Origin: Sipunculus nudus
Taxonomy: Eukaryota; Annelida; Sipuncula; Golfingiida; Sipunculidae
Reading direction: 5' to 3'
Length of the DNA stretch: 64,000 nucleotides
NCBI GenBank assembly: GCA_026874595.1
Contig: CM049308.1
Location: 17,918,001 to 17,982,000, forward strand
Within the stretch, counting starts at the first letter, position 1. The number at the start of each line of letters is the position of its first letter. Of this stretch, positions 1 through 64,000 are shown piece after piece. The notes below the pieces were generated by a model. That model was not told where the DNA came from. It saw nothing but the letters and a program-made list of their open reading frames with translations, and searched no databases. The translations under genes and the position numbers were made by a program.

Positions 1-921
1 TTTTCACTAGTCTTGGGGGTACTTTGGGGCCCCATAGCTCGAAAGATATAGGTAACAGAGACCTAATTTCTGGTTTCCATGGAGACTTTTCATAGGGCTG
101 TCAGAAAGTCAAGAATGAAGATTCTAGGTCCAGTCTTTAAGATTTGTGCCCTGTTAACAGATGTCCAAATTTTTAAAGGTCTAAAAAAAAAGAGAAAACA
201 ATTCATAAAAAATCGAAAAATACAGGTGGCGCCACCAGTCTGCAGAAACTGATGAAACATCTCATGATCAATATGTATGCCAAAAATCATGACCATCAGT
301 GATGTAGTTAATGAGATATTGAAGTTTTTGTATGAAATTTTTCACTATTCTGGGGGGGTACTTTGGGGCCCCATAGCTCGAAGGATATATGTAACAGAGA
401 CCTAATTTCTGGTTGCCATGGAGTTTTTTCATAGTTCTTTCAGAATGTCAAGAATGAAGATTCTAGGTCCAGTTTTTACGATTTGGCCCTGTTAACAGAT
501 GTCCACATTTTTAAAGGTCTCAAAAATAGAGAAAAAAAAATCGTAAAAAATAAAAAAATACAGGTGGCGCCCCCAGTCTGCAGGAAATGATGGAACATCT
601 CATGATCAATATGTATGCCACAAATCATGACCATCAGTGATGTAGTTAATGAGATATTGAAGTTTTTGTATGAAATTTTTCACTATTCTGGGGGGTACTT
701 TGGGGCCCCATAGCTCGAAGGATATGGGTAACAGAGACCTAATTCCAGGTTTCCAAGGAGATTTTTCATGGACCTCTCTGGATGTACAGTAAGAAGATTC
801 CAGGTCCAGCGGTTACGATTTGTGCCTTGTTAACAGACCCGGACAGCCGGACGGCCGGACGGACGACAGACAAAGAGTGATCGCTATAGCTTAGATGACT
901 TACAGTCAGCTGAGCTAAAAA
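1..921 (+). mobile_element. Modular hairpin-ended element, 3' part (copy A)
   Basis: Two full and one partial copy of a roughly 338-base module start near 1, 338 and 677, each with GGTACTTTGGGGCCCCATAG and two of them with GGTGGCGCCACC or a variant. They are followed by a GGACGGACGG-type tract (839-870) and the family's 3' hairpin (887-917, ending CAGCTGAGCTAAAAA). The 5' end lies outside the window. Confidence 0.8.
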
Positions 922-2385
922 TTGATGATGCTAGCTCCTGCCATTTTTGAGATAGGAACGGTTAACTAGAGACGACGCACTGACGCACAATGGACGACAC
1001 AGCAACACTGCATAAGCTCACAGGTGCGCTAAAAATCCGATAGAATTTTTTAGATGATAAATCTTTTGCAAAAAAATCAGTGATGGTAGCTCCTGCCCTT
1101 TTTGAGATAGCTATGACACACGGCGGAAGACGGACAATGCCACATAATTGCATAAGCTCACAGATTCGCTAAAAATGCAAACCAAGTTTTTTCAAACAGC
1201 TGAAAGATATAATTCAATAATATGGGAATTCTGCTTCTAGACATTGTGTCTAGACGTCTAGACACATTGTCTAGACACCCGCCAGAGCCAGGACAGTTGC
1301 CATGGTGATGTCTGGACCCCACCTGGTTGTACTGAGTGACCTCTTGACTTGGCTGCTGAAACTCAGCATGTTGTCAAATCTGTTTTCAAACACAGAATAC
1401 CTTTCTCAATTGGCTACACTGCTTTTTTAAAGCTGTATTTACCCAATCTATTCTTATAAAACTTGCAGAACCCTACCAAAGAATAATTCTTGTAAATTTT
1501 AAACCAATCAGCTTAACAGTTTCATCATAAATCAGTGTATAAGCTAGAAGAGTCTAAAATTACATTTTTGCTTGTAAAAAACAGATCAATGTAGGTGGCC
1601 CCGTCAATACCTCAATTTCATATATGACATACGTGACAAATATTGGTATAAAATTTGGTGATTATAGCTCTAACCGTTTCTGAGATTTTAATTTTAGTGT
1701 GCTTTTTTGGACAGATGACTAAGTTCAACCTCCTGTAACTTGGCCAAAAATCTCTGAACTGGAACCATTCGAACAAACTTGAGAAAGATTGCTCAAGGGA
1801 TCATTTATGTGAAATATTGGACAATTTGGCTGGACAGTTTCGGAGAAGAAGATTTTTAAAGCTTTTTTAGCTTTTCCCTTATTAAAATCTCAGAAAATGC
1901 AGTTGGAAAAAAAATAAACAAAATCTGATAGTGTTTTTCAGATAACTGTTTATTTGCAAAAAATTTGGTGATGCTAGCTCCTGCCATTTTTGAGATAGCT
2001 ATGGTTAACATACAGACGACGCACAACGCAAGATGGATGACGCTGCACCATCCCATAAGCTCACAGGTTCGCTAACAAGGGCTCCACAAAGCAGAGCATC
2101 CCCTTGCACGGGAGCATAATCATATGGGGTATATTATATAAGTTTGAAAATTATGAGGGCAAGTCTCTGACCTTGACCTTAGACCCTCTGACTTTGAACT
2201 CTATAGGGTTCTTCAATCATGTGTGGATGAGTCATGTGAAAGGTGAAAGGTTTAGGTGAAATGGTTTGGCTTAAAATCAATCCACAAGGCTATCCCGGAC
2301 GGACGGAATAACGGACGGACACACATGAACGGAGGCATAAATATATCCCCTCCTGCAACTTTGTTTTGAGGGGATGATAACATTA
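922..2385 (+). repeat. Mixed interspersed repeats
   Basis: This stretch lies in an intron of the FAM50 gene. It contains three end-like sequences of the form CATAAGCTCACAGGTTCGCT (about 1012, 1151 and 2056), each close to a block reading TAGCTCCTGCCATTTTTGAGATAG. A palindrome cluster lies at 1245-1266. From 2090 to 2385 there is a separate element with TGACCTTGACCTT, a GGACGGACGG tract and a terminal hairpin (ATCCCCTC ... GAGGGGAT). No exon is recognisable. Confidence 0.55.
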
Positions 2386-2651
2386 TCATCTCAGTATTCT
2401 CAGATTAGAGAAAATTACCGGATGAACTGGTCATTTATAGATTAATATATTTTAAGTGTTTCCACTTTCATTGTCAGTACTTGTTTTAAGGAAAGGATAT
2501 TTTCCTTGATATATTAACCCTATAAATCAAATCAAACAATGCTACAGTACTTAAGTTTGGATTTGTGTTTCTAACTTAATTTACAGGTAATATTCAAAGT
2601 GTCCTTGGTGACTTAATTGACAACCTACACATTTTTTTCTGCATTACTAAC

Positions 2652-4991
2652 CTAAACGTTTCTTTTTGCTTGGTATTTCAAAATATTCTTCCTCTTTTTC
2701 ATCATCATCATCTTCTTCTTCCTCTTCTTCTTCATCAATATTAAATGAAAGTGCAGATTTCTACAAATAACAGTAAGTGACCTATAGGTAATGATGCTTA
2801 GCTTAAATATATTTGCATCATAAAGAGCTTGTCTGCCAACATAATGCTTCAGTCACAGAACTATTTATGAACAATCTGCACAGTCACTGAGAAATAGATG
2901 AACAGCTACATAATAAGTAAGGATGGTTTATTCTGACTGGGATGTGTGGGTGATTATGCACTGCCTTTTTTTATAAGAAGAAGATAACCAGATAAATAAC
3001 CAGAATTAATTGTTATCACATGTTGTTGTTGACCATTTTGGATTTCAAGGTTTCTGCAAAATGGAAGGGGAAACATTGTGACAGTGAATCTCAATTATTT
3101 GGGTAGAAATATTAGATCCTGATAAACAGATCTCCTTATACCAGTAAAAGCATGAACCTATGGTTCTGTAAGGTATTTATCACCTGAACTCATGTTATAA
3201 TATCGGTCTGTTTTATTTTAAAGTAGGGCTTCAACTGCTAACCTGAAAGCTGTGGCTTTCTATAAAATATATGTAACAAAGTAACTACAGGCCAAGAAGA
3301 GGAAGGTGGTAGAGATGGCAGCATGTTTTAACAAGCAATACTATTCATGAATTAGTTAAAAAGCAACTAAACCAATCAAATGATTGTGCCAGCTCCCTGA
3401 ATGCAACCATACATATCACTGGATAAAAAAGTGGCAGAATAATAACTAGACTTTTTGTAACTGTCATATGACAGTCACAGATCTCCACCAATCCCCCACC
3501 AAGTTTCTCAACTGTTGGGTTTTCATACTGATCTCACATTTTATCTATCTGTAATAGTTTGAAAGAACTTTAGTTCTGTAAAACGTAAATGAAATTTGAT
3601 TGTTCCTTCTCGAGATGAGTTGAAAATGGTGACCTGCTAATTTTAATAATTTGCATATTAATTTGCAAATTAACTTAAAAATTTATAATAAAGGCAGAGC
3701 AATATAACCAGGATTTATAAAGGTGCTGTTATTTTCAGATCAACAGTCTTGTCATTGCAAACATTATGGACAATCTGACCAGTGATATAAAGGCTTGTAA
3801 ACTAGTGGTGGGCGTATCATCGAGTTTTATTGAAAGTCAGTCAGTTTGCTGCCACTTTCAAGCGCTAGATTACCAAAGGCAACTATCGATTACATCATAA
3901 TAATGATTTTTTTCTTCTCAGAATGCCTTTATGTTATAGGCAAAAATGATAATTCCATTTTTTACCACATTCCGTGCTTCATATAATGAGTCTGTCTTCC
4001 CAGATAAATTCTGTATGAAACTGAGTATGACACGGTAGATATGAGAACGGAGGACTTATTAAACTTATTATCTATGAACTCGCAGGGAGCTGCAGAATCG
4101 GCGGAGAATTTTCTAGCGAAATGTTCATTGCAAAATATTGGCGGGAAAGCGTTAAAATACTCCATAAATTCTCTAGGTCTATGCCAATTTTGCGAGATTC
4201 TCTTAGAAATAATCTATTCATCTGATGCCAGGTCCAGCTGTTTAGGCCGTCCTTAAAAATTTCTTTGTTTGGGCTAACCTGGCCAGTCGAGTATTTGGAT
4301 TTCAGCTGGAATTTTTTTGGACTAGTCTGCAATTTTTTTTTTTTTTTTTTTGGCATGATCTGCCCTAAGCGCACCTGGGCCCATAAAATCTGCCTTCATG
4401 TGCTAGAAAAACAGCCCCTTAATAGGCCTAACATTCTTAGATGCTCTTAAATTCCATTATGAAAGATATTACCCGACATTGCGGATCATTAAATTTGATC
4501 CTTAAAATTAGTCTTTATATGCAGAAGGATTGTTACACTCGTGCGCGAGAGGAGAATACCTGCCGGGGAAACGTAGGTACAGTTACACAGATAATTGTAT
4601 ATTTCTTTGATAATTGCTAATATTTGTCTGAACCCATTAATAATCGATCATCAGTCGGTTTGCTCAAACCGATGATCGATTATGAAAAAGGAACCAACTC
4701 CCACCACTATTGTAACCCTATCTATTTTCAGATGCCTGCACTCTTGTTGTTATGACATGTGAACTATTTTGTCTAATGTGTAATGTCTACAATTGTTATA
4801 TTAGATTTGATCGGCAATTTTGATTTTGGCTCCATCATAAGCAAATCTCATTAAAATTAATGATATAGCAGCAATGACAGCCAGTGGCATCAATTTTTCT
4901 TTCAGGGTGGGGGGATGACTTTGTTTATATACACACACACAGATACACATGTATATATATACCTTTTTCAACGTCTCTGAATGATATTCAA

Positions 4992-5064
<73 letters not shown>

Positions 5065-6264
5065 ATATATATATACATATATATATAAATATATATAATT
5101 AATATATTATATATATACTTAATCTTATTTCAAATAATTATAATGATTTAGAAAATAAGCTATTTTTTAATTCTAAGCAAGGTTTAGATATAACATTTTT
5201 TAGTAAATGGATCCAAAGTCTTTAATTCTAATTATTAATATATTTCATTTGCAATTTTATAATATTATTCTCTGAAAAGTGGGGGGGGGGGGATGATAAC
5301 ATGGACCATCCCCCCTTGCCAAAAAGTGGGGGGTATATATACCCCCCATCCCCCCCTATATTGACGCCCCTGATGACAGCTTGTTCTTTGAACAAAGCGA
5401 GAGCCCTACTCACATAACAATGTTATTAGTCTCCACTGCCTATCAAGTTATCATACACACCTGTTTGCGTTTGTGTTTTTCAGACTTTTGGTGCTTTTCT
5501 TCAAATCTCAGTCGGGCTGACTCTTTATCTTTCAACATCTGTAGCTCACGTTTTTTAATAACATCCTCCTGTTTAGCCTTCATCTCATCCAGAGTCACCA
5601 ACCCTAATAAGACATCACAATCACATATTTCTTTACAGTTTACAGTTTTATCTGACAACATGTTGTTTCAAATTTTTAACTATGTAGATTTACATCTGTC
5701 CTTGTATAAATCTGTATCACATTTATCACTGTACAGACTATTTTATAGCATTTTTAAAGTACATCACAAAGAAAACTTTTTTCAATTGTAAAAAATAAAG
5801 ATTTGCTAATAATATACATTTCATGTATGTAATTTTGTTTTTAAAATGGGAGTAAAATATAAATAAATTTTATTTGCACATTTAACAGTTTAAAATAATA
5901 TGAGCTAAGATTCAACCATGAATTTTAAAGTTTAAAGCAAATGGTAATCAAGCTTCAATATTATACAGGCAACAATAAATATATCTAAAGGATGTTGAGC
6001 AATTAAAGGGATCAGCTGTAACCTTTACTAGACAATAATCCAATACAAAATACAGATTCTTTTACCAATTGTGTCAGACTTGAGCTTCTGTTCAATGGCA
6101 TCATAATGGGCAGCAAATTTGTTGTTGATGTTTCCAATCTGCAGCTTTTCCTCTATTTGTTTTTTTTTTTGTTCAGCCTCCTCTTGTTCTTTCTGCCGTT
6201 TTTTCATCAGGTTAATGGCGCGTCCAGCCTCTTTTGCTGGTCCTTTGTAGTGAGCCATACTGAC
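2652..6264 (-). CDS. FAM50A: FAM50/XAP5 family nuclear protein, N-terminal part (gene runs off left edge)
   Basis: Three coding exons on the minus strand are visible: 6258-6066 (ATG at 6258), 5603-5461 and 2760-2652. The phases are compatible (1, then 0, then 1) and each boundary has GT/AG. The product opens MAHYKG, followed by a [10 protein letters not shown]-like block, a charged coiled-coil stretch, [12 protein letters not shown] and, across the first junction, [13 protein letters not shown]. The third exon encodes a long Glu/Asp run followed by a basic KKKR motif resembling a nuclear localisation signal. This order matches FAM50A/XAP5, a nuclear protein associated with the spliceosome. 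The conserved C-terminal XAP5 domain is absent; the last donor (phase 1, after KKKRL) points to exons left of base 1, and none is recognisable in 1-2651. A 3' splice acceptor (CTACACAG at about 6265-6272) lies just before the ATG, so the 5'UTR is probably split and a non-coding first exon lies to the right. The 2.7-kb second intron carries a long TA array and a poly-G repeat. The family call is confident; the start is well supported by family similarity. Confidence 0.93.
2761..5460 (-). other. FAM50 intron with microsatellites
   Basis: The intron is AT-rich. It contains a poly-T tract at 4329-4351, a small inverted repeat around ATCGATCATCAGTCGGTTTG at 4643-4682, an interrupted (TA)n array at 4996-5117, and a poly-G element at 5280-5390 (G12, then a palindromic GGGGGGTATATATACCCCCC). 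No coding exon is seen. Confidence 0.6.
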
Positions 6265-6430
6265 CTGTGTAGAAAGCATGAAGTAATATTATACTTGTAG
6301 AAATAGCCAATACACACCATCTGAGCCTGAGAGCAAGCAAGTCCAAGTCCGAGTCCTTCAGATTGAGTCTGAGTCCAAGTCCACCTTTCAGAGTCATTCT
6401 GAACCAGAGCCAAGGCCAAGTTCCATTCCA

Positions 6431-6680
6431 GGGCTCGACATTAATGATCAACTGCTTGCACAGGGCAAGTAAAAGTTCCAGAAAAAAAGTGAAAGGGCAA
6501 CTAGAAGTCTCCTCCTAACATACAACTTCACCCAAGTAAAGGCTTGAAAAAGGATCTTTGTGTCCTTGAATACAATCAATAAGATTTGTAGAGCAAGTAA
6601 AAATTCATGAAGGGCAAGTAAAAGCTAGATGTTACTTGCCCAACTGGGCAAGTACTTTCAAAAGTTAATGTCTATCCCTG
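6431..6680. mobile_element. hAT-like MITE with 7-bp target duplication
   Basis: The ends are inverted: GGGCTCGACATTAA at the left and TTAATGTCTATCCC(TG) at the right. The flanks repeat CATTCCA (6424-6430 and 6681-6687), a 7-base direct repeat that could be part of an 8-base hAT duplication. The inside is made of GGGCAAGTAAAAG-type repeats. It lies just upstream of FAM50 coding exon 1, in the probable 5'UTR intron. Confidence 0.6.
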
Positions 6681-7499
6681 CATTCCAATGCAAATATCTT
6701 TAAAAGCAATTCAAATGGAAATCCCAGGAAGGAGGCTTCTACTACCCCGTCCCTCTTCATCACTGCCACAGGAAGGGCATTAGTGAAAATCATTAAATAT
6801 TTCAAAACAGTCAAGACCAAGTTGTGGCACTATGGCAGACAGACAAAAATCTGTGGTAGATCAACCACTAGTTTCTTTTACCGAGCGGCAATCACATGAA
6901 ACTGCTACGCAGCGCCCTGATGACCTCATGTGTTGGGTGCCTGTCTGTGGGAGCTGGCCATTGGTTACAAGCAAGGTATTTCAGGAAGTGGTATGCATGT
7001 ATTACATTATCACCACTAACATGATGGCCCACTAAGCACAACATGTAATACAGGATATGATCGCTAATACCAAAACTCTTGTGTGTGGATGCAGTGAATG
7101 ACTGCCTGCCTGAAAAAGTGCAGGCAAACAACTAATGTCCTCTAGCATCCAGCTATGCTCCATAAGCAGCAGTTACATTATGTTCAACTATTCCCTACAC
7201 TAACCGCTGCAAGAAACCACTGTTACTGGTTGGGTTTGGACACCAGGCAGTGCTGTTTCTGTGGAATTCCCCCTGCATAATATTTGACCAATCACAATGC
7301 AGGTATCACCAACACAATCATATGTTCTCTGAGGTGCCGGTTGAATTGCACTGCGGTCAAAAGTGCTTGGTAGCACAGACTTTTTCCTGATGCAATCATC
7401 ACCTTTCAAGACAGTCCCTGCAGTTGCTGGAGTGGCCCGAGGTCAGTTACCCCCCCTGTTTGCATATTTCCTCTCTGCAGAGCAACAGGAGCACAAGTT

Positions 7500-7580
7500 T
7501 TTGTTTACATGCTGAGCCAATAAAATTTCTTTTACCAGATCTGCACAGTGCAGTCATCTTTGTTTACATGCTGAGCCAAT
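7500..7580 (+). repeat. Twin 22-bp direct repeat with forkhead-like and CCAAT motifs
   Basis: Two identical copies (7500-7521 and 7559-7580) read TTTGTTTACATG followed directly by CTGAGCCAAT. Each joins a forkhead core (TGTTTAC) to a CCAAT box with the same spacing. There is no recognisable gene start beside them. Confidence 0.5.
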
Positions 7581-9119
7581 CAGATTTTACCTTTCCCAGC
7601 GCAAACTGGCAGCTTGCCAAACCTGAAGAATCCCTCCATTTCTCACAGTGTGTGTAACCTCATATTTATTCAATAATCATATTGATCTAATAGAGTTCAT
7701 AGTATATATAAGCTAACAGCTTCCAGCTTCCATCTACACAAGAAACTGAATTAACAATATCCCGTATAATTGTACCCCACAGACTGAACAATCATGCTTG
7801 TAAACAGCACACTGGGACAACAGGGATGCAAAGTAGGCAGTACAAGGAAGCATGAGATTCCAAAATTTTGTCTTATCTGGAACCATTTGGTATAACCTTG
7901 GGGGTAAAAAACAGGTGCTATTTAAGCTGAAAATGTCCCCTTGTCTTAATTACATTTTGATGGTAATAAAAGATATACAAAACAAGCAATGTATGGTATG
8001 CAAATGTAAGTCTTCAGTGAAGTATATGAAAACATGTCATTTATATGAAAATTAGGCTAGCAGGGTATAAGTGAATGTTAGCCCTACTGCAGCTTCGAAG
8101 TTTGATGTATAATTTGGATGTACCTGTAAGAATTTGGAATACATGAGATTTAAATGCTTAGGGGTGAGAGCATGAGTTGTCTGAGAGTGAAACAACTTCT
8201 CAAGGATAACTGCATGAGACTTGGCATGGCCAAGACAGGCGTCCAACACACTACTCTTGTAAAATAATGTCAGATAACACTTCCTGCTTCATTTACCTAT
8301 TATGATATTAAGACTTTTATTGTAGCCATGTATCCATTGCCAGCAAAACAGATACCTGCCCAGAGAGGAGTGCCTAGAGCCAATGTTGTAAGATTTCATT
8401 TTGACTGACAGCTCAGTGGCCCAGCGACCAACCAGTTGATGAAGCAGGAAAAAAGTGGTAGTGTAATATGACCTGTTAATAGCTGTTATTTAGTAAGAGT
8501 ACCAACACATGGGATCACAGGAATCCTGCACAACAGTTCATACACTCTATCCCCTAGATACATGGAGTATGAGTTCTTTGGTTCTGTGTTACAACAGGAC
8601 CATAAGGGACAACTGGTTCTCAAAACAGCATGAGTATAGAATCCAATCTACATTTCAATCTGCCCAAGCTGACTCTAAACTTGCTAAAACCATCTAATAA
8701 TGTAAATATTACCCATGAATGGCTATTTAATAACTAACATTGAAGTATATTCATGTTCTCTCTGTAATATCTGCTTTTTATTTTACTTTATATGCTCATT
8801 TTTTACAATTCCTCACTGCTAGCAGTGCTTTGCAGGCCCTAATTGATGCATGTTACCATTTCACATGGGAGAATACACCCCTGTAAATAAGTGACATCTG
8901 GTGGACATTGCCGTAGTTATTCAGTCACAATAGTTTGAACAGAATTAAATATCCCCACTTGCCTCTCACAGAGCTTGTTCAGGATTGATCCTACATTCTA
9001 GAACATGAAAATATAAATAAACTGTCATTTCTCATTTTGTCATTTTTACCTCCTAACTGTTTATGCAGATGTCCCAACACTCATTTCACCTATTCTTACA
9101 TGAACTACCTGTCAGTATT

Positions 9120-9196
9120 AGATGTCCACTAGGTTGGGGATCGAACCTACAATCTCCAGATCAGATTCCTTCACGCTACTAACTGAGCCTTGAAGA
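9120..9196 (-). repeat. tRNA-derived SINE or tRNA pseudogene
   Basis: On the minus strand, a box A-like GGCTCAGTTAGTAGCG and a perfect box B (GGTTCGATCCC, 9147-9137) are spaced as in a tRNA gene, with a plausible T-arm (AGGTTCGATCCCCAACCT). Acceptor-stem pairing is poor, so this is a tRNA-derived SINE head rather than a functional tRNA. Confidence 0.55.
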
Positions 9197-10666
9197 CAAT
9201 ATACCAGTGAGTGTGATTTTGGTTCATTTACAGCTTCAAGTGAAGCCCCATCTATCGGCAATGAGCAACCATTTTGCATTTGAACAGCTTAATTTAACGT
9301 AAGGTGTGGGCTGCCGCCCGAATGACCCCACTCTAGTAGAGAACCCAGGTTCCCCGGACCCCTTATTCTCAACTAAAATGAACTCCAGGTATGAGAAAAA
9401 TCAAATACTGGCATTTCTCAGGAAAAATGATTGATGGGCTTTTGTAAGGAAACAATAATTTAGGTTTTGATCAAGTGGACATGTACGGCAATTCTGGATG
9501 GATGCCACTCTGGTTTACATTATACTTGCCTTCATGGCACAGCTGGATATGCACAGCTTCTGAGCATGCAATCTGTAATTCGAATCCACTTCTGTTATCA
9601 CATCTTTGCATGTTATTCTCAATATACTAATAATTATTTATTTCTCTCAAATTCCAGATAACAAACTGCAAAAACAACGGAGGTCATGAAACACAGAAAA
9701 TAACAAAGAATACTGAATAACTTAAAAAAAACTTTATGGTATGATTTTACAATAGGTGCAACACAAGTATCAAAATCAAACAGGAATGCCTGGGGCCTAA
9801 AACTGGTGATTAATAATGTTAATAGGTTCTCTTCTTTCGGTGCGACTTTACAATCAGTACCTACCGGTTAGGACTCCTTTATCCACAATGGATAAATGTA
9901 AAGTGTTCTAATGATAGGTCAAACTTACTCCTCTGTATGTTAATTGTACCCTATAGCCTTTTCACTAATATCTTAGCCCATAGTTAGCACATGGTTGCTG
10001 GTTCAAGAACCAGTGAAGAGCTTCACAATTGCATGATATGTGTACTAATAAATCATGAATTTCTCATTACAAGTTTCGCCACCAGACAGAGACACAGCAG
10101 ACAAACGAACAACAAACAAAAGCCACGTAGGCAATAATAGGCATAGACACCAAGAATTTTTTCTTGACAAGGCCATTTCCCGTAGGTGCTAATTCTACAG
10201 TCGCTCCCTTCTTTCTTGTGTGATACATATCTGTTCGACTTTTTACAAAAACTGACCTGTTTCACCGGAACTCACCGGAACTGACTTTAAAATATATTTA
10301 ATTAAATTTAAATTACATTATTTTTTATTTCTTTATTCTCAGACAATGTAAAACATATTGTTATACAGTAACAACACAACAAAACAAACATAATATTAAA
10401 TAAAATTCAAGGTTTTGTGAAATGATCATACAAAAAAGTACCTTATTTTTCCTTTTATGTTCGCTTGTAAATATTTGTTCAGTTGTAACATGATGTTTAA
10501 ATTTTCATGTAAAGCATGCAATTTCATGTTATATGCAATTTTCAATAATATTAAATTATTGTTTCCTCAGTAAAATTATAATATTTTCAGCAACTTTTCC
10601 AAAACGATTTTAAATTGTAAACAGAGTAGCTAATTCATTAAATAACAGTAATTCAGTGGATGAAAC

Positions 10667-13600
10667 ATGGGACCCATGGGTCACGGCGCTCAGCTGATCG
10701 TGATTGGACCATAAATGTTTCTCCACTGTGATACTATATCGAGTCGATAAAGCTTATGAATATCATGGACATGTTGGGCTATTATAAAGGAATGTAATGT
10801 AATATGTGAGTAAATGATAAATGAAATAACCTGACTGATGAATTAATAGAGTCATATATTTATAGAGTCAAATATGAATGCAATGACAGCAGGAATAAGC
10901 AGTAGTAGAATTATGATAAGGCTATTTGTTGAAGGATCTAAAGTGTATGGTAGTCTGCAAGCTTTCAATTTGACAGATATGATGTTATGATTAACTATGC
11001 TGATGAAGTGATTTATGAATTTGTGACTGTATGACACAATATCTCTTTAGTCTTGACAAGGTACATTATTGTGATGCCCACTATGTCTACATATTACACA
11101 ATATTGACATAATTTCTGGCATGTACATAGGTACCTATGGATGAATAGTTATACAAAATATTAAAGTATGAATATATCTGATTCATCTTGTTCTTGCTTA
11201 CTGAGGCTGACTTTGGGATGGGGTTCGGAGAAGGGAAAAGTGAGGGCAGCACGAAGGTGGATGTAGAAATATTCTATTGTAATGTTTTTCATTTATATAA
11301 GAATATGAAAAGCTAAGAGGAAAGGGGCCCTCCTACTTGGTTATAGTAGAGTTCTAAATATATGATTGCAAACTAATACTCTGACAAGACTGTCATGAAG
11401 AAAAACAGTAAAAGTTTTGAGATACTGTAATGCATGAAAATTTACAGATGGAAAATTTACAGATGGAAAGGCAAGTGGACAGAATGGACTAATACCTTTA
11501 TTTCACTTTCAAGGGAATAATGCATTTAAGTTTATATATAAGCCTATTTTTTTTTAAGCATATCCACTTTTTCCATTAAGAAGTTTTTATCTGAATCATT
11601 TTTTTATTTTACAGGTTTTATAAATTTTAAATGAAAAAACCTGAAAATATAAGTTAAAATATTAGAATTGTTGCAAAAGTTGCAATCATTATATATACAG
11701 AGTAAAAAACTGAAACTATAAGTTAAAATATTAGAATTGTTGCAAAGTTGCAATCATCATATATCCAGAGTGTAGCTCATATTGGGTCATATTATGCATA
11801 CACATATATTTTATTATTTTTAAATCATAAATGTTTAAACTGAATTTAAAAGAAAATAATGCCACAACATGGCATCTACAAGAATATTCCTTGAATCACT
11901 ATTAAAAAGTTTTGCACATTTGAGTTTTCAGTACCTGCTTAATTTTATTCACCAAAATAAAATAAAATATTCAGTAAATTTGATAAAATAAAACATCTTT
12001 TCAAATAAAGTATACATACTGTTGGTTGAATGAGAAACAAACAATATCATTGTGCTAATTATTATCCAAGTTTTAATTAATTACTGAAATTAATAGTCAA
12101 TTTCACACCCGGTGAAGTTTTTACTCCTCTGAAGTAAGGAATTACTTATCTCATGAACATCCACACTTTCATAGCAATACACCACTTTGTGGACACAATT
12201 AAATGTACACTTTAATCATTGTAACCCTGGTGGTACAATACAAAATCTAAAATGTAGCATAGCCTAGAATAAGAATGAATCACATACAGAAAATAATAAC
12301 ATTCATCTAGTTTATGCACCATCTGGGGGGGGGGGGGGGAGGGAGTGCAGAGCAGAGGGGAAGCCTGCTGGTAGTGGCAAAGCTGACCCAAGGCAAGCTG
12401 CCTGGGGTGGGTTACATAATGCAAGTGAAGGCTGTACTACTAGGTGGGCTAGATGTAAACAACACTTGACATGGTGTATGAAAACATGAATAAAAGCTAT
12501 TCTTTCCAATCAATTTCTTTGAAATTTCAGATTTTAAAAGATTAAATCCTTATGTATATATGCTGTGAAAATTAAATCAACAGTGCCAAAGTTGGACAAA
12601 ATTTAAGGTATTCATTTTTTATTTATGCTAATAACTTGAAAAATTTGCAAAATTCAGATCTAATTTTGGGTAAACAATTGAATCTTGATTAAATAAAGTT
12701 ATATTCCTGAAAAAAAGTCTCTAGGTTCAGCAATTCTCATGTGAGTAAATATATTTCCTGATTTTTTAACAAATTGCATTATGTTTTTGGCCCATAACTT
12801 CAAAATAATACCCAATACTAACCTAATTTTTGGTATGTTCATAGAAAATGTATTAAAGAATGTGAATCCTAAATACGATCAAAAACAGATCAGTGGTTTT
12901 GATATTAGGCAGCCCTGAAGTGTAACAATGGCTTTTTTTAATGAAAACGGAGTTTTTTTCCCCTTAATATCTCGAAGTCCTGAACAAAGTCCTAATGACC
13001 CAATTTTCGGTATGGTAGGAGATTTTGGGGACATCTAAAATTATGTCAACAGCCTGGGGAGCATAGAGATGTGCACTGAATGACCTACAGTCATCAAAGT
13101 GGACTGCTTGACAATGTAAGGGAATACAACAAGAGCCTCCAAAAAAATTCAATAACTAGCCTAATTTTGCAGCTTTTATTTTCAAATTTCAGATTTTAAT
13201 AGATTAAATCCTTATGTATACATGGTGTGAAAATTAAATCCACAGTACTTACAGGAAAAAAACGTGCTATGGCCAAAGTTGGGCAAAATTTAAGGTACCA
13301 ATTTTATATTTTTGCCAATATTTAAAAAAATTTAACAAATTTTGATCTAATTTTTGGTATACAATAAAATTTTGATTAATATAAGTTGTATTACTGGAAA
13401 AAAGTCCCTACCTTTTACACTTTTGGTCTTAAGTGACCAAATATCTTCCTGATTTTTTTACAAAGTCCATTATGTTTGGGCCCATAACTTTTTTAAATTA
13501 TATAATACTGACTTAATATCTGGCATGTACATAGGAACTATATAGAGGAATATTTATGGTAAATATGAAGAAAACCAGATGAGTGGTCTTGATTTTAGGC

Positions 13601-13866
13601 AGTCCTGAAGTGTGAAAATAGATTTTTAATAAAAAATTGAGGTTTTTCCTTAATATCTCAGGGGAACGAAGTCCTATTGACCCAATAATTGGCATGGTAG
13701 GAGATTATGGGGACATCTAACTGTATGCCGAAATTCAGATTCGTAGGTCCAACGGTGTCGAAACGTGCCAGTCTTACGGACAGACATCCAGACGGACGGA
13801 CGGACGGACGACGGACAATGGACCATGACTATAGCTCAGATGACTTATAGTCAGCTGAGCTAATAA
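10667..13866 (+). mobile_element. Modular hairpin-ended element, full length (copy B)
   Basis: The 5' motif is at 10669-10696 (GGGACCCATGGGTCA ... GCTCAGCTG). The interior includes two tandem modules of about 660 bases (starting near 12530 and 13190), each with a CCTTATGTATA ... GTGTGAAAATTAAATC block and an ATTAGGCAG(C/T)CCTGAAGTGT block. A GGACGGACGGACGACGGACA tract follows, then the 3' hairpin at 13832-13862. There are no credible protein-coding frames. A G15 tract lies at 12325-12339. Confidence 0.75.
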
Positions 13867-13968
13867 ATATATATATATATATATATTTGGTAGTAGCATG
13901 AAGTATTTTACACAGATCTATATCTGCAGTTATATATCATATATATATATATAAATATATATATATAT

Positions 13969-16154
13969 GTCAGAGACGAGATTGAAATCCAGGCGGATTT
14001 TAAATTCACCTAGACGAGATTGCGATTGTGATCTTGCCTAGGCGAGATTGCAATTGTGATCTCGGCTAGACAGATTTTAAACTGGCCTAGACGAGATATC
14101 AATAGCAATCTCGCCTAGGCGAGATTAAAATCCATCATGGAGCAGGCCATGATTTTAATCTCGCCTAGGCGAGTTTAAAATCTGTCTGGTGTCATCCAGG
14201 CGAGTTTAAAATCTGCCTGATATCACTTGGGCGAGTTTAAAATCTGCCTAGGCGAGATTAAAATAGTGATCTGATCTAATTTCCCAATAAATTATGCATT
14301 GTATTGACTTATGAAAGATGTTTCCAGTCAGATTTTCAATATTTTAACACTGAATGGTTACGTATAGTTCACAAGTAATATATTTATTAATATTTACAGA
14401 TTATATTATTAATCAAATAATTAACATTAATTTAGGAAATGGAATATTTTATATTATATATATTTTATTAATATGGTTATGTATAGTTCACAAGTAATAT
14501 ATATTTAATATTATTTACAGAATATTATAATATTTATGTAATAATTAACATTATTTTTTTTATTTTATATTTTTATTTATAAACTATGTAATAAGAAACT
14601 TACATTGGTATTGTATATGGCATATTCAAATGATATATGATGTGGGCTGCTGCTGATTATTTACATAATAATTTTGTTGTCAATATTAATTTGAAGGGAA
14701 ACTGGTATTAGTAATATTAGTAATGTAGTATTTTAAAAAGACAAAAGGAACATAGCTCATTTATTTTTTATCAATATAATTCAATGCATGTTCACATGCA
14801 TAAATGATCTATTACTCTATGAATCTAGAAATCATATTTTTTCTGATATGATATATAATACTGTCCAAAAAAAGGCAGTTATCTTGTAACACAGTCTACA
14901 TAAATATTGAAGCTTCACAAAATGCCTCACAAAACATTAAAAAAAAAGATCAGAAGAATATTATATACATTATAAGAAAAGACAAAATAAGACAAAGAAA
15001 TATTCACTTACATACATCTGTGTATCAACTTTTACCTTTTCTCATATGATGTTTAATTACCTAAAAAAAGGATGGTGTATCAAAGTCCATCATTAATACT
15101 GATACCCTGCATATTTTGTACCATAAGTGTACATGTTTTGACTGTTGAGTGTTGAATACCTGGGTGAAAAGAAACATTTGAACTAGATCAACCAACTAAT
15201 TTGTTCTGTTTGTCCTGTTAGGAATTATCAAATAGGATGATTGTTTATGTTAATGTGTAATATACTCATTAAATAGTGAAGTAATAGCTATCTAAACTAA
15301 TCTATCTATCTGTCTATCTATCTATCTATGATTGATTCAATATGCAACTGGATGACTTTTTCCCCCAGATTTGCTCTTCATAATATCTCATAAGTGTGCT
15401 TCAATATACCTCTTGTTACTCTCTAATTGCCATATATTTAAATACAATTACAAATTATTTTTTTTGGTAAAAATTATTAGTGATATTTACAATCCCAAGG
15501 TTGTTAAGAAAACTGGAGAAAAAAAAATAAAGATAAATTAATGTTAAGCAAATAATTGGTATGATAAGGATGCTGTAGACCACATGAAACACATCAAAGG
15601 TTCAAATAATAATCAAATATCTATTTCATAATTCTGTTTCCAAAATTAATGTTAATTATCACATGAATAATTATTACATTACTGTAAAAAAGTTAATTAT
15701 TACATTAATACTATAATATTCTGTAAATATTAATAAATATATTACCTTTTAACTATATGTAACCATTAGGGTGTTAAAATATTTAAAATCTGACTGAAAA
15801 CATCTTTCATATGTCAATTACAATGCTTAATATATTAGGAAATTAGATCAGATCACTATTTTAATCTCGCCTAGGCAGATTTTAAACTCGCCTAAGTAAT
15901 ATCAGGCAGATTTTAAACTCGCCTGGATGACACCAGACAGATTTTAAACTCGCCTAGGCGAGATTAAAATCATGGCCTGCTCCATGATGGATTTTAATCT
16001 CGCCTAGGCGAGATTGCGATTGATATCTCGTCTAGGCCAGTTTAAAATCTGTCCAGCCGAGATCACAATTGCAATCTCGCCTAGGCAAGATCACAATCGC
16101 AATCTCGTCTAGGCGAATTTAAAATCCGCCTGGATTTCAATCTCGTCTCTGACA
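13969..16154. mobile_element. Foldback element 1 with arms of about 500 bases
   Basis: Left end TGTCAGAGACGAGATTGAAA and right end TTTCAATCTCGTCTCTGACA are exact inverted copies. Inverted similarity continues for roughly 480-510 bases in each arm (13969 to about 14450; about 15640 to 16154). The outer 330 bases of each arm consist of short units themselves palindromic, such as AATCTCGCCTAGGCGAGATT. The central 1.1 kb is AT-rich and has no transposase frame. Both ends abut (TA)n, so a TA duplication cannot be distinguished. Confidence 0.85.
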
Positions 16155-16155
16155 T

Positions 16156-16199
<44 letters not shown>

Positions 16200-16597
16200 T
16201 ATATATATACCGTAGGCATAGTCATACATATGATATATTGCTAGTACTTGCCTTATTTATCTCTAGCCCTAGCCGCTGACAGCGCCATCAGTTTTTTTTT
16301 TAAATAATGATATAGCCCCATCATATGTGTCGCCCTATTTAGAGTTTATTTAACCATAATGTCGCGCCTGCACCTATTGTAAAATCGCTCGAACTTTATT
16401 AATTTTCATGTTCTCCCATGTAAACCGGAATTTATAGACTATACTCGCTCAAAAAAACAGTCCTGTCACTCAGTGAAGGACGTCTTGAAACTTGAAGTTG
16501 ACCCATTCTGACATTCATCAGTATATTGCGCGCAGACATATATATGGGGATCACTTTCAGAACTTTTGACTATGGTATAAAATATAGTTACAAAATG
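16155..16597. other. No gene recognised
   Basis: A (TA)n flank of the foldback element is followed by ordinary AT-rich sequence; there is no supported exon or repeat family. Confidence 0.4.
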
Positions 16598-16880
16598 TTA
16601 CCAAATGAGTTTCTCTATCGTTTGAACATTTTCCTTACCTGCTTCAAAGGTTTTGTGATCAACACGAACTGAGTCACAACAGATTCTGTGTAGGGTTTCC
16701 CCATAAACAGAGAGTAAGGTCAAGGTTGTTTTGGGAATTCCTTCTCCTTCCTCGTTCTGACGATAGGTGGCGAGGCTGTGAATCTCCTTGTAACAATTAT
16801 TTGGAATGACCACTTTTAGGAATTTAAAAGAATTTATTTCATAAAGCCCTATGCAGCACGAAATTGATTTTTTTCTGTAT
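16598..16880 (-). CDS. Candidate coding exon, unidentified
   Basis: An open frame on the minus strand ends at a strong donor (GCAG|GTAAGG, about 16636/16635). It may begin after a possible acceptor (AAATACAG) near 16876. It encodes about 80 residues of normal amino-acid composition, including VVIPNNCYKEIHSLATYRQ and TLTLLSVYGETLHRICC, unlike the low-complexity frames around it. It has no in-frame ATG, so it would be an internal exon or have an unseen start. I cannot name the family and found no partner exon nearby; the next sequence to the left is the foldback element at 16154. It could also be a decayed gene fragment. Confidence 0.35.
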
Positions 16881-17164
16881 TTTTAATTAAAAAGAGGTGA
16901 CGCAATTAGATCAATTATCACAAGTTATTTTTGATATTTTATATTTGACTCTTTTATAAATAAATATATATTAATTTCTATTTGTACAAAATCAGTGCAT
17001 TTGTTCACAGGAGTTTTCCACTTGAGTCATTGGATATATTACATATGTTAATGTTAAAATAATAATAACAATTATTATTATTATTATTATTAATACTAAT
17101 AATAATAATATTAACAATAATAATAATGATAATAATAAAATAGTTTATAACAATAAGGGGGAAA

Positions 17165-17658
17165 ATGTGGTTCTTAGGAACCGCCCGCATAAATTTTAAC
17201 CCACGCATCAAAAAAATTTTTTTTTTATTTTCATCTATAAAGAAGATAAAATATTAAATTTTTGATAAGATTTCCTTTTTTATGAAGTGCTTTAACTTGT
17301 TTAGCAAAAAAACTTTTAGGACAAAAAAATAAAAGGTTTTTATCTCAGGCACCGCCCGCATTAGTTTAAGACCCATCAAAAAATTTTTTTTATTTTGATT
17401 TTCAATATAGAAGCTTTCCAATTTTGAGCTCCAGCTGCTCGGACATTTCTTTCAAGAAGATAAAATAATACAATTTTGATAAAATTTTCTTTGTTTTTGT
17501 AGTCCTTATACTTGTATAGCAAAAAAAAACCTGTTATTATCATGCTTTTCCCTGATCATATGACATTTTAATCGAAACATACAAAAAAAAAGGTAAAAAA
17601 AAAAAAAAAAACGCCCGCCCGCACTGATATATGAAAAAAGGTGCCTGAGAACTATACC
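17165..17658. mobile_element. Composite MITE (TCTCAGGCAC ends) upstream of the NOXRED1-like gene
   Basis: Left end GGTTCTTAGGAACCGCCCGC (17171) and right end GGTGCCTGAGAACTATACC (17640-17658) bound the block. A third end (CTCAGGCACCGCCCGCAT) at 17344 shows two copies side by side or nested. The same ends bound a single copy at 26371-26635, and one end is seen at 28493. The composite stops 143 bases before the gene's ATG. Confidence 0.6.
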
Positions 17659-17801
17659 TTTTTTTGCATAATAATAATAATAATAATAATAATGATAATA
17701 ATATCAATATTATGCATACACGTTTCACAAAAATTTGCTCATTTATTGATTTGAATGGTCTAGTTAGGGACCAGTCTATTTCACTATGGCAACGTTTCAA
17801 A

Positions 17802-20800
17802 ATGGCGCTCATTCCAAGGCAAGAAGATATAGAAGATGTGGGAGATATTACCGCAAATCTTCCTTCCTTGCAATTTGAAAGTGCTTTATCCGACCAAGAG
17901 AAGCAGGTTTTGCATCTTCGAGCCCGTTCACACGCCCTTACTGTCGCTGCATGCGCCCAGGCTGTTTATTTTGTTTCAATATTGAACGAGGCAAGGTAAA
18001 GTTGCCTATTATCGCCCACTGACCATAGGCAATTTGCCATTACTGTAATTATTGTTTTAAATTGATGTAACGATGTTTCAGGTTGTCAGTTCTTTCAAAC
18101 TTCAGAGCAACTAGAGCATGCAGGTTACATTTGGGAACATAAAAACAAAGTATTCTTCTTTGCTCTGATATTTGTACTCTTATTAAATAATTTAAGTGCT
18201 TTGTGGGAGGGGTCCCCCCCTCCCAATCGTAGGATGGACTGCCTTAAATAATAGATCATTAGACTTTAACTTTGTTCATGCTTCATTGACCTTTATGAAT
18301 TTATGACATTAAGGGTATTTTATTGTAGCCATGTAACTGTTGCAAGCAAAACAGGGAGCCACGATTATAGTGACTATAGAATGTGGGCTTCAGAGCAACT
18401 GAAGGACTCATGCACTGTCTCAATGAGGTTATGACTATACAACGGACGGACGTAATGATTTTTAGGATTTATGTAATGGAAGAGAGTGTAAGTGGCAGAT
18501 AAAAATAATTGGCAAAATTAAGATCAAGCAGCAGTATGACTTCATGCATATCCTATGGTTGTTGGGCTGAAGCCCGCGTTCTATGGTAGTACCCAAAAGA
18601 GATCTCAGTCCAGCGAGGAGTGCCCACTGGCAGAGCCAATTATGTTACATTCGTTTTGAGTGACAGCTCACTGGCCTGGTAACCTGTGTGCACAGGGCAA
18701 TGAAGGGCTAAGTTGTCAAACACTGATGTCATTACACCATGCAAGATAATGTGAAGGACCTTAAGTTGAGGTCACATCAAAAAGTTTTTTTATAGATTGT
18801 TCACCATACTGTAATCAACTGTTAAAAAAGATAATGACTGACAGCTGGTTTTGGAAACCACCATTAGCAGTATTTTAATTTGTACTCCAGGCATTATTTA
18901 TAATTCCTGAGTTATTAGTAAGAGTTTAACAAAGTCCTATATGTAGGTACTGACTGTAAACGATAGACCGTTCCTGTACCCCTGTCCACTTGATTTTTTG
19001 CGATTATCTCTACATAAGACAAATTTGGCAAACAAAATTTGCACCATTGGCATAAAGAGGCAAAAGCGTAATTTTTTGTACCTTACCTACTCACGATATA
19101 AATATTATTTACTTTACGGCCTGGTTGACATGTCTCAAATATATCCGTGGTTCATGGCGTCCCTAATATGCGGCCATTGTTTATCCTCCTTGGATATGGA
19201 TAAAAAGTAATGTGACGTAACAGTGAAGCGCGTGCACGCGGAGAATACAAGTCCCGATGTAAACAGGGGTCGGCAGCTCTTGATTATTGGTTCCGTGAAT
19301 GTTTGTGCCTCTTTAGTACATCACGCCTATTATGACGTCATCACTATCCCCTGATATGCCCATTTCACAGATTAGTGGCACAATGTCGCTATAGAATAGA
19401 CTTGTTAATCATAAAATGGTTTTAAATTGTTTACAGGAAAATGTCACAAGGTACGCTATTATTTCCATAATAGTTAATTACGCTTTTTCCTCTTTCTGCC
19501 CTAAGATTAAAAAATTTGGATTTTCTTTGATTATCAAAAAAATAATCACGAAAAAACAGTTGGACAGGGGTGCTGGAACGGACTATAGTACCATGTTTTC
19601 TCCTGGCTATGTAATATGTTTTGGCTGATGAAGGTGTAGACAGAGTTGTTAGCACTTGACATGATACTGTATTGTGTAGAATCCTTAAGAGACTGCGAGG
19701 AAACAAAATACAATTTTCGTAACCTATTTAAGTAGATAAGATAAAAACAAGAAGGACACATCATTGGAGGACTACATCCATCTGGATGTAGGAGGTCTGG
19801 TCTGATAGGTAGACCAGTCCAGGCAGTATGTTTATCTGCCAGTACTTGTACAAATTATTAAATGGAAGCTGTATGATAAAATGAAGTTTTTAATGCATTT
19901 TTTTTTATTTTACATGACTTTTTATTTAATTTTGATGTTCAGATGTTCAATAAAACCAAATATCACACATCTTGGCTCATTTCATTTTTATTTAAATATT
20001 TTGCAAAAGTATTATTTTTATCTAGAAATAGTGTGTGTCCATGTCTGGACAGTTTTATTGGTATGAATACCTAAGAGCAAATGAGACCATAATTTTATGT
20101 TGCCATGTTGTGACTACTGAAACCTTTTAACTTCAGACAAATTAAGAGTCAGCTTGCTCGACCAGCACAGAAACGAGCAAGCCGCCTGCTTCAGGAAACT
20201 GCTCCAAAAGATCCACTTCTGGTTGGTATTATTGGCTGTGGGCGCCTAGGAAGTCAGCTGGCACAAGCTCTTTTGACATTTGGAGAGATTAATCCAGATG
20301 AACTTAAAATTTCCACCAGAAGGCCAGAAACTCTAGGTAATAATGGTAATTTTTCAATGTTTAAAAATAAACCATTAAAATTTATGCTATTTAATAAAAG
20401 TAGGGGAAAACTATTTTTGTTATCCAATTTGATCTTTCATAGACTTTATTCTTTTTGAAAACTTAAATGTAAATATTTTGTAATATAACCTTTCTTTGCA
20501 GTATATTTAAATATGTCTTGACATTTCATAGATAGTTGCATGATCTTTTTAGTAAGCGTTAAAACATTTTTCAAATTCACAGCTGGCCGATTGGTTTACA
20601 TCAGTATAAACTTGTATATAATGTAGCCATGTTGATCCGTTGTATCACACTAAGATGGGGAAATGGTAACTATAAGACAGGGTAATAATGTCTAACATTA
20701 TATAGGGTAATCATATATGTTATATAATTATTGTACATACCAGTAATATATTAGTGTTATATTATTATAATAATATATTATATTACAGTTGATTTTATTA

Positions 20801-23800
20801 TTATAGATAACATATGGTATATATTACAGTGAGTTCAATGCCAGTCACATGGAGTCATGGACTGCAATTTGTCTTATTTTACAGCTGATCTTCAACAAAA
20901 GGGAGTGCTATGTACAGATGATAACCAGAAGGTTGCAGCATCAGTTCATGTCTTATTTCTGTGTGTCCTGCCTTCCCAGTTGCCTCTAGTAGCCAGGCAG
21001 ATCAAAGGGTCCATATCAGTACATTGTACTGTCTACAGCCTGGTGTCAGCTACCACATTAACCAGGCTGGAGAGACTGTTTGAATACACTAACATAGTCA
21101 GACCAGAGTTCCACTGGGATACAACAGAGGGCAGCAACTGGAACTATACACTAGACATGTCTACTATATTCTCCAACAGAGACATGCTTGAGGTCACATG
21201 TCCACTCTCAGCATAGAAGAAAGGTTTGTTAGCAAAAACAAAATAACTCTTGTTGACTCTAAAAAGTCTAAAGATCCAGACTACCTACTCTGCTATGTTT
21301 AGTTGGTGTTTAGTTTTACAGTTATTACCAGTATTTTCTTTTACTATACCTTCCATTGGTTGACTTTACATGGCAGGTTGTAAATAATACAAAAGTGGCA
21401 GTAATGTCTTTATTAAATTAGGTAGATGCTAACTTTAATTCTGCTGAGCTCCAGCAATGGGTCTGTGACCGTCTGTCCGTTGTCCTCTGGCCAGCAGTTT
21501 GAACATCAGCAAGACACATGTGGTAACTGTTACCCATATAAAGTTCTAACTTAGATTAATACAATTCCTGTTGAAATCTTGGAAACCTGACAAAAGGGTA
21601 TTCTGTTAGCTATGAGGCCAAAACCCATTACCTTGAAAATCACATTCTTCTAGATATTCAGTTATTTTTAGCAAATATTTAACATTGCATTACAACTCAT
21701 CTACACATATTTCCCTGTCAACATGCACAGTTTAAAAAAGTTGACTCAATCAATTATGAAAATATATCATTAAAAACAACCAATACTTCTGTTAGAATTG
21801 GTACAAAATCTGAAAGTCTATGCAATAAACACATGGATTGCCTTTGCCTTTGCCGCTCAAGTTGATCTCATCTGTTGGTTGAGACCTATGGCGCCACCTA
21901 CTTTTTTAACAAGTTTTATTGGTGAATCTGGCAGATAGTAGGATAAACAAAGAGCAGTCAAAAACCCAAGTTTCAGCCCAACAGAAAGAATTGTAGGCCT
22001 TCCCTTCAATCAGGCATAGTAATAATCTTACACTCCTGTCAACACAAACAGTTTCAAAGATAATTTGCAGTCATTTCTACAAAATGTCAAAACTGATATT
22101 TAGACTTAATGGTCTCTTATTCTTAATTGATTGCTATGTATACTTATATTTTACACTAAAAACATTTATTTTTTTTATTTCAGAAAAACCAGTGACACCA
22201 GATGTTAAGTTTGCAGCTCAGCTGATATATGCATTTGTAAATATGTGTACCAAGATACACTTAAACATAAAAGAGACTCTGAATGTCATCCATGTTGTCA
22301 TCTTTGGACAGACAGATGACAAAGAACTGCAAGAGCACCTAGACAAGTATGACATTATGCCCCATATGCCACAAACCCAAACGTAAGTGACATCACTCTT
22401 AAATCTGACAGTAAACTGTCATGCTCTGTTGCAGTTTATTATTGTTTCATGGAAACAATGCAATTTTGTTTAGTAACATTAGACTAAACTTTTGTAGCTA
22501 TCCTTGACATTTCAATAACTGTGATTCATAATTTATTCAGTTTTATCATCCTATGTCAGAGAGGTAATGTTTCCATCAGAGTTTCCCAGGTTGTCTTTTT
22601 TTCAGATATTGACTGGGGTCTGGATGCAGATCAGACATTGTTTTCCCCCTCATATCTACTCTCCTCCTTTAATGCAGAGCTGCCATTTTGGTTTTAATTG
22701 AAAAGCTTTTCCAGTAAAGAAATCAGGTCATCTGGGATATATAAATCCTTCTGGAATGAATATTCTGTTTTATAAAGAGCGATGAGTCCCATGTATTGCT
22801 CGTTTCAGTCATCTTGTCACTAATTTGTGAGATCATGGCAAAATATAACTCTGTGAAATCCACATTACTTTTGTTAAACACTAAGAGAACATATCTCTCT
22901 TGTCTCTTTAATGTCCAGAATTTATTTGTGATGAGTTTACAGTTTTCCCATTAAAGATGACATATGGGGAAATTAAAATAAGTTATTCAACACTTGGAAA
23001 GGCATATAAAAAGTAGTCTTTCAGTAAATAAAAAAAGTATAAAGTTTAAAAGTTTTAATATATTTTTAAAAGGATAAAGAGATGCTCTGTCTGAATTATC
23101 AGAACATCAGTTACCTGGATTTAATCCTCACATATTAAATGATATTGTTAATCAGCTGGCTGGTCCAGTTGAAAAAATTAGCACCTGTTGACAGTGGCTT
23201 GGGTGTTAAAAGGCATAAGTTTAAATGCCCCTGAAGGGTTTGGTTGAAGATGCTTTGCTCTCTTTCTATTACCTTCATGTTTCATTGTTTGTCCTTGTCC
23301 AGTTTGTTCATGGTCCAGTTAGTTAGATCTTCGTCTCTTTCATCCTAACTAATGTCCATATATATGAACTTATAATATATGAAAGTATTATCATTGTCAA
23401 AGTAATAAGATATATTTTATAATGTTTATCCAATTTCATATACATGATTTACCATTATAGGTCTGTTAAATTCCTGTTGCTGCTTCTGTAAAAAAAAGGC
23501 ATGCCAAATGTCAGTAGAATAATTATGACAGACATAAATGAAAAATCTTCAGATGCTCCACAGGGACCAAATGAATCGGTCATCATGACAAGGTGGTCAC
23601 TATACATGCGCTGTTCTCAATTAAAGAAATTATTGTGGTTTAGTTTACCTGCAACAGGGAGGTTGTTTTCACCCTGCATTTTTTGGTTTGGGTTTACATA
23701 ACAACTACTTTACTGATTTCCACAAAATATTTTACTAAAATTTCTTGAGGATTACTTGGTCTGTGAGGAATATTGTGGTTTTATAATATTACATGTTGTG

Positions 23801-24163
23801 CCCAATACTATGCGGCATCTAGCAGCGATATTCGTAACTACCAGTTTATTTGGATATTTGACAACTAGGTAGTCGTTTGGTCTTGAATGAAAAGTGAACC
23901 TTGTATTAAAACTTATGAAAAGTCAGCTGGTTCAAGTTCTTTATTAATGTTGATACATGACAGTCTATAGTATAAAGTTTATTTCCTGGTATTTCAGAGC
24001 ATTTCCAAATCTGAGTCTGACTGCCTTGGGGATGACAGAATCATCACTACATAAGAAACTGGTAAACTGTCCAGAACTCAGGAAGGCATTTGTTGAGAAG
24101 TACTGCTCTGTGTTTTCTCAGTACCTGCACTGGAAGAACTTTGCTGCTGAGCAGGATAGGTGA
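17802..24163 (+). CDS. NOXRED1: NADP-dependent oxidoreductase domain-containing protein 1 (NOXRED1-like), with an in-frame TAG
   Basis: Five exons join in phase: 17802-17995, 20137-20336, 20885-21223, 22184-22382 and 23998-24163. Donors are AAG|GTAAAG, TAG|GTAATA, AAG|GTTTGT and AC|GTAAGT, and each acceptor follows a pyrimidine-rich tract. They total 1098 nt, or 365 codons plus stop, close to the roughly 360 residues of vertebrate NOXRED1. Residues 92-103 form a Rossmann beta strand and turn, LLVGIIGCGRLG, with the GxGxxG loop. About 20 residues later ISTRRPE places two arginines where the NADP 2'-phosphate is bound in the related pyrroline-5-carboxylate reductase and F420:NADP oxidoreductase folds. 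The substrate is unknown. Codon 242 (21214-21216) is TAG. Exon 4 can be read only if exon 3 splices at 21223/21224, past this stop. Use of GAG|GTCACA at 21192 gives a frameshift and stop, and use of T|GTCCAC at 21199 creates a TAA. So this is an allele-specific or fixed nonsense codon, a read-through or edited codon, or a base error. The start MALIP was chosen because upstream in-frame codons are a translated TAA microsatellite. Confidence 0.88.
18000..20136 (+). other. NOXRED1-like intron 1
   Basis: It contains a repeat at about 18320-18690 shared with 8310-8440, and a GC-richer patch at 19200-19345 with a CRE (TGACGTCA near 19334) that could be an internal promoter. No further exon is seen. 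Confidence 0.45.
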
Positions 24164-24182
24164 CCCCATCTCATTGAAGTTG

Positions 24183-24492
24183 AATAAACCTGTTACATGT
24201 GTACTTTTTGTATTAACATTATTGGTTTACATGGATTTGTCTATAATCAGACTCTGTATAAGATGCATGTTCATCTCATGAAGTTGGCTTCTAAAATGCT
24301 ATTTTTACTGAATTTTGGTTTCATTGTGTATCGAGTAATTTAGAAATTAAAATACTATTTTTATGTTTTGATGCAGGGATTGTTGTTATTGTTACATTGA
24401 TCTAACAAAGTTCCTGCCAAATTATAAAACTGAAATCAGAAGCATTATATTATACATGTATATGGAAATGCTGTGCATTGTGGATAAATAAA
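24183..24492 (+). promoter_or_regulatory. Candidate polyadenylation signals of the NOXRED1-like gene
   Basis: AATAAA occurs at 24183-24188, only 20 bases after the stop codon, and again at 24487-24492. The first is unusually close to the stop; either could end the transcript. No transcript evidence is available here. Confidence 0.4.
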
Positions 24493-24499
24493 GATATAT

Positions 24500-25669
24500 A
24501 TTTACAGTAAAGCATGCTAGTTTCTCATGTTGATATTTTGATAAAACTTAATAAAAGACAAAAGGAAATACACAACTTAGGATCATGTTAATCATGGATA
24601 TAAAAAAGTGCCATATAAATCCAAGAGATAAGGATATGTTTTTGAACTAAAAAGTAAAAGTTAAAGGGGCAAAAAGAAATTTTGAGGGCCCAAGGACCCA
24701 ATGCTCACCTGTGAACATTTTCATCGACAAAACTCCAAAATACAAGGAGTTTTAAATTCATGTGCAAAAAGTGCCATGGAATTAAATAATGGTGAATGGA
24801 CACAATTTTTAGAAAAAATCCATAATGCCATTCGTGTGTATGAATGGACCATCACTCACATTACACCAAGGATATGGTCACATTTGTAATGGGCTCTTGT
24901 TTTTTCCATCATATCAATGTATGGAAAAACTTTCAAAATTTTCAAATTATCCTTTCTTGGGATACTTAATGGTTTGTAAACAAATGTCTGGAAATGTAAT
25001 ATAAATGCTATAATGAAGTTGTTTTTATTGAAACAAAAGATAAATTAAAAATTTTCAGTGAGACAGAAGCAAGGTAAAAACAAAGAAAAAGGATTTTTAG
25101 ATGTCATGAAATTTAACATTAGCCCACTAAAATGTGACTTGCTTTTAAAGAGTGCTTGAAACAATTTCCTATTAAAATTTTAATTTTAAAAATATTTAAG
25201 TAATATATTTAAATGGATGGAATGTTCATCAATACATATACCCTAAGAAAGAACCCTCTGTCAGGTTTAAAATGACATGTAGTTTATAGGTTATACTATG
25301 AGTTAAAACAACTTTTGGATTTTTTTAAAAACTAAAAGTCTGCATTCTGTGGCATGCAAACCTGTTATCTGTTTGCTTTCACTTATTAGGCCCTTATTCC
25401 CAGGTTCTTTCCTACTTAAGTAACTGAATATTTGTGAATATGCCTTGATGACGTTCCTAATCCAGATCATGTGCCGGAACCATACCAAAATCAAATCAAT
25501 TTGTCATGGTCCCATTCCCAAAATGCCCAGAAAATTTCATGACGGACTGACAGTGAAGTCGGCACTCGGGGGGAAAATCTGGCCCGCACTGGCTCCCTCA
25601 GCAACGACAAAGTTTGACAGATTGATTGAGTCGGTATGCAGTTAGATATTTAAGGCGAAAATAGAAGAT
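24500..25669. other. No gene recognised
   Basis: AT-rich intergenic sequence after the NOXRED1-like gene. Nothing beyond short open frames without coding character. Confidence 0.4.
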
Positions 25670-25689
25670 ACTAATAGAGTTGAACGTCG

Positions 25690-25835
25690 TAGTGAGAGAG
25701 GTGGAGGAAGCCGGAGAGAACCACCGACCCTAGACGTGCCCCTACGACCCATTTGTTATGGCTGCACCTGGGATCGAACCAGGGATGCCAGCGGATAATG
25801 CCAAACGTTTTACCGCTCAGCTGTCCAGGCCCCTG
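25690..25835 (-). repeat. tRNA-derived SINE
   Basis: On the minus strand the unit starts CAGGGGCCTGGACAGCTGAG, with a box A-like GCTGAGCGGTAAAACG and a perfect box B GGTTCGATCCC (25780-25770) in a good T-arm (CCTGGTTCGATCCCAGG). A non-tRNA tail follows to about 25690. This is the standard layout of a Pol III tRNA-derived SINE. Confidence 0.65.
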
Positions 25836-26370
25836 AAAATTTCATGAGATTCAGTTCATAAATGCTAGCTAGCTATCTTGTTTAAGCCTTAAAGTGGGAA
25901 GTGGTTTAAGTGTTAGAGAGGAAGGGTCCTTCTTATTTTGGGTTAATTACGCAACGATTGAGTGATGGACCAAATGCTCAAAATGGCACAATGTTCATAG
26001 GGCCAAAAACATATAAAACTTAAAAATGCATGCAGATAGAGTCCAAAATTTTATATTTTGTGGCGTCTTGGCCCAACATGCATGCACCCCTGTACGAGAA
26101 TTTGCCCATGCAGTCATTGCTGAGAAAAACAAACGGACAACGGACGGACGCCACCCGATGGCTATAACTTCTAGTTGAGATTGAAATTAATCTGATATAT
26201 TAAATGAAGCGATAACATGAAGAGTCCAGGAAATTTAATGGATCTAAAGAAAACCTGAATCAAAGACATTGTATGTGTATAAAGAAAATTGAAAGCAACA
26301 TAGAGTTAACTGTGGTCTTGTTTTTACTTAAGAAGAATTTCCATCAAATTAGAGCCATTAGGCCAAAAAA

Positions 26371-26635
26371 GGTATGGTTCTCAGGCACTTTTTCTCAGAA
26401 ATCAGTGCGGGGAGGCGATATTTTATTTTTAACCTTTATTGAATGTTTCGATAAAAATGTCATATGATCAGGGAAAAGCATAAAAATAACAGCATTTTGT
26501 TTACTAAACAGAAAGCACTTCATAACAAAGGTGACCTTATCAAAATTATATTATTTTATCTTCTTGAAATATAAAAATCAAAATTTTTGATGCGGGGGCT
26601 AAAATTGTCGCGGGCGGTGCCTGAGAAACATATCC
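26371..26635. mobile_element. MITE with GGTATGGTTCTCAGGCAC ends
   Basis: Inverted ends GGTATGGTTCTCAGGCAC (26371-26388) and GTGCCTGAGAAACATATCC (26617-26635) bound 265 bases of non-coding AT-rich DNA. A related, less complete copy begins near 28483. Confidence 0.65.
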
Positions 26636-26990
26636 TTTATTTTTAAATTTTTTTTTTTGCCTTATGCCCCTTAATTTGACATAAGAGAGACTATCGAGAT
26701 GTCAGGCTGCCATGCACAGTAAGTCTCCATGAGGATGCAAATATTGCGTCAATCTTTAAAAAATAAACCAAACCATTTGTTAAATATATGCTTGTGTACT
26801 TTCTAAAAAGATCAAACATGTTTGAGACATATTCCCTTGTAACTCCGCATATTGGTAAAATCCCTGTGCATATTTGTTGAATTTCTAACCGCATGAATAC
26901 AAGAATGTCTCGCACAGGTTACTGGACAAACATGTACGCGACACATAAAACAGTGAAGGATCCAGTTATTCGTAATTAGGCCAAAATAAA

Positions 26991-28487
26991 ACAAATGGGC
27001 CATGACGCTCAGCTAATTTTGACTTGGTGCTCATTTTTTATTAATGTTATATATTGTCTGTGAGAATAGCCTATGGCTAAAGTTACAGTGTTGAAAAATG
27101 GACAGAAAATAAAAAATTCAGGATTCATAGGAGACCTGAATTTCACAATAGAGGGTTCCAAGGAAAATGGATACAATTTGTACCCTGTCTGGGTGCTCAA
27201 AATCATGTTTCTGGTCCATAGCTGGCAGAATATAGGTCACCATGATCCAATTTCAGATTTCCAAGCAGAATTGCCAAAGATTTCCCTGAATGTCATGTTA
27301 GAAGAGTTTATGGCTAATGGATACAATTTGTGCCTTATCTAAGTGCTCAAAACCATTTTTCAGCCCATAGGTCACACAATATAGGTCACCATGACCTAAT
27401 TTCAGGTTTCCAAGGACACTTGACTAGGACCTCCCTGGATTTTATGTTCAAAGATTCTAGGCCTAATGGATACAATTTGTGCTCTGTCTGACTGTCTGGG
27501 TGCTTGTATGACATCTTTCTGATAGGTTGCAAAATATAGGTCATGATGACCTAATTTCATTTTTCCAAGGACATTGGTCAAGGATGTCTCAGAATATTAC
27601 ATAAGAAGATTCGAGGCCTCACAGATAAAATGTGTGCCCTGACTGTCTGGGTGCTTATATGACTTCTTTTCCTAAAGGTCGAAAATATAGGTCATGGTGA
27701 CCTAATTTCAGTTTTCCACAGGCATTTGCCAAGGACGTCTCAGAATGCCTTAGAATGTTACACTAACAAATACAATTTGTGCCTTGACTGACTTTCTGGG
27801 TGCATAAAACTTGTTTTCGGCATGTAGGTCACAAAATGTAATCCACCATGACTTAATTACAGGTTACCAAGGAGATTTGCCTAGAGCCTCCCAGAAAATT
27901 TTGTAAGAAGATTCTAGGCCTAACCGATATGATTTGTCACAATCTGACATTAAGGGTGTTCATACATCTTTTTCCTATCAGTCGCAAACTATAGGTCACA
28001 GTGACCTAATTTCAAGTTTCCAAGGACATTTGCCTAGGACCGTCGAGGATTCTAGGCCTAATGGATACTATTTGTGTCCCATCTGACTGTCTAGGTGCTC
28101 AAATCATGTTTTCAGCCAATAGGTCACAAAATATAGGTCAACATGACCTAATTTCAGGTTTCCAAGGAGATTTGCTTAGAAACTCCAAGGATATTGAGTT
28201 AGAAGATTCTAGGCCTCACAGATACGATTTGTCCCCATCTGACATTCAGGGTGCTCATATGACATTTTTTCCCTATAGGTATTGCGCAGAATACAGGTCA
28301 CAGTGACCTAGTTTCAGGTTTCCAAGGACATTTGCCTAGGACCTCCAAAAATGTCAGGTTAGAGGTTTCTAGGTCTAATGGATACAATTTGTGCCCCATC
28401 TGACTGTCTGGGTGCTCAAAATCAGTATAAGTTACGATTTGTGCCCTGTAAACGGACGCCGGACAAAGGGTGATTGCCATGGTAAAA
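26991..28487 (+). mobile_element. Modular element with ERE-type modules
   Basis: A diverged 5' motif (ATGGGCCATGACGCTCAGCT, 26995-27014) starts the copy. The interior is about eight tandem modules of 130-170 bases, each centred on AGGTCA-N3-TGACCT followed by AATTTCAGGTTTCCAAGGA. The copy ends in an abbreviated GGAC tract (AACGGACGCCGGACAAAGGG, 28450-28469) without the usual hairpin. Confidence 0.7.
27383..28309. promoter_or_regulatory. Array of six perfect AGGTCA-N3-TGACCT palindromes
   Basis: Exact matches to the estrogen-response-element consensus occur at 27383-27397, 27538-27552, 27689-27703, 27993-28007, 28135-28149 and 28295-28309, one per module. Decayed versions lie at 27234 and about 27842. 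Whether any receptor binds them is unknown. Confidence 0.7.
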
Positions 28488-28749
28488 AAAGCTATGATTC
28501 TCAGGCACTTTTATTCAAAAATCAATGCGGCCGGGCGATTTTTTTGTGTATGTTTCGATAAAAATGTCAAATGAAAAGGGGAAAATATGATAATAACAGA
28601 TTTATATTGCTAAACAAGAAAAAGAACTACATAACAAAGGAAATTGTTTGATTTTATCTTCTTGAAAGAAATGTCCGAGCGGCTGCAGCTCAAAATTGGT
28701 CAGTTTCTATTGAAAATCAAAATAAAATGTTTGTCGGTTAACCCGCTAA

Positions 28750-29787
28750 TGTCCAAGTAACAGACACGATATTCCGCACAACTCTAGTGTAATCAATACC
28801 AAATAAAACCCGCTTGTTTCGAACCTCGGATGTGTCGAAGTTTTCTGAGGGTCCCGTCGACTTCGACACAAAATATAAATTCTTAATGTCGGTTTGGCTT
28901 AAAATAAATTAATCGCCCGGAGGACCTGTAGGGGATTTGGAACAGAACTGTGTACTCGCCCATACATTTTTTTATTCGCCTCGGGCGAGTGAATGGGTGA
29001 GCGTTAGTGTCGAGTCCCGGTATGAATTATTTACCAATGGCAGCTTTAAGGATCTTTAAATATTGCATATTGCACTGTTTCAGGATATCTGTTTGTTAAT
29101 AGGATGTGATGTCATTTACCAAATACATAAATTGATAATGTGACTTTATGTATGTATAAGCTCCAGTTGTTGTTTTTATTTATGTTGACCAGTTTTCTGT
29201 GCGTCGAAATGGTAGGCTATGTTCCAAATTTTTCTTGTAATGGTATACAGATTAAAGCTGTTTGTATCACATTTATGCTAGATTTCGGCTGAAATGGCAT
29301 TATCTGTTTCATTTTATGACTTCGATAATTGTCCCCCAACCAAGCAACAATCATGCACAAATTTGCAGAAATTGAATGTAAAACCTTCGGTTCATCTGTT
29401 GAGAATAACAAGCAATCTTTATAATTTGCAGAAATCATAAATATTAGAGATATGATTTTGAAACTTAATATGCAAATAGGTTATTGTAAACACTGTGTAA
29501 ACTATCACTCGGGTCACTGAGACCTATATTATTACTTTTATTAGTGTCAGATTCAGCGGAGGGTCAAGACCCATATATTGCAATTTGGTTCAGTTTATTG
29601 GTCAAATAAAATACTGGAAATCTGCCAAACTACGAGAACAAAAAAAAAGTCAAAATTTGTTTCAGTTCTTGGTGTTGTGCATGTGAACAAAACGGAGTGG
29701 AGTCCCTTTGTTGATGATTTGTATTATTAACATGCAGATGTAATGATTTATTTGAAGAGAGCAAATATATACTATAGGATAATATAA
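28750..29787. other. No gene recognised
   Basis: Unassigned sequence between repeats; short GC-richer piece at 28750-29010. No supported exon. Confidence 0.35.
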
Positions 29788-32211
29788 ACAAGTGACCCAT
29801 GGGTCATGACGCTCAGCTGCCAAGCATGACCTGCGACATCATGGGCTGCAATTCACAACTTATAGTAAAATTGTTGCAGAACCTCTATGCCAATTTTGTT
29901 TAAACTTTCTACATTGCCATAAATTCTTATCATATATATCTGGTTAAAGCATAGTGAATGATGGTCTGAGGCAAAATGTATGGTTGTTGAGCTATCAGGA
30001 ACTAATCCCACAGTTTGCTCGATACCTGTCAGTCTCAAAAGGAATACCACACAGGCCACATATAAGATCAAAATATAGCAAAAGATCAAGGAAATCCATG
30101 CAAGAATTATTGTGAAACGGGTGCTTCCATATTAATTTTTATTCAATACAAGCCAACTGTACTGAGCTTTCATAAATGATGGTCATATTTATTAAGAAAT
30201 CTTTGACCCAATGCAAGATTTCATTAATATACATCCCACTACATTCACTTTAATAGTTCTTGAGATAATATGTTCTAAAGGAATTTAAAGATGGCGTCCT
30301 GGTGGCCATATTAGATTTCTGACAGGTCGGAAATTGAACAACAAACATCCTCTAAAAGGGACCAAACATCATAAAAAATCACAGAAAATGTCCTGGCAAA
30401 AGGATTTCTAAAATGGCTACCTGGCAGACATAATGGTTTTCTGACAAGTCACACATCCTCCAATAAGACACTAAACTTGTAGCAATTGCTTCAAAGAATG
30501 TAACAGTTATGAATGTCCAAAACAATTCAAAAGGCATGATCAGGTTGGAGAGCTCTCATATCAGATTTATGAACATGCAAATGTAAAAAGTGCAAGTCCA
30601 ATTTGTTTTAATTATCAGCTTGCTATTCAATGGGGTCAGCAGGGTAGGTAAACTGCAAAACCTAAAAGAAAAGAAATGCAGAAAGCATCACTAAGAGTCT
30701 TGTAATCAAATAAAGCCATCCTAAATCCAGGTACAGACCCACATATTATCAGAACAAACACTTGCTGGTATATCTGATGATTTGTATAATAATATTCAGA
30801 TATCTAGAAAACTAAGTTTATTGCTATGATTCCATGATATAAACTGCAAAATGTTCCCATCATTTTATAAATCAGTAGCTAAACTTAACACTTAACTCTC
30901 ATAGTCTTAATGCCTGGCCAAAGCATTCCGGCAACAGTGTTTTTGTTATGCACTAATGATTTAACCTTATCACTCCATGAGCTGATACAAAAGGGAGTCA
31001 TATATCACAAGTGTCACTGACAATTATGGGCACATAGTGAGATGTACCAGTTGTGAGTGCCATATGGTTATATATACAAGAAAACAAGATAAATAGAGAT
31101 GGTCTACAAAAAAAGTTATTGTGAACATCCCTGACCTATGACCTTGGCCTTTTGCCCACATATCAACTGGATTCTTTCTAAATGATGGGAAACTACTAAC
31201 CACTTACATCTGGCCGGGTGTAATTACTTGGCAACCAATGAGTGAATAACTTAGACCTGCAACCTTTAACCTCCTGACCAGCTGACCTCAAAATCAATTA
31301 GTTATTTCTTCATGCTAAAAGACCCATAAATATGAAGTTTGAATCAAATTCAGTGATGCATAGATGTGGCATATGTGAAAGACTGAAGGTTTGGGTTGAA
31401 CAGTTTCACTTGAAATATGTTCACAAGCATTTAGAACAATATTGTGACCTTGACCTTTGACCTTTTGAACTCAACATCAATAGGCTTCTTCTCCTATTGG
31501 TAGGTAAGCCATATATGACAGATGGAAAGTATAGATTGAAAAGTTTGCTGAAAATGACTCCACGCAAGAAGAGGGTGCTGTGAACTTGACCTTTGACCTC
31601 AAAATCAACAGGTCTTTTCCCCTGTTGGCAGAGAAGCGATATCAGTGCTGAAAGGTTTGGAATGAAAGGTCTAGCTTGAAATGTGTCCACAACCTTTTCA
31701 AAGAAGTGGATCCTGTGACCCTGACCTTTGACCTTGTGACCTCAACATCTATAGGATTCTTCTCCCACTTAGTAGGTGAGCTATATGTGAAAGATCAAAG
31801 AATTGGGATGAAAGGTTTGGCTTAAAATGCATCCTGAGGCTTTTCAAAGAAGTTTGTTCTGTGATCTTGACCTTTGACCTTGTGACCTCAAAATAATTAT
31901 GGTTCTTCCCCTGTTGGTAGGTGAGCTGTATGTGAAAGATGGAAGGTTTGGGATGAAAATTTTGGCTAAAAGAATTATTTCTGAGGGGTGCAAACACACC
32001 CCATAACTTCGAGAATATAGGTCGCAGTGACCTAATTTCAGGTTTGCAAGGAGATCTTTTTAGAACCTCTAAGACTGCATAGGGTTTATGGCCCTAGCCC
32101 CTATAGTTACGATTTGTGCCCTGCGGCCGGCCGGACGGACAGACGGAAGGACGCCGGACAAAGACCCATCGCTATAGCCCAGCATGACTGAAAGTCAGCT
32201 GAGCTAAAAAA
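29788..32211 (+). mobile_element. Modular hairpin-ended element with DR1-type modules (copy C)
   Basis: The 5' motif is at 29788-29819 (GTGACCCATGGGTCATGACG, then CTCAGCTG). The interior has tandem modules including four of about 140 bases with TGACCTTTGACCT, and two blocks around 30290 and 30412 with ATGGC(G/T) ... TTTCTGACA. One ERE-like site is at 32019-32033. The end is a GGACGGACAGACGG tract and the hairpin 32175-32206. Confidence 0.72.
31451..31880. promoter_or_regulatory. Array of four perfect DR1 nuclear-receptor half-site pairs
   Basis: TGACCTTTGACCT (AGGTCAAAGGTCA on the other strand) occurs at 31451-31463, 31587-31599, 31722-31734 and 31868-31880, about 135-146 bases apart. A one-mismatch copy is at 31132. 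This is the consensus used by RXR heterodimers and HNF4. Use in vivo is unknown. Confidence 0.65.
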
Positions 32212-33002
32212 TATGACTGTGTTTATTCACTTGGTATTGGGAATATTTGCGAAAAAAAGAGTAGCGACTCCATATCAGATATGTGTGTGCGTAGTCTTGA
32301 TAACTGAAAAGTGGTATCACTTACATTACTGCCATTTGGTTGCAAGGACTATACCTGTTTCAACAAACGGCTTTTTAAAAACCATAAATTTCATTACGGG
32401 AATGAAAGTTTCATTTTGTTGAAAACGAATTTAACATGTATGTTTATTATATTCTTAAAGCAGAAATGAAATATTTACCAGAATATAAGGGTGGGGTAGG
32501 AGGGGGCTAGCTGCATCAGGATGTGGCCATGCATAACGGAGCACATACACGGGTCAAAGTATGTAATGTGGCGACATCTCGTGGACTAGTTAGCAGTTTT
32601 TATGGTACCGTAGATGGGATTTTATTTAACAAGTATTTATCTGAAGGGATAGCAACTGGAGCGCATATTTTCAGGAAATTTGTTCGACGGTGATATGCTA
32701 TTGTCTTAAATAACAATGAAAATAATTCCTGAAAGAAGTATATCGGTAAGCTATAATAAATACCTCCTATGAGTTTTTATCTGACGCGCAAACGAAGCAG
32801 TGGAGCAGTCTCTCTTATTTTTTGCTAAAACCTGACCTAGTTGGAGAAATGGGGCCCACAATAAAAACCAGAACACCGCGCGGCCCGAACATAAAGAGCA
32901 TTACGACCTGCGGTGATAAATACGAGACACTTTTACGAGCGCAATTCAGTAATATTATATTTCAGAAATATTTTGGTTAGAAGAGAATCCTTCCACAGGG
33001 AA
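32212..33002. other. No gene recognised
   Basis: Unique-looking sequence between two element copies; open frames are short and without family resemblance. Confidence 0.35.
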
Positions 33003-35393
33003 AACAAGGGACCTATGGGTCACGACGCTCAGCTGTTATATATGATAAAAAAATATTATTTAGAAATGAGGCACATGCTGGTTTTGTGTGGTAATAAATA
33101 TAAGCTGTATTATGAGTTGTTGTTGTTTAGCTTATGTATGATTTTGATAGTTCCTTTGGAGACAGGGAAGAGGATTGATTTCATTTATTTTATTAACAAA
33201 TGGAGTACTATTGTCACACAGATTTTGACTTGGCCATATAACTTATAAGCAGAACATATAATATAAGAGTTCAACTATTTATTAAAAAAATTACAAATAT
33301 TGTCCCAAATATAATTTTTATTAAAAATAATAAGAGAATCATATGATTTTTTAAAATGAAATATAACTGAAATGATTATTAAAAATAATATTAAAGAATA
33401 TATTCATGAATGCATTCATGAATAAATTTTGAAAGTATTTGCACAGGTATTCATATACTTTCATTTTTACCTGAATTCCCATTCTTTATGCAAGAAATTT
33501 TATAATGGAGTACATAATCATATTCGTATTTAAATACAATTACAAAGTATTCGCACCATGTCTGGTATTTATTCAGTTTTCACCAAACAATGATGTTGAG
33601 AATCCAGAATATACAAAATTCACACAGTTAAATAATGATCATAAGTACCTGGTTTTATGGCTTTTATTTATATTAAAAAATAACTAAAAAAAATCATTTT
33701 GGACTAATTTCACATCAATGTACACACTAGACACAGTAGGAATCTAGATTAATATTATCAACTGCATCTTTGTCTATCATTAATTTCCTTCATATGATCC
33801 CTAATGATTAGTAATGAATAATATGATTTACTTCTTTATCATTAAAATTGAACTTAAAAATGCCATAGGTGACTGCATGGTGTTATTTGGAATACGTGAC
33901 ATTCTACCCATCCATACAAGATTCTTATATCATCAGTAACTGCAAGTTAATTTCCTGTTATTATAAACTAACCAATTCCTTTTCTCTTTTTCTTTAATTT
34001 GTTATTAAAAACCAATAAAAATTTATTGATTTATTGTTTATTGTTATGTTGTTGGTTAAAACTACTAGATGAGTTGGGTTGGACACCTGGAGCAACAGTG
34101 GCTGGCCATAAGCTGCCTGGATTCCGCGTATGCCTCGCCTCAAGCATGCATAAAACAGGTGACTCAAGAGGGGATGGAGAGAGTCAAGGTCTGACATGGT
34201 CTCATAAAAACATTAATAAAAGCTACAATTTTTGGCCAATTTCTTTCAGCTTTCTAAACTAAAAAGCTGAAATCCTTATGTGTGCATGATATGAAAATTA
34301 TATCAACAGTGCTCACGGGAATCAAACGTGCCATGGTCACAGTTGGGCAAAATTTAAGGTACTAAATTTTATATTTATACTAATAACTTATAAAATTTGA
34401 AAATTCAGAACTAATTTTGTATATTCAACTAAATCTTGATTAAATAATGTTACATCCCTGACTAAAAAATTTCTAGCTTCAGCAATGCCCTTGTTAAGGG
34501 AGTAAATATATTTCTTGATTTTTTACAAAGTGCATTATGTTTGGGCCCATAACTTAAAACAATTACGCAATACTGACATCATTCTGGCATGTGCATAGAG
34601 ATTGAAAAATATAAAGCTGAAGCTGGGGAGCTGAGCTCTTGCAAACTGCATAACACTAGCTTGATGTAAACAATATGTTACATGGTGCTTGAAAACTTGA
34701 ATAAAATCTACAGTTTTTGATCAACTGGTTTCAAATTTTTGGTGTTAACAGTTGAAATGCTAACAAAAACATGTGAAAATTAAATCCACAGTACTTACAG
34801 GAAAAAAACGTGCCATGATCAAATTTGGACAGATTTAAGGTACCAATTTTTTATTTTTATTAATATTTTAAAAAATTTAAAAGATTTTCATCTAATTTTG
34901 GGTATACAATTTAATTTTAATTAATTAAAGTTATATTACTGGAAAAAAGGTCCATAGCTTTAACATTTTTTGTGTTAAGTGATCAAATATCTTTCCTGAA
35001 TTTTTACAAAATGCATTATGTTTGGGCCCGTAACTTTTTTAAATTGAATAATACAGACATAATTTCTGGCATGTACATAGGAACTATATAGAGAAATATT
35101 TATGGTAAATATGAGGAAAAACAGATGAGTGGTTTTGATATTAGGCAGTCCTGAAGTGTGAAAATAGGTTTTTAATAAAAAATTGAGGTTTTTCCTTAAT
35201 TTCTCAAAGGAACGAAGTTGCAAAGACCCAGTTTTCGGCTTGGTAGGAGATCTTGGGGACATCTAACATTATGCCGAATTTTGGATACCTAGGTCTTACG
35301 GTTTCAAAACGTGCCACATCTACGGACGGACTGACGGACGGACAATGGACCACGACTATAGCTCAGATGACTTATAGTCAGCTGAGCTAAAAA
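33003..35393 (+). mobile_element. Modular hairpin-ended element, full length (copy D)
   Basis: The 5' motif is at 33003-33035 and the 3' hairpin at 35359-35389. Over most of its length it is nearly identical to copy E (56813-59443), including short open frames near 33505 and 57313. Relative to E it lacks about 200 bases near 34600, within the first of the two tandem modules. Confidence 0.82.
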
Positions 35394-36025
35394 GCAGTCA
35401 TTTTATTTATGCGAATATTAAAAATAAACTAGTATTTTCACTCCAGTATATACTAAACTACCTGAGGGGCCTGAGATTGTTTTGTAAATCCAGGTGGAAC
35501 AGTGAACTTATTCCGTTTTCGTCGTAAATTGAAATCACAAGTTAGTATTTGAATCCCACATTCAGTAAATCAATTTTTGTTTCATGACCTTCTTTGCTCC
35601 TTTTCTCCGCAACTTTTGACAGTTTTTTTTCACATTAAAAAGGCTATAAAGTTCGCATATAAAAAATGTAAGAGAACTTGTTTAAATATGAAAAGAAGAG
35701 CTAGGATGTATTATTTTATCATAACACATTAAGCAGTGTTAATTCTTTCTAACTTTGTATAACCTATAACAAATTTGGAATCATTTTATAAAGATGGTTG
35801 TTTTTTATATCTATCGTTTGCAAAAAAAACTGCATTAAATATATTAAGTTTTTTTAAGTGTGAACAAGACTGAGTTTAGTAAAACGGAGGAAGGGGTGGT
35901 GAATGAGATTAAGCCGTGAATGATTGGCTACTTACCAAACTGGTCGATACTGATTATCTGAAAAGGATATGTAAATTTCAATACTGCAATAATGTGATTA
36001 ACGCTTAGATCTGGATGTAGTGGTT
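35394..36025. other. No gene recognised
   Basis: Downstream flank of the H1 gene; AT-rich without visible features. Confidence 0.4.
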
Positions 36026-36041
36026 GGCCCTGAAAAGGGCC
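36026..36041 (-). terminator. Histone mRNA 3' stem-loop
   Basis: On the minus strand the sequence GGCCCTTTTCAGGGCC begins 40 bases after the H1 stop codon. It has the canonical 6-bp stem and 4-base loop bound by SLBP and used for U7-dependent 3' processing of replication-dependent histone mRNAs. A purine-rich downstream element is not obvious. Confidence 0.95.
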
Positions 36042-36080
36042 TTTGGGCTGGAGATGTACATATTATAACATCTCGACAGC

Positions 36081-36626
36081 TTACTTCTTGGCGGCTTTCT
36101 TGGCTGCGGGTTTCTTGGCTTTCTTGGCAGCTGGCTTCTTGGCTGCGGGCTTCTTTGCTGGCTTCTTGGGTTTGGCAGCCTTCTTGGGGGACTTGGCCTT
36201 CTTGGCAGCTGGTTTCTTGGCCTTTTTGGGAGATTTCTTGGCAGCTGGTTTCTTAACCTTCTTAGCAGCTGGCTTCTTGGCGGCCGTCTTGGGGCGGCCT
36301 GGCTTCTTAGCCTCCTTGGGTTTTTCAGCCTTAGCAGCCTGGCTCAGACGGAAGGAGCCGGCAGCACCAGTTCCTTTGACCTGAACCAGCTTACCATCAG
36401 CAACAGCCTTCTTCAGGAAGCGGCGGATGAATGGAGCCAGCTTGGCGGCGTCCGCCTTGTAGTTGGCAGCTATGTATTTCTTGATGGCGGCCAGAGATGA
36501 ACCTTTGCGTTCCTTCAAAGATTTGATGGCAGCAACCACCATGGTTGCGACTGGTGGGTGGCTTGGTGCAACCTTAGGCTTGGCTGGCTTCTTAGCCTTG
36601 GCTGGGGCAGCAGCGGCGTCAGACAT
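36081..36626 (-). CDS. H1: Histone H1 (linker histone), replication-dependent type
   Basis: Intronless gene for a 181-residue linker histone. It has a short Ala/Lys/Pro N-terminal tail and a winged-helix globular domain at about residues 22-96, opening [20 protein letters not shown] and ending near [12 protein letters not shown] long C-terminal tail follows, made almost only of Lys, Ala and Pro with SPKK-type phosphorylation motifs. The sequence is of the molluscan H1 type. The start is the ATG at 36626 (MSDAAAAP); an upstream in-frame ATG at 36653 would add nine residues (MSIVTTRRN) atypical of H1. A TATA box and AAACACA box upstream and a perfect histone stem-loop downstream show a cell-cycle-regulated, non-polyadenylated mRNA. 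No core histone gene lies in the window, so this copy is not in a visible histone cluster. Confidence 0.97.
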
Positions 36627-36698
36627 ATTTCTTCTAGTAGTAACGATACTCACAACTGGTGAACAGAGCAGTGAATGGTCTCGCCAGGGGGAACCCGG

Positions 36699-36805
36699 CT
36701 ATATTTATAGCCTCAGCCGCCGCGAGTGAGAACCTGAACGAAACACGCACCGTGAAATCGACAAGCGGTCCGCTATGCGGCCCCAACTGACTGAAAATTG
36801 TGTTT
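36699..36805 (-). promoter_or_regulatory. Histone H1 promoter: TATA box and AAACACA (H1) box
   Basis: Read on the minus strand, CTATAAATA lies at about 36709-36700, 75-85 bases before the ATG. The H1-specific box AAACACA lies at 36805-36799, roughly 90 bases further upstream. This spacing matches S-phase H1 promoters of animals. A related AAACAC-like site on the other strand near 36735 is less convincing. Confidence 0.75.
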
Positions 36806-36849
36806 GTTGTCATGATTTCTTTTCCCATTTTTAAAGCCGCCCTTAAAGT

Positions 36850-38016
36850 GATCGCCACCAAACGTCGCTTAATAGTAGTTGACCATTCACACTTTTGGTC
36901 GATGTAATTTAAAATATAAAAATCCGAACAGTTTTGTCTAAATTTGATGACAAACTTAAAATATGATATGAAAAGATAATTTTAATTCATGTATTTCAGT
37001 TAAATTTTCTAATTTAGACGATATATATAACATATACTTTCTTCCCTAACGATAGTTAATAAAGCAAGCTTTCATTTGATATATAATTCAAAATGTCAAC
37101 TCCGCCGGTGTTTAAGAAATTTTAATCAGAAACGGACCAAGAAACACACCAAAAACTCCACCCGTTTGTGTTGCGCGCAGTTGAGAATAGGCTCATCTAT
37201 AGTTACACAGAACATTTTTACTCCATATCTTGATACTTTTTAATTTCTTGATTGCTGAAAAGTTTACACTGATAGGAGACAAGCAATGATATTCAAGATA
37301 ATGGCAACATAATTGCAATTAAGGGATAAACTACAAAATTTATTAGACGTAACTTGCAGGTTACAGAAACAACAATGGCGGACAAGCCCGGGGTCCTTGC
37401 ATGCTCTCAGGTGGCCCAATAAAACAGTCTCTTTTCGTTGGATGAAGTTATTTTATAAACACAGTTTGCATCATAAACTTATAATATGAGGAAGGGGAGT
37501 CTTGGATACATTATATTTGTTTTTGAAACAGAATACAATGGGATACACGCACGTTTATATATCATAAACATGTCCGTGATATAGGCCAATGGTGGCTTCC
37601 TCACTGCATGCAAATGTAACATTTTAATTAGCATTTCAAACTTTGGCACATGCATATGGTCTTTATCGGTCATTTTAACCGCCAGAAAGTTTGACTGATA
37701 CATATTTAACACACTCTGAGAAACAGAATATAGTAAATAATAAACAGAAAATCACATATACGTTACAAACATTTTCACACTTGAACCACTAACCCCACAT
37801 CATAGGGGGTTCAGACAGAGTTCAGCATTAGGCCTATATAGGACATGGCATGCATGAATGATATCACAGAACAGCTGAAACATGTGCTTTGTATAATTTC
37901 GAGTATAACTCATATGTTACTGTATCTTAATTTATTTCAAACAGATATTTTGTAAGTAGTCTTATAAGGATTTTCAGCTACATTAATATGTTAAATTAAT
38001 AACAATTAACAAATGA

Positions 38017-38075
<59 letters not shown>

Positions 38076-41000
38076 GAGAATAATATAATTACAATAAAAG
38101 TAACTAAGAGTAATTAATATGAAATACCTCTATTGTTTTGTGAAAAGTTAATCCTATAATGGCACCTTAAGCTTAAACTAAAAAAGAACATGGGATATTA
38201 TAATGCAAGCAAAATGTGTACAAATTTTAAGGAACATTTAAATTAATAAAAGTTTTGTTTAATTATAGGCCCTATGAAAAAAAAATAGAAAAAAAAACTG
38301 AGATGCATTGATAATGTTTTCAAATCAACGCTGTCACTATAATAATATAATACTTTTTTTCTGAAATATATATGTGCGAATATATATAAATTTATTTCTT
38401 TAACAACTAAGTCGAATAGATGGAATTGCATGCATGGTTTTAATATAATGAACGCGCCTTTTATATCTTTATATAACCAGATTACACTAAGACAATATAG
38501 TGTGCACGTTTTCCTTTAAAAATGTTAGCTTACATATTCATTTTACGATATTACATAAGGTATACTATTAAAACCTTTAATTAGACGCACTATTAAAATC
38601 AAGGAAACGATTATACACGCTTATATATACGTTCTCCAATTAAAAATATTAGTGTGTATTGTCGCAGTATACATTTTTCAATAACAAAATATGCTTTGGA
38701 TATAGATCAAATATATACACATGATGGCTCTTGGGCTATATATATGTTCACACTTAAAATTAAATCAGCATTTTGTCAACGATGAAAGTTAATAGTTTTC
38801 ATGTAATAAAAACAACGCAAATGTCAGCCATTTTCTAATAATATTTTTAAAAAATCGATATTTTTTTTGTGAACCCTAAGATCATAAAATTCAGGAAATT
38901 GACAAATATCAGGGCTGAAAAATAAATTGACATTTATAAAAAAAATCACGATTTTTTTTTATTTTAATTTAAATCGACTTTTATTTATTTAAATTAACTA
39001 TTGATAAATTATCCATGTCTTTTATTTTTGTCAACTTAATTAACAGCTTTGGTAATGTTGATATTAATATAAATTAATAAATAATATGTAAATAACAATT
39101 GGAAAGATTTTGTTATTTAAATGTGACCATTGTCAATTTTTTTGACAGATTATATGTAGATGCTACAAGGTGAGAATATGCCGGCTAACTTTCATTTCAA
39201 GGCCCAATACCAAACAACATTTAATTGAAATGACAAAAACCTGTTGAATACAGTGTGTGATTTAACCTTCAGTCTTTTCTATATTGTTTAGTTACTTTGC
39301 ATATATATTTTGTTAATGTTTATGTTAATCCTGCAGGCAATGTAAAGTACACCAGTGCGGTGTTTATGCTGTCTAATAGTATCTGTTAAAATAATTTAGC
39401 AGATCTTCATTATATTTTTTCAGTATATTTACAAAATAATTCCAATTTGTCTTTGGTGGCCAAACAGATTTTCCATATTTATGAATAAGAGATGTTTACT
39501 TTAAACATTATGTTAGAAAGTATGTATCATGGTCAATCGAAATATGACGCTTAGAACATTTTTTTTATGTTAGATCAATGGTTTGACTCGCAGCTAATAG
39601 CCTAGTCCCAGCACTCCCAGGCTGACCTGAAGTGACCATTGGGATTATTCATGGTTCAGTGGGGACCGACTGCCTTGGCTGCCTGCTAAGCAGAGCAATG
39701 CATGTCTGTGACCTTCTGACACCCCCCCCCCCCCCCCCACATACACATACACTAAATTCAAGGAAAATTCTTATACTATGCACCAACTCAGTGCCACACG
39801 TTAACACTTTAGCGCAAATTTGTCAGGTATAAAACTCCAGATTGTCTATAATTGTTTAAATTCACGCAATAAATGCTCTAACAATCTGTCAGGTGATAAA
39901 AAATTAGCAGCTTCAGAAACATAACCATAATACTTCGCCATTTCATGAATAATAACCACACTGTGGATGACCATGCGGATGACTATGGGCCATGTGTTGA
40001 TTAATGTAAATGATTTTTTTTAAATACGGTTTTATATAAATAAATTAGAGCCAAATTTATAGGTGAGAGTGCATAAGCCAACAAAGAGAAACATGTTTCG
40101 ATAGTTTTATAACAACTCACAACTTTACAAGCTTGGGACAATTTTAAAGTAAAGAATTTGTCACAAGTAGATCAAAAGAACTTGATGCACTCGTATCATT
40201 TTTTAAGTAGCGGTTTCGTTACATATATATATAAATGACATTTTATCAGTCTTAACATTTATATTTTACATACTTATATGGACCGTTGTACTCATTTGGA
40301 AATGAGGGCTATTTAGAAAAATTTCAGGGAAAATTCCTTCGCCCCCCCCCCCCCCTGTGAAATTTTCTAATTTGATTTTATAATTAATCGAGCGCCTGAG
40401 TGAACCGTCATCATATATCTGCGTGTGCTCATGCATGCATGCATGTTTGTTACCGGTTTCGCCATGCATGCATGGGTGCGGTCTATGCACATATCGATAT
40501 ACGTATCAATATACGTTTCTCAATGTTTTTTATTCTATTTGAACGTTAGTAAAAAAAAGGATTGTTATAACTCGAGCTATTTAGGCATCTGTCAATAATT
40601 AAATTTCATTGGGTTCACGTTAGAATAAATATAAGTATATCCTCGGACTATTTTTTTGTTTGTTTATCTATCATACTTCTTTCACCTATAAATTTAAAAA
40701 TTCCAAACAAATTTTCAAATTTAATATTTATTGATTTTAAATGAAAGAGTATTGCTAGGGGTGCTTAATCCTAACCTGGTCTCAAGCTCAAGGTAATTCG
40801 AAGACTTTAATCAAATTAATTTTCTTAGTCAAACTTCGGATATTCATACATATCGTACATACCGCACTAATTTCTATATCAAAATTAAACTTAATGATAA
40901 AAATATTAAACTGAAAATGACACTTAATTGCATTTAAATTTTAGACGAAAACGTGCTTTGTTTTCCGGTTATTTCACGCAAAACATATTAAGTTACAAAC

Positions 41001-41150
41001 CATCCATAGCTGTATATACAGTTTAATGCGTGATAGCGTGATCCTGAACGGGCGATTCATGTACCATTGTCATGTAGGGGGCGCCACGTGACGATACAAC
41101 AGCATCAGTGAGTCGTTTTGATATACAGTGTACTTCTTTATTGTAATACT
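36850..41150. other. Long AT-rich stretch without recognised genes
   Basis: Contains a (TA)n array at 38020-38070, a C17 tract at 39722-39738 and a C14 tract at 40342-40355. All open frames are short and of low-complexity composition. Confidence 0.45.
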
Positions 41151-41175
41151 AGACAGAGTTGGGTCCAAAAGTAAT

Positions 41176-41290
41176 TTTATTTGAAGTAATTGTAATTACA
41201 ATTACTTTTTTAAGTAATTGTAATTGTAATCGATTACATTTTCTAATCCTAGAAAGTAATTGTAATTGCAATCGATTACTTTTGAAAAGT
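41176..41290. repeat. Palindromic GTAATTGTAATCGATTAC repeat
   Basis: Several overlapping copies of AAGTAATTGTAATTGTAATC and its complement (ATCGATTACTTTT) form an imperfect hairpin. Similar sequences form ends of small MITEs in many invertebrates. Confidence 0.5.
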
Positions 41291-41741
41291 ATTACTAGAT
41301 ATATAAGTTACACTTCAGACCATTTAAACGTAACGTTTTTTTCGACTTGACCATAACATATCGTAAAATCTGTAATGTATATCAATGATATATGGGGGCA
41401 ACATTTCTTTACATTTGAATTATAATTGATTAAGGGTAATTTAAATATATAAGATATCCGGGCCACGCCAATTCTAATATGCAATTCAATATAGCTGCTT
41501 TGTTAATCGAACAGACTTGTATTCAATGCTTAGATGTCTGTATGTACTGTCTAAATAAGGAGCACAACAATCAGACTCGGGGTAGATATCTTTTACAGAA
41601 TTCTTGTGTTGGAGTAGCACGAGAAAATATATCAGGAAAGCGTTGACGATCTGGAAATAAAGAAAAAGAATCCTTCTTTGATAAATCAAACATCTTCACA
41701 AAAAAATTCTTAACTGACCATAGGCAACAGGCCTTCACTAA

Positions 41742-41747
<6 letters not shown>

Positions 41748-41819
<72 letters not shown>
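41748..41819. repeat. (TA)n microsatellite
   Basis: About 36 uninterrupted TA units directly left of foldback element 3. Other long TA arrays lie at 42801-42895, 38020-38070 and 47620-47667. Confidence 0.95.
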
Positions 41820-41821
<2 letters not shown>

Positions 41822-41862
41822 GGGCGCATGGGTAGGCGTGTCTCTTGGTTCAAATAGCAATC

Positions 41863-42798
41863 TGGTATACGATTGGCAATTGTACCAGTACAGATCGCAA
41901 TTGTGATTTGATTCATACTTGCTGATATGTACTGCATGGTATAATATAGCCAATCGTACCCGTACACAATTGGCATCTAAAGTAATAAGATGGGTAATTG
42001 TTCCAAAGGGTTCTGTGTTATAATGTATGTCTCACAAACATGTGAAGTGGCGATTTTAAATTTATTCTGACTGCATTAATAAAGCATTGTAAAGTATATT
42101 ATATTGTCGAATCATATATTGAACATGGATATTACTATACTGGAAGTTTATACGTTTCTTTTATTCTTTATACATTTGTTAAAAAGTAAACACTTATACA
42201 TACAAGTCTACGCGTATATTAAATGCCCAGTCCGTTTTAACTGGATATAAACTCTCTGTGTCCGGTCCGATTACGTAAGCGACCAGGCGATGCCACCAGC
42301 TACTGCCAGAGCGGTGATGCTGATCGCTTCGCGCGACCCCTTGATCCCCGCTGTGGGCAATGGGTACTCGTTTGTGACCATAAGGCACACCGATACCCCA
42401 TATGGTTATATATTGCGTGTGTTCTACTCGAGGATATATTGATCCTTATTTGTAAGCTGGTCCTAAATCCGAACTCTTGATCATCAGGTGGGCCCCGTTG
42501 TCCTCTTTGTGTACATATATGCCAAGATACCTTACGTCATTAAGCCTACATTCTCCAGTTGTTAAGTGTTTAAGTTAAATTCGCCTTAAATAGCTCTAAG
42601 TTCAAATCAAACTAAAAGTTAACCATAACCCGTAATTATTTCACAGTTAGCCTTATGTATAAGTGTTATGGGAGCTACAAGCAAGGTATTATTTATTGCT
42701 GAACATGTAATAGCTTTTGAGTTTTAGCATTCATTTTAGGTGTAAATGAGAAACACACTTTTACTCTGACTAGGCCAGATAATGATATCAGTGCCAGC

Positions 42799-42896
<98 letters not shown>

Positions 42897-45800
42897 CAGC
42901 CGCTGTTTCGGTCAGGTTCACATATTCATGTCCTTTGTAGAGAACAAGTATAGTGTACAGGTATGGCACCCAGGGGCGAGTTTCCAGAGCTAAATTTTCC
43001 AGTTGTCCATATATATGATATTTGATATTCTGTTATGGCGTTATGGCGTTATGTGCATGATGCGAACCTGTACAGCTAATATGCTGAATAAACCTGAGTA
43101 TATTTCTACATCTGCCTTGAATTAATCTGCAAGTTTGGTGACAGTAAATCTGCTAGTCGGCAAACTCTGACACATTATTAAGTAAAAAATAAATAAAATC
43201 ATATACTAGAATTGAATAAAATTACAACAAGTACATTATTATTTGAATTTTATAAATTTATTTATTCTCGAAGCATAAACTAAATCACTGTTAGAGTTAT
43301 ATAAGCCGTTCATAAATTGTGTAAAATCACAAAATGAACATTATTATGAAAATTAGTTTATTCATTTTTAATGCATTTAATGAAGCATTGTTTAGATAGA
43401 TAAATGTTTGTAAACCCACTCAAGTGAGTAAATTCCTCATTGATCTTGTAACTCTATTATGTAAAAAGAGGAGGCGTTATAACTGTGTTATAACCGTGAG
43501 TGTGAAACTATTCATGACATGCACCGAGGGTTGCTTAACTGGCCTTGGTAAAGTATATCCATGACTAATTAAGTAAAGAGGTGGGATGAATGTTTAGAAT
43601 TATACACATCAAAAAATCCACATCGGTTTGTTATAGTCTGATCACTCGGGTTATGATGAAGTGTCACAACTGTGTATGGTGTAAAAGTATACTATAACGT
43701 TCATATTGTGATTTTATTGTATATATATATATATATACTGTAACATATATATATATGTTGGAGCCCGTCTGTGGATCTGGCCCATGTGCCGATGGGATCC
43801 GTTATTGGGCTGCCCATCTGCAGATTGACAGCCCAATAACGGATTTGATACCATGCACTTTCTGGCCCGTCTGCAGATGGGCTTGGCCCAATAACCAATT
43901 TTAGTTTTTGTAAGTAATACGTTATTTTTTTCATTACTAGTATCTTGATGACTTTGGTACTCAGACAAACATTTCTCAGAACTTAAATGGATTTGCCTGC
44001 TCTTGGGATTTCCAACACACTTGTTATTCCCTCTAAATCTAAGCCCGGAGAAGAGGTCAGCTAGTAATTACGGGTTGTCCCCGTTGATAGTCTTTTTGAC
44101 GTCGCCAAGAACATCCACGAGAGGGAGGTGGACCATGCAGGATATGGAAAGACCTTTTCCCATGTAAGTGATTCATTTATCATGTAAGGTGTATCCGATA
44201 TAAAGTTGGTGAATAGGTCATACCTAAATGCGTCTGCACTTAAGTGTTAATATATATATATATATAGAGTTAGTGACAACTAAATTAACTAGAAAGCACT
44301 CACAGAGCACATGTCTCCGCCACCGCCTGTATACGTAACCATAAAAGTTCACTCGGTTATATGACATGAGATAGTATATGGCCTTTTAGACAAAAAAGGT
44401 ACAATCCTATCAAAATAGTGTGCCATTTATCAACTGTATCATCATTATTCATTCAATTTATGTAATATAGATTTATTTTACATAAATGTTTATTGTCCCG
44501 AATCCAAACAGGGTCTTTAAATAAGTTAAGAATAGTTCTTAGTAAGCTGAGCTAAAATTTTATTCGATAACAGTATCCCACACAGACCGAAATAATTAAC
44601 ATGCAAGTATTAACTTCGAATTTTAGTATTTTTTTCGTATAAATTTTATCTCTTCATTATGTTTCTTCTGAGTATAAAGCATAATTATATTTATCCATAA
44701 TGGTCTAGAAGGAGTCTTGTCACCATTTAAATTTTATATTTATATTAATATTTTATATATTAAAACATATTTATATATTAAACATCACGGTGATTGCTTG
44801 TTTCAGAGATCGATTTATTTATCAGTTGTATCTTATAAATTGTTTTATATTAAAAATAAAATAAACTTACCTATTTAACTGTAAAAGATATGTAAAACAT
44901 AATCCTTTCGTTTTGTTTAAATTTATTCTGTGGCGTTTTTGCCCTGGCCTTTGCAAAGACACTACTCTCCGGCAATGACCCCTGCAGCCGAAACTACACT
45001 TACCTTCGGCATCATCTATGTGATAACCTGAAAAGAAGGAGTACTGTCCGACATCCCTGCTGCTCTCATCACCAGGACACCAACAATTCTGTAAGAATGC
45101 TAAGCAGAGAGCTTATCAATAAGACACTTCTCTAAAAGAAACTGAGACAAGATGTGTTATTGTGGTGAAAGTGCATGATTGTGATTGATTCTGAGATCAA
45201 ATGACTCACGAGAGAGTGTTTGCTTCATATATTACTATATTCTATTGTCAAAATGTATGTGGGAACCTTGATATATATGTGGATATTAAAAATGAATTTG
45301 AGAAACTGATTTTGTACCATATATAATTGCTCTTTAGTAAATTGTATGGTACCATGAAAGTCACATCTATATGTGTAATGTAAATGAGATTTTTTTCGCA
45401 ACAGCTGTAAATACTCTTTGATAAAAAGTGAAACTCTTTAAACTCATAACATCACATGAATGCAATGTAGACTAATTAAGAATTGTGTGTAAAAAGTTAC
45501 TAAATAGGGTGTTGTAACACTGAATGCACATCTATGAAGTCTTCTATGCACATCTATGTAATTTTGATGATAAATTATTGATGTAAGGCTGTGAAAGTGA
45601 TTTATGTTTCAATTAACACATTTAAGCTATAAGAAATGCTGTCTGAGTATAAAAGCAATCAAGATATTAATAAAAAAAGTATTACTAACAAAAACTAAAA
45701 TTGGTTATTGGGCCAAGCCCGTCTGCAGATGGGCCAGAAAGTGCATGGTATCAAATCCGTTATTGGGCTGCCCACCTGCAGATGGGCAGCCCAATAAGGG

Positions 45801-46372
45801 ATCCTCATATTGGCCAAGCCTATCGGCAGATGGGCCAGATCCGCAGACGGGCTCCAACATATATATGATTGGGCTTGTGTGTGTTTGGCAGTGTGTGCTA
45901 GAATAGATTTTTAAAACCATTGCCTATTTGAATGCGGGTCTGTAATACGCAATTAATGCTTTGTTCAATGTATAGCGAAAAAAGGTTTTATTTAATGTAT
46001 TCAGAGTTAGATTATCTTATGTATACTTCCAATAATGATATCCATGTTGGGAATTTAGTCAATATATGATTGAATATGTTCACTTCATATTGCTTCATTA
46101 AATGCATTCAGAATGAATAAACTTATTTACTTCCCATTCTAACGTTAATCTTCAGATAATTTCAATTAAGTTCGCCACCTCTATAATGTTTGTCAGACCT
46201 GAATTATGCCACAGAACCATTTGGTACAATTGCCAATCGTACCAGTACAGATCAAAATTGTGATTTGTATATTGGTACGATTTGCAGTTCTACAAGTACA
46301 GTTGACAATTTTGATTTGTACCAGTACACATCACATATAACATTTGCGATCTGTACTGGTACAATCGGTTTC
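41863..46372. mobile_element. Foldback element 3 (outer), interrupted by foldback element 2
   Basis: The left arm (41863 to about 42165) and right arm (about 46015 to 46372) are imperfect inverted copies. Matching landmarks are TGTACCAGTACAGATCGCAA against its complement near 46346, a GCCACTTC/CGCCACCTC block, CACAGAACC(A/C)TTTGG, and ATATCCATGTT near the inner ends. Outer portions carry small palindromes around GTACCAGTAC and CAATTG. Subtracting the 2.1-kb insert leaves about 2.4 kb, similar to the other two foldback elements. Outer limits are uncertain by tens of bases. Confidence 0.65.
43756..45859. mobile_element. Foldback element 2 (inner), arms of about 175 bases
   Basis: Ends TGTTGGAGCCCGTCTG and CAGACGGGCTCCAACA are inverted copies. 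The similarity continues through CCCAATAACGGATTTGATAC, the TGCATGGTATCAAATCC block and GGGCCAAGCCC, as far as AAAAACTAAAATTGG (arms 43756-43930 and 45677-45859). Arms contain internal palindromes such as GCCCATCTGCAGATGGGC-like units. The interior has no transposase frame. Both ends adjoin TATATA. Confidence 0.85.
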
Positions 46373-46639
46373 TGACTTTCTAATTTTTCATTCGGCAATT
46401 AGACAGAAGTCCAGAGCAGGATGCATATAAGCGGGACAAAGTATAGCATATTTGGGACTAACACTGCCACTTAAAACATGAACATCACTGAATTTTTTTA
46501 GATATTATATATCATCTTAGAGAAACAGTTGGTACATGAAATTTAATTTAATATTGTTTTGGTACCTAAACATTTTATAATGTTCAAAAATAATTTATAA
46601 TGCTACATTATATATGTATATATATACTTTTTATTATAA

Positions 46640-47114
46640 ATATAATAACAGGTTCCTTGTAGTTCTTTGCTCGGTAAAATGTAACATACATAGAGAAGCT
46701 TGGAAAATGAATTTTGAAATTAATTCTAACCTGAAATAGCAGAAAGTGATCATTGATATATAGAGACAACCATGGCAGAATCAAACACATTAAGGTCAGT
46801 CTGTAGAGCCTGTAGACTGAGTGGGATATTTTACTCTAATTTGCATCAGCTGTTTCCATGACTATACACAAGGTCAGTATCTCTGAATGAAGCAGCCGAA
46901 CCATTTCCGGTCAGATCCAATGTTTAAATTAACAACACTTAAGAGTGCTTGTCTGGTATACTTATATCACCGCAAGAATCACGGTCAAGTAACTCATAAG
47001 ATCTGCCCAAATACCAACATGACGAGATGCTTGTATAACGCGAATTAAGAATACAAATTTAAGTTGTCCAAGCAATATATCGTATGTATCATGTCCCATG
47101 AATTCCTCAGAATG
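46640..47114 (-). CDS. Candidate C-terminal exons of the GRL receptor
   Basis: Two short minus-strand frames could complete the receptor. The first runs from 47114 (acceptor TATATTTAAG|CAT, phase 0, matching the main exon donor) to about 46971, with GQLKFVFLIRVIQ and HVGIWADLMSYLTVILA. This resembles the segment between TM6 and TM7 of GRL proteins. The second, at about 46810-46640, contains LMCLILPWLSLYINDHFLLF, a possible TM7 ending in FQ, as in the TY...LxQF signature, with AATAAA-like sequence near its end. The junction between the two was not resolved; no donor-acceptor pair gave an unambiguous phase. Confidence 0.3.
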
Positions 47115-47617
47115 CTTAAATATAATCCAAAATTTTAGATGAAATATTGCGTTAGCTTGTATAGTGTATTTTTTTAATATCAGAAGAATAAAGGTTTGAT
47201 TAAATTTAGTTTTAAAATGACACTCATTTATGAGTGTTAAAGACATATATAGAGATCGTGGCTACAGTTATAGCCATCATAATTTAAGTGTGGGAACTCT
47301 GTATGCACAAGCAGGTGAGTCACAGTTCTGGCAGAAAAAGAAAATTCTGTTTGTGGTAAAAGTGGAAACAAAACACAACACTTTAATTTGTAATGACAAA
47401 GTAAAAAACACAAAAACTATTAGAACCCCTCAATTAAAATGACAATCGAGTAAAAAACACAAACACATTCAGATGACCCCCCCCCCCCCCATATACCTAA
47501 AACTTACCTGGCCAAGCTGTTCATGCGTGGCGCTGTCAGTGCCTATATATGTGGTATAATTCATTAAGTGAACTGTGGGCCTGAAGTGGAGTTTTGAAAA
47601 AAAATTACGCATCATGT

Positions 47618-47669
<52 letters not shown>

Positions 47670-47905
47670 ATGAAATATGCTTTTCAGAGCTAGTTACACA
47701 AGAAAAGTCTGCATTGGCACTGTCGGCTCTAATATACCATACAGTAATTATAATATTGTCTTCTTTCTGTAATACCCGGTATAGTTTAGTTATCAAATAA
47801 AAAGAATTTTTTAACATTAATTTGTTAAAATACAAACAATTCAGAATATTACTGTATATATACAAGAATGTTACTGTATATACTTTTTTTCAGTGTCACT
47901 CATAC

Positions 47906-48850
47906 CTTATCAAACAAAATTGATGAACTGATGGAGATAGCGACGGCATTCCCGGTGTTAACAAAGATCCAGAAACACATGACAAATACACCAAAAGCAT
48001 CCTGGGATACATTCACGATTTGGTAGAGCAACACACAGGCCAGAGGAATGTTGGTGACGTAACAGCACAATATCATAACTTTAAAATCATTGTCTATCAC
48101 TTGCACGCATGCGCACAGTTGCAAATGGCGGCGTCTCAGTGTTTCTAGGTCCGAAGGGAACACCAAACGGTCCCCTATTGTCCTTTTTAACGTTTCTTGG
48201 AGTGTTTGGAACTGTTGTACAAGTAACCAAGCAACTAGACAGATGAATGAAATTGGAAACACCCAAGCCCCCGAATCAATAGCATGGAAAATAAGAAAAA
48301 TAACAATAGTTCTGAAGTTTTGCGAAAAGGGGCTAGACTGGGAATCGGACATGGCAACTCTCGTTGAAACAGGCCCATGCGTTGCTATGGTTACGATAAC
48401 AATGTTCGTCACTACTAATGTCCATGAGAAAATGGCAAATTTTAATGAATTTGTACGAAGGATCTTTTCGTTGACGTCATAGTAGTCAAGCATGCACATG
48501 CACTGAAATGACCGTTATAACGAGAAGTTTTGTGCAAGACTGGCATTTGTGGCGCACTGGAGAAACCAAGTCATGTTAATTATGCGGTTCACAAGAAACT
48601 CTGGTCTGAATGGCGTGCCCACCCGAAAGGAAGGTATCATCCGGATAAAGTTGAACCATAGCAGTCCTAAAACCAGCAGACAGTAAACTCTCCCATGAAG
48701 CAACTGGCTTGCCGTGGAAGCATATCGTTTCCTTTGCGACTGATCTATTTCCACGCTCTTAATGTCAGACCATTTCACGTCGCTGCGGAACAAACCAAAT
48801 ACTCGCATGCTTCCGAGTAGCGGAGCCATTGCTACCAACAGCCTCGCCAT
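47906..48850 (-). pseudogene. Gustatory-receptor-like (GRL) seven-TM chemoreceptor, main exon, with in-frame TAA
   Basis: A single frame runs on the minus strand from ATG 48850 to a strong donor (GATAAG|GTATGAGT) at 47906/47905. It is broken only by TAA at 48517-48515. The start has the Gr-family look (APLLGSMRVFGLF). TM helices follow in order: LLVLGLLWFNFIRM, a second helix around NRIINMTWFLQC, FAIFSWTLVVTNIVIV, a long FLIFHAIDSGAWVFPISF helix, MILCCYVTNIPLACVLLY, and FVMCFWIFVNTGNAVAIS. A charged intracellular segment (TLRRRHLQLCACVQ) precedes TM5, as in insect Gr and mollusc GRL proteins. Sequence on both sides of the TAA fits the family loop between TM2 and TM3, so the stop interrupts a true reading frame rather than separating two genes. 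An acceptor-like TTTTTTAG at about 48866-48873 suggests a further 5' exon. It is called a pseudogene because of the stop; a functional read-through gene or a base error is possible. Confidence 0.72.
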
Positions 48851-48874
48851 TGCCGGACCGGTTCTCTAAAAAAC

Positions 48875-50710
48875 ACAAAATATGATACAGATTATCACCT
48901 TAACAAAGGCAAAATCCAGTTTCAGTTCTGGTTGTTTGCTTAAATCGAACTCCTTAAGAAAATACGATATTCAGGTATGCTTCAAATAACCACGCTTTTT
49001 ATACTCTAGCTGTTGAATTTTGTAACTCACTTTATAACGAACCCTGTTATTTAATCAGTAAATAATAATATCCTACATCGTTCAGACAACAGTATAAACA
49101 GTTTTCTTAAAAACACTACTTTAATGAATCAAACTAATTCTGTCAGCGGGTCCTTTTAGACAAATCATACAAAACGGGATGCGCTCCTCAAACTCCCAGT
49201 AAATACAATATTGAATGTAATGTTCTTAAATTATGCTGCGAGTGAATTCCTACTCTGTGAGATGGATGTTCAATTTAAACTGTTACTTCTACTACTACTA
49301 CTATTAATAATAATAATAATAATAATAATACATACATACATAGATACATACATACATATACATACCACGTATCCTGTCGATAATGAATTGCGGGGTGTAA
49401 TGGAGGACACCGTGGAAACTTCGTTACGTCGCAAGGAAAGGAGTGCCTGTGGTGAATTGACCAGCCGTAATCAGCTGAAAGAGAGGCAGAAGCCATCGCT
49501 AAGACGAAATGCTAGCGAGGACAGAGATATCACAGGCCAACAGTAGTGTTGTTGGAGCAAAAGATAATTCCACAACAAGACCTCTCTGTTTCATCCGTCA
49601 CCTATATACTTCTGTCAAGCTAATGTGTTCCTATTAAAGTTTTAATATCAGGTTGCAGAGAACCAAGTACAATTCCTGCATAATGAAAGAGCAGTTTTCA
49701 TTGCTTTCACACACAAACGTAAATTTTACGTGTTCTGTACTATTCTCACCCAAATCAAAAGTTAAAGGGATCTAATCACATACCCCGTATGTTAAATATA
49801 CATGAAACTGTGTGTTTTCCCTCAAGATATTATGGCATCTGCCAATATTTGGCTTTAAGACCGTTCGTTTTCTCCTGTCCACAAGTGGAAATATTGATTA
49901 CACAAAACATCTACTAAATAAACAAAAGTTAGAAGGACAACCTAAGAATCAATTTTAAAATCTACCTAAGAATCAAATATTAAAGAATTTGGCACATCAA
50001 ATTTTCAGAAGAAGACTATTGTAGCCCTATAGGTCTCAGTAAACTCACAGGTTTGCTAAAAAAAAAGAAAACGGATTCGACTGAAAATAGATACACCGAT
50101 TGACCATGATTGCCCGTTTGAATGTCGTTTGTGTTGTTTCAATGCATTTTTTTTTTGGGGGGGGGGGGCTGGAGGTTGATAATCACAAATTTGTCGAGTG
50201 ATGTATCGGCCTGAAATTTCGCAGGCTCACAGCTCTTGGATGGGTTTATCTCAAACACAAGACTAATGGTGCTACCTACAATCTTTTTTGCATGGCGTCT
50301 ATTCTTGCACCTATTTTTGGCAAAAATGACACATCTAAGAAGTACTAGTGGGTTGATATATTGACCTTTATCTTGCATGTGCACATATTTTTGGATATCA
50401 AGATCGGATGCGCAATCTACATTCGTTTATGCGGTGGGTCTATCTATGCGTTTATTCCTGGTGAATATCACCTGACTGTTTTGATGTACTAGCCTGACAC
50501 TTTGCACGTCCATGTAGTCCTTGGATATAGCTTTCTCGTGCACAAGACTGGTGGCGCCACAGTTGTTTTTGTCTTTCACGTATATAGCGTCCATGCATGC
50601 ACAAATAGATCTCAGGTGTCGCTTTATCTATTGGCCTGAAAGTTTGCAAGTCCATATAGGTTTTGATAAGTATATTTTGTACTTAAACATGTGGACACCA
50701 CCTACTTTCG
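48875..50710. other. No gene firmly recognised
   Basis: A plus-strand frame at about 49380-49546 encodes a charged Arg/Ser/Glu-rich stretch of normal codon variety after a TAA/TACA microsatellite. It could be an exon but has no clear splice context. From 50150 onward the sequence joins the GGTGGCGCCACC repeat family. Confidence 0.35.
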
Positions 50711-50711
50711 T

Positions 50712-52153
50712 TTTTAGCTCAGCTGACTGAAGGTCAACTGAGGTATAGAAATGGCCATTTGTCCGTCTTCCATCGGGGCGTCCGACCGTCCGTAAGCAGG
50801 GCACAAATCGTAAACCCTGGACCTAGAAACTTGTTAGTGAATATCCAGGGAGGTTAATAAAAAATCTCCTTGGAAACCTTAAAAACCCTAAGTAACGTCA
50901 GTGCGACCTTTATTCTTGCAGCTATGAGTCTTGTAAGTACCCCCCCCCCCCGAATAATTCAAAATTTGATACAAACCTCCAGTATCTTAATAATTAATGC
51001 ATGGATTGCCATAAATATTGTCTTGAATATTGACCGTGACTTATTATATCAGTTCCGGAAAAATGGTGGCGCCACTAGCATTTTTTTGTTTTTGTTTTTA
51101 ACGATTTTTTTGCTATTTTTGAGACCGTCAAATTGCAGCAATCATGCCAGTTTCTCAGTTGTGGTTTCACCTGGTGTCCTGAAACCAAGACATTACTAGT
51201 TCCTTCAGTTGCAGAAGACTGGTGGTGCCACCTGTATTTTTTTCTCCCCTCAAATCACAGCAATGTCAGTATTTAGATGTGATGTTATCTAGTGATGCAT
51301 TTATTGATCATAATTTGTTTTTTTCAGTTCCTGAAGACTGGTGGCACCACATATTTTTAGCTAACTGTGAGATTATGCGATGGTGTGGCATCGTCCGTCG
51401 TCCGTTGTCCATCGTACCGTCAACAATGATATGAAAAGGAAAGGTTACAGTATATATCATGCAATTTTATTTGGGGCAGATAAGATTTATAATTGTTGTG
51501 TTGTGTTCACCCATGCCAGTATTTAAGCGGTGATGTTTATGTTATTGGTTCTTGATCAAATTGTTTAGTACTTGCATTGTTCATATGCATGGTTCACATG
51601 AAAAGTAAGGATCCAGCATTGAGGCAATATACCTGGTGTATATCCCATTGCACAGGTTTGTATTAGGGCTGTAGGCCTTGTTTCAATTTTTTACACGCCC
51701 GTTTTGCCTTTATCTTGACGCTACCAAATTACAGTGATACTCTCAGATTCTTAATGTGATTTCATCTGGTGTCCTCAAACTTGTGTGTTTATTTTGTCTC
51801 TAACTCTCAAGTAAGGCTGGATCAATTGTTTTTTAAATCAGGTATTTTCAATCCAAACCTTTCATCTTGCGCATATTGCTCAAACTTTTCATCCCAAACT
51901 TTCCATCTTTTACACATGGCTTACTTGCCAAATGTGGAAGAAATCTGTAGATTCTGAGGTTACCTGGTCTGCGGTCAACATCACATTTTTCAAAGATTGT
52001 TAAGATAATCTAAATGCTGTACGTTCAAGATAGTAACTCCTCAAATTTTTGGTCTCAAGGTCATTGGTTACGTCACTGGAACCACATTTTGAAAAAGCTC
52101 ATAAATATCCTTACAATCAAATTCAGCTGAGCGTCGAGACCCATGGGTCCCTA
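50712..52153 (-). mobile_element. Modular hairpin-ended element in reverse orientation (copy F)
   Basis: The 3' hairpin is read in reverse at 50747-50717 with a GTCCG-rich (complement of GGAC) tract beside it. The 5' motif is at 52153-52125 (complement of CAGCTGAGCGTCGAGACCCA and on to TGGGTCCCT). The interior mixes GGTGGCGCCAC modules, as in copy A, with CCCAAACTTTCCATCTTTTA modules, as in copy C. Confidence 0.7.
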
Positions 52154-52159
52154 GTCGTT

Positions 52160-53598
52160 ATAGGCATCGATCCGTGTTTCTATTTCAGTTGAAATTCACA
52201 CTAATCTCAGGAAATGGTTTGATGGACCGGGTTGAAAATTTTCGTCAGTGTGCAAACATCTATGATAGTTTGTCTCACACGACAGGAATTGTCAGCTGCA
52301 ATCGTTTTGGCGTCCATATTGAGTGAAAATTACATCTCATTTTCATTCATTTTGGGTACCAGGATCCAGTAAACACAACTTGAAGCACCACTTTTGTAGC
52401 ATGCCATAGATGAAGGTGACAAAGTAAGCCTTGTTTTAAGTTATAATGCCGAAATCTGGATATTATTTTCCCCCCATCTCTGATGTTAAGAATATCGAGG
52501 GCTCTCATAACAGGTGACATACCTGTGGCAGATCCTGCGGAGGGGGGGGGGGGGGGGGATCTTTCAGTCTTCCTGGGCGTGACTCTCCCCTTTCCAAAAT
52601 CCTTGATCCGGCCCTGCATTCAATATGTCACCCTATAATTCGATCGGCGGATACCCGAAATCGCTCGTCGCCTACCCGTATTCTAGTTGTTCTCTGCTGC
52701 CAAGTACTTCTCTACATATTGTTGTAAATATACATCTGTAAATGTGGAGTTCATTTATTAACATTTACTTTTTTTGAGGGGGGGGGGTTCCGATTTCATA
52801 CAACTGTTAACATACTCTTTTCTTAAAATCACAATTTTGTTAAGTTGCTGGGCTCAAAACACTTATGTGTGTGCTACGATGTACAAGTTAAAATATATAT
52901 ATTACGGTTCAATACAAAACATTTCTTGAACACCACATGATCAAAAGTGTGAGCTAAAAATCAGTGGATCGAAGACCACACACATCCAATTTCATGTTTC
53001 AAAGTTCTTGCCAACAACTGAGTCTGTTCCATATTTGGAGATTCTAGCTTTAACAGTTCCGACTGGCTTTGCGTGCCGTCCGCACGGGGCCATTCCTATG
53101 GCTAATATGGCTTCAGTCAAACATCTGTGAATAACAAAATTATGCATCTCATTTCATGGTCTTATTTTCTCCTAGATTCACATCGGTTCTCAAATTCTAC
53201 CCGCAACATATTCGTGGACCCAGAGTACATACTCACACTGACTATAAATGCCTACACTAATTAATAAGACAAACCAAGTTTATATAGGGGAGGCATAATT
53301 TTATTACATTTGACTGTGTGTCATATAATTCACGTTTTTTGTTTCTTGTGTTCAAAAATGTTTATAGGTATGAACATATCGGTGTACACTGACATTTCGT
53401 CACGTTAAATGAGGCACGGAGTCAATTACCTGTAAGTGTTATGTAAGTCACGGGAAATCGCCTCTGATATCCCGTCTGGCCGACTTCATTGAAAGTGGTC
53501 ATGTGGGCGTTCCCTAACCCATGCTTCAAATCACACATGTATACTTTCCACTGACAACAAGATACGCTCGCACATGCACTCACCGCAGTTCATGGTCT
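52160..53598. other. No gene recognised; poly-G repeat
   Basis: Contains a small element at about 52520-52618 with GCAGATCCTGC at one side, G17 at 52542-52558 and GATCCGGCCCTGC at the other, and a second G10 tract at 52778. The rest is unassigned. Confidence 0.4.
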
Positions 53599-54990
53599 AA
53601 CAAGGGACCAATGGGTCACGGCGCTCAGCTGTTATATATGATCACAAAATATTGATTTGGAAGAGGAGGTAGGCAAAGGCTGGATTTGTGAGGTAATATA
53701 AGCTCTATTATGAGTTGATGTTGTTTAACTCAAGTTTTGTAAGGTTTTGATAATATCCGTTGAGACAGGGAAGAGGTTTGATGTCCCTAATATTATTAAC
53801 AGTTGCAAATGGTGTGCTATTATCACACAGGTTTTGAATTGGCCATAACACTTTACCTAAATTGCAGCAGAATTATTTGAAAAGTTAAACTATTTATTAA
53901 AAATAGATAACATATATTGTGTCAAGAATAATTTAAATTAAAAATAATAACAGTATCATCTGGTTTTTTTTCATCAAAGATTTTTTAATAATATTATTGA
54001 AATAAATGATTATTAAAATAATTTTATAGAATATATTCATGAATGCATTTGTATTCAAATACTTTAATTTTTACCTGTATTCCTATCCTTATACATGAAA
54101 TTATGGAGTACATATTCATATTTGCATTCAAATATTTGCAAAGTACTGCAACATGTCTGGTATTTATTCAGTTTCAGCCAAAAAATAGTTCTTGAGGATC
54201 CAGAATAATCAAATATCACAAATTTAAATAATGATCATAAGTACCTGGTTTTATGAATTTTATTTATATTCAAAAAATAAAACTATAATATTCACTTTGG
54301 ACTACCTTCACATCAATCTATGCACTAGACATATCAAGAGTCTTATGACAATTATTAACATTACAGAAATCATAATGAAAACTTGTCTAAGATTTGATTT
54401 TTTATCATATTCTATTTTTTTATTTAAAAAAATGTATCAGAAAAACATTTGTAGTATCTCAGCTATGAAACCATTATATGTGTAAAAAATAACCCAAGGA
54501 TAAGAACATCCTATAAATTATACAAGGAGAAAACTAGAGATGGGCAAGTTTAATTTTATTAACTGAAATATAGGAACCAGTAATATAAATATTGATTATT
54601 TGCATAGTCTAGTGACATCTGTTACAGCCACGTGTCTGAATGTCATAAGTGAAACATACTGACATCTTTAATCAGTACTTGTCTGAGTAAAATTTTAAAA
54701 TTTTGACATTTTAACTTTTCGTTAAATTTTGAAATAAATATAAATTAACAAGCTGAAACACTTGGAAAAGATCTGGGAATTTAGATTTATATTATCAACT
54801 GCATCTTTGTCAATCATTAATTTCCTTCATATAATCCCTAATAGTATAGAACAATATAATTTAATTATTTTTTTTTTTTCATTATTAAAATTGAAAAGAA
54901 AAATATCATAGGTAACTCAATGGTGTTACTTGGAATACATTTTCATCCATCCATACAAAATCCATAAAACATCAGTAATTGCAAGGTAAT
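53599..54990 (+). mobile_element. Modular element, 5' part only (copy G)
   Basis: The 5' motif is at 53599-53631 (GGGACCAATGGGTCACGGCG, then CTCAGCTG). It is followed by a diverged version of the 5' half of copies D and E (for example ATGTCTGGTATTTATTCAGT near 54150). The 3' tandem modules and hairpin are absent. Confidence 0.65.
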
Positions 54991-55199
54991 AGACCTTTTC
55001 CGTTTCACCCGCGACACCTGTCGGCGATATTTAACATCTATGGTTCGGGGTTGTACACGTGTACGGGTTTCAAAGTCGGATTTACTGGAAAAATCACAGA
55101 ATCTAAGGCTGAAAACAAATGGCCAGCTATCTTAAACAATAACTTTGAATTACCCTAATATCCGACATTTCAAAACTGAAACCAATTACCACTAGATAT

Positions 55200-55960
55200 T
55201 TCTTGGCACCGCAGGTGCCACACGTTTACGCTGCAGACATCCAAGCTCATATCTCGGGAACCGTTTGACCGATTGGGCCAAAATTTTGCATGTGTATAGA
55301 TCTCACATAGCTCTTTATCATACATAACTGGTGGCGCCACCTGCAACCATTTTTGCACAGCGTCCATCTGTTCATCTGCCTTGGGATAAAATTACTCATA
55401 TCTCGGCAGTGGTTTAACTTATCCACCTGAAATTTTGCAGATTTATACATCCTAGACAGCTTTCTTGATTTTATGACAGGTGGCGCCACCTACATACACG
55501 TTTACGCTGCAGACATCCAAGCTCATATCTCGGGAACCGTTTGACCGATTGGGCCAAAATTTTGCATGTTTATACATCTTGGATAGCTTTCTCGATTATG
55601 TTGCAGGTGGCGCAACCTACTTTAATGATTACGCTGCAGAAATTCAGGCTTATATCTCAGGACTGGTTTGACATATCCCCCTGAAATTGCATATGTATAG
55701 ATCTCATATAGCTCTTAATCATATACAAAATTGGTGGCGCCACCTGCCACCATTTTTGCAAAGCGTCCTTCTGTTTGTCTGCTGTGGGATAAAATCATTC
55801 ATATACAAGTAGTGGTTTGACTTCTCTGCCTAAAATTTTGCATATGTATACAACTTGGACAGCTTTCTGGATTTTGTGGTAGGTGGCGCAACCTACATAC
55901 ACATTTCGGCTGCAAACATTCATGCTAATATGCAACACACCTCACTCTATTTCCCCTTGC
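55200..55960 (+). repeat. Tandem modules with GGTGGCGCCACC palindrome
   Basis: Units of about 140-150 bases alternate. A block of some 70 bases (GCTGCAGACATCCAAGCTCA, ATCTCGGGAACCGTTTGACC) is almost identical at 55218 and 55506. The 12-base palindrome GGTGGCGCCACC occurs at 55330-55341, 55479-55490 and 55733-55744, with decayed copies (GGTGGCGCAACC) near 55605 and 55881. Confidence 0.7.
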
Positions 55961-56812
55961 CACTCAATCCATGCCTGACTTCACACGTCCCACTCTGATT
56001 TCGGCGGATACATGTAGTCGCTTGTCGACTTCCCGTATTCTAGATTTAAATGTCCTAGTCCGAAACTTGCAGGTCCGAAACATCCATTTTGCTGAAACCA
56101 TAATACTAAGGTAGATATGCAGGACATAAGAGGATCAATATTAAATTTTAAAAATAATCCTCCATTCATACTCCCAAACTTTGCACAGGTTCGCATTAGG
56201 CCTGTAGGCCTTGTTATTTTAACTTAAAATGTCTTGTTGTTCAAGTGTCACGATATTGTGTTTTGCTCCCGGCACAGGACTGCTTTAACAGAAGTATTCT
56301 TTGGTACGGGCTATACCCTGCATGTGGAATGTATGTGTGCCCGTTTGTCGGGCTATTCAGGTGGATGTACCGCTGGATTACGATCTAAATGGAATGACAG
56401 TGCAAATCTTTTTTAGCCTTTGGGTGGATAATATTCCTAAACGCAGGTAGGGGGGGGGGGGGGCAATGAGAGTAGCGTCAGTTTCTATTTTTCAGTGTCA
56501 CCGCAGATAATTCAAGCCCGTTCTTGCCATCACACAACAAATATCAAATTGTTGTTGTTAAAGTATATTTAACAAGCATATTTACACATACATTATAATT
56601 AAAACAATAATGTGAAACATTTAATTACTGACTACCGGGAGGGGGGGGGGGGGGTACCGGACCCCCTGGACTGCCAGTCCAGATCCGCTACTTAATATAT
56701 ATATATAATTATTTGATACACGATAGGCCTATAGGTCTATAAGCTTGTCAGTATATATAGGCTTGATTATGTTTTGAATATATTCCGCAAATTTCCTTTA
56801 GCTGTTCTGTAA
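55961..56812. other. No gene recognised; two poly-G repeats
   Basis: G14 tracts at 56450-56463 and 56641-56654; the second is flanked by TACCGG/CCAGATCCGC sequences like the poly-G MITEs elsewhere in the window. Confidence 0.4.
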
Positions 56813-59443
56813 AACAAGGGACCTATAGGTCACGACGCTCAGCTGTTATATATGATAAAAAAATATTATTTAGAAATGAGGCACATGCTGGTTTTGTGTG
56901 GTAATAAATATAAACTGTATTATGAGTTGTTGTTGTTTAGCTTATGTATAATTTTATAGTACCTTTGGAGACAGGGAAGAGGATTGATTTCATTTATTTT
57001 ATTAAAAAATGGAGTACTACTGTCACACAGATTTTGACTTGGCCATATAACTTATAAGCAGAACATATAATATTAGAGTTTAACTATTTATTAAAAAAAT
57101 TACAAATATTGTCCCAAATATAATTTTTATTGAAAATAATATTAGAATCATATGATTTTTTAAAATGAAATATAACTGATATGATTATTAAAATAATATT
57201 AAAGAATATATTCATGAATGCATTCATGAATACATTTTGAAAGTATTTGCACGAGTATTCATATACTTTCATTTTTACCTGAATTCCCATTCTTTATGCA
57301 AGAAATTTTATAATGGAGTACATAATCATATTCGTATTTAAATACAATTACAAAGTATTTGCACCATGTCTGGTATTTATTCAGTTTTCACCAAACAATG
57401 ATGTTGAGAATCCAGAATATACAAATTTCACACATTTAAATAATGATCATAAGTACCTGGTTTTATGGCTTTTATTTATATTAAAAGATAACTGTAAAAA
57501 ATTCATTTTGGACTACTTTCACATCAATGTACACACTCGACACAGTAGGAATCTAGATTAATATTATCAACAGCATCTTTGTCTATCATTAATTTCCTTC
57601 ATATAATCCTTAATGATTAGTAATGAATAATATGATTTACTTCTTTATCATTAAAAATGAACTGAAAAATGCCATAGGTGACTGCATGGTGTTATTTGGA
57701 ATATGTGACATTCTACCCATCGATACAAGATTCTTATATCATCAGTAACTGCAAGTTAATTTCCTGTTATTATAAACTAACAAATTCCTTTTCTATTTTT
57801 CTTTAATTTGTTATTAAAAACCAATAAAAATTTATTAATTTATTGTTTATTGTTATGTTGTTGGTTAAAACTACTAGATGAGTTGGGTTGAACACCTGGA
57901 TCAACTGTGGCTGGCCATAAGCTGCCTGGATTCTCCCCTCAAGCGTGCATAATTTGATGAAAGGTCAACAAGGTCAACATACAGGTGACTCAAGAGGGGC
58001 TGGAGAGAGCCAAAGTCTGACAGGGTCTCATAAAAAACATTAATAAAAGCTACAATATTTGGCAAATTTCTTTCAGCTTTCTAAAAACTAAAAAGCTGAA
58101 ATCCTTATGTGTGCATGATATGAAAATTATATCAACAGTGCTCACAGGAAACAAACGTGCCTTGGTCACAGTTGGGCAAAATTTAAGGTACTAATTTTAT
58201 ATTTATACTAATAACTTGTAAAATTTGAAAAATTCAGAACTAATTTTGGGTATTCAATTGAATCTTGATTAAATAATGTTACATCCCTGACAAAAAAAAT
58301 CTCTAGCTTCAGCGATGCCCTTGTTAAGGGAGTAAATATATTTCCTGATTTTTTACAAAGTGCATTATGTTTGGGCCCATAACTTAAAAAAATACACAAT
58401 ACTGACATCATTTCTGGCATGTGCATAGTGAATGTATAGAAAAATATGTATATTATATATGATCAAAGTCAGATCAGTGATTTTGATATTAGGCAGTCTT
58501 AAAGTGTAACATTGGGTTTTTAATGGAAAAATGAAGATTTTCATTGATATCTCGAAGGAATTAAGTCCTAGTGACCAAATTCTTGGCATGGTAGGGGATT
58601 TTGGAGAAATCTAACTGTATGCCAAATTTAAGGAACTTAGAGCTGAAGCTCAGGAGCTGAGCTCTAGCAAACTGCATAACACTAGCAATATGTGACATGG
58701 TGCTTGAAAATTTTAATAAAATCTACAGTTTTTTAACAACTGGTTTCAAATTTTTGGTGTTAACAGTTGAAATGCTAACAAAAACATGCTGTGAAAATTA
58801 AATCCACAGCAATTACAACAAAAAAACGTGCCATGGTCAAAGTTGGGCAAAATTTAAGGTACCAATTTTTTATTTTTGCTAATATTTTTAAAAATTTTAA
58901 AGATTTTGATCTAATTTTGGGTATAAAATTTAATTTTGATTAATAAAAGTAATATTACTGGAAAAAAAGTGCTTAGCTTTAACAAGTTTTGTGTTAAGTG
59001 ATAAAATTTCTTTCCTGATTATTTACAAAATGCATTATGTTTGGGCCCATAACTTTTTTAAATTAAATAATACAGACCTAATTTCTGGCATGTACATAGG
59101 AATTATATAGAGGATTATTTATAGGAAATATGAAGAAAAACAGATGAGTGGTTTTGATATTAGGCAGTCCTAAAGTGTGAAAATAGGTTTTTAATAAAAA
59201 ATTGAGGTTTTTCCTTAATTTCTCAAAGGAATGAAGTCGCAAAGACCCAGTTTTCGGCTTGGTAGGAGATCTTGGGGACATCTAACATTATGCTGAATTT
59301 TGGATTCCTAGGTCTTACGGTTTCAAAACGTGCCACATCTACGGACGGACGGACGGACGGACGGACGGGCGGACAGACGGACGGACGACGGACAATGGAC
59401 CACGACTATAGCTCAGATGACTTATAGTCAGCTGAGCTAAAAA
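56813..59443 (+). mobile_element. Modular hairpin-ended element, full length (copy E)
   Basis: The 5' motif is at 56813-56845, with two tandem modules starting near 58070 and 58750. A long (GGAC)n tract at 59342-59388 and the hairpin at 59409-59439 end the copy. It is the closest relative of copy D and has the extra 200 bases that D lacks. Confidence 0.82.
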
Positions 59444-59567
59444 TACAAATAATCTTAATCATAGTACATAGGCCTAATTCCGTTTTAATATGCAGTTAAA
59501 CGATAAGGGGGGGGGGGGGGGGCTACACCTCCTGGTCAAAGGTCATAAGGTGCAAGGTCTTGTTTTG

Positions 59568-59612
59568 TGACGTCATGTACGTGACGTTCCCTTGGTAACC
59601 CTAACGTCACAG
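59568..59612 (+). promoter_or_regulatory. CRE and RFX X-box-like sites upstream of the 272-residue gene
   Basis: A full CRE (TGACGTCA) at 59568-59575 is followed by GTTCCCTTGGTAAC at 59586-59599. The latter matches the X-box consensus GTYNCCATRGNAAC at 13 of 14 positions. A second ACGTCA half-site follows at about 59603-59608. They lie 145-180 bases before the proposed ATG, a typical promoter distance. RFX X-boxes commonly mark ciliary genes in animals; the functional role here is inference. Confidence 0.5.
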
Positions 59613-59744
59613 AATCCTCAACTCGATCAGTCTTACCAGACATTTCGTACCTAGCGCACGCAGGATCTGGCAGACAGGGAGACTTTTTGTTGAGACAAAA
59701 AAAACAGATCGCTGAGACGTTTTGTACTGAACTACACTGAAGAG

Positions 59745-62700
59745 ATGACAACAGAAGAGGGACAAGGAGCCATGCGGCAGATGTAAGTAGAACTTTCATC
59801 AGTGTTACTCAGTAATTTTTGTGAACCACTGCAGGGGTTGGTCCAGGATTTGCAGAATTAGGGGGGGGGGATCGATTACACCTTACACCTGGCCTATAAG
59901 AAATAATGCCAAACTCCAGGGGGGGGGGGGGGCGGGTTTACCTTCAAATTATTCGGGAATATGCAAAAGGGTCATTTCTCTCAGTAAGGGTGTGTGTGTG
60001 TGGGGGGGGGGGGGGGATACCCCTCTTAACCCGTCCTCTGGCTCCGCCCCTGCACTGCACTCTTTGTCCCTACTAGCTGATACCGACCCATTACTGAAGT
60101 TTGTTTCCACAGGTTTTATTTTATCCAGTATGTCAATCTCATTAAATTAAAAAAAAATAATAATAAAATACCGGATCATCGCTTGGCCATCATTAAAGAC
60201 GTCATTGCTATGAATGATGCAACATGAAAGGCCCTAAAACCTGCAAAAGCTGCCCCAAAAGCGGTACGGAATCCCACTATAATGGCGGCGTACTTTGTAT
60301 TTTAATTAAAAATGAGCTAAATTGATTGGCCTGTTAATTCACGCGTATATCAATAGTTTAAAGTTATTTATTAGGGCTGTAAATATCTAGTGATCTCGCT
60401 GAGCAAGCTCCATGGCAACCACCAGAACAAAAGATCCACGCATGCGCTTGCCGTTTGGTTTTGTTTACACACGTATTCATGACGTCATGTTTAACTGCTG
60501 ACGTAAAGCGGTCCGGTCGCCGCTTCGGTATACCCAACAGACCTTTACTAAGCAATTTTTTTATTGCGTTATCTCTTTTAATATATAAAGTCTGATAGTT
60601 TAGTTTACACAGATTTTATTCAACAAAGTGAATACAATTGGGCAACAGACAACGTCTATTCAAAATGCCCTATAGTATGATGATTAATATCAATGCTCAA
60701 AATAGTGGAGTATAGGTGACCTGTCGAAAACTGGCATACTCGTACTTACTTTTTCCTTTGAATCAAGTTTGATGTTGTCTTATTTTTATGTGAAATCAAT
60801 GAAACATTTTGCATGTTGATTGAATTATTAAGTAAGCTCTATGTGGGAGCAAGAAAAATATAAGTACAGACCAACAGTAAGAAAGCCACTTTAAGGCAGG
60901 TCATCTGTACTACACTTTTCGGTGTACGTTGATATAAACTGTCTGTCATATATGACTGAAAATGGCGCCACCACAAGTTATTTGCCTTTACGACTAGAAC
61001 GATTTCTGATGTAAAACTTTCACCACAACGCGGCTTGATGTTTTTCTGTATATAGGCCTAATAAAGATAATAAAATATAACTGTTTACCAAATATACATG
61101 AAATATGCCGTACTTGATAAATAATTATAAGATAGTCGGAACTTTAGTCAGTAGAGGACTAAACATATAGTTTGATCAATAATACCTCCGCATGTGTTGA
61201 ATTATAAATATTTATAAATTATATTTATGTTATATGACAACTTGTATACATTGCCTTAAATAATTAATAGGCCTATATATGTTAAAGTCGACATATATAT
61301 ATTGTTGCACCAGCTGTTTTTGTTCTTCATTCATTTAGAGTGAAAGAGAAAAGTGATAAGGGAAAAGGCATACCCAAATGTATACAAAGCCTGACAAAAT
61401 ATAAATGTTTAAAGAGGAGTAAAAATTTCCGTTCCTGAAATCAGCATAATACGACTAGCCTTCATGTTCTTAACACCGTCGAAAGTACAAGGCACGCAGT
61501 CCAAACACAACATAATCCTGTGTATTATTATGGATACATGTGGTCATTCTAGTGTTCGACTAGAATAAAGAATTAATAGATAGATATGAATATAAGACCC
61601 TCTTTCAAAGCGAACCAAATAATAAAGGCCAAGCTGAAAAATAAATTGTTCTATGCTCCTATTTCTTCCCGGACAATTTTTTATGAATTAGCACGAAGTC
61701 TTGTGTAATATTGCTCTTTGTGCTCCTACCTCGATCCCTTACAAAATGATAGAAAATGGACTTAATTTAATGTTTATTGCAATTTCTCTCAAGAATTGAA
61801 GCACCTTTTGTATTTCCTTGAAAATGTTCGATATTTTTCCTTTTTTGCTCTCAACCGGTAAATTTTACAGTAAGAGAAAATTCGATTTATTAAGGTAATT
61901 AATTTGCTGCGGCCTATAATGATAGACAGACGGTGATATAGCTCGATCATCAGGGTTGGTATTTACGCCTGTATGTATGTACGTCTGTGTATAGGCCTAT
62001 GTTTATTTACAGGGACAACAACGTTAATAACTGCTTGGAGACACTGGGGCCAGCTAGCCCCAGCCACACACAACCAAGGAAAGGTAAGATGGTCCGGGTA
62101 AGTAATCTTGTTTCTAGAATTTCCAGGGTTTTCAGGAGGGTGGGGAACCTACCTGTTGTATTTAGAAGAAAACTAAACAGGATTACATCCTGCTTTCGTA
62201 GGAATATTGTGTACCCGGATGTAGAAGACAATACCGGTAATGAAATACTAGGGATCTCGATGAGGGAGGAGAGTGAGGATTCTTTCACGTGCAGTACACC
62301 CAGATCAGTGACCCCCGCTGACTGTGCCAGTATGATAGATGCACCCATTCCTGCAGAATTTTTCACTCTTGATGATTTTGCCAGTGTGTGCTCCTGCTGC
62401 TCCACTGTTTATTCAGAGAGTTCCGATAAGTGCAATTCTCTCCGATCACAGAATGACGACGGTCTTAGTTTATTTTCTGCAACCGAAAATCTGTCGGCGG
62501 TATCTGCTAGCTGCTATGGGTCCGATACAGTCGAGTTTCTAGAACTCGAGGCAGATGCTCTTAGCGACGTATCTTCTTGTTCGAGTTCAGTGTTCTCCAC
62601 TCAGTCCACGGTAACTGATGACGTCACTCAAGATGTCCGTGACGTATTGGCCTCGATGGTGAGCGCCGTATGTTCCGCTGGTGAGGACTCTTCTGTAGCT

Positions 62701-62793
62701 GATTCAGAGGCAAATAATGTATTTAAACATGAGGTTCGGGACGCTGTAACATCAATTGTGCAATCTGTGTGTTTTGCTGAACTTAATGAATAA
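59745..62793 (+). CDS. Unrecognised 272-residue Ser/Cys/acid-rich protein, two exons
   Basis: Exon 1 (59745-59782) encodes MTTEEGQGAMRQ and two bases of the next codon, ending at a consensus donor (AT|GTAAGT). Exon 2 (62013-62793) follows TTTATTTACAG and continues in the same frame to TAA. The product is 272 residues. Residues about 33-70 are strongly basic with Arg-rich hydrophobic repeats (VSRISRVFRRV, VVFRRKLNRI). The rest is acidic and rich in Ser and Cys. Near the C-terminus two similar segments, VRDVLASMVSAVC and VRDAVTSIVQSVC, could each form an amphipathic helix. There is no signal peptide, membrane segment or known catalytic motif. I do not recognise a family. Consistent phase, a 780-base open frame and promoter sites upstream support a real gene. 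The exon 1 assignment is the less certain part; an internal ATG (MVRVSN) at 62090 could be used instead. Confidence 0.7.
59832..60052. mobile_element. Poly-G MITE with CAGGGG ends and 5-bp target duplication
   Basis: Left end CAGGGGTTGGTCCAGGAT and right end CTGGCTCCGCCCCTG are imperfect inverted repeats. Both flanks read CACTG (59827-59831 and 60053-60057). Inside are three poly-G tracts (59861-59870, 59919-59932, 60002-60016). It lies in the intron of the 272-residue gene, 50 bases after its first exon. Confidence 0.65.
60058..62012 (+). other. Intron of the 272-residue gene
   Basis: A GC-richer patch at 60370-60540 has a CRE (TGACGTCA near 60480), a TGACGTAA, and an X-box-like CCATGGCAACC near 60410. 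It could be an alternative or minus-strand promoter. The remainder is AT-rich without exons. Confidence 0.45.
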
Positions 62794-62945
62794 TCAGCCG
62801 GAGACTGCTAAAAATGGATTCGAATAGTTCCACCTCCAGTCCATTTTACTGCAAGTTTTTCTTCTATTTTAGGCCTGGTATCGGTATTTTGTTAAATTCT
62901 CGGGTTTCATAGTTCATACGGACCAGAATCTGATATTGTCGTTTA

Positions 62946-63340
62946 ATACAGCATACTCGGTCCAAGTTTTAATTTAAAATCAATATTTATCAACAGGCAG
63001 GATCAGTTAAACAGTTGCTAATACAGCATACTGCTTCACAGGGAGTAATTTTTCCTAGACCATTTGCCAATACAGCATATCGCATTACAGGCAGTTAGTT
63101 GTCTTGCTTGTCAATTTGTCTATACAGGCATATATGTCTTTCCAAACGATTTTCAATAGAGCATTAGTAAGACCTATACTACATGCATTACCGGCAATTT
63201 GTCTTCCACAGGCCAATACAGCATGTAGCATTACAGTCAGCGAAGTAATTTTTAACTGACCCCTCACGCATGCCAATTCAACATAATGCATTACAGGCAC
63301 TTCTCGTCTTTCAAGGACAACATGCCAATACAGCCAAAGT
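62946..63340 (+). repeat. Degenerate tandem array around AATACAGCAT ... GCATTACAGGCAG
   Basis: About seven copies of a 50-75-base unit begin near 62946, 63019, 63068, 63120, 63212, 63272 and 63324. Each has CAATACAGCAT and several continue to GCATTACAGGCAG. The array starts about 150 bases after the stop codon of the 272-residue gene, so it probably lies in its 3'UTR. Confidence 0.7.
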
Positions 63341-64000
63341 TGCTTAATCAGTATTTCATCGATTAGTTTCTATACAGAGAACATCTAGTCTGTCCGACCA
63401 GTTTACGGTCTATAATGTGTCTCAAACAAAAGTTAGGACTTACTTTTTGAGAAGTCTGTACCTCATATGTTGATAGATTCGGAGAAAAAAAAATCTGTAT
63501 AATTCCAACTACAGATGATAAGGGAGTCCAATTACAAGAACATTAGCATTACATTTAGCTGTTTAATGCTAATTTCTGACTTTCGAAGGAATTCGAAGGA
63601 AATCACTGTCATCCTGGATTTGGTAAAAATTTCCATTCATGGATAATCGCATTTGGACACAAGTCCAGTCATGGCGGCGACCACAAGACGTGGCCGTGAG
63701 TTGCGGGAAACAATCAGTATAAGCTGAGTGTTGTTGTGTTCTTATGGAGAGATTAACTTAACAATTTAAGTAGTATTCACGCTGTCAGTATAGAAGAATT
63801 TAATTAAAAATATTACAAGAAAAAATATACAAATTTAGGAAAAAAAGAAAAAAAGTTTATCGTTTTATTGTTCGTTTGGTGAGAATAAAAAAAAATAGAA
63901 AAAAAAGAAAAAAAAAATGTTTGTTGTTCGTTGGTTCAGATTTGAAAAAAATACGTTCATTGATGTGGACTCAGAATAATTCAAGTGGTTTCTATGTTCG
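63341..64000. other. No gene recognised
   Basis: Probable 3' flank of the 272-residue gene. It is A-rich toward the right edge; possible AATAAA near 63886. Confidence 0.35.

Follow-up and report, generated by a model that had tools for sequence, protein, structure and literature searches.

The window examined here, a 64-kb stretch of Sipunculus nudus DNA, contains repeat blocks that resemble each other at their ends and differ between them, which raises the question of what kind of element keeps its ends while its interior changes. Eight repeat blocks were checked in the window, comprising five two-ended copies, two one-ended copies and one array without ends. Strand assignments follow the element's own orientation, which is opposite to that used in the preliminary description. 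Copy A (1-921, minus strand) is partial, with 338-base modules, the GGAC/GTCC tract and the hairpin (left) end, its other end lying beyond the window. Copies B (10664-13866), D (33003-35393) and E (56813-59443) are two-ended, lie on the minus strand and carry 660-base modules, joined to an H1 segment in B and to an H2 segment in D and E (96% identity between the two); the GGAC/GTCC tract of copy E occupies 59341-59393. Copy C (29787-32210, minus strand) is two-ended and contains segment H4c, 140-base DR1 modules and one repeat akin to the 338-base and 150-base modules; its hairpin end was picked up by the stricter scans and missed by the looser one. The remaining two-ended copy (50711-52156), with segment H5m and a repeat akin to the 338-base module, is on the plus strand, opposite to the other four. 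Copy F (53599-56047, minus strand) is partial, with the palindrome (right) end, a diverged H2 segment (75-78%) and 127-base modules, and no hairpin end was found for it. It had earlier been counted as two-ended alongside B, C, D and E; these four stand, and the fifth is the copy at 50711-52156. Likewise, the ERE modules had been placed between such ends, but the array (about 27130-28430, without assigned strand), whose modules of about 150 bases contain GGTCAnnnTGACC and are kin to the 338-base module, has neither end nearby. At another locus (L047), an ERE-type array sits within an element having both ends.

The preliminary description located the motif GGGACCYATGGGTCA..GCTCAGCTG and the hairpin that ends in CAGCTGAGCTAA correctly, but its 5'/3' direction runs opposite to the one used for described HINEs (non-autonomous Helentrons). 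Judged by likeness to Cg_HINE of Crassostrea gigas, the element would begin with oligo-T and the subterminal inverted repeat (subTIR) AGCTCAGCTGAC with its complementary arm, followed by the GTCC microsatellite and tandem modules, and would continue through a unique segment (H1, H2, H3 or another) to the subTIR CAGCTGAGC, the palindrome GACCCATRGGTC, CCTTGTT and T. In copy D, the left end (35358-35393, minus strand) consists of oligo-T, AGCTCAGCTGAC and the complementary arm, predicted to form a hairpin (z -5.7), and the right end (33003-33036, minus strand) consists of CAGCTGAGC, the palindrome GACCCATAGGTC and CCTTGTT. The inverted repeats GCTCAGCTG and CAGCTGAGC match perfectly over 9 bases, or 10 in H1 copies. 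Left-end hairpins in four copies have z values of -5.7, -5.7, -5.8 and -3.7, with the GGAC/GTCC tract adjoining. The palindrome GACCCATRGGTC occurs in most of 16 aligned right ends, and its predicted folding, in copy D as well, is no better than that of shuffled sequences. The right edge is sharp: each base of AACAAG is kept in 85-87 of the 87 copies sampled, and beyond this motif the sequence is A-rich and the flanks are otherwise unrelated. For this sample, 99 of 100 listed matches were kept (one was a duplicate place), and 12 copies in one repeated target were left out of the base counts.

With up to 3 mismatches allowed, the 1.43-Gb genome contains 44,795 palindrome ends. Exact counts are 9,905+9,916 for the palindrome end and 19,964+19,668 for the hairpin end, against 0 for the reversed-pattern control of each, so the end motifs are not due to chance. 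Among the ends listed on C1 (plus-strand places, up to about 1.74 Mb), a hairpin end lies within 5 kb downstream of 52 of 74 palindrome ends, compared with 29 of 72 in the opposite-direction control, and 18 spacings fall at 2.48-2.63 kb. The two ends thus co-occur outside the window, as had been proposed.

The copy at L043 has an empty site in L045, lying in oligo-T, and the unoccupied monomers of L046 provide further empty sites; outside the A/T run these sites show no duplication. In a sister family, the comparison of H2 copies with L008 fits T-rich insertion without duplication. For copies B, C, D and E, the joined flanks gave no empty site among the loci compared. At L043/L045 and L046, loci distinct from the window copies, the empty sites show no target duplication that would point to another class, in line with the preliminary description. 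TIR transposons and MITEs have terminal inverted repeats and duplicate their target, and the inverted GCTCAGCTG close to both ends could be read in this way. Here, however, the repeats are subterminal, AACAAGGG and GAGCTAA, the terminal bases, do not form an inverted repeat, and the empty site lacks a duplication beyond the A/T run; a TIR element was rejected on these grounds and is extremely improbable. Canonical Helitrons start with 5'-TC, end with CTRR-3' and insert between A and T. In the direction of the preliminary description, a hairpin lies close to an end reading CTAA, as in a canonical Helitron, but the opposite end begins with AACAAGGG rather than TC and the elements insert into an A/T run, for which reasons this very improbable reading was also rejected. 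In addition, the microsatellite next to the hairpin fits the left end of a HINE, as far as that end is described (PMC7492417).

The copies are very probably HINEs; the structural features tested, together with the empty sites, support the HINE/pearl-type class already suggested. Within the published features of Cg_HINE available for comparison (PMC7492417), the likeness covers the left subTIR with its complementary arm and GTCC-type microsatellite, the central tandem repeats, the right subTIR with its palindrome, and the T-rich target without duplication. The end sequences differ, as far as the Cg_HINE descriptions show (PMC7492417), and the long unique segments H1-H3 and the 660-base modules of the Sipunculus nudus family are a further difference. 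The perfect subTIR of 9 bases (10 in H1 copies) is shorter than the 11-12 bases given for Cg_HINEs (PMC7492417), a difference that speaks against the HINE reading, together with the unexceptional fold of the palindrome end, the lack of empty sites for window copies and the search for an autonomous partner, which found none. DINE-1 and mite HINEs, in the features described, share subterminal inverted repeats, a palindrome close to the 3' end and an unmodified TT or T-rich target, some of them with tandem repeats (PMC4067079). By description, the oyster pearl elements CvA, CvE and CvG also combine HINE-type ends with central tandem repeats (PMC11136912, PMC7492417).

With a longest stop-free frame of 114 codons in six window copies, the elements have no coding capacity. 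They would be moved by the rolling-circle protein of an autonomous Helentron (Rep, Pif1 helicase and endonuclease). The genome holds 143 Helitron_like_N matches and two intact Rep-Pif1-endonuclease frames. The autonomous Helentron with the same ends that had been anticipated did not appear around Helentron-type proteins, either in 20 kb at 2 loci (searched with up to 2 mismatches) or in about 3.5 kb at each of 30 loci. Comparison of the interiors with Helentron coding regions gave only short matches, the 127-base array and the 179-base modules of the sister family. The 127-base array that matched is situated about 3 kb upstream of one frame and runs the opposite way to what a partner should show, and the 179-base modules lie beside L036. 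An Rfam scan gave 0 matches and a tRNA scan 0 genes. For oyster Cg_HINE, the account as available likewise identifies no autonomous partner (PMC7492417), while partners are known for several of the described DINE-1 and mite HINE families, in contrast to the family studied here (PMC4067079).

Interiors are exchanged between copies, a conclusion supported by mosaic copies in which the unrelated segments H1, H2 and H3 are each joined to the same 660-base modules. One related group comprises the 338-base modules, the 150-base modules and the final repeat of both copy C and the copy at 50711-52156; the 660-base modules show a weaker relationship to it. Some modules are diverged relatives, and therefore not all interiors are independent; the idea of wholly unrelated interiors was rejected because of this kinship. 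The interchangeable interiors of the preliminary description accordingly stand as regards exchange and fall as regards full independence. Constant ends around a variable interior suggest that the moving protein would recognise the two ends only, leaving the DNA between them exchangeable and free to change. We infer the identity of this protein, the rolling-circle step and the manner of interior exchange. Element pairs with related flanks and unrelated repeats have been described for Cg_HINE, and the Sipunculus nudus copies resemble them, as far as that description extends (PMC7492417). Both the architecture and the interior exchange are already published for oyster Cg_HINEs, and the suggestion of a new kind of family is not supported.

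Among the listed copies in C1:0-21 Mb, members of this family (family 1) tend to lie on the same strand over tens of kilobases. The strand of a second HINE family agrees with family 1 in 34 of 41 cases at 10-50 kb, and that of a TIR MITE in 10 of 16, which is not a clear agreement. For family 1, 300 listed matches were merged into 239 distinct copies; for family 2 and the MITE, 100 matches each were listed, and the comparison with family 1 took in those within 0-21 Mb (72 and 46, respectively). In the 3.1-Mb satellite-rich chromosome end, one strand holds 102 of 105 family-1 and 9 of 10 family-2 copies among those listed. A sparse sample of 99 copies from C1-C9 gave 2 same-strand and 3 opposite-strand pairs within 200 kb, with no clustering at any distance, after which the idea of genome-wide strand domains was narrowed. 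At two further chromosome ends, tiles L052 and L053 contained nothing matching the HINE library.

Our preferred explanation, put forward tentatively, is that the strand of insertion may be set by the direction of the replication fork. HINE insertion might use DNA opened at replication forks, in which case the copy strand would follow fork direction. In the IS200/IS605 elements, as far as described, insertion is into the lagging-strand template and the direction of copies follows replication (PMC5371812). Such a direction would resemble the C1 pattern in strand alone; these elements are bacterial, and the likeness is an analogy.

Alternatively, HINEs could insert into the fixed-direction oligo-A/T tracts of other HINEs and so build piles in one direction. 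The nesting scan covered 33 matches, without L003, which overlaps L002; 6 mirror-image hairpin readings, 2 same-locus library pieces and 2 matches shorter than 40 bases were set aside, leaving 8 with the same direction, 1 opposite and 14 not nested. The agreement in 8 of 9 usable nested cases (C1:62-154 kb and L043) favors nesting, as does L008, where the second family lies within the first in the same direction. Nevertheless, all 11 scanned window ends are not nested, the two families agree at 10-50 kb, more than the length of one element, and same-strand copies in L046 are separated by stretches outside the HINE library, one of which (6751-8500) has no match among the sequences compared. As the source of the strand pattern, nesting is rather doubtful.

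Strand asymmetry of the target or region (oligo-A versus oligo-T, satellites, or selection tied to the direction of genes) is unlikely. Genes also extend over tens of kilobases, so the pattern matches their scale, and long satellites are present in C1:0-3 Mb, with an AT skew of 0.265 in L048 and 5 A-runs against 0 T-runs. In L046 and L047 outside HINEs, however, A-runs of at least 5 are rarer than T-runs (24 versus 54), and remain so when L048 is added (29 versus 54), the reverse of what a strand bias needs. Furthermore, A-runs and T-runs are nearly equal in the window (166 versus 168), and the MITE shows no strand runs of its own.

At large scale, this HINE family shows constant ends enclosing variable content, namely segments as long as 1.7 kb and several kinds of tandem array, and such ends with varied arrays would make HINEs dispersers of satellite DNA. 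If the strand pattern is set by replication, the target choice of eukaryotic rolling-circle elements becomes directly testable, and abundant repeats would preserve the direction in which replication ran. The two HINE families would then provide, in their strands, a fossil map of fork direction, in domains of tens of kilobases.

The repeats of the window very probably form a large family of HINEs (non-autonomous Helentrons), here family 1, with a palindrome at one end and a hairpin at the other. The two ends recognized in the preliminary description exist in the window, at a frequency far above chance. Copies B (10664-13866), C (29787-32210), D (33003-35393) and E (56813-59443) carry both ends as proposed, but copy F (53599-56047) has the palindrome end only, and the fifth complete copy lies at 50711-52156 on the strand opposite to B, C, D and E. 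Copy A (1-921) has the hairpin end only, and the ERE array of about 150-base modules (~27130-28430) has neither end. In the 1.43 Gb searched (153 contigs), the 26-base palindrome end has 22,539+22,256 matches at up to 3 mismatches and the 15-base hairpin end 19,964+19,668 exact matches. Among the matches listed for contig C1, + strand, a hairpin end follows within 5 kb downstream of the palindrome end in 52/74 cases (18 of those 52 pairs spaced by 2.48-2.63 kb) vs 29/72 in the opposite direction; thus the two ends belong together. A library of family 1 and its sister family covers ~26% of the window (16.9/64 kb). In six 10-kb tiles at round C1 positions, its coverage is 51, 35, 0, 27, 19 and 16%.

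Reverse complemented, the supposed 3' end reads TTTTT-AGCTCAGCTGAC-TATAA-GTCATCTGAGCTATAG and then a GTCC tract, and the supposed 5' end CAGCTGAGC-GYCGT-GACCCATRGGTC-CCTTGTT. This matches the layout of Crassostrea gigas HINEs, whose left flank comprises a subTIR (subterminal inverted repeat), a complementary arm and a microsatellite and whose right flank comprises a subTIR and a palindrome (PMC7492417). By analogy with these flanks, rather than with an autonomous copy, the true direction of family 1 is the reverse of that first assigned. For the right edge, 99 copies were picked by an outside GCC and 12 with one common repeated target were set aside; in the 87 compared, every base of AACAAG is conserved in at least 85, and the sequence outside is A-rich and otherwise unrelated, which makes this edge a sharp one. 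The left-arm hairpin folds with z of -5.7, -5.7 and -5.8; the copy on the other strand gives -3.7. Three palindrome ends were folded too and did no better than shuffles.

An empty insertion site, as had been sought, was found for a both-end copy nested within another repeat at locus L043 of the same genome. Joining its flanks gives a sequence that aligns through the junction with L045:3430-3648 (90.4% identity in 219 positions); the occupied site reads CCTTGA/AACAAGGG...GAGCTAA/AAATGCATC and its unoccupied counterpart CCTTGAAAAAATGCATC. No target duplication beyond the A/T run is present at the L043/L045 site, in agreement with published HINEs, which likewise insert without one (PMC4067079). 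Both the structure of the ends and this site agree with the HINE-type class first suggested. The same procedure applied to B, C, D and E of the window gave self-matches only, together with simple TA repeats for B. The repeat around the L043 copy is a 146-base satellite, of which L046 carries unoccupied monomers (L046:1499-1802); it flanks elements in L043, L044 and L045, and its oligo-A tract is a repeated target; such a flank occurs in 12/99 sampled copies, a figure inflated by selection via the outside GCC.

A segment library was mapped onto the window and 11 loci. Three unique segments, H1 (copy B, L001, the inner L043 copy, L045; shortened in L004), H2 (copies D and E, the second L002 copy, L003, L004, L008; diverged in copy F and L044) and H3 (L002, L006, the outer L043 copy), are mutually dissimilar save for one 41-base H1/H3 match and 13-base matches. 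The 660-base modules follow H1 in copy B, L043 and L045, H2 in copies D and E, L003, L004 and L044, and H3 in L006 and L043, and the hairpin end then comes in B, D, E, L043, L045 and, behind H3, L006. As exceptions, H2 of copy F adjoins 127-base modules, and H3 in L002 is followed by the palindrome end of a different copy. Within an element of L047 that has both ends, copy B positions 917-1455 give way to an ERE array. Hence one set of ends holds several interiors, and one module family several segments. The interchange described earlier is confirmed, although its full independence is not, since, next to the microsatellite, A, C, the opposite-strand copy and the ERE array carry clearly related repeats (single-base shuffles); those of B and E are weakly related to them. 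Six of the eight window monomers (27130-28430) retain GGTCAnnnTGACC, a perfect oestrogen-response-type palindrome, with three variable middle bases; of 11 such sites in 332,065 bases scanned, nine lie in this array and that at L047:4672-5671. The exchange has precedent in print: oyster HINE pairs have related flanks and unrelated repeats (PMC7492417), and one element with different arrays, and different elements with one array, are already published (PMC12628747).

Family 2, the sister HINE family, differs from family 1 in its ends and is arranged as oligo-T, ATGCCCCCGCC with a complementary arm, a GTCC-like tract, 179-base modules and GGCGGGGGCAT with a palindrome. One copy (L008:1543-2483) is inserted in the T-run of a family-1 H2 segment, the left end is present in L036 and L049 too, and the right-end 16-mer has 1,433+1,527 exact matches genome-wide. 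No stop-free frame of more than 114 codons exists in six family-1 copies of the window. Helitron_like_N has 143 matches in the genome, and two intact Helentron-type frames of 2,235 and 2,230 codons (L039/L040, L041/L042; 85.6% alike over 6.6 kb, the likeness ending a few bases past the stop codon) encode DUF6570, OTU, Rep, Pif1 and a C-terminal Exo_endo_phos. They share the C-terminal endonuclease that PMC4067079 describes as distinctive of Helentrons. Family-1 ends are absent (up to 2 mismatches) from 20 kb around each frame, and from the 30 loci L009-L038 of ~3.5 kb each. The window also holds a linker histone H1 frame (36081-36653, minus strand; PF00538, 2.6e-30), a 7tm_7 chemosensory receptor fragment (47900-48499, minus strand; PF08395, 9.5e-8) and an unrelated inverted-repeat element (13931-14449 and 15669-16191; ~520-base arms, 93% alike, with tandem sub-repeats).

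Strands were compared with matches listed in position order on both strands, the close test covering C1:0-21 Mb only. Among the matches listed for C1:0-3.13 Mb, 105 distinct family-1 right ends split 102 vs 3, and family 2 splits 9 vs 1 with the same majority in element direction. Tiles at 0.5 and 1.5 Mb hold HINE sequence in one orientation only, on the strand of the listed matches, and the 2.5 Mb tile holds none; both strands occur at 12 Mb, the other strand at 16 Mb and the first at 20 Mb. The first 3.13 Mb are rich in long satellites, with 31-, 55- and 24-base units at L048:1-9997, L047:1-2659 and L001:142-1453, respectively. Among the listed matches, family-1 strands are clustered at 3.13-13.7 Mb (28 runs vs 45.2 expected, p 0.0002) and not clearly so at 13.7-21 Mb (p 0.27), and family 2 alone is not clustered (47 runs vs 50.0); nor is a sparse family-1 sample on C1-C9.

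Between families, again among listed matches, the family-2 strand is that of most family-1 copies lying 10-50 kb off in 34/41 cases, or 25/31 without the terminal stretch, levels attained by 0/71 and 0/61 circular shifts, the strand pairs not being mutually independent; the agreement is lost at 100-300 kb (34/62; 27/52 without that stretch). The control was a TIR-bearing MITE with TIR-like ends GGTGCCTGAGAAC (window 17380-17690, 26340-26640 and 28470-28740, two copies flanking the ERE array; internal 16-mer, 2,317+2,202 matches). In this small sample of listed matches, it agrees in 10/16 cases at 10-50 kb, a level attained by 12/45 shifts, but in 21/34 at 20-200 kb, attained by 1/45; it has no strand runs of its own (59 vs 50.9), and its three copies in the terminal stretch represent both strands.

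Direction-locked nesting of HINEs in HINEs may account for part of this pattern, the direction being the same in 8/9 usable nested cases, but 11/11 window ends scanned are un-nested and the agreement extends over tens of kilobases. In L046 and L047 the observed strand is not the one that counts of A-runs vs T-runs would favour, though the satellite tile L048 shows 5 A-runs against 0 T-runs. In IS200/IS605, the target is the lagging-strand template, so that element direction follows replication (PMC5371812), and the Helraiser work considers both donor-site replication and replication of the circle (PMC5876387). Among the papers listed by literature searches, in a collection lacking most subscription journals, no title or abstract opening reports a replication-linked strand pattern for Helitrons. 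The strand pattern of the HINEs is the part of this analysis worth following.
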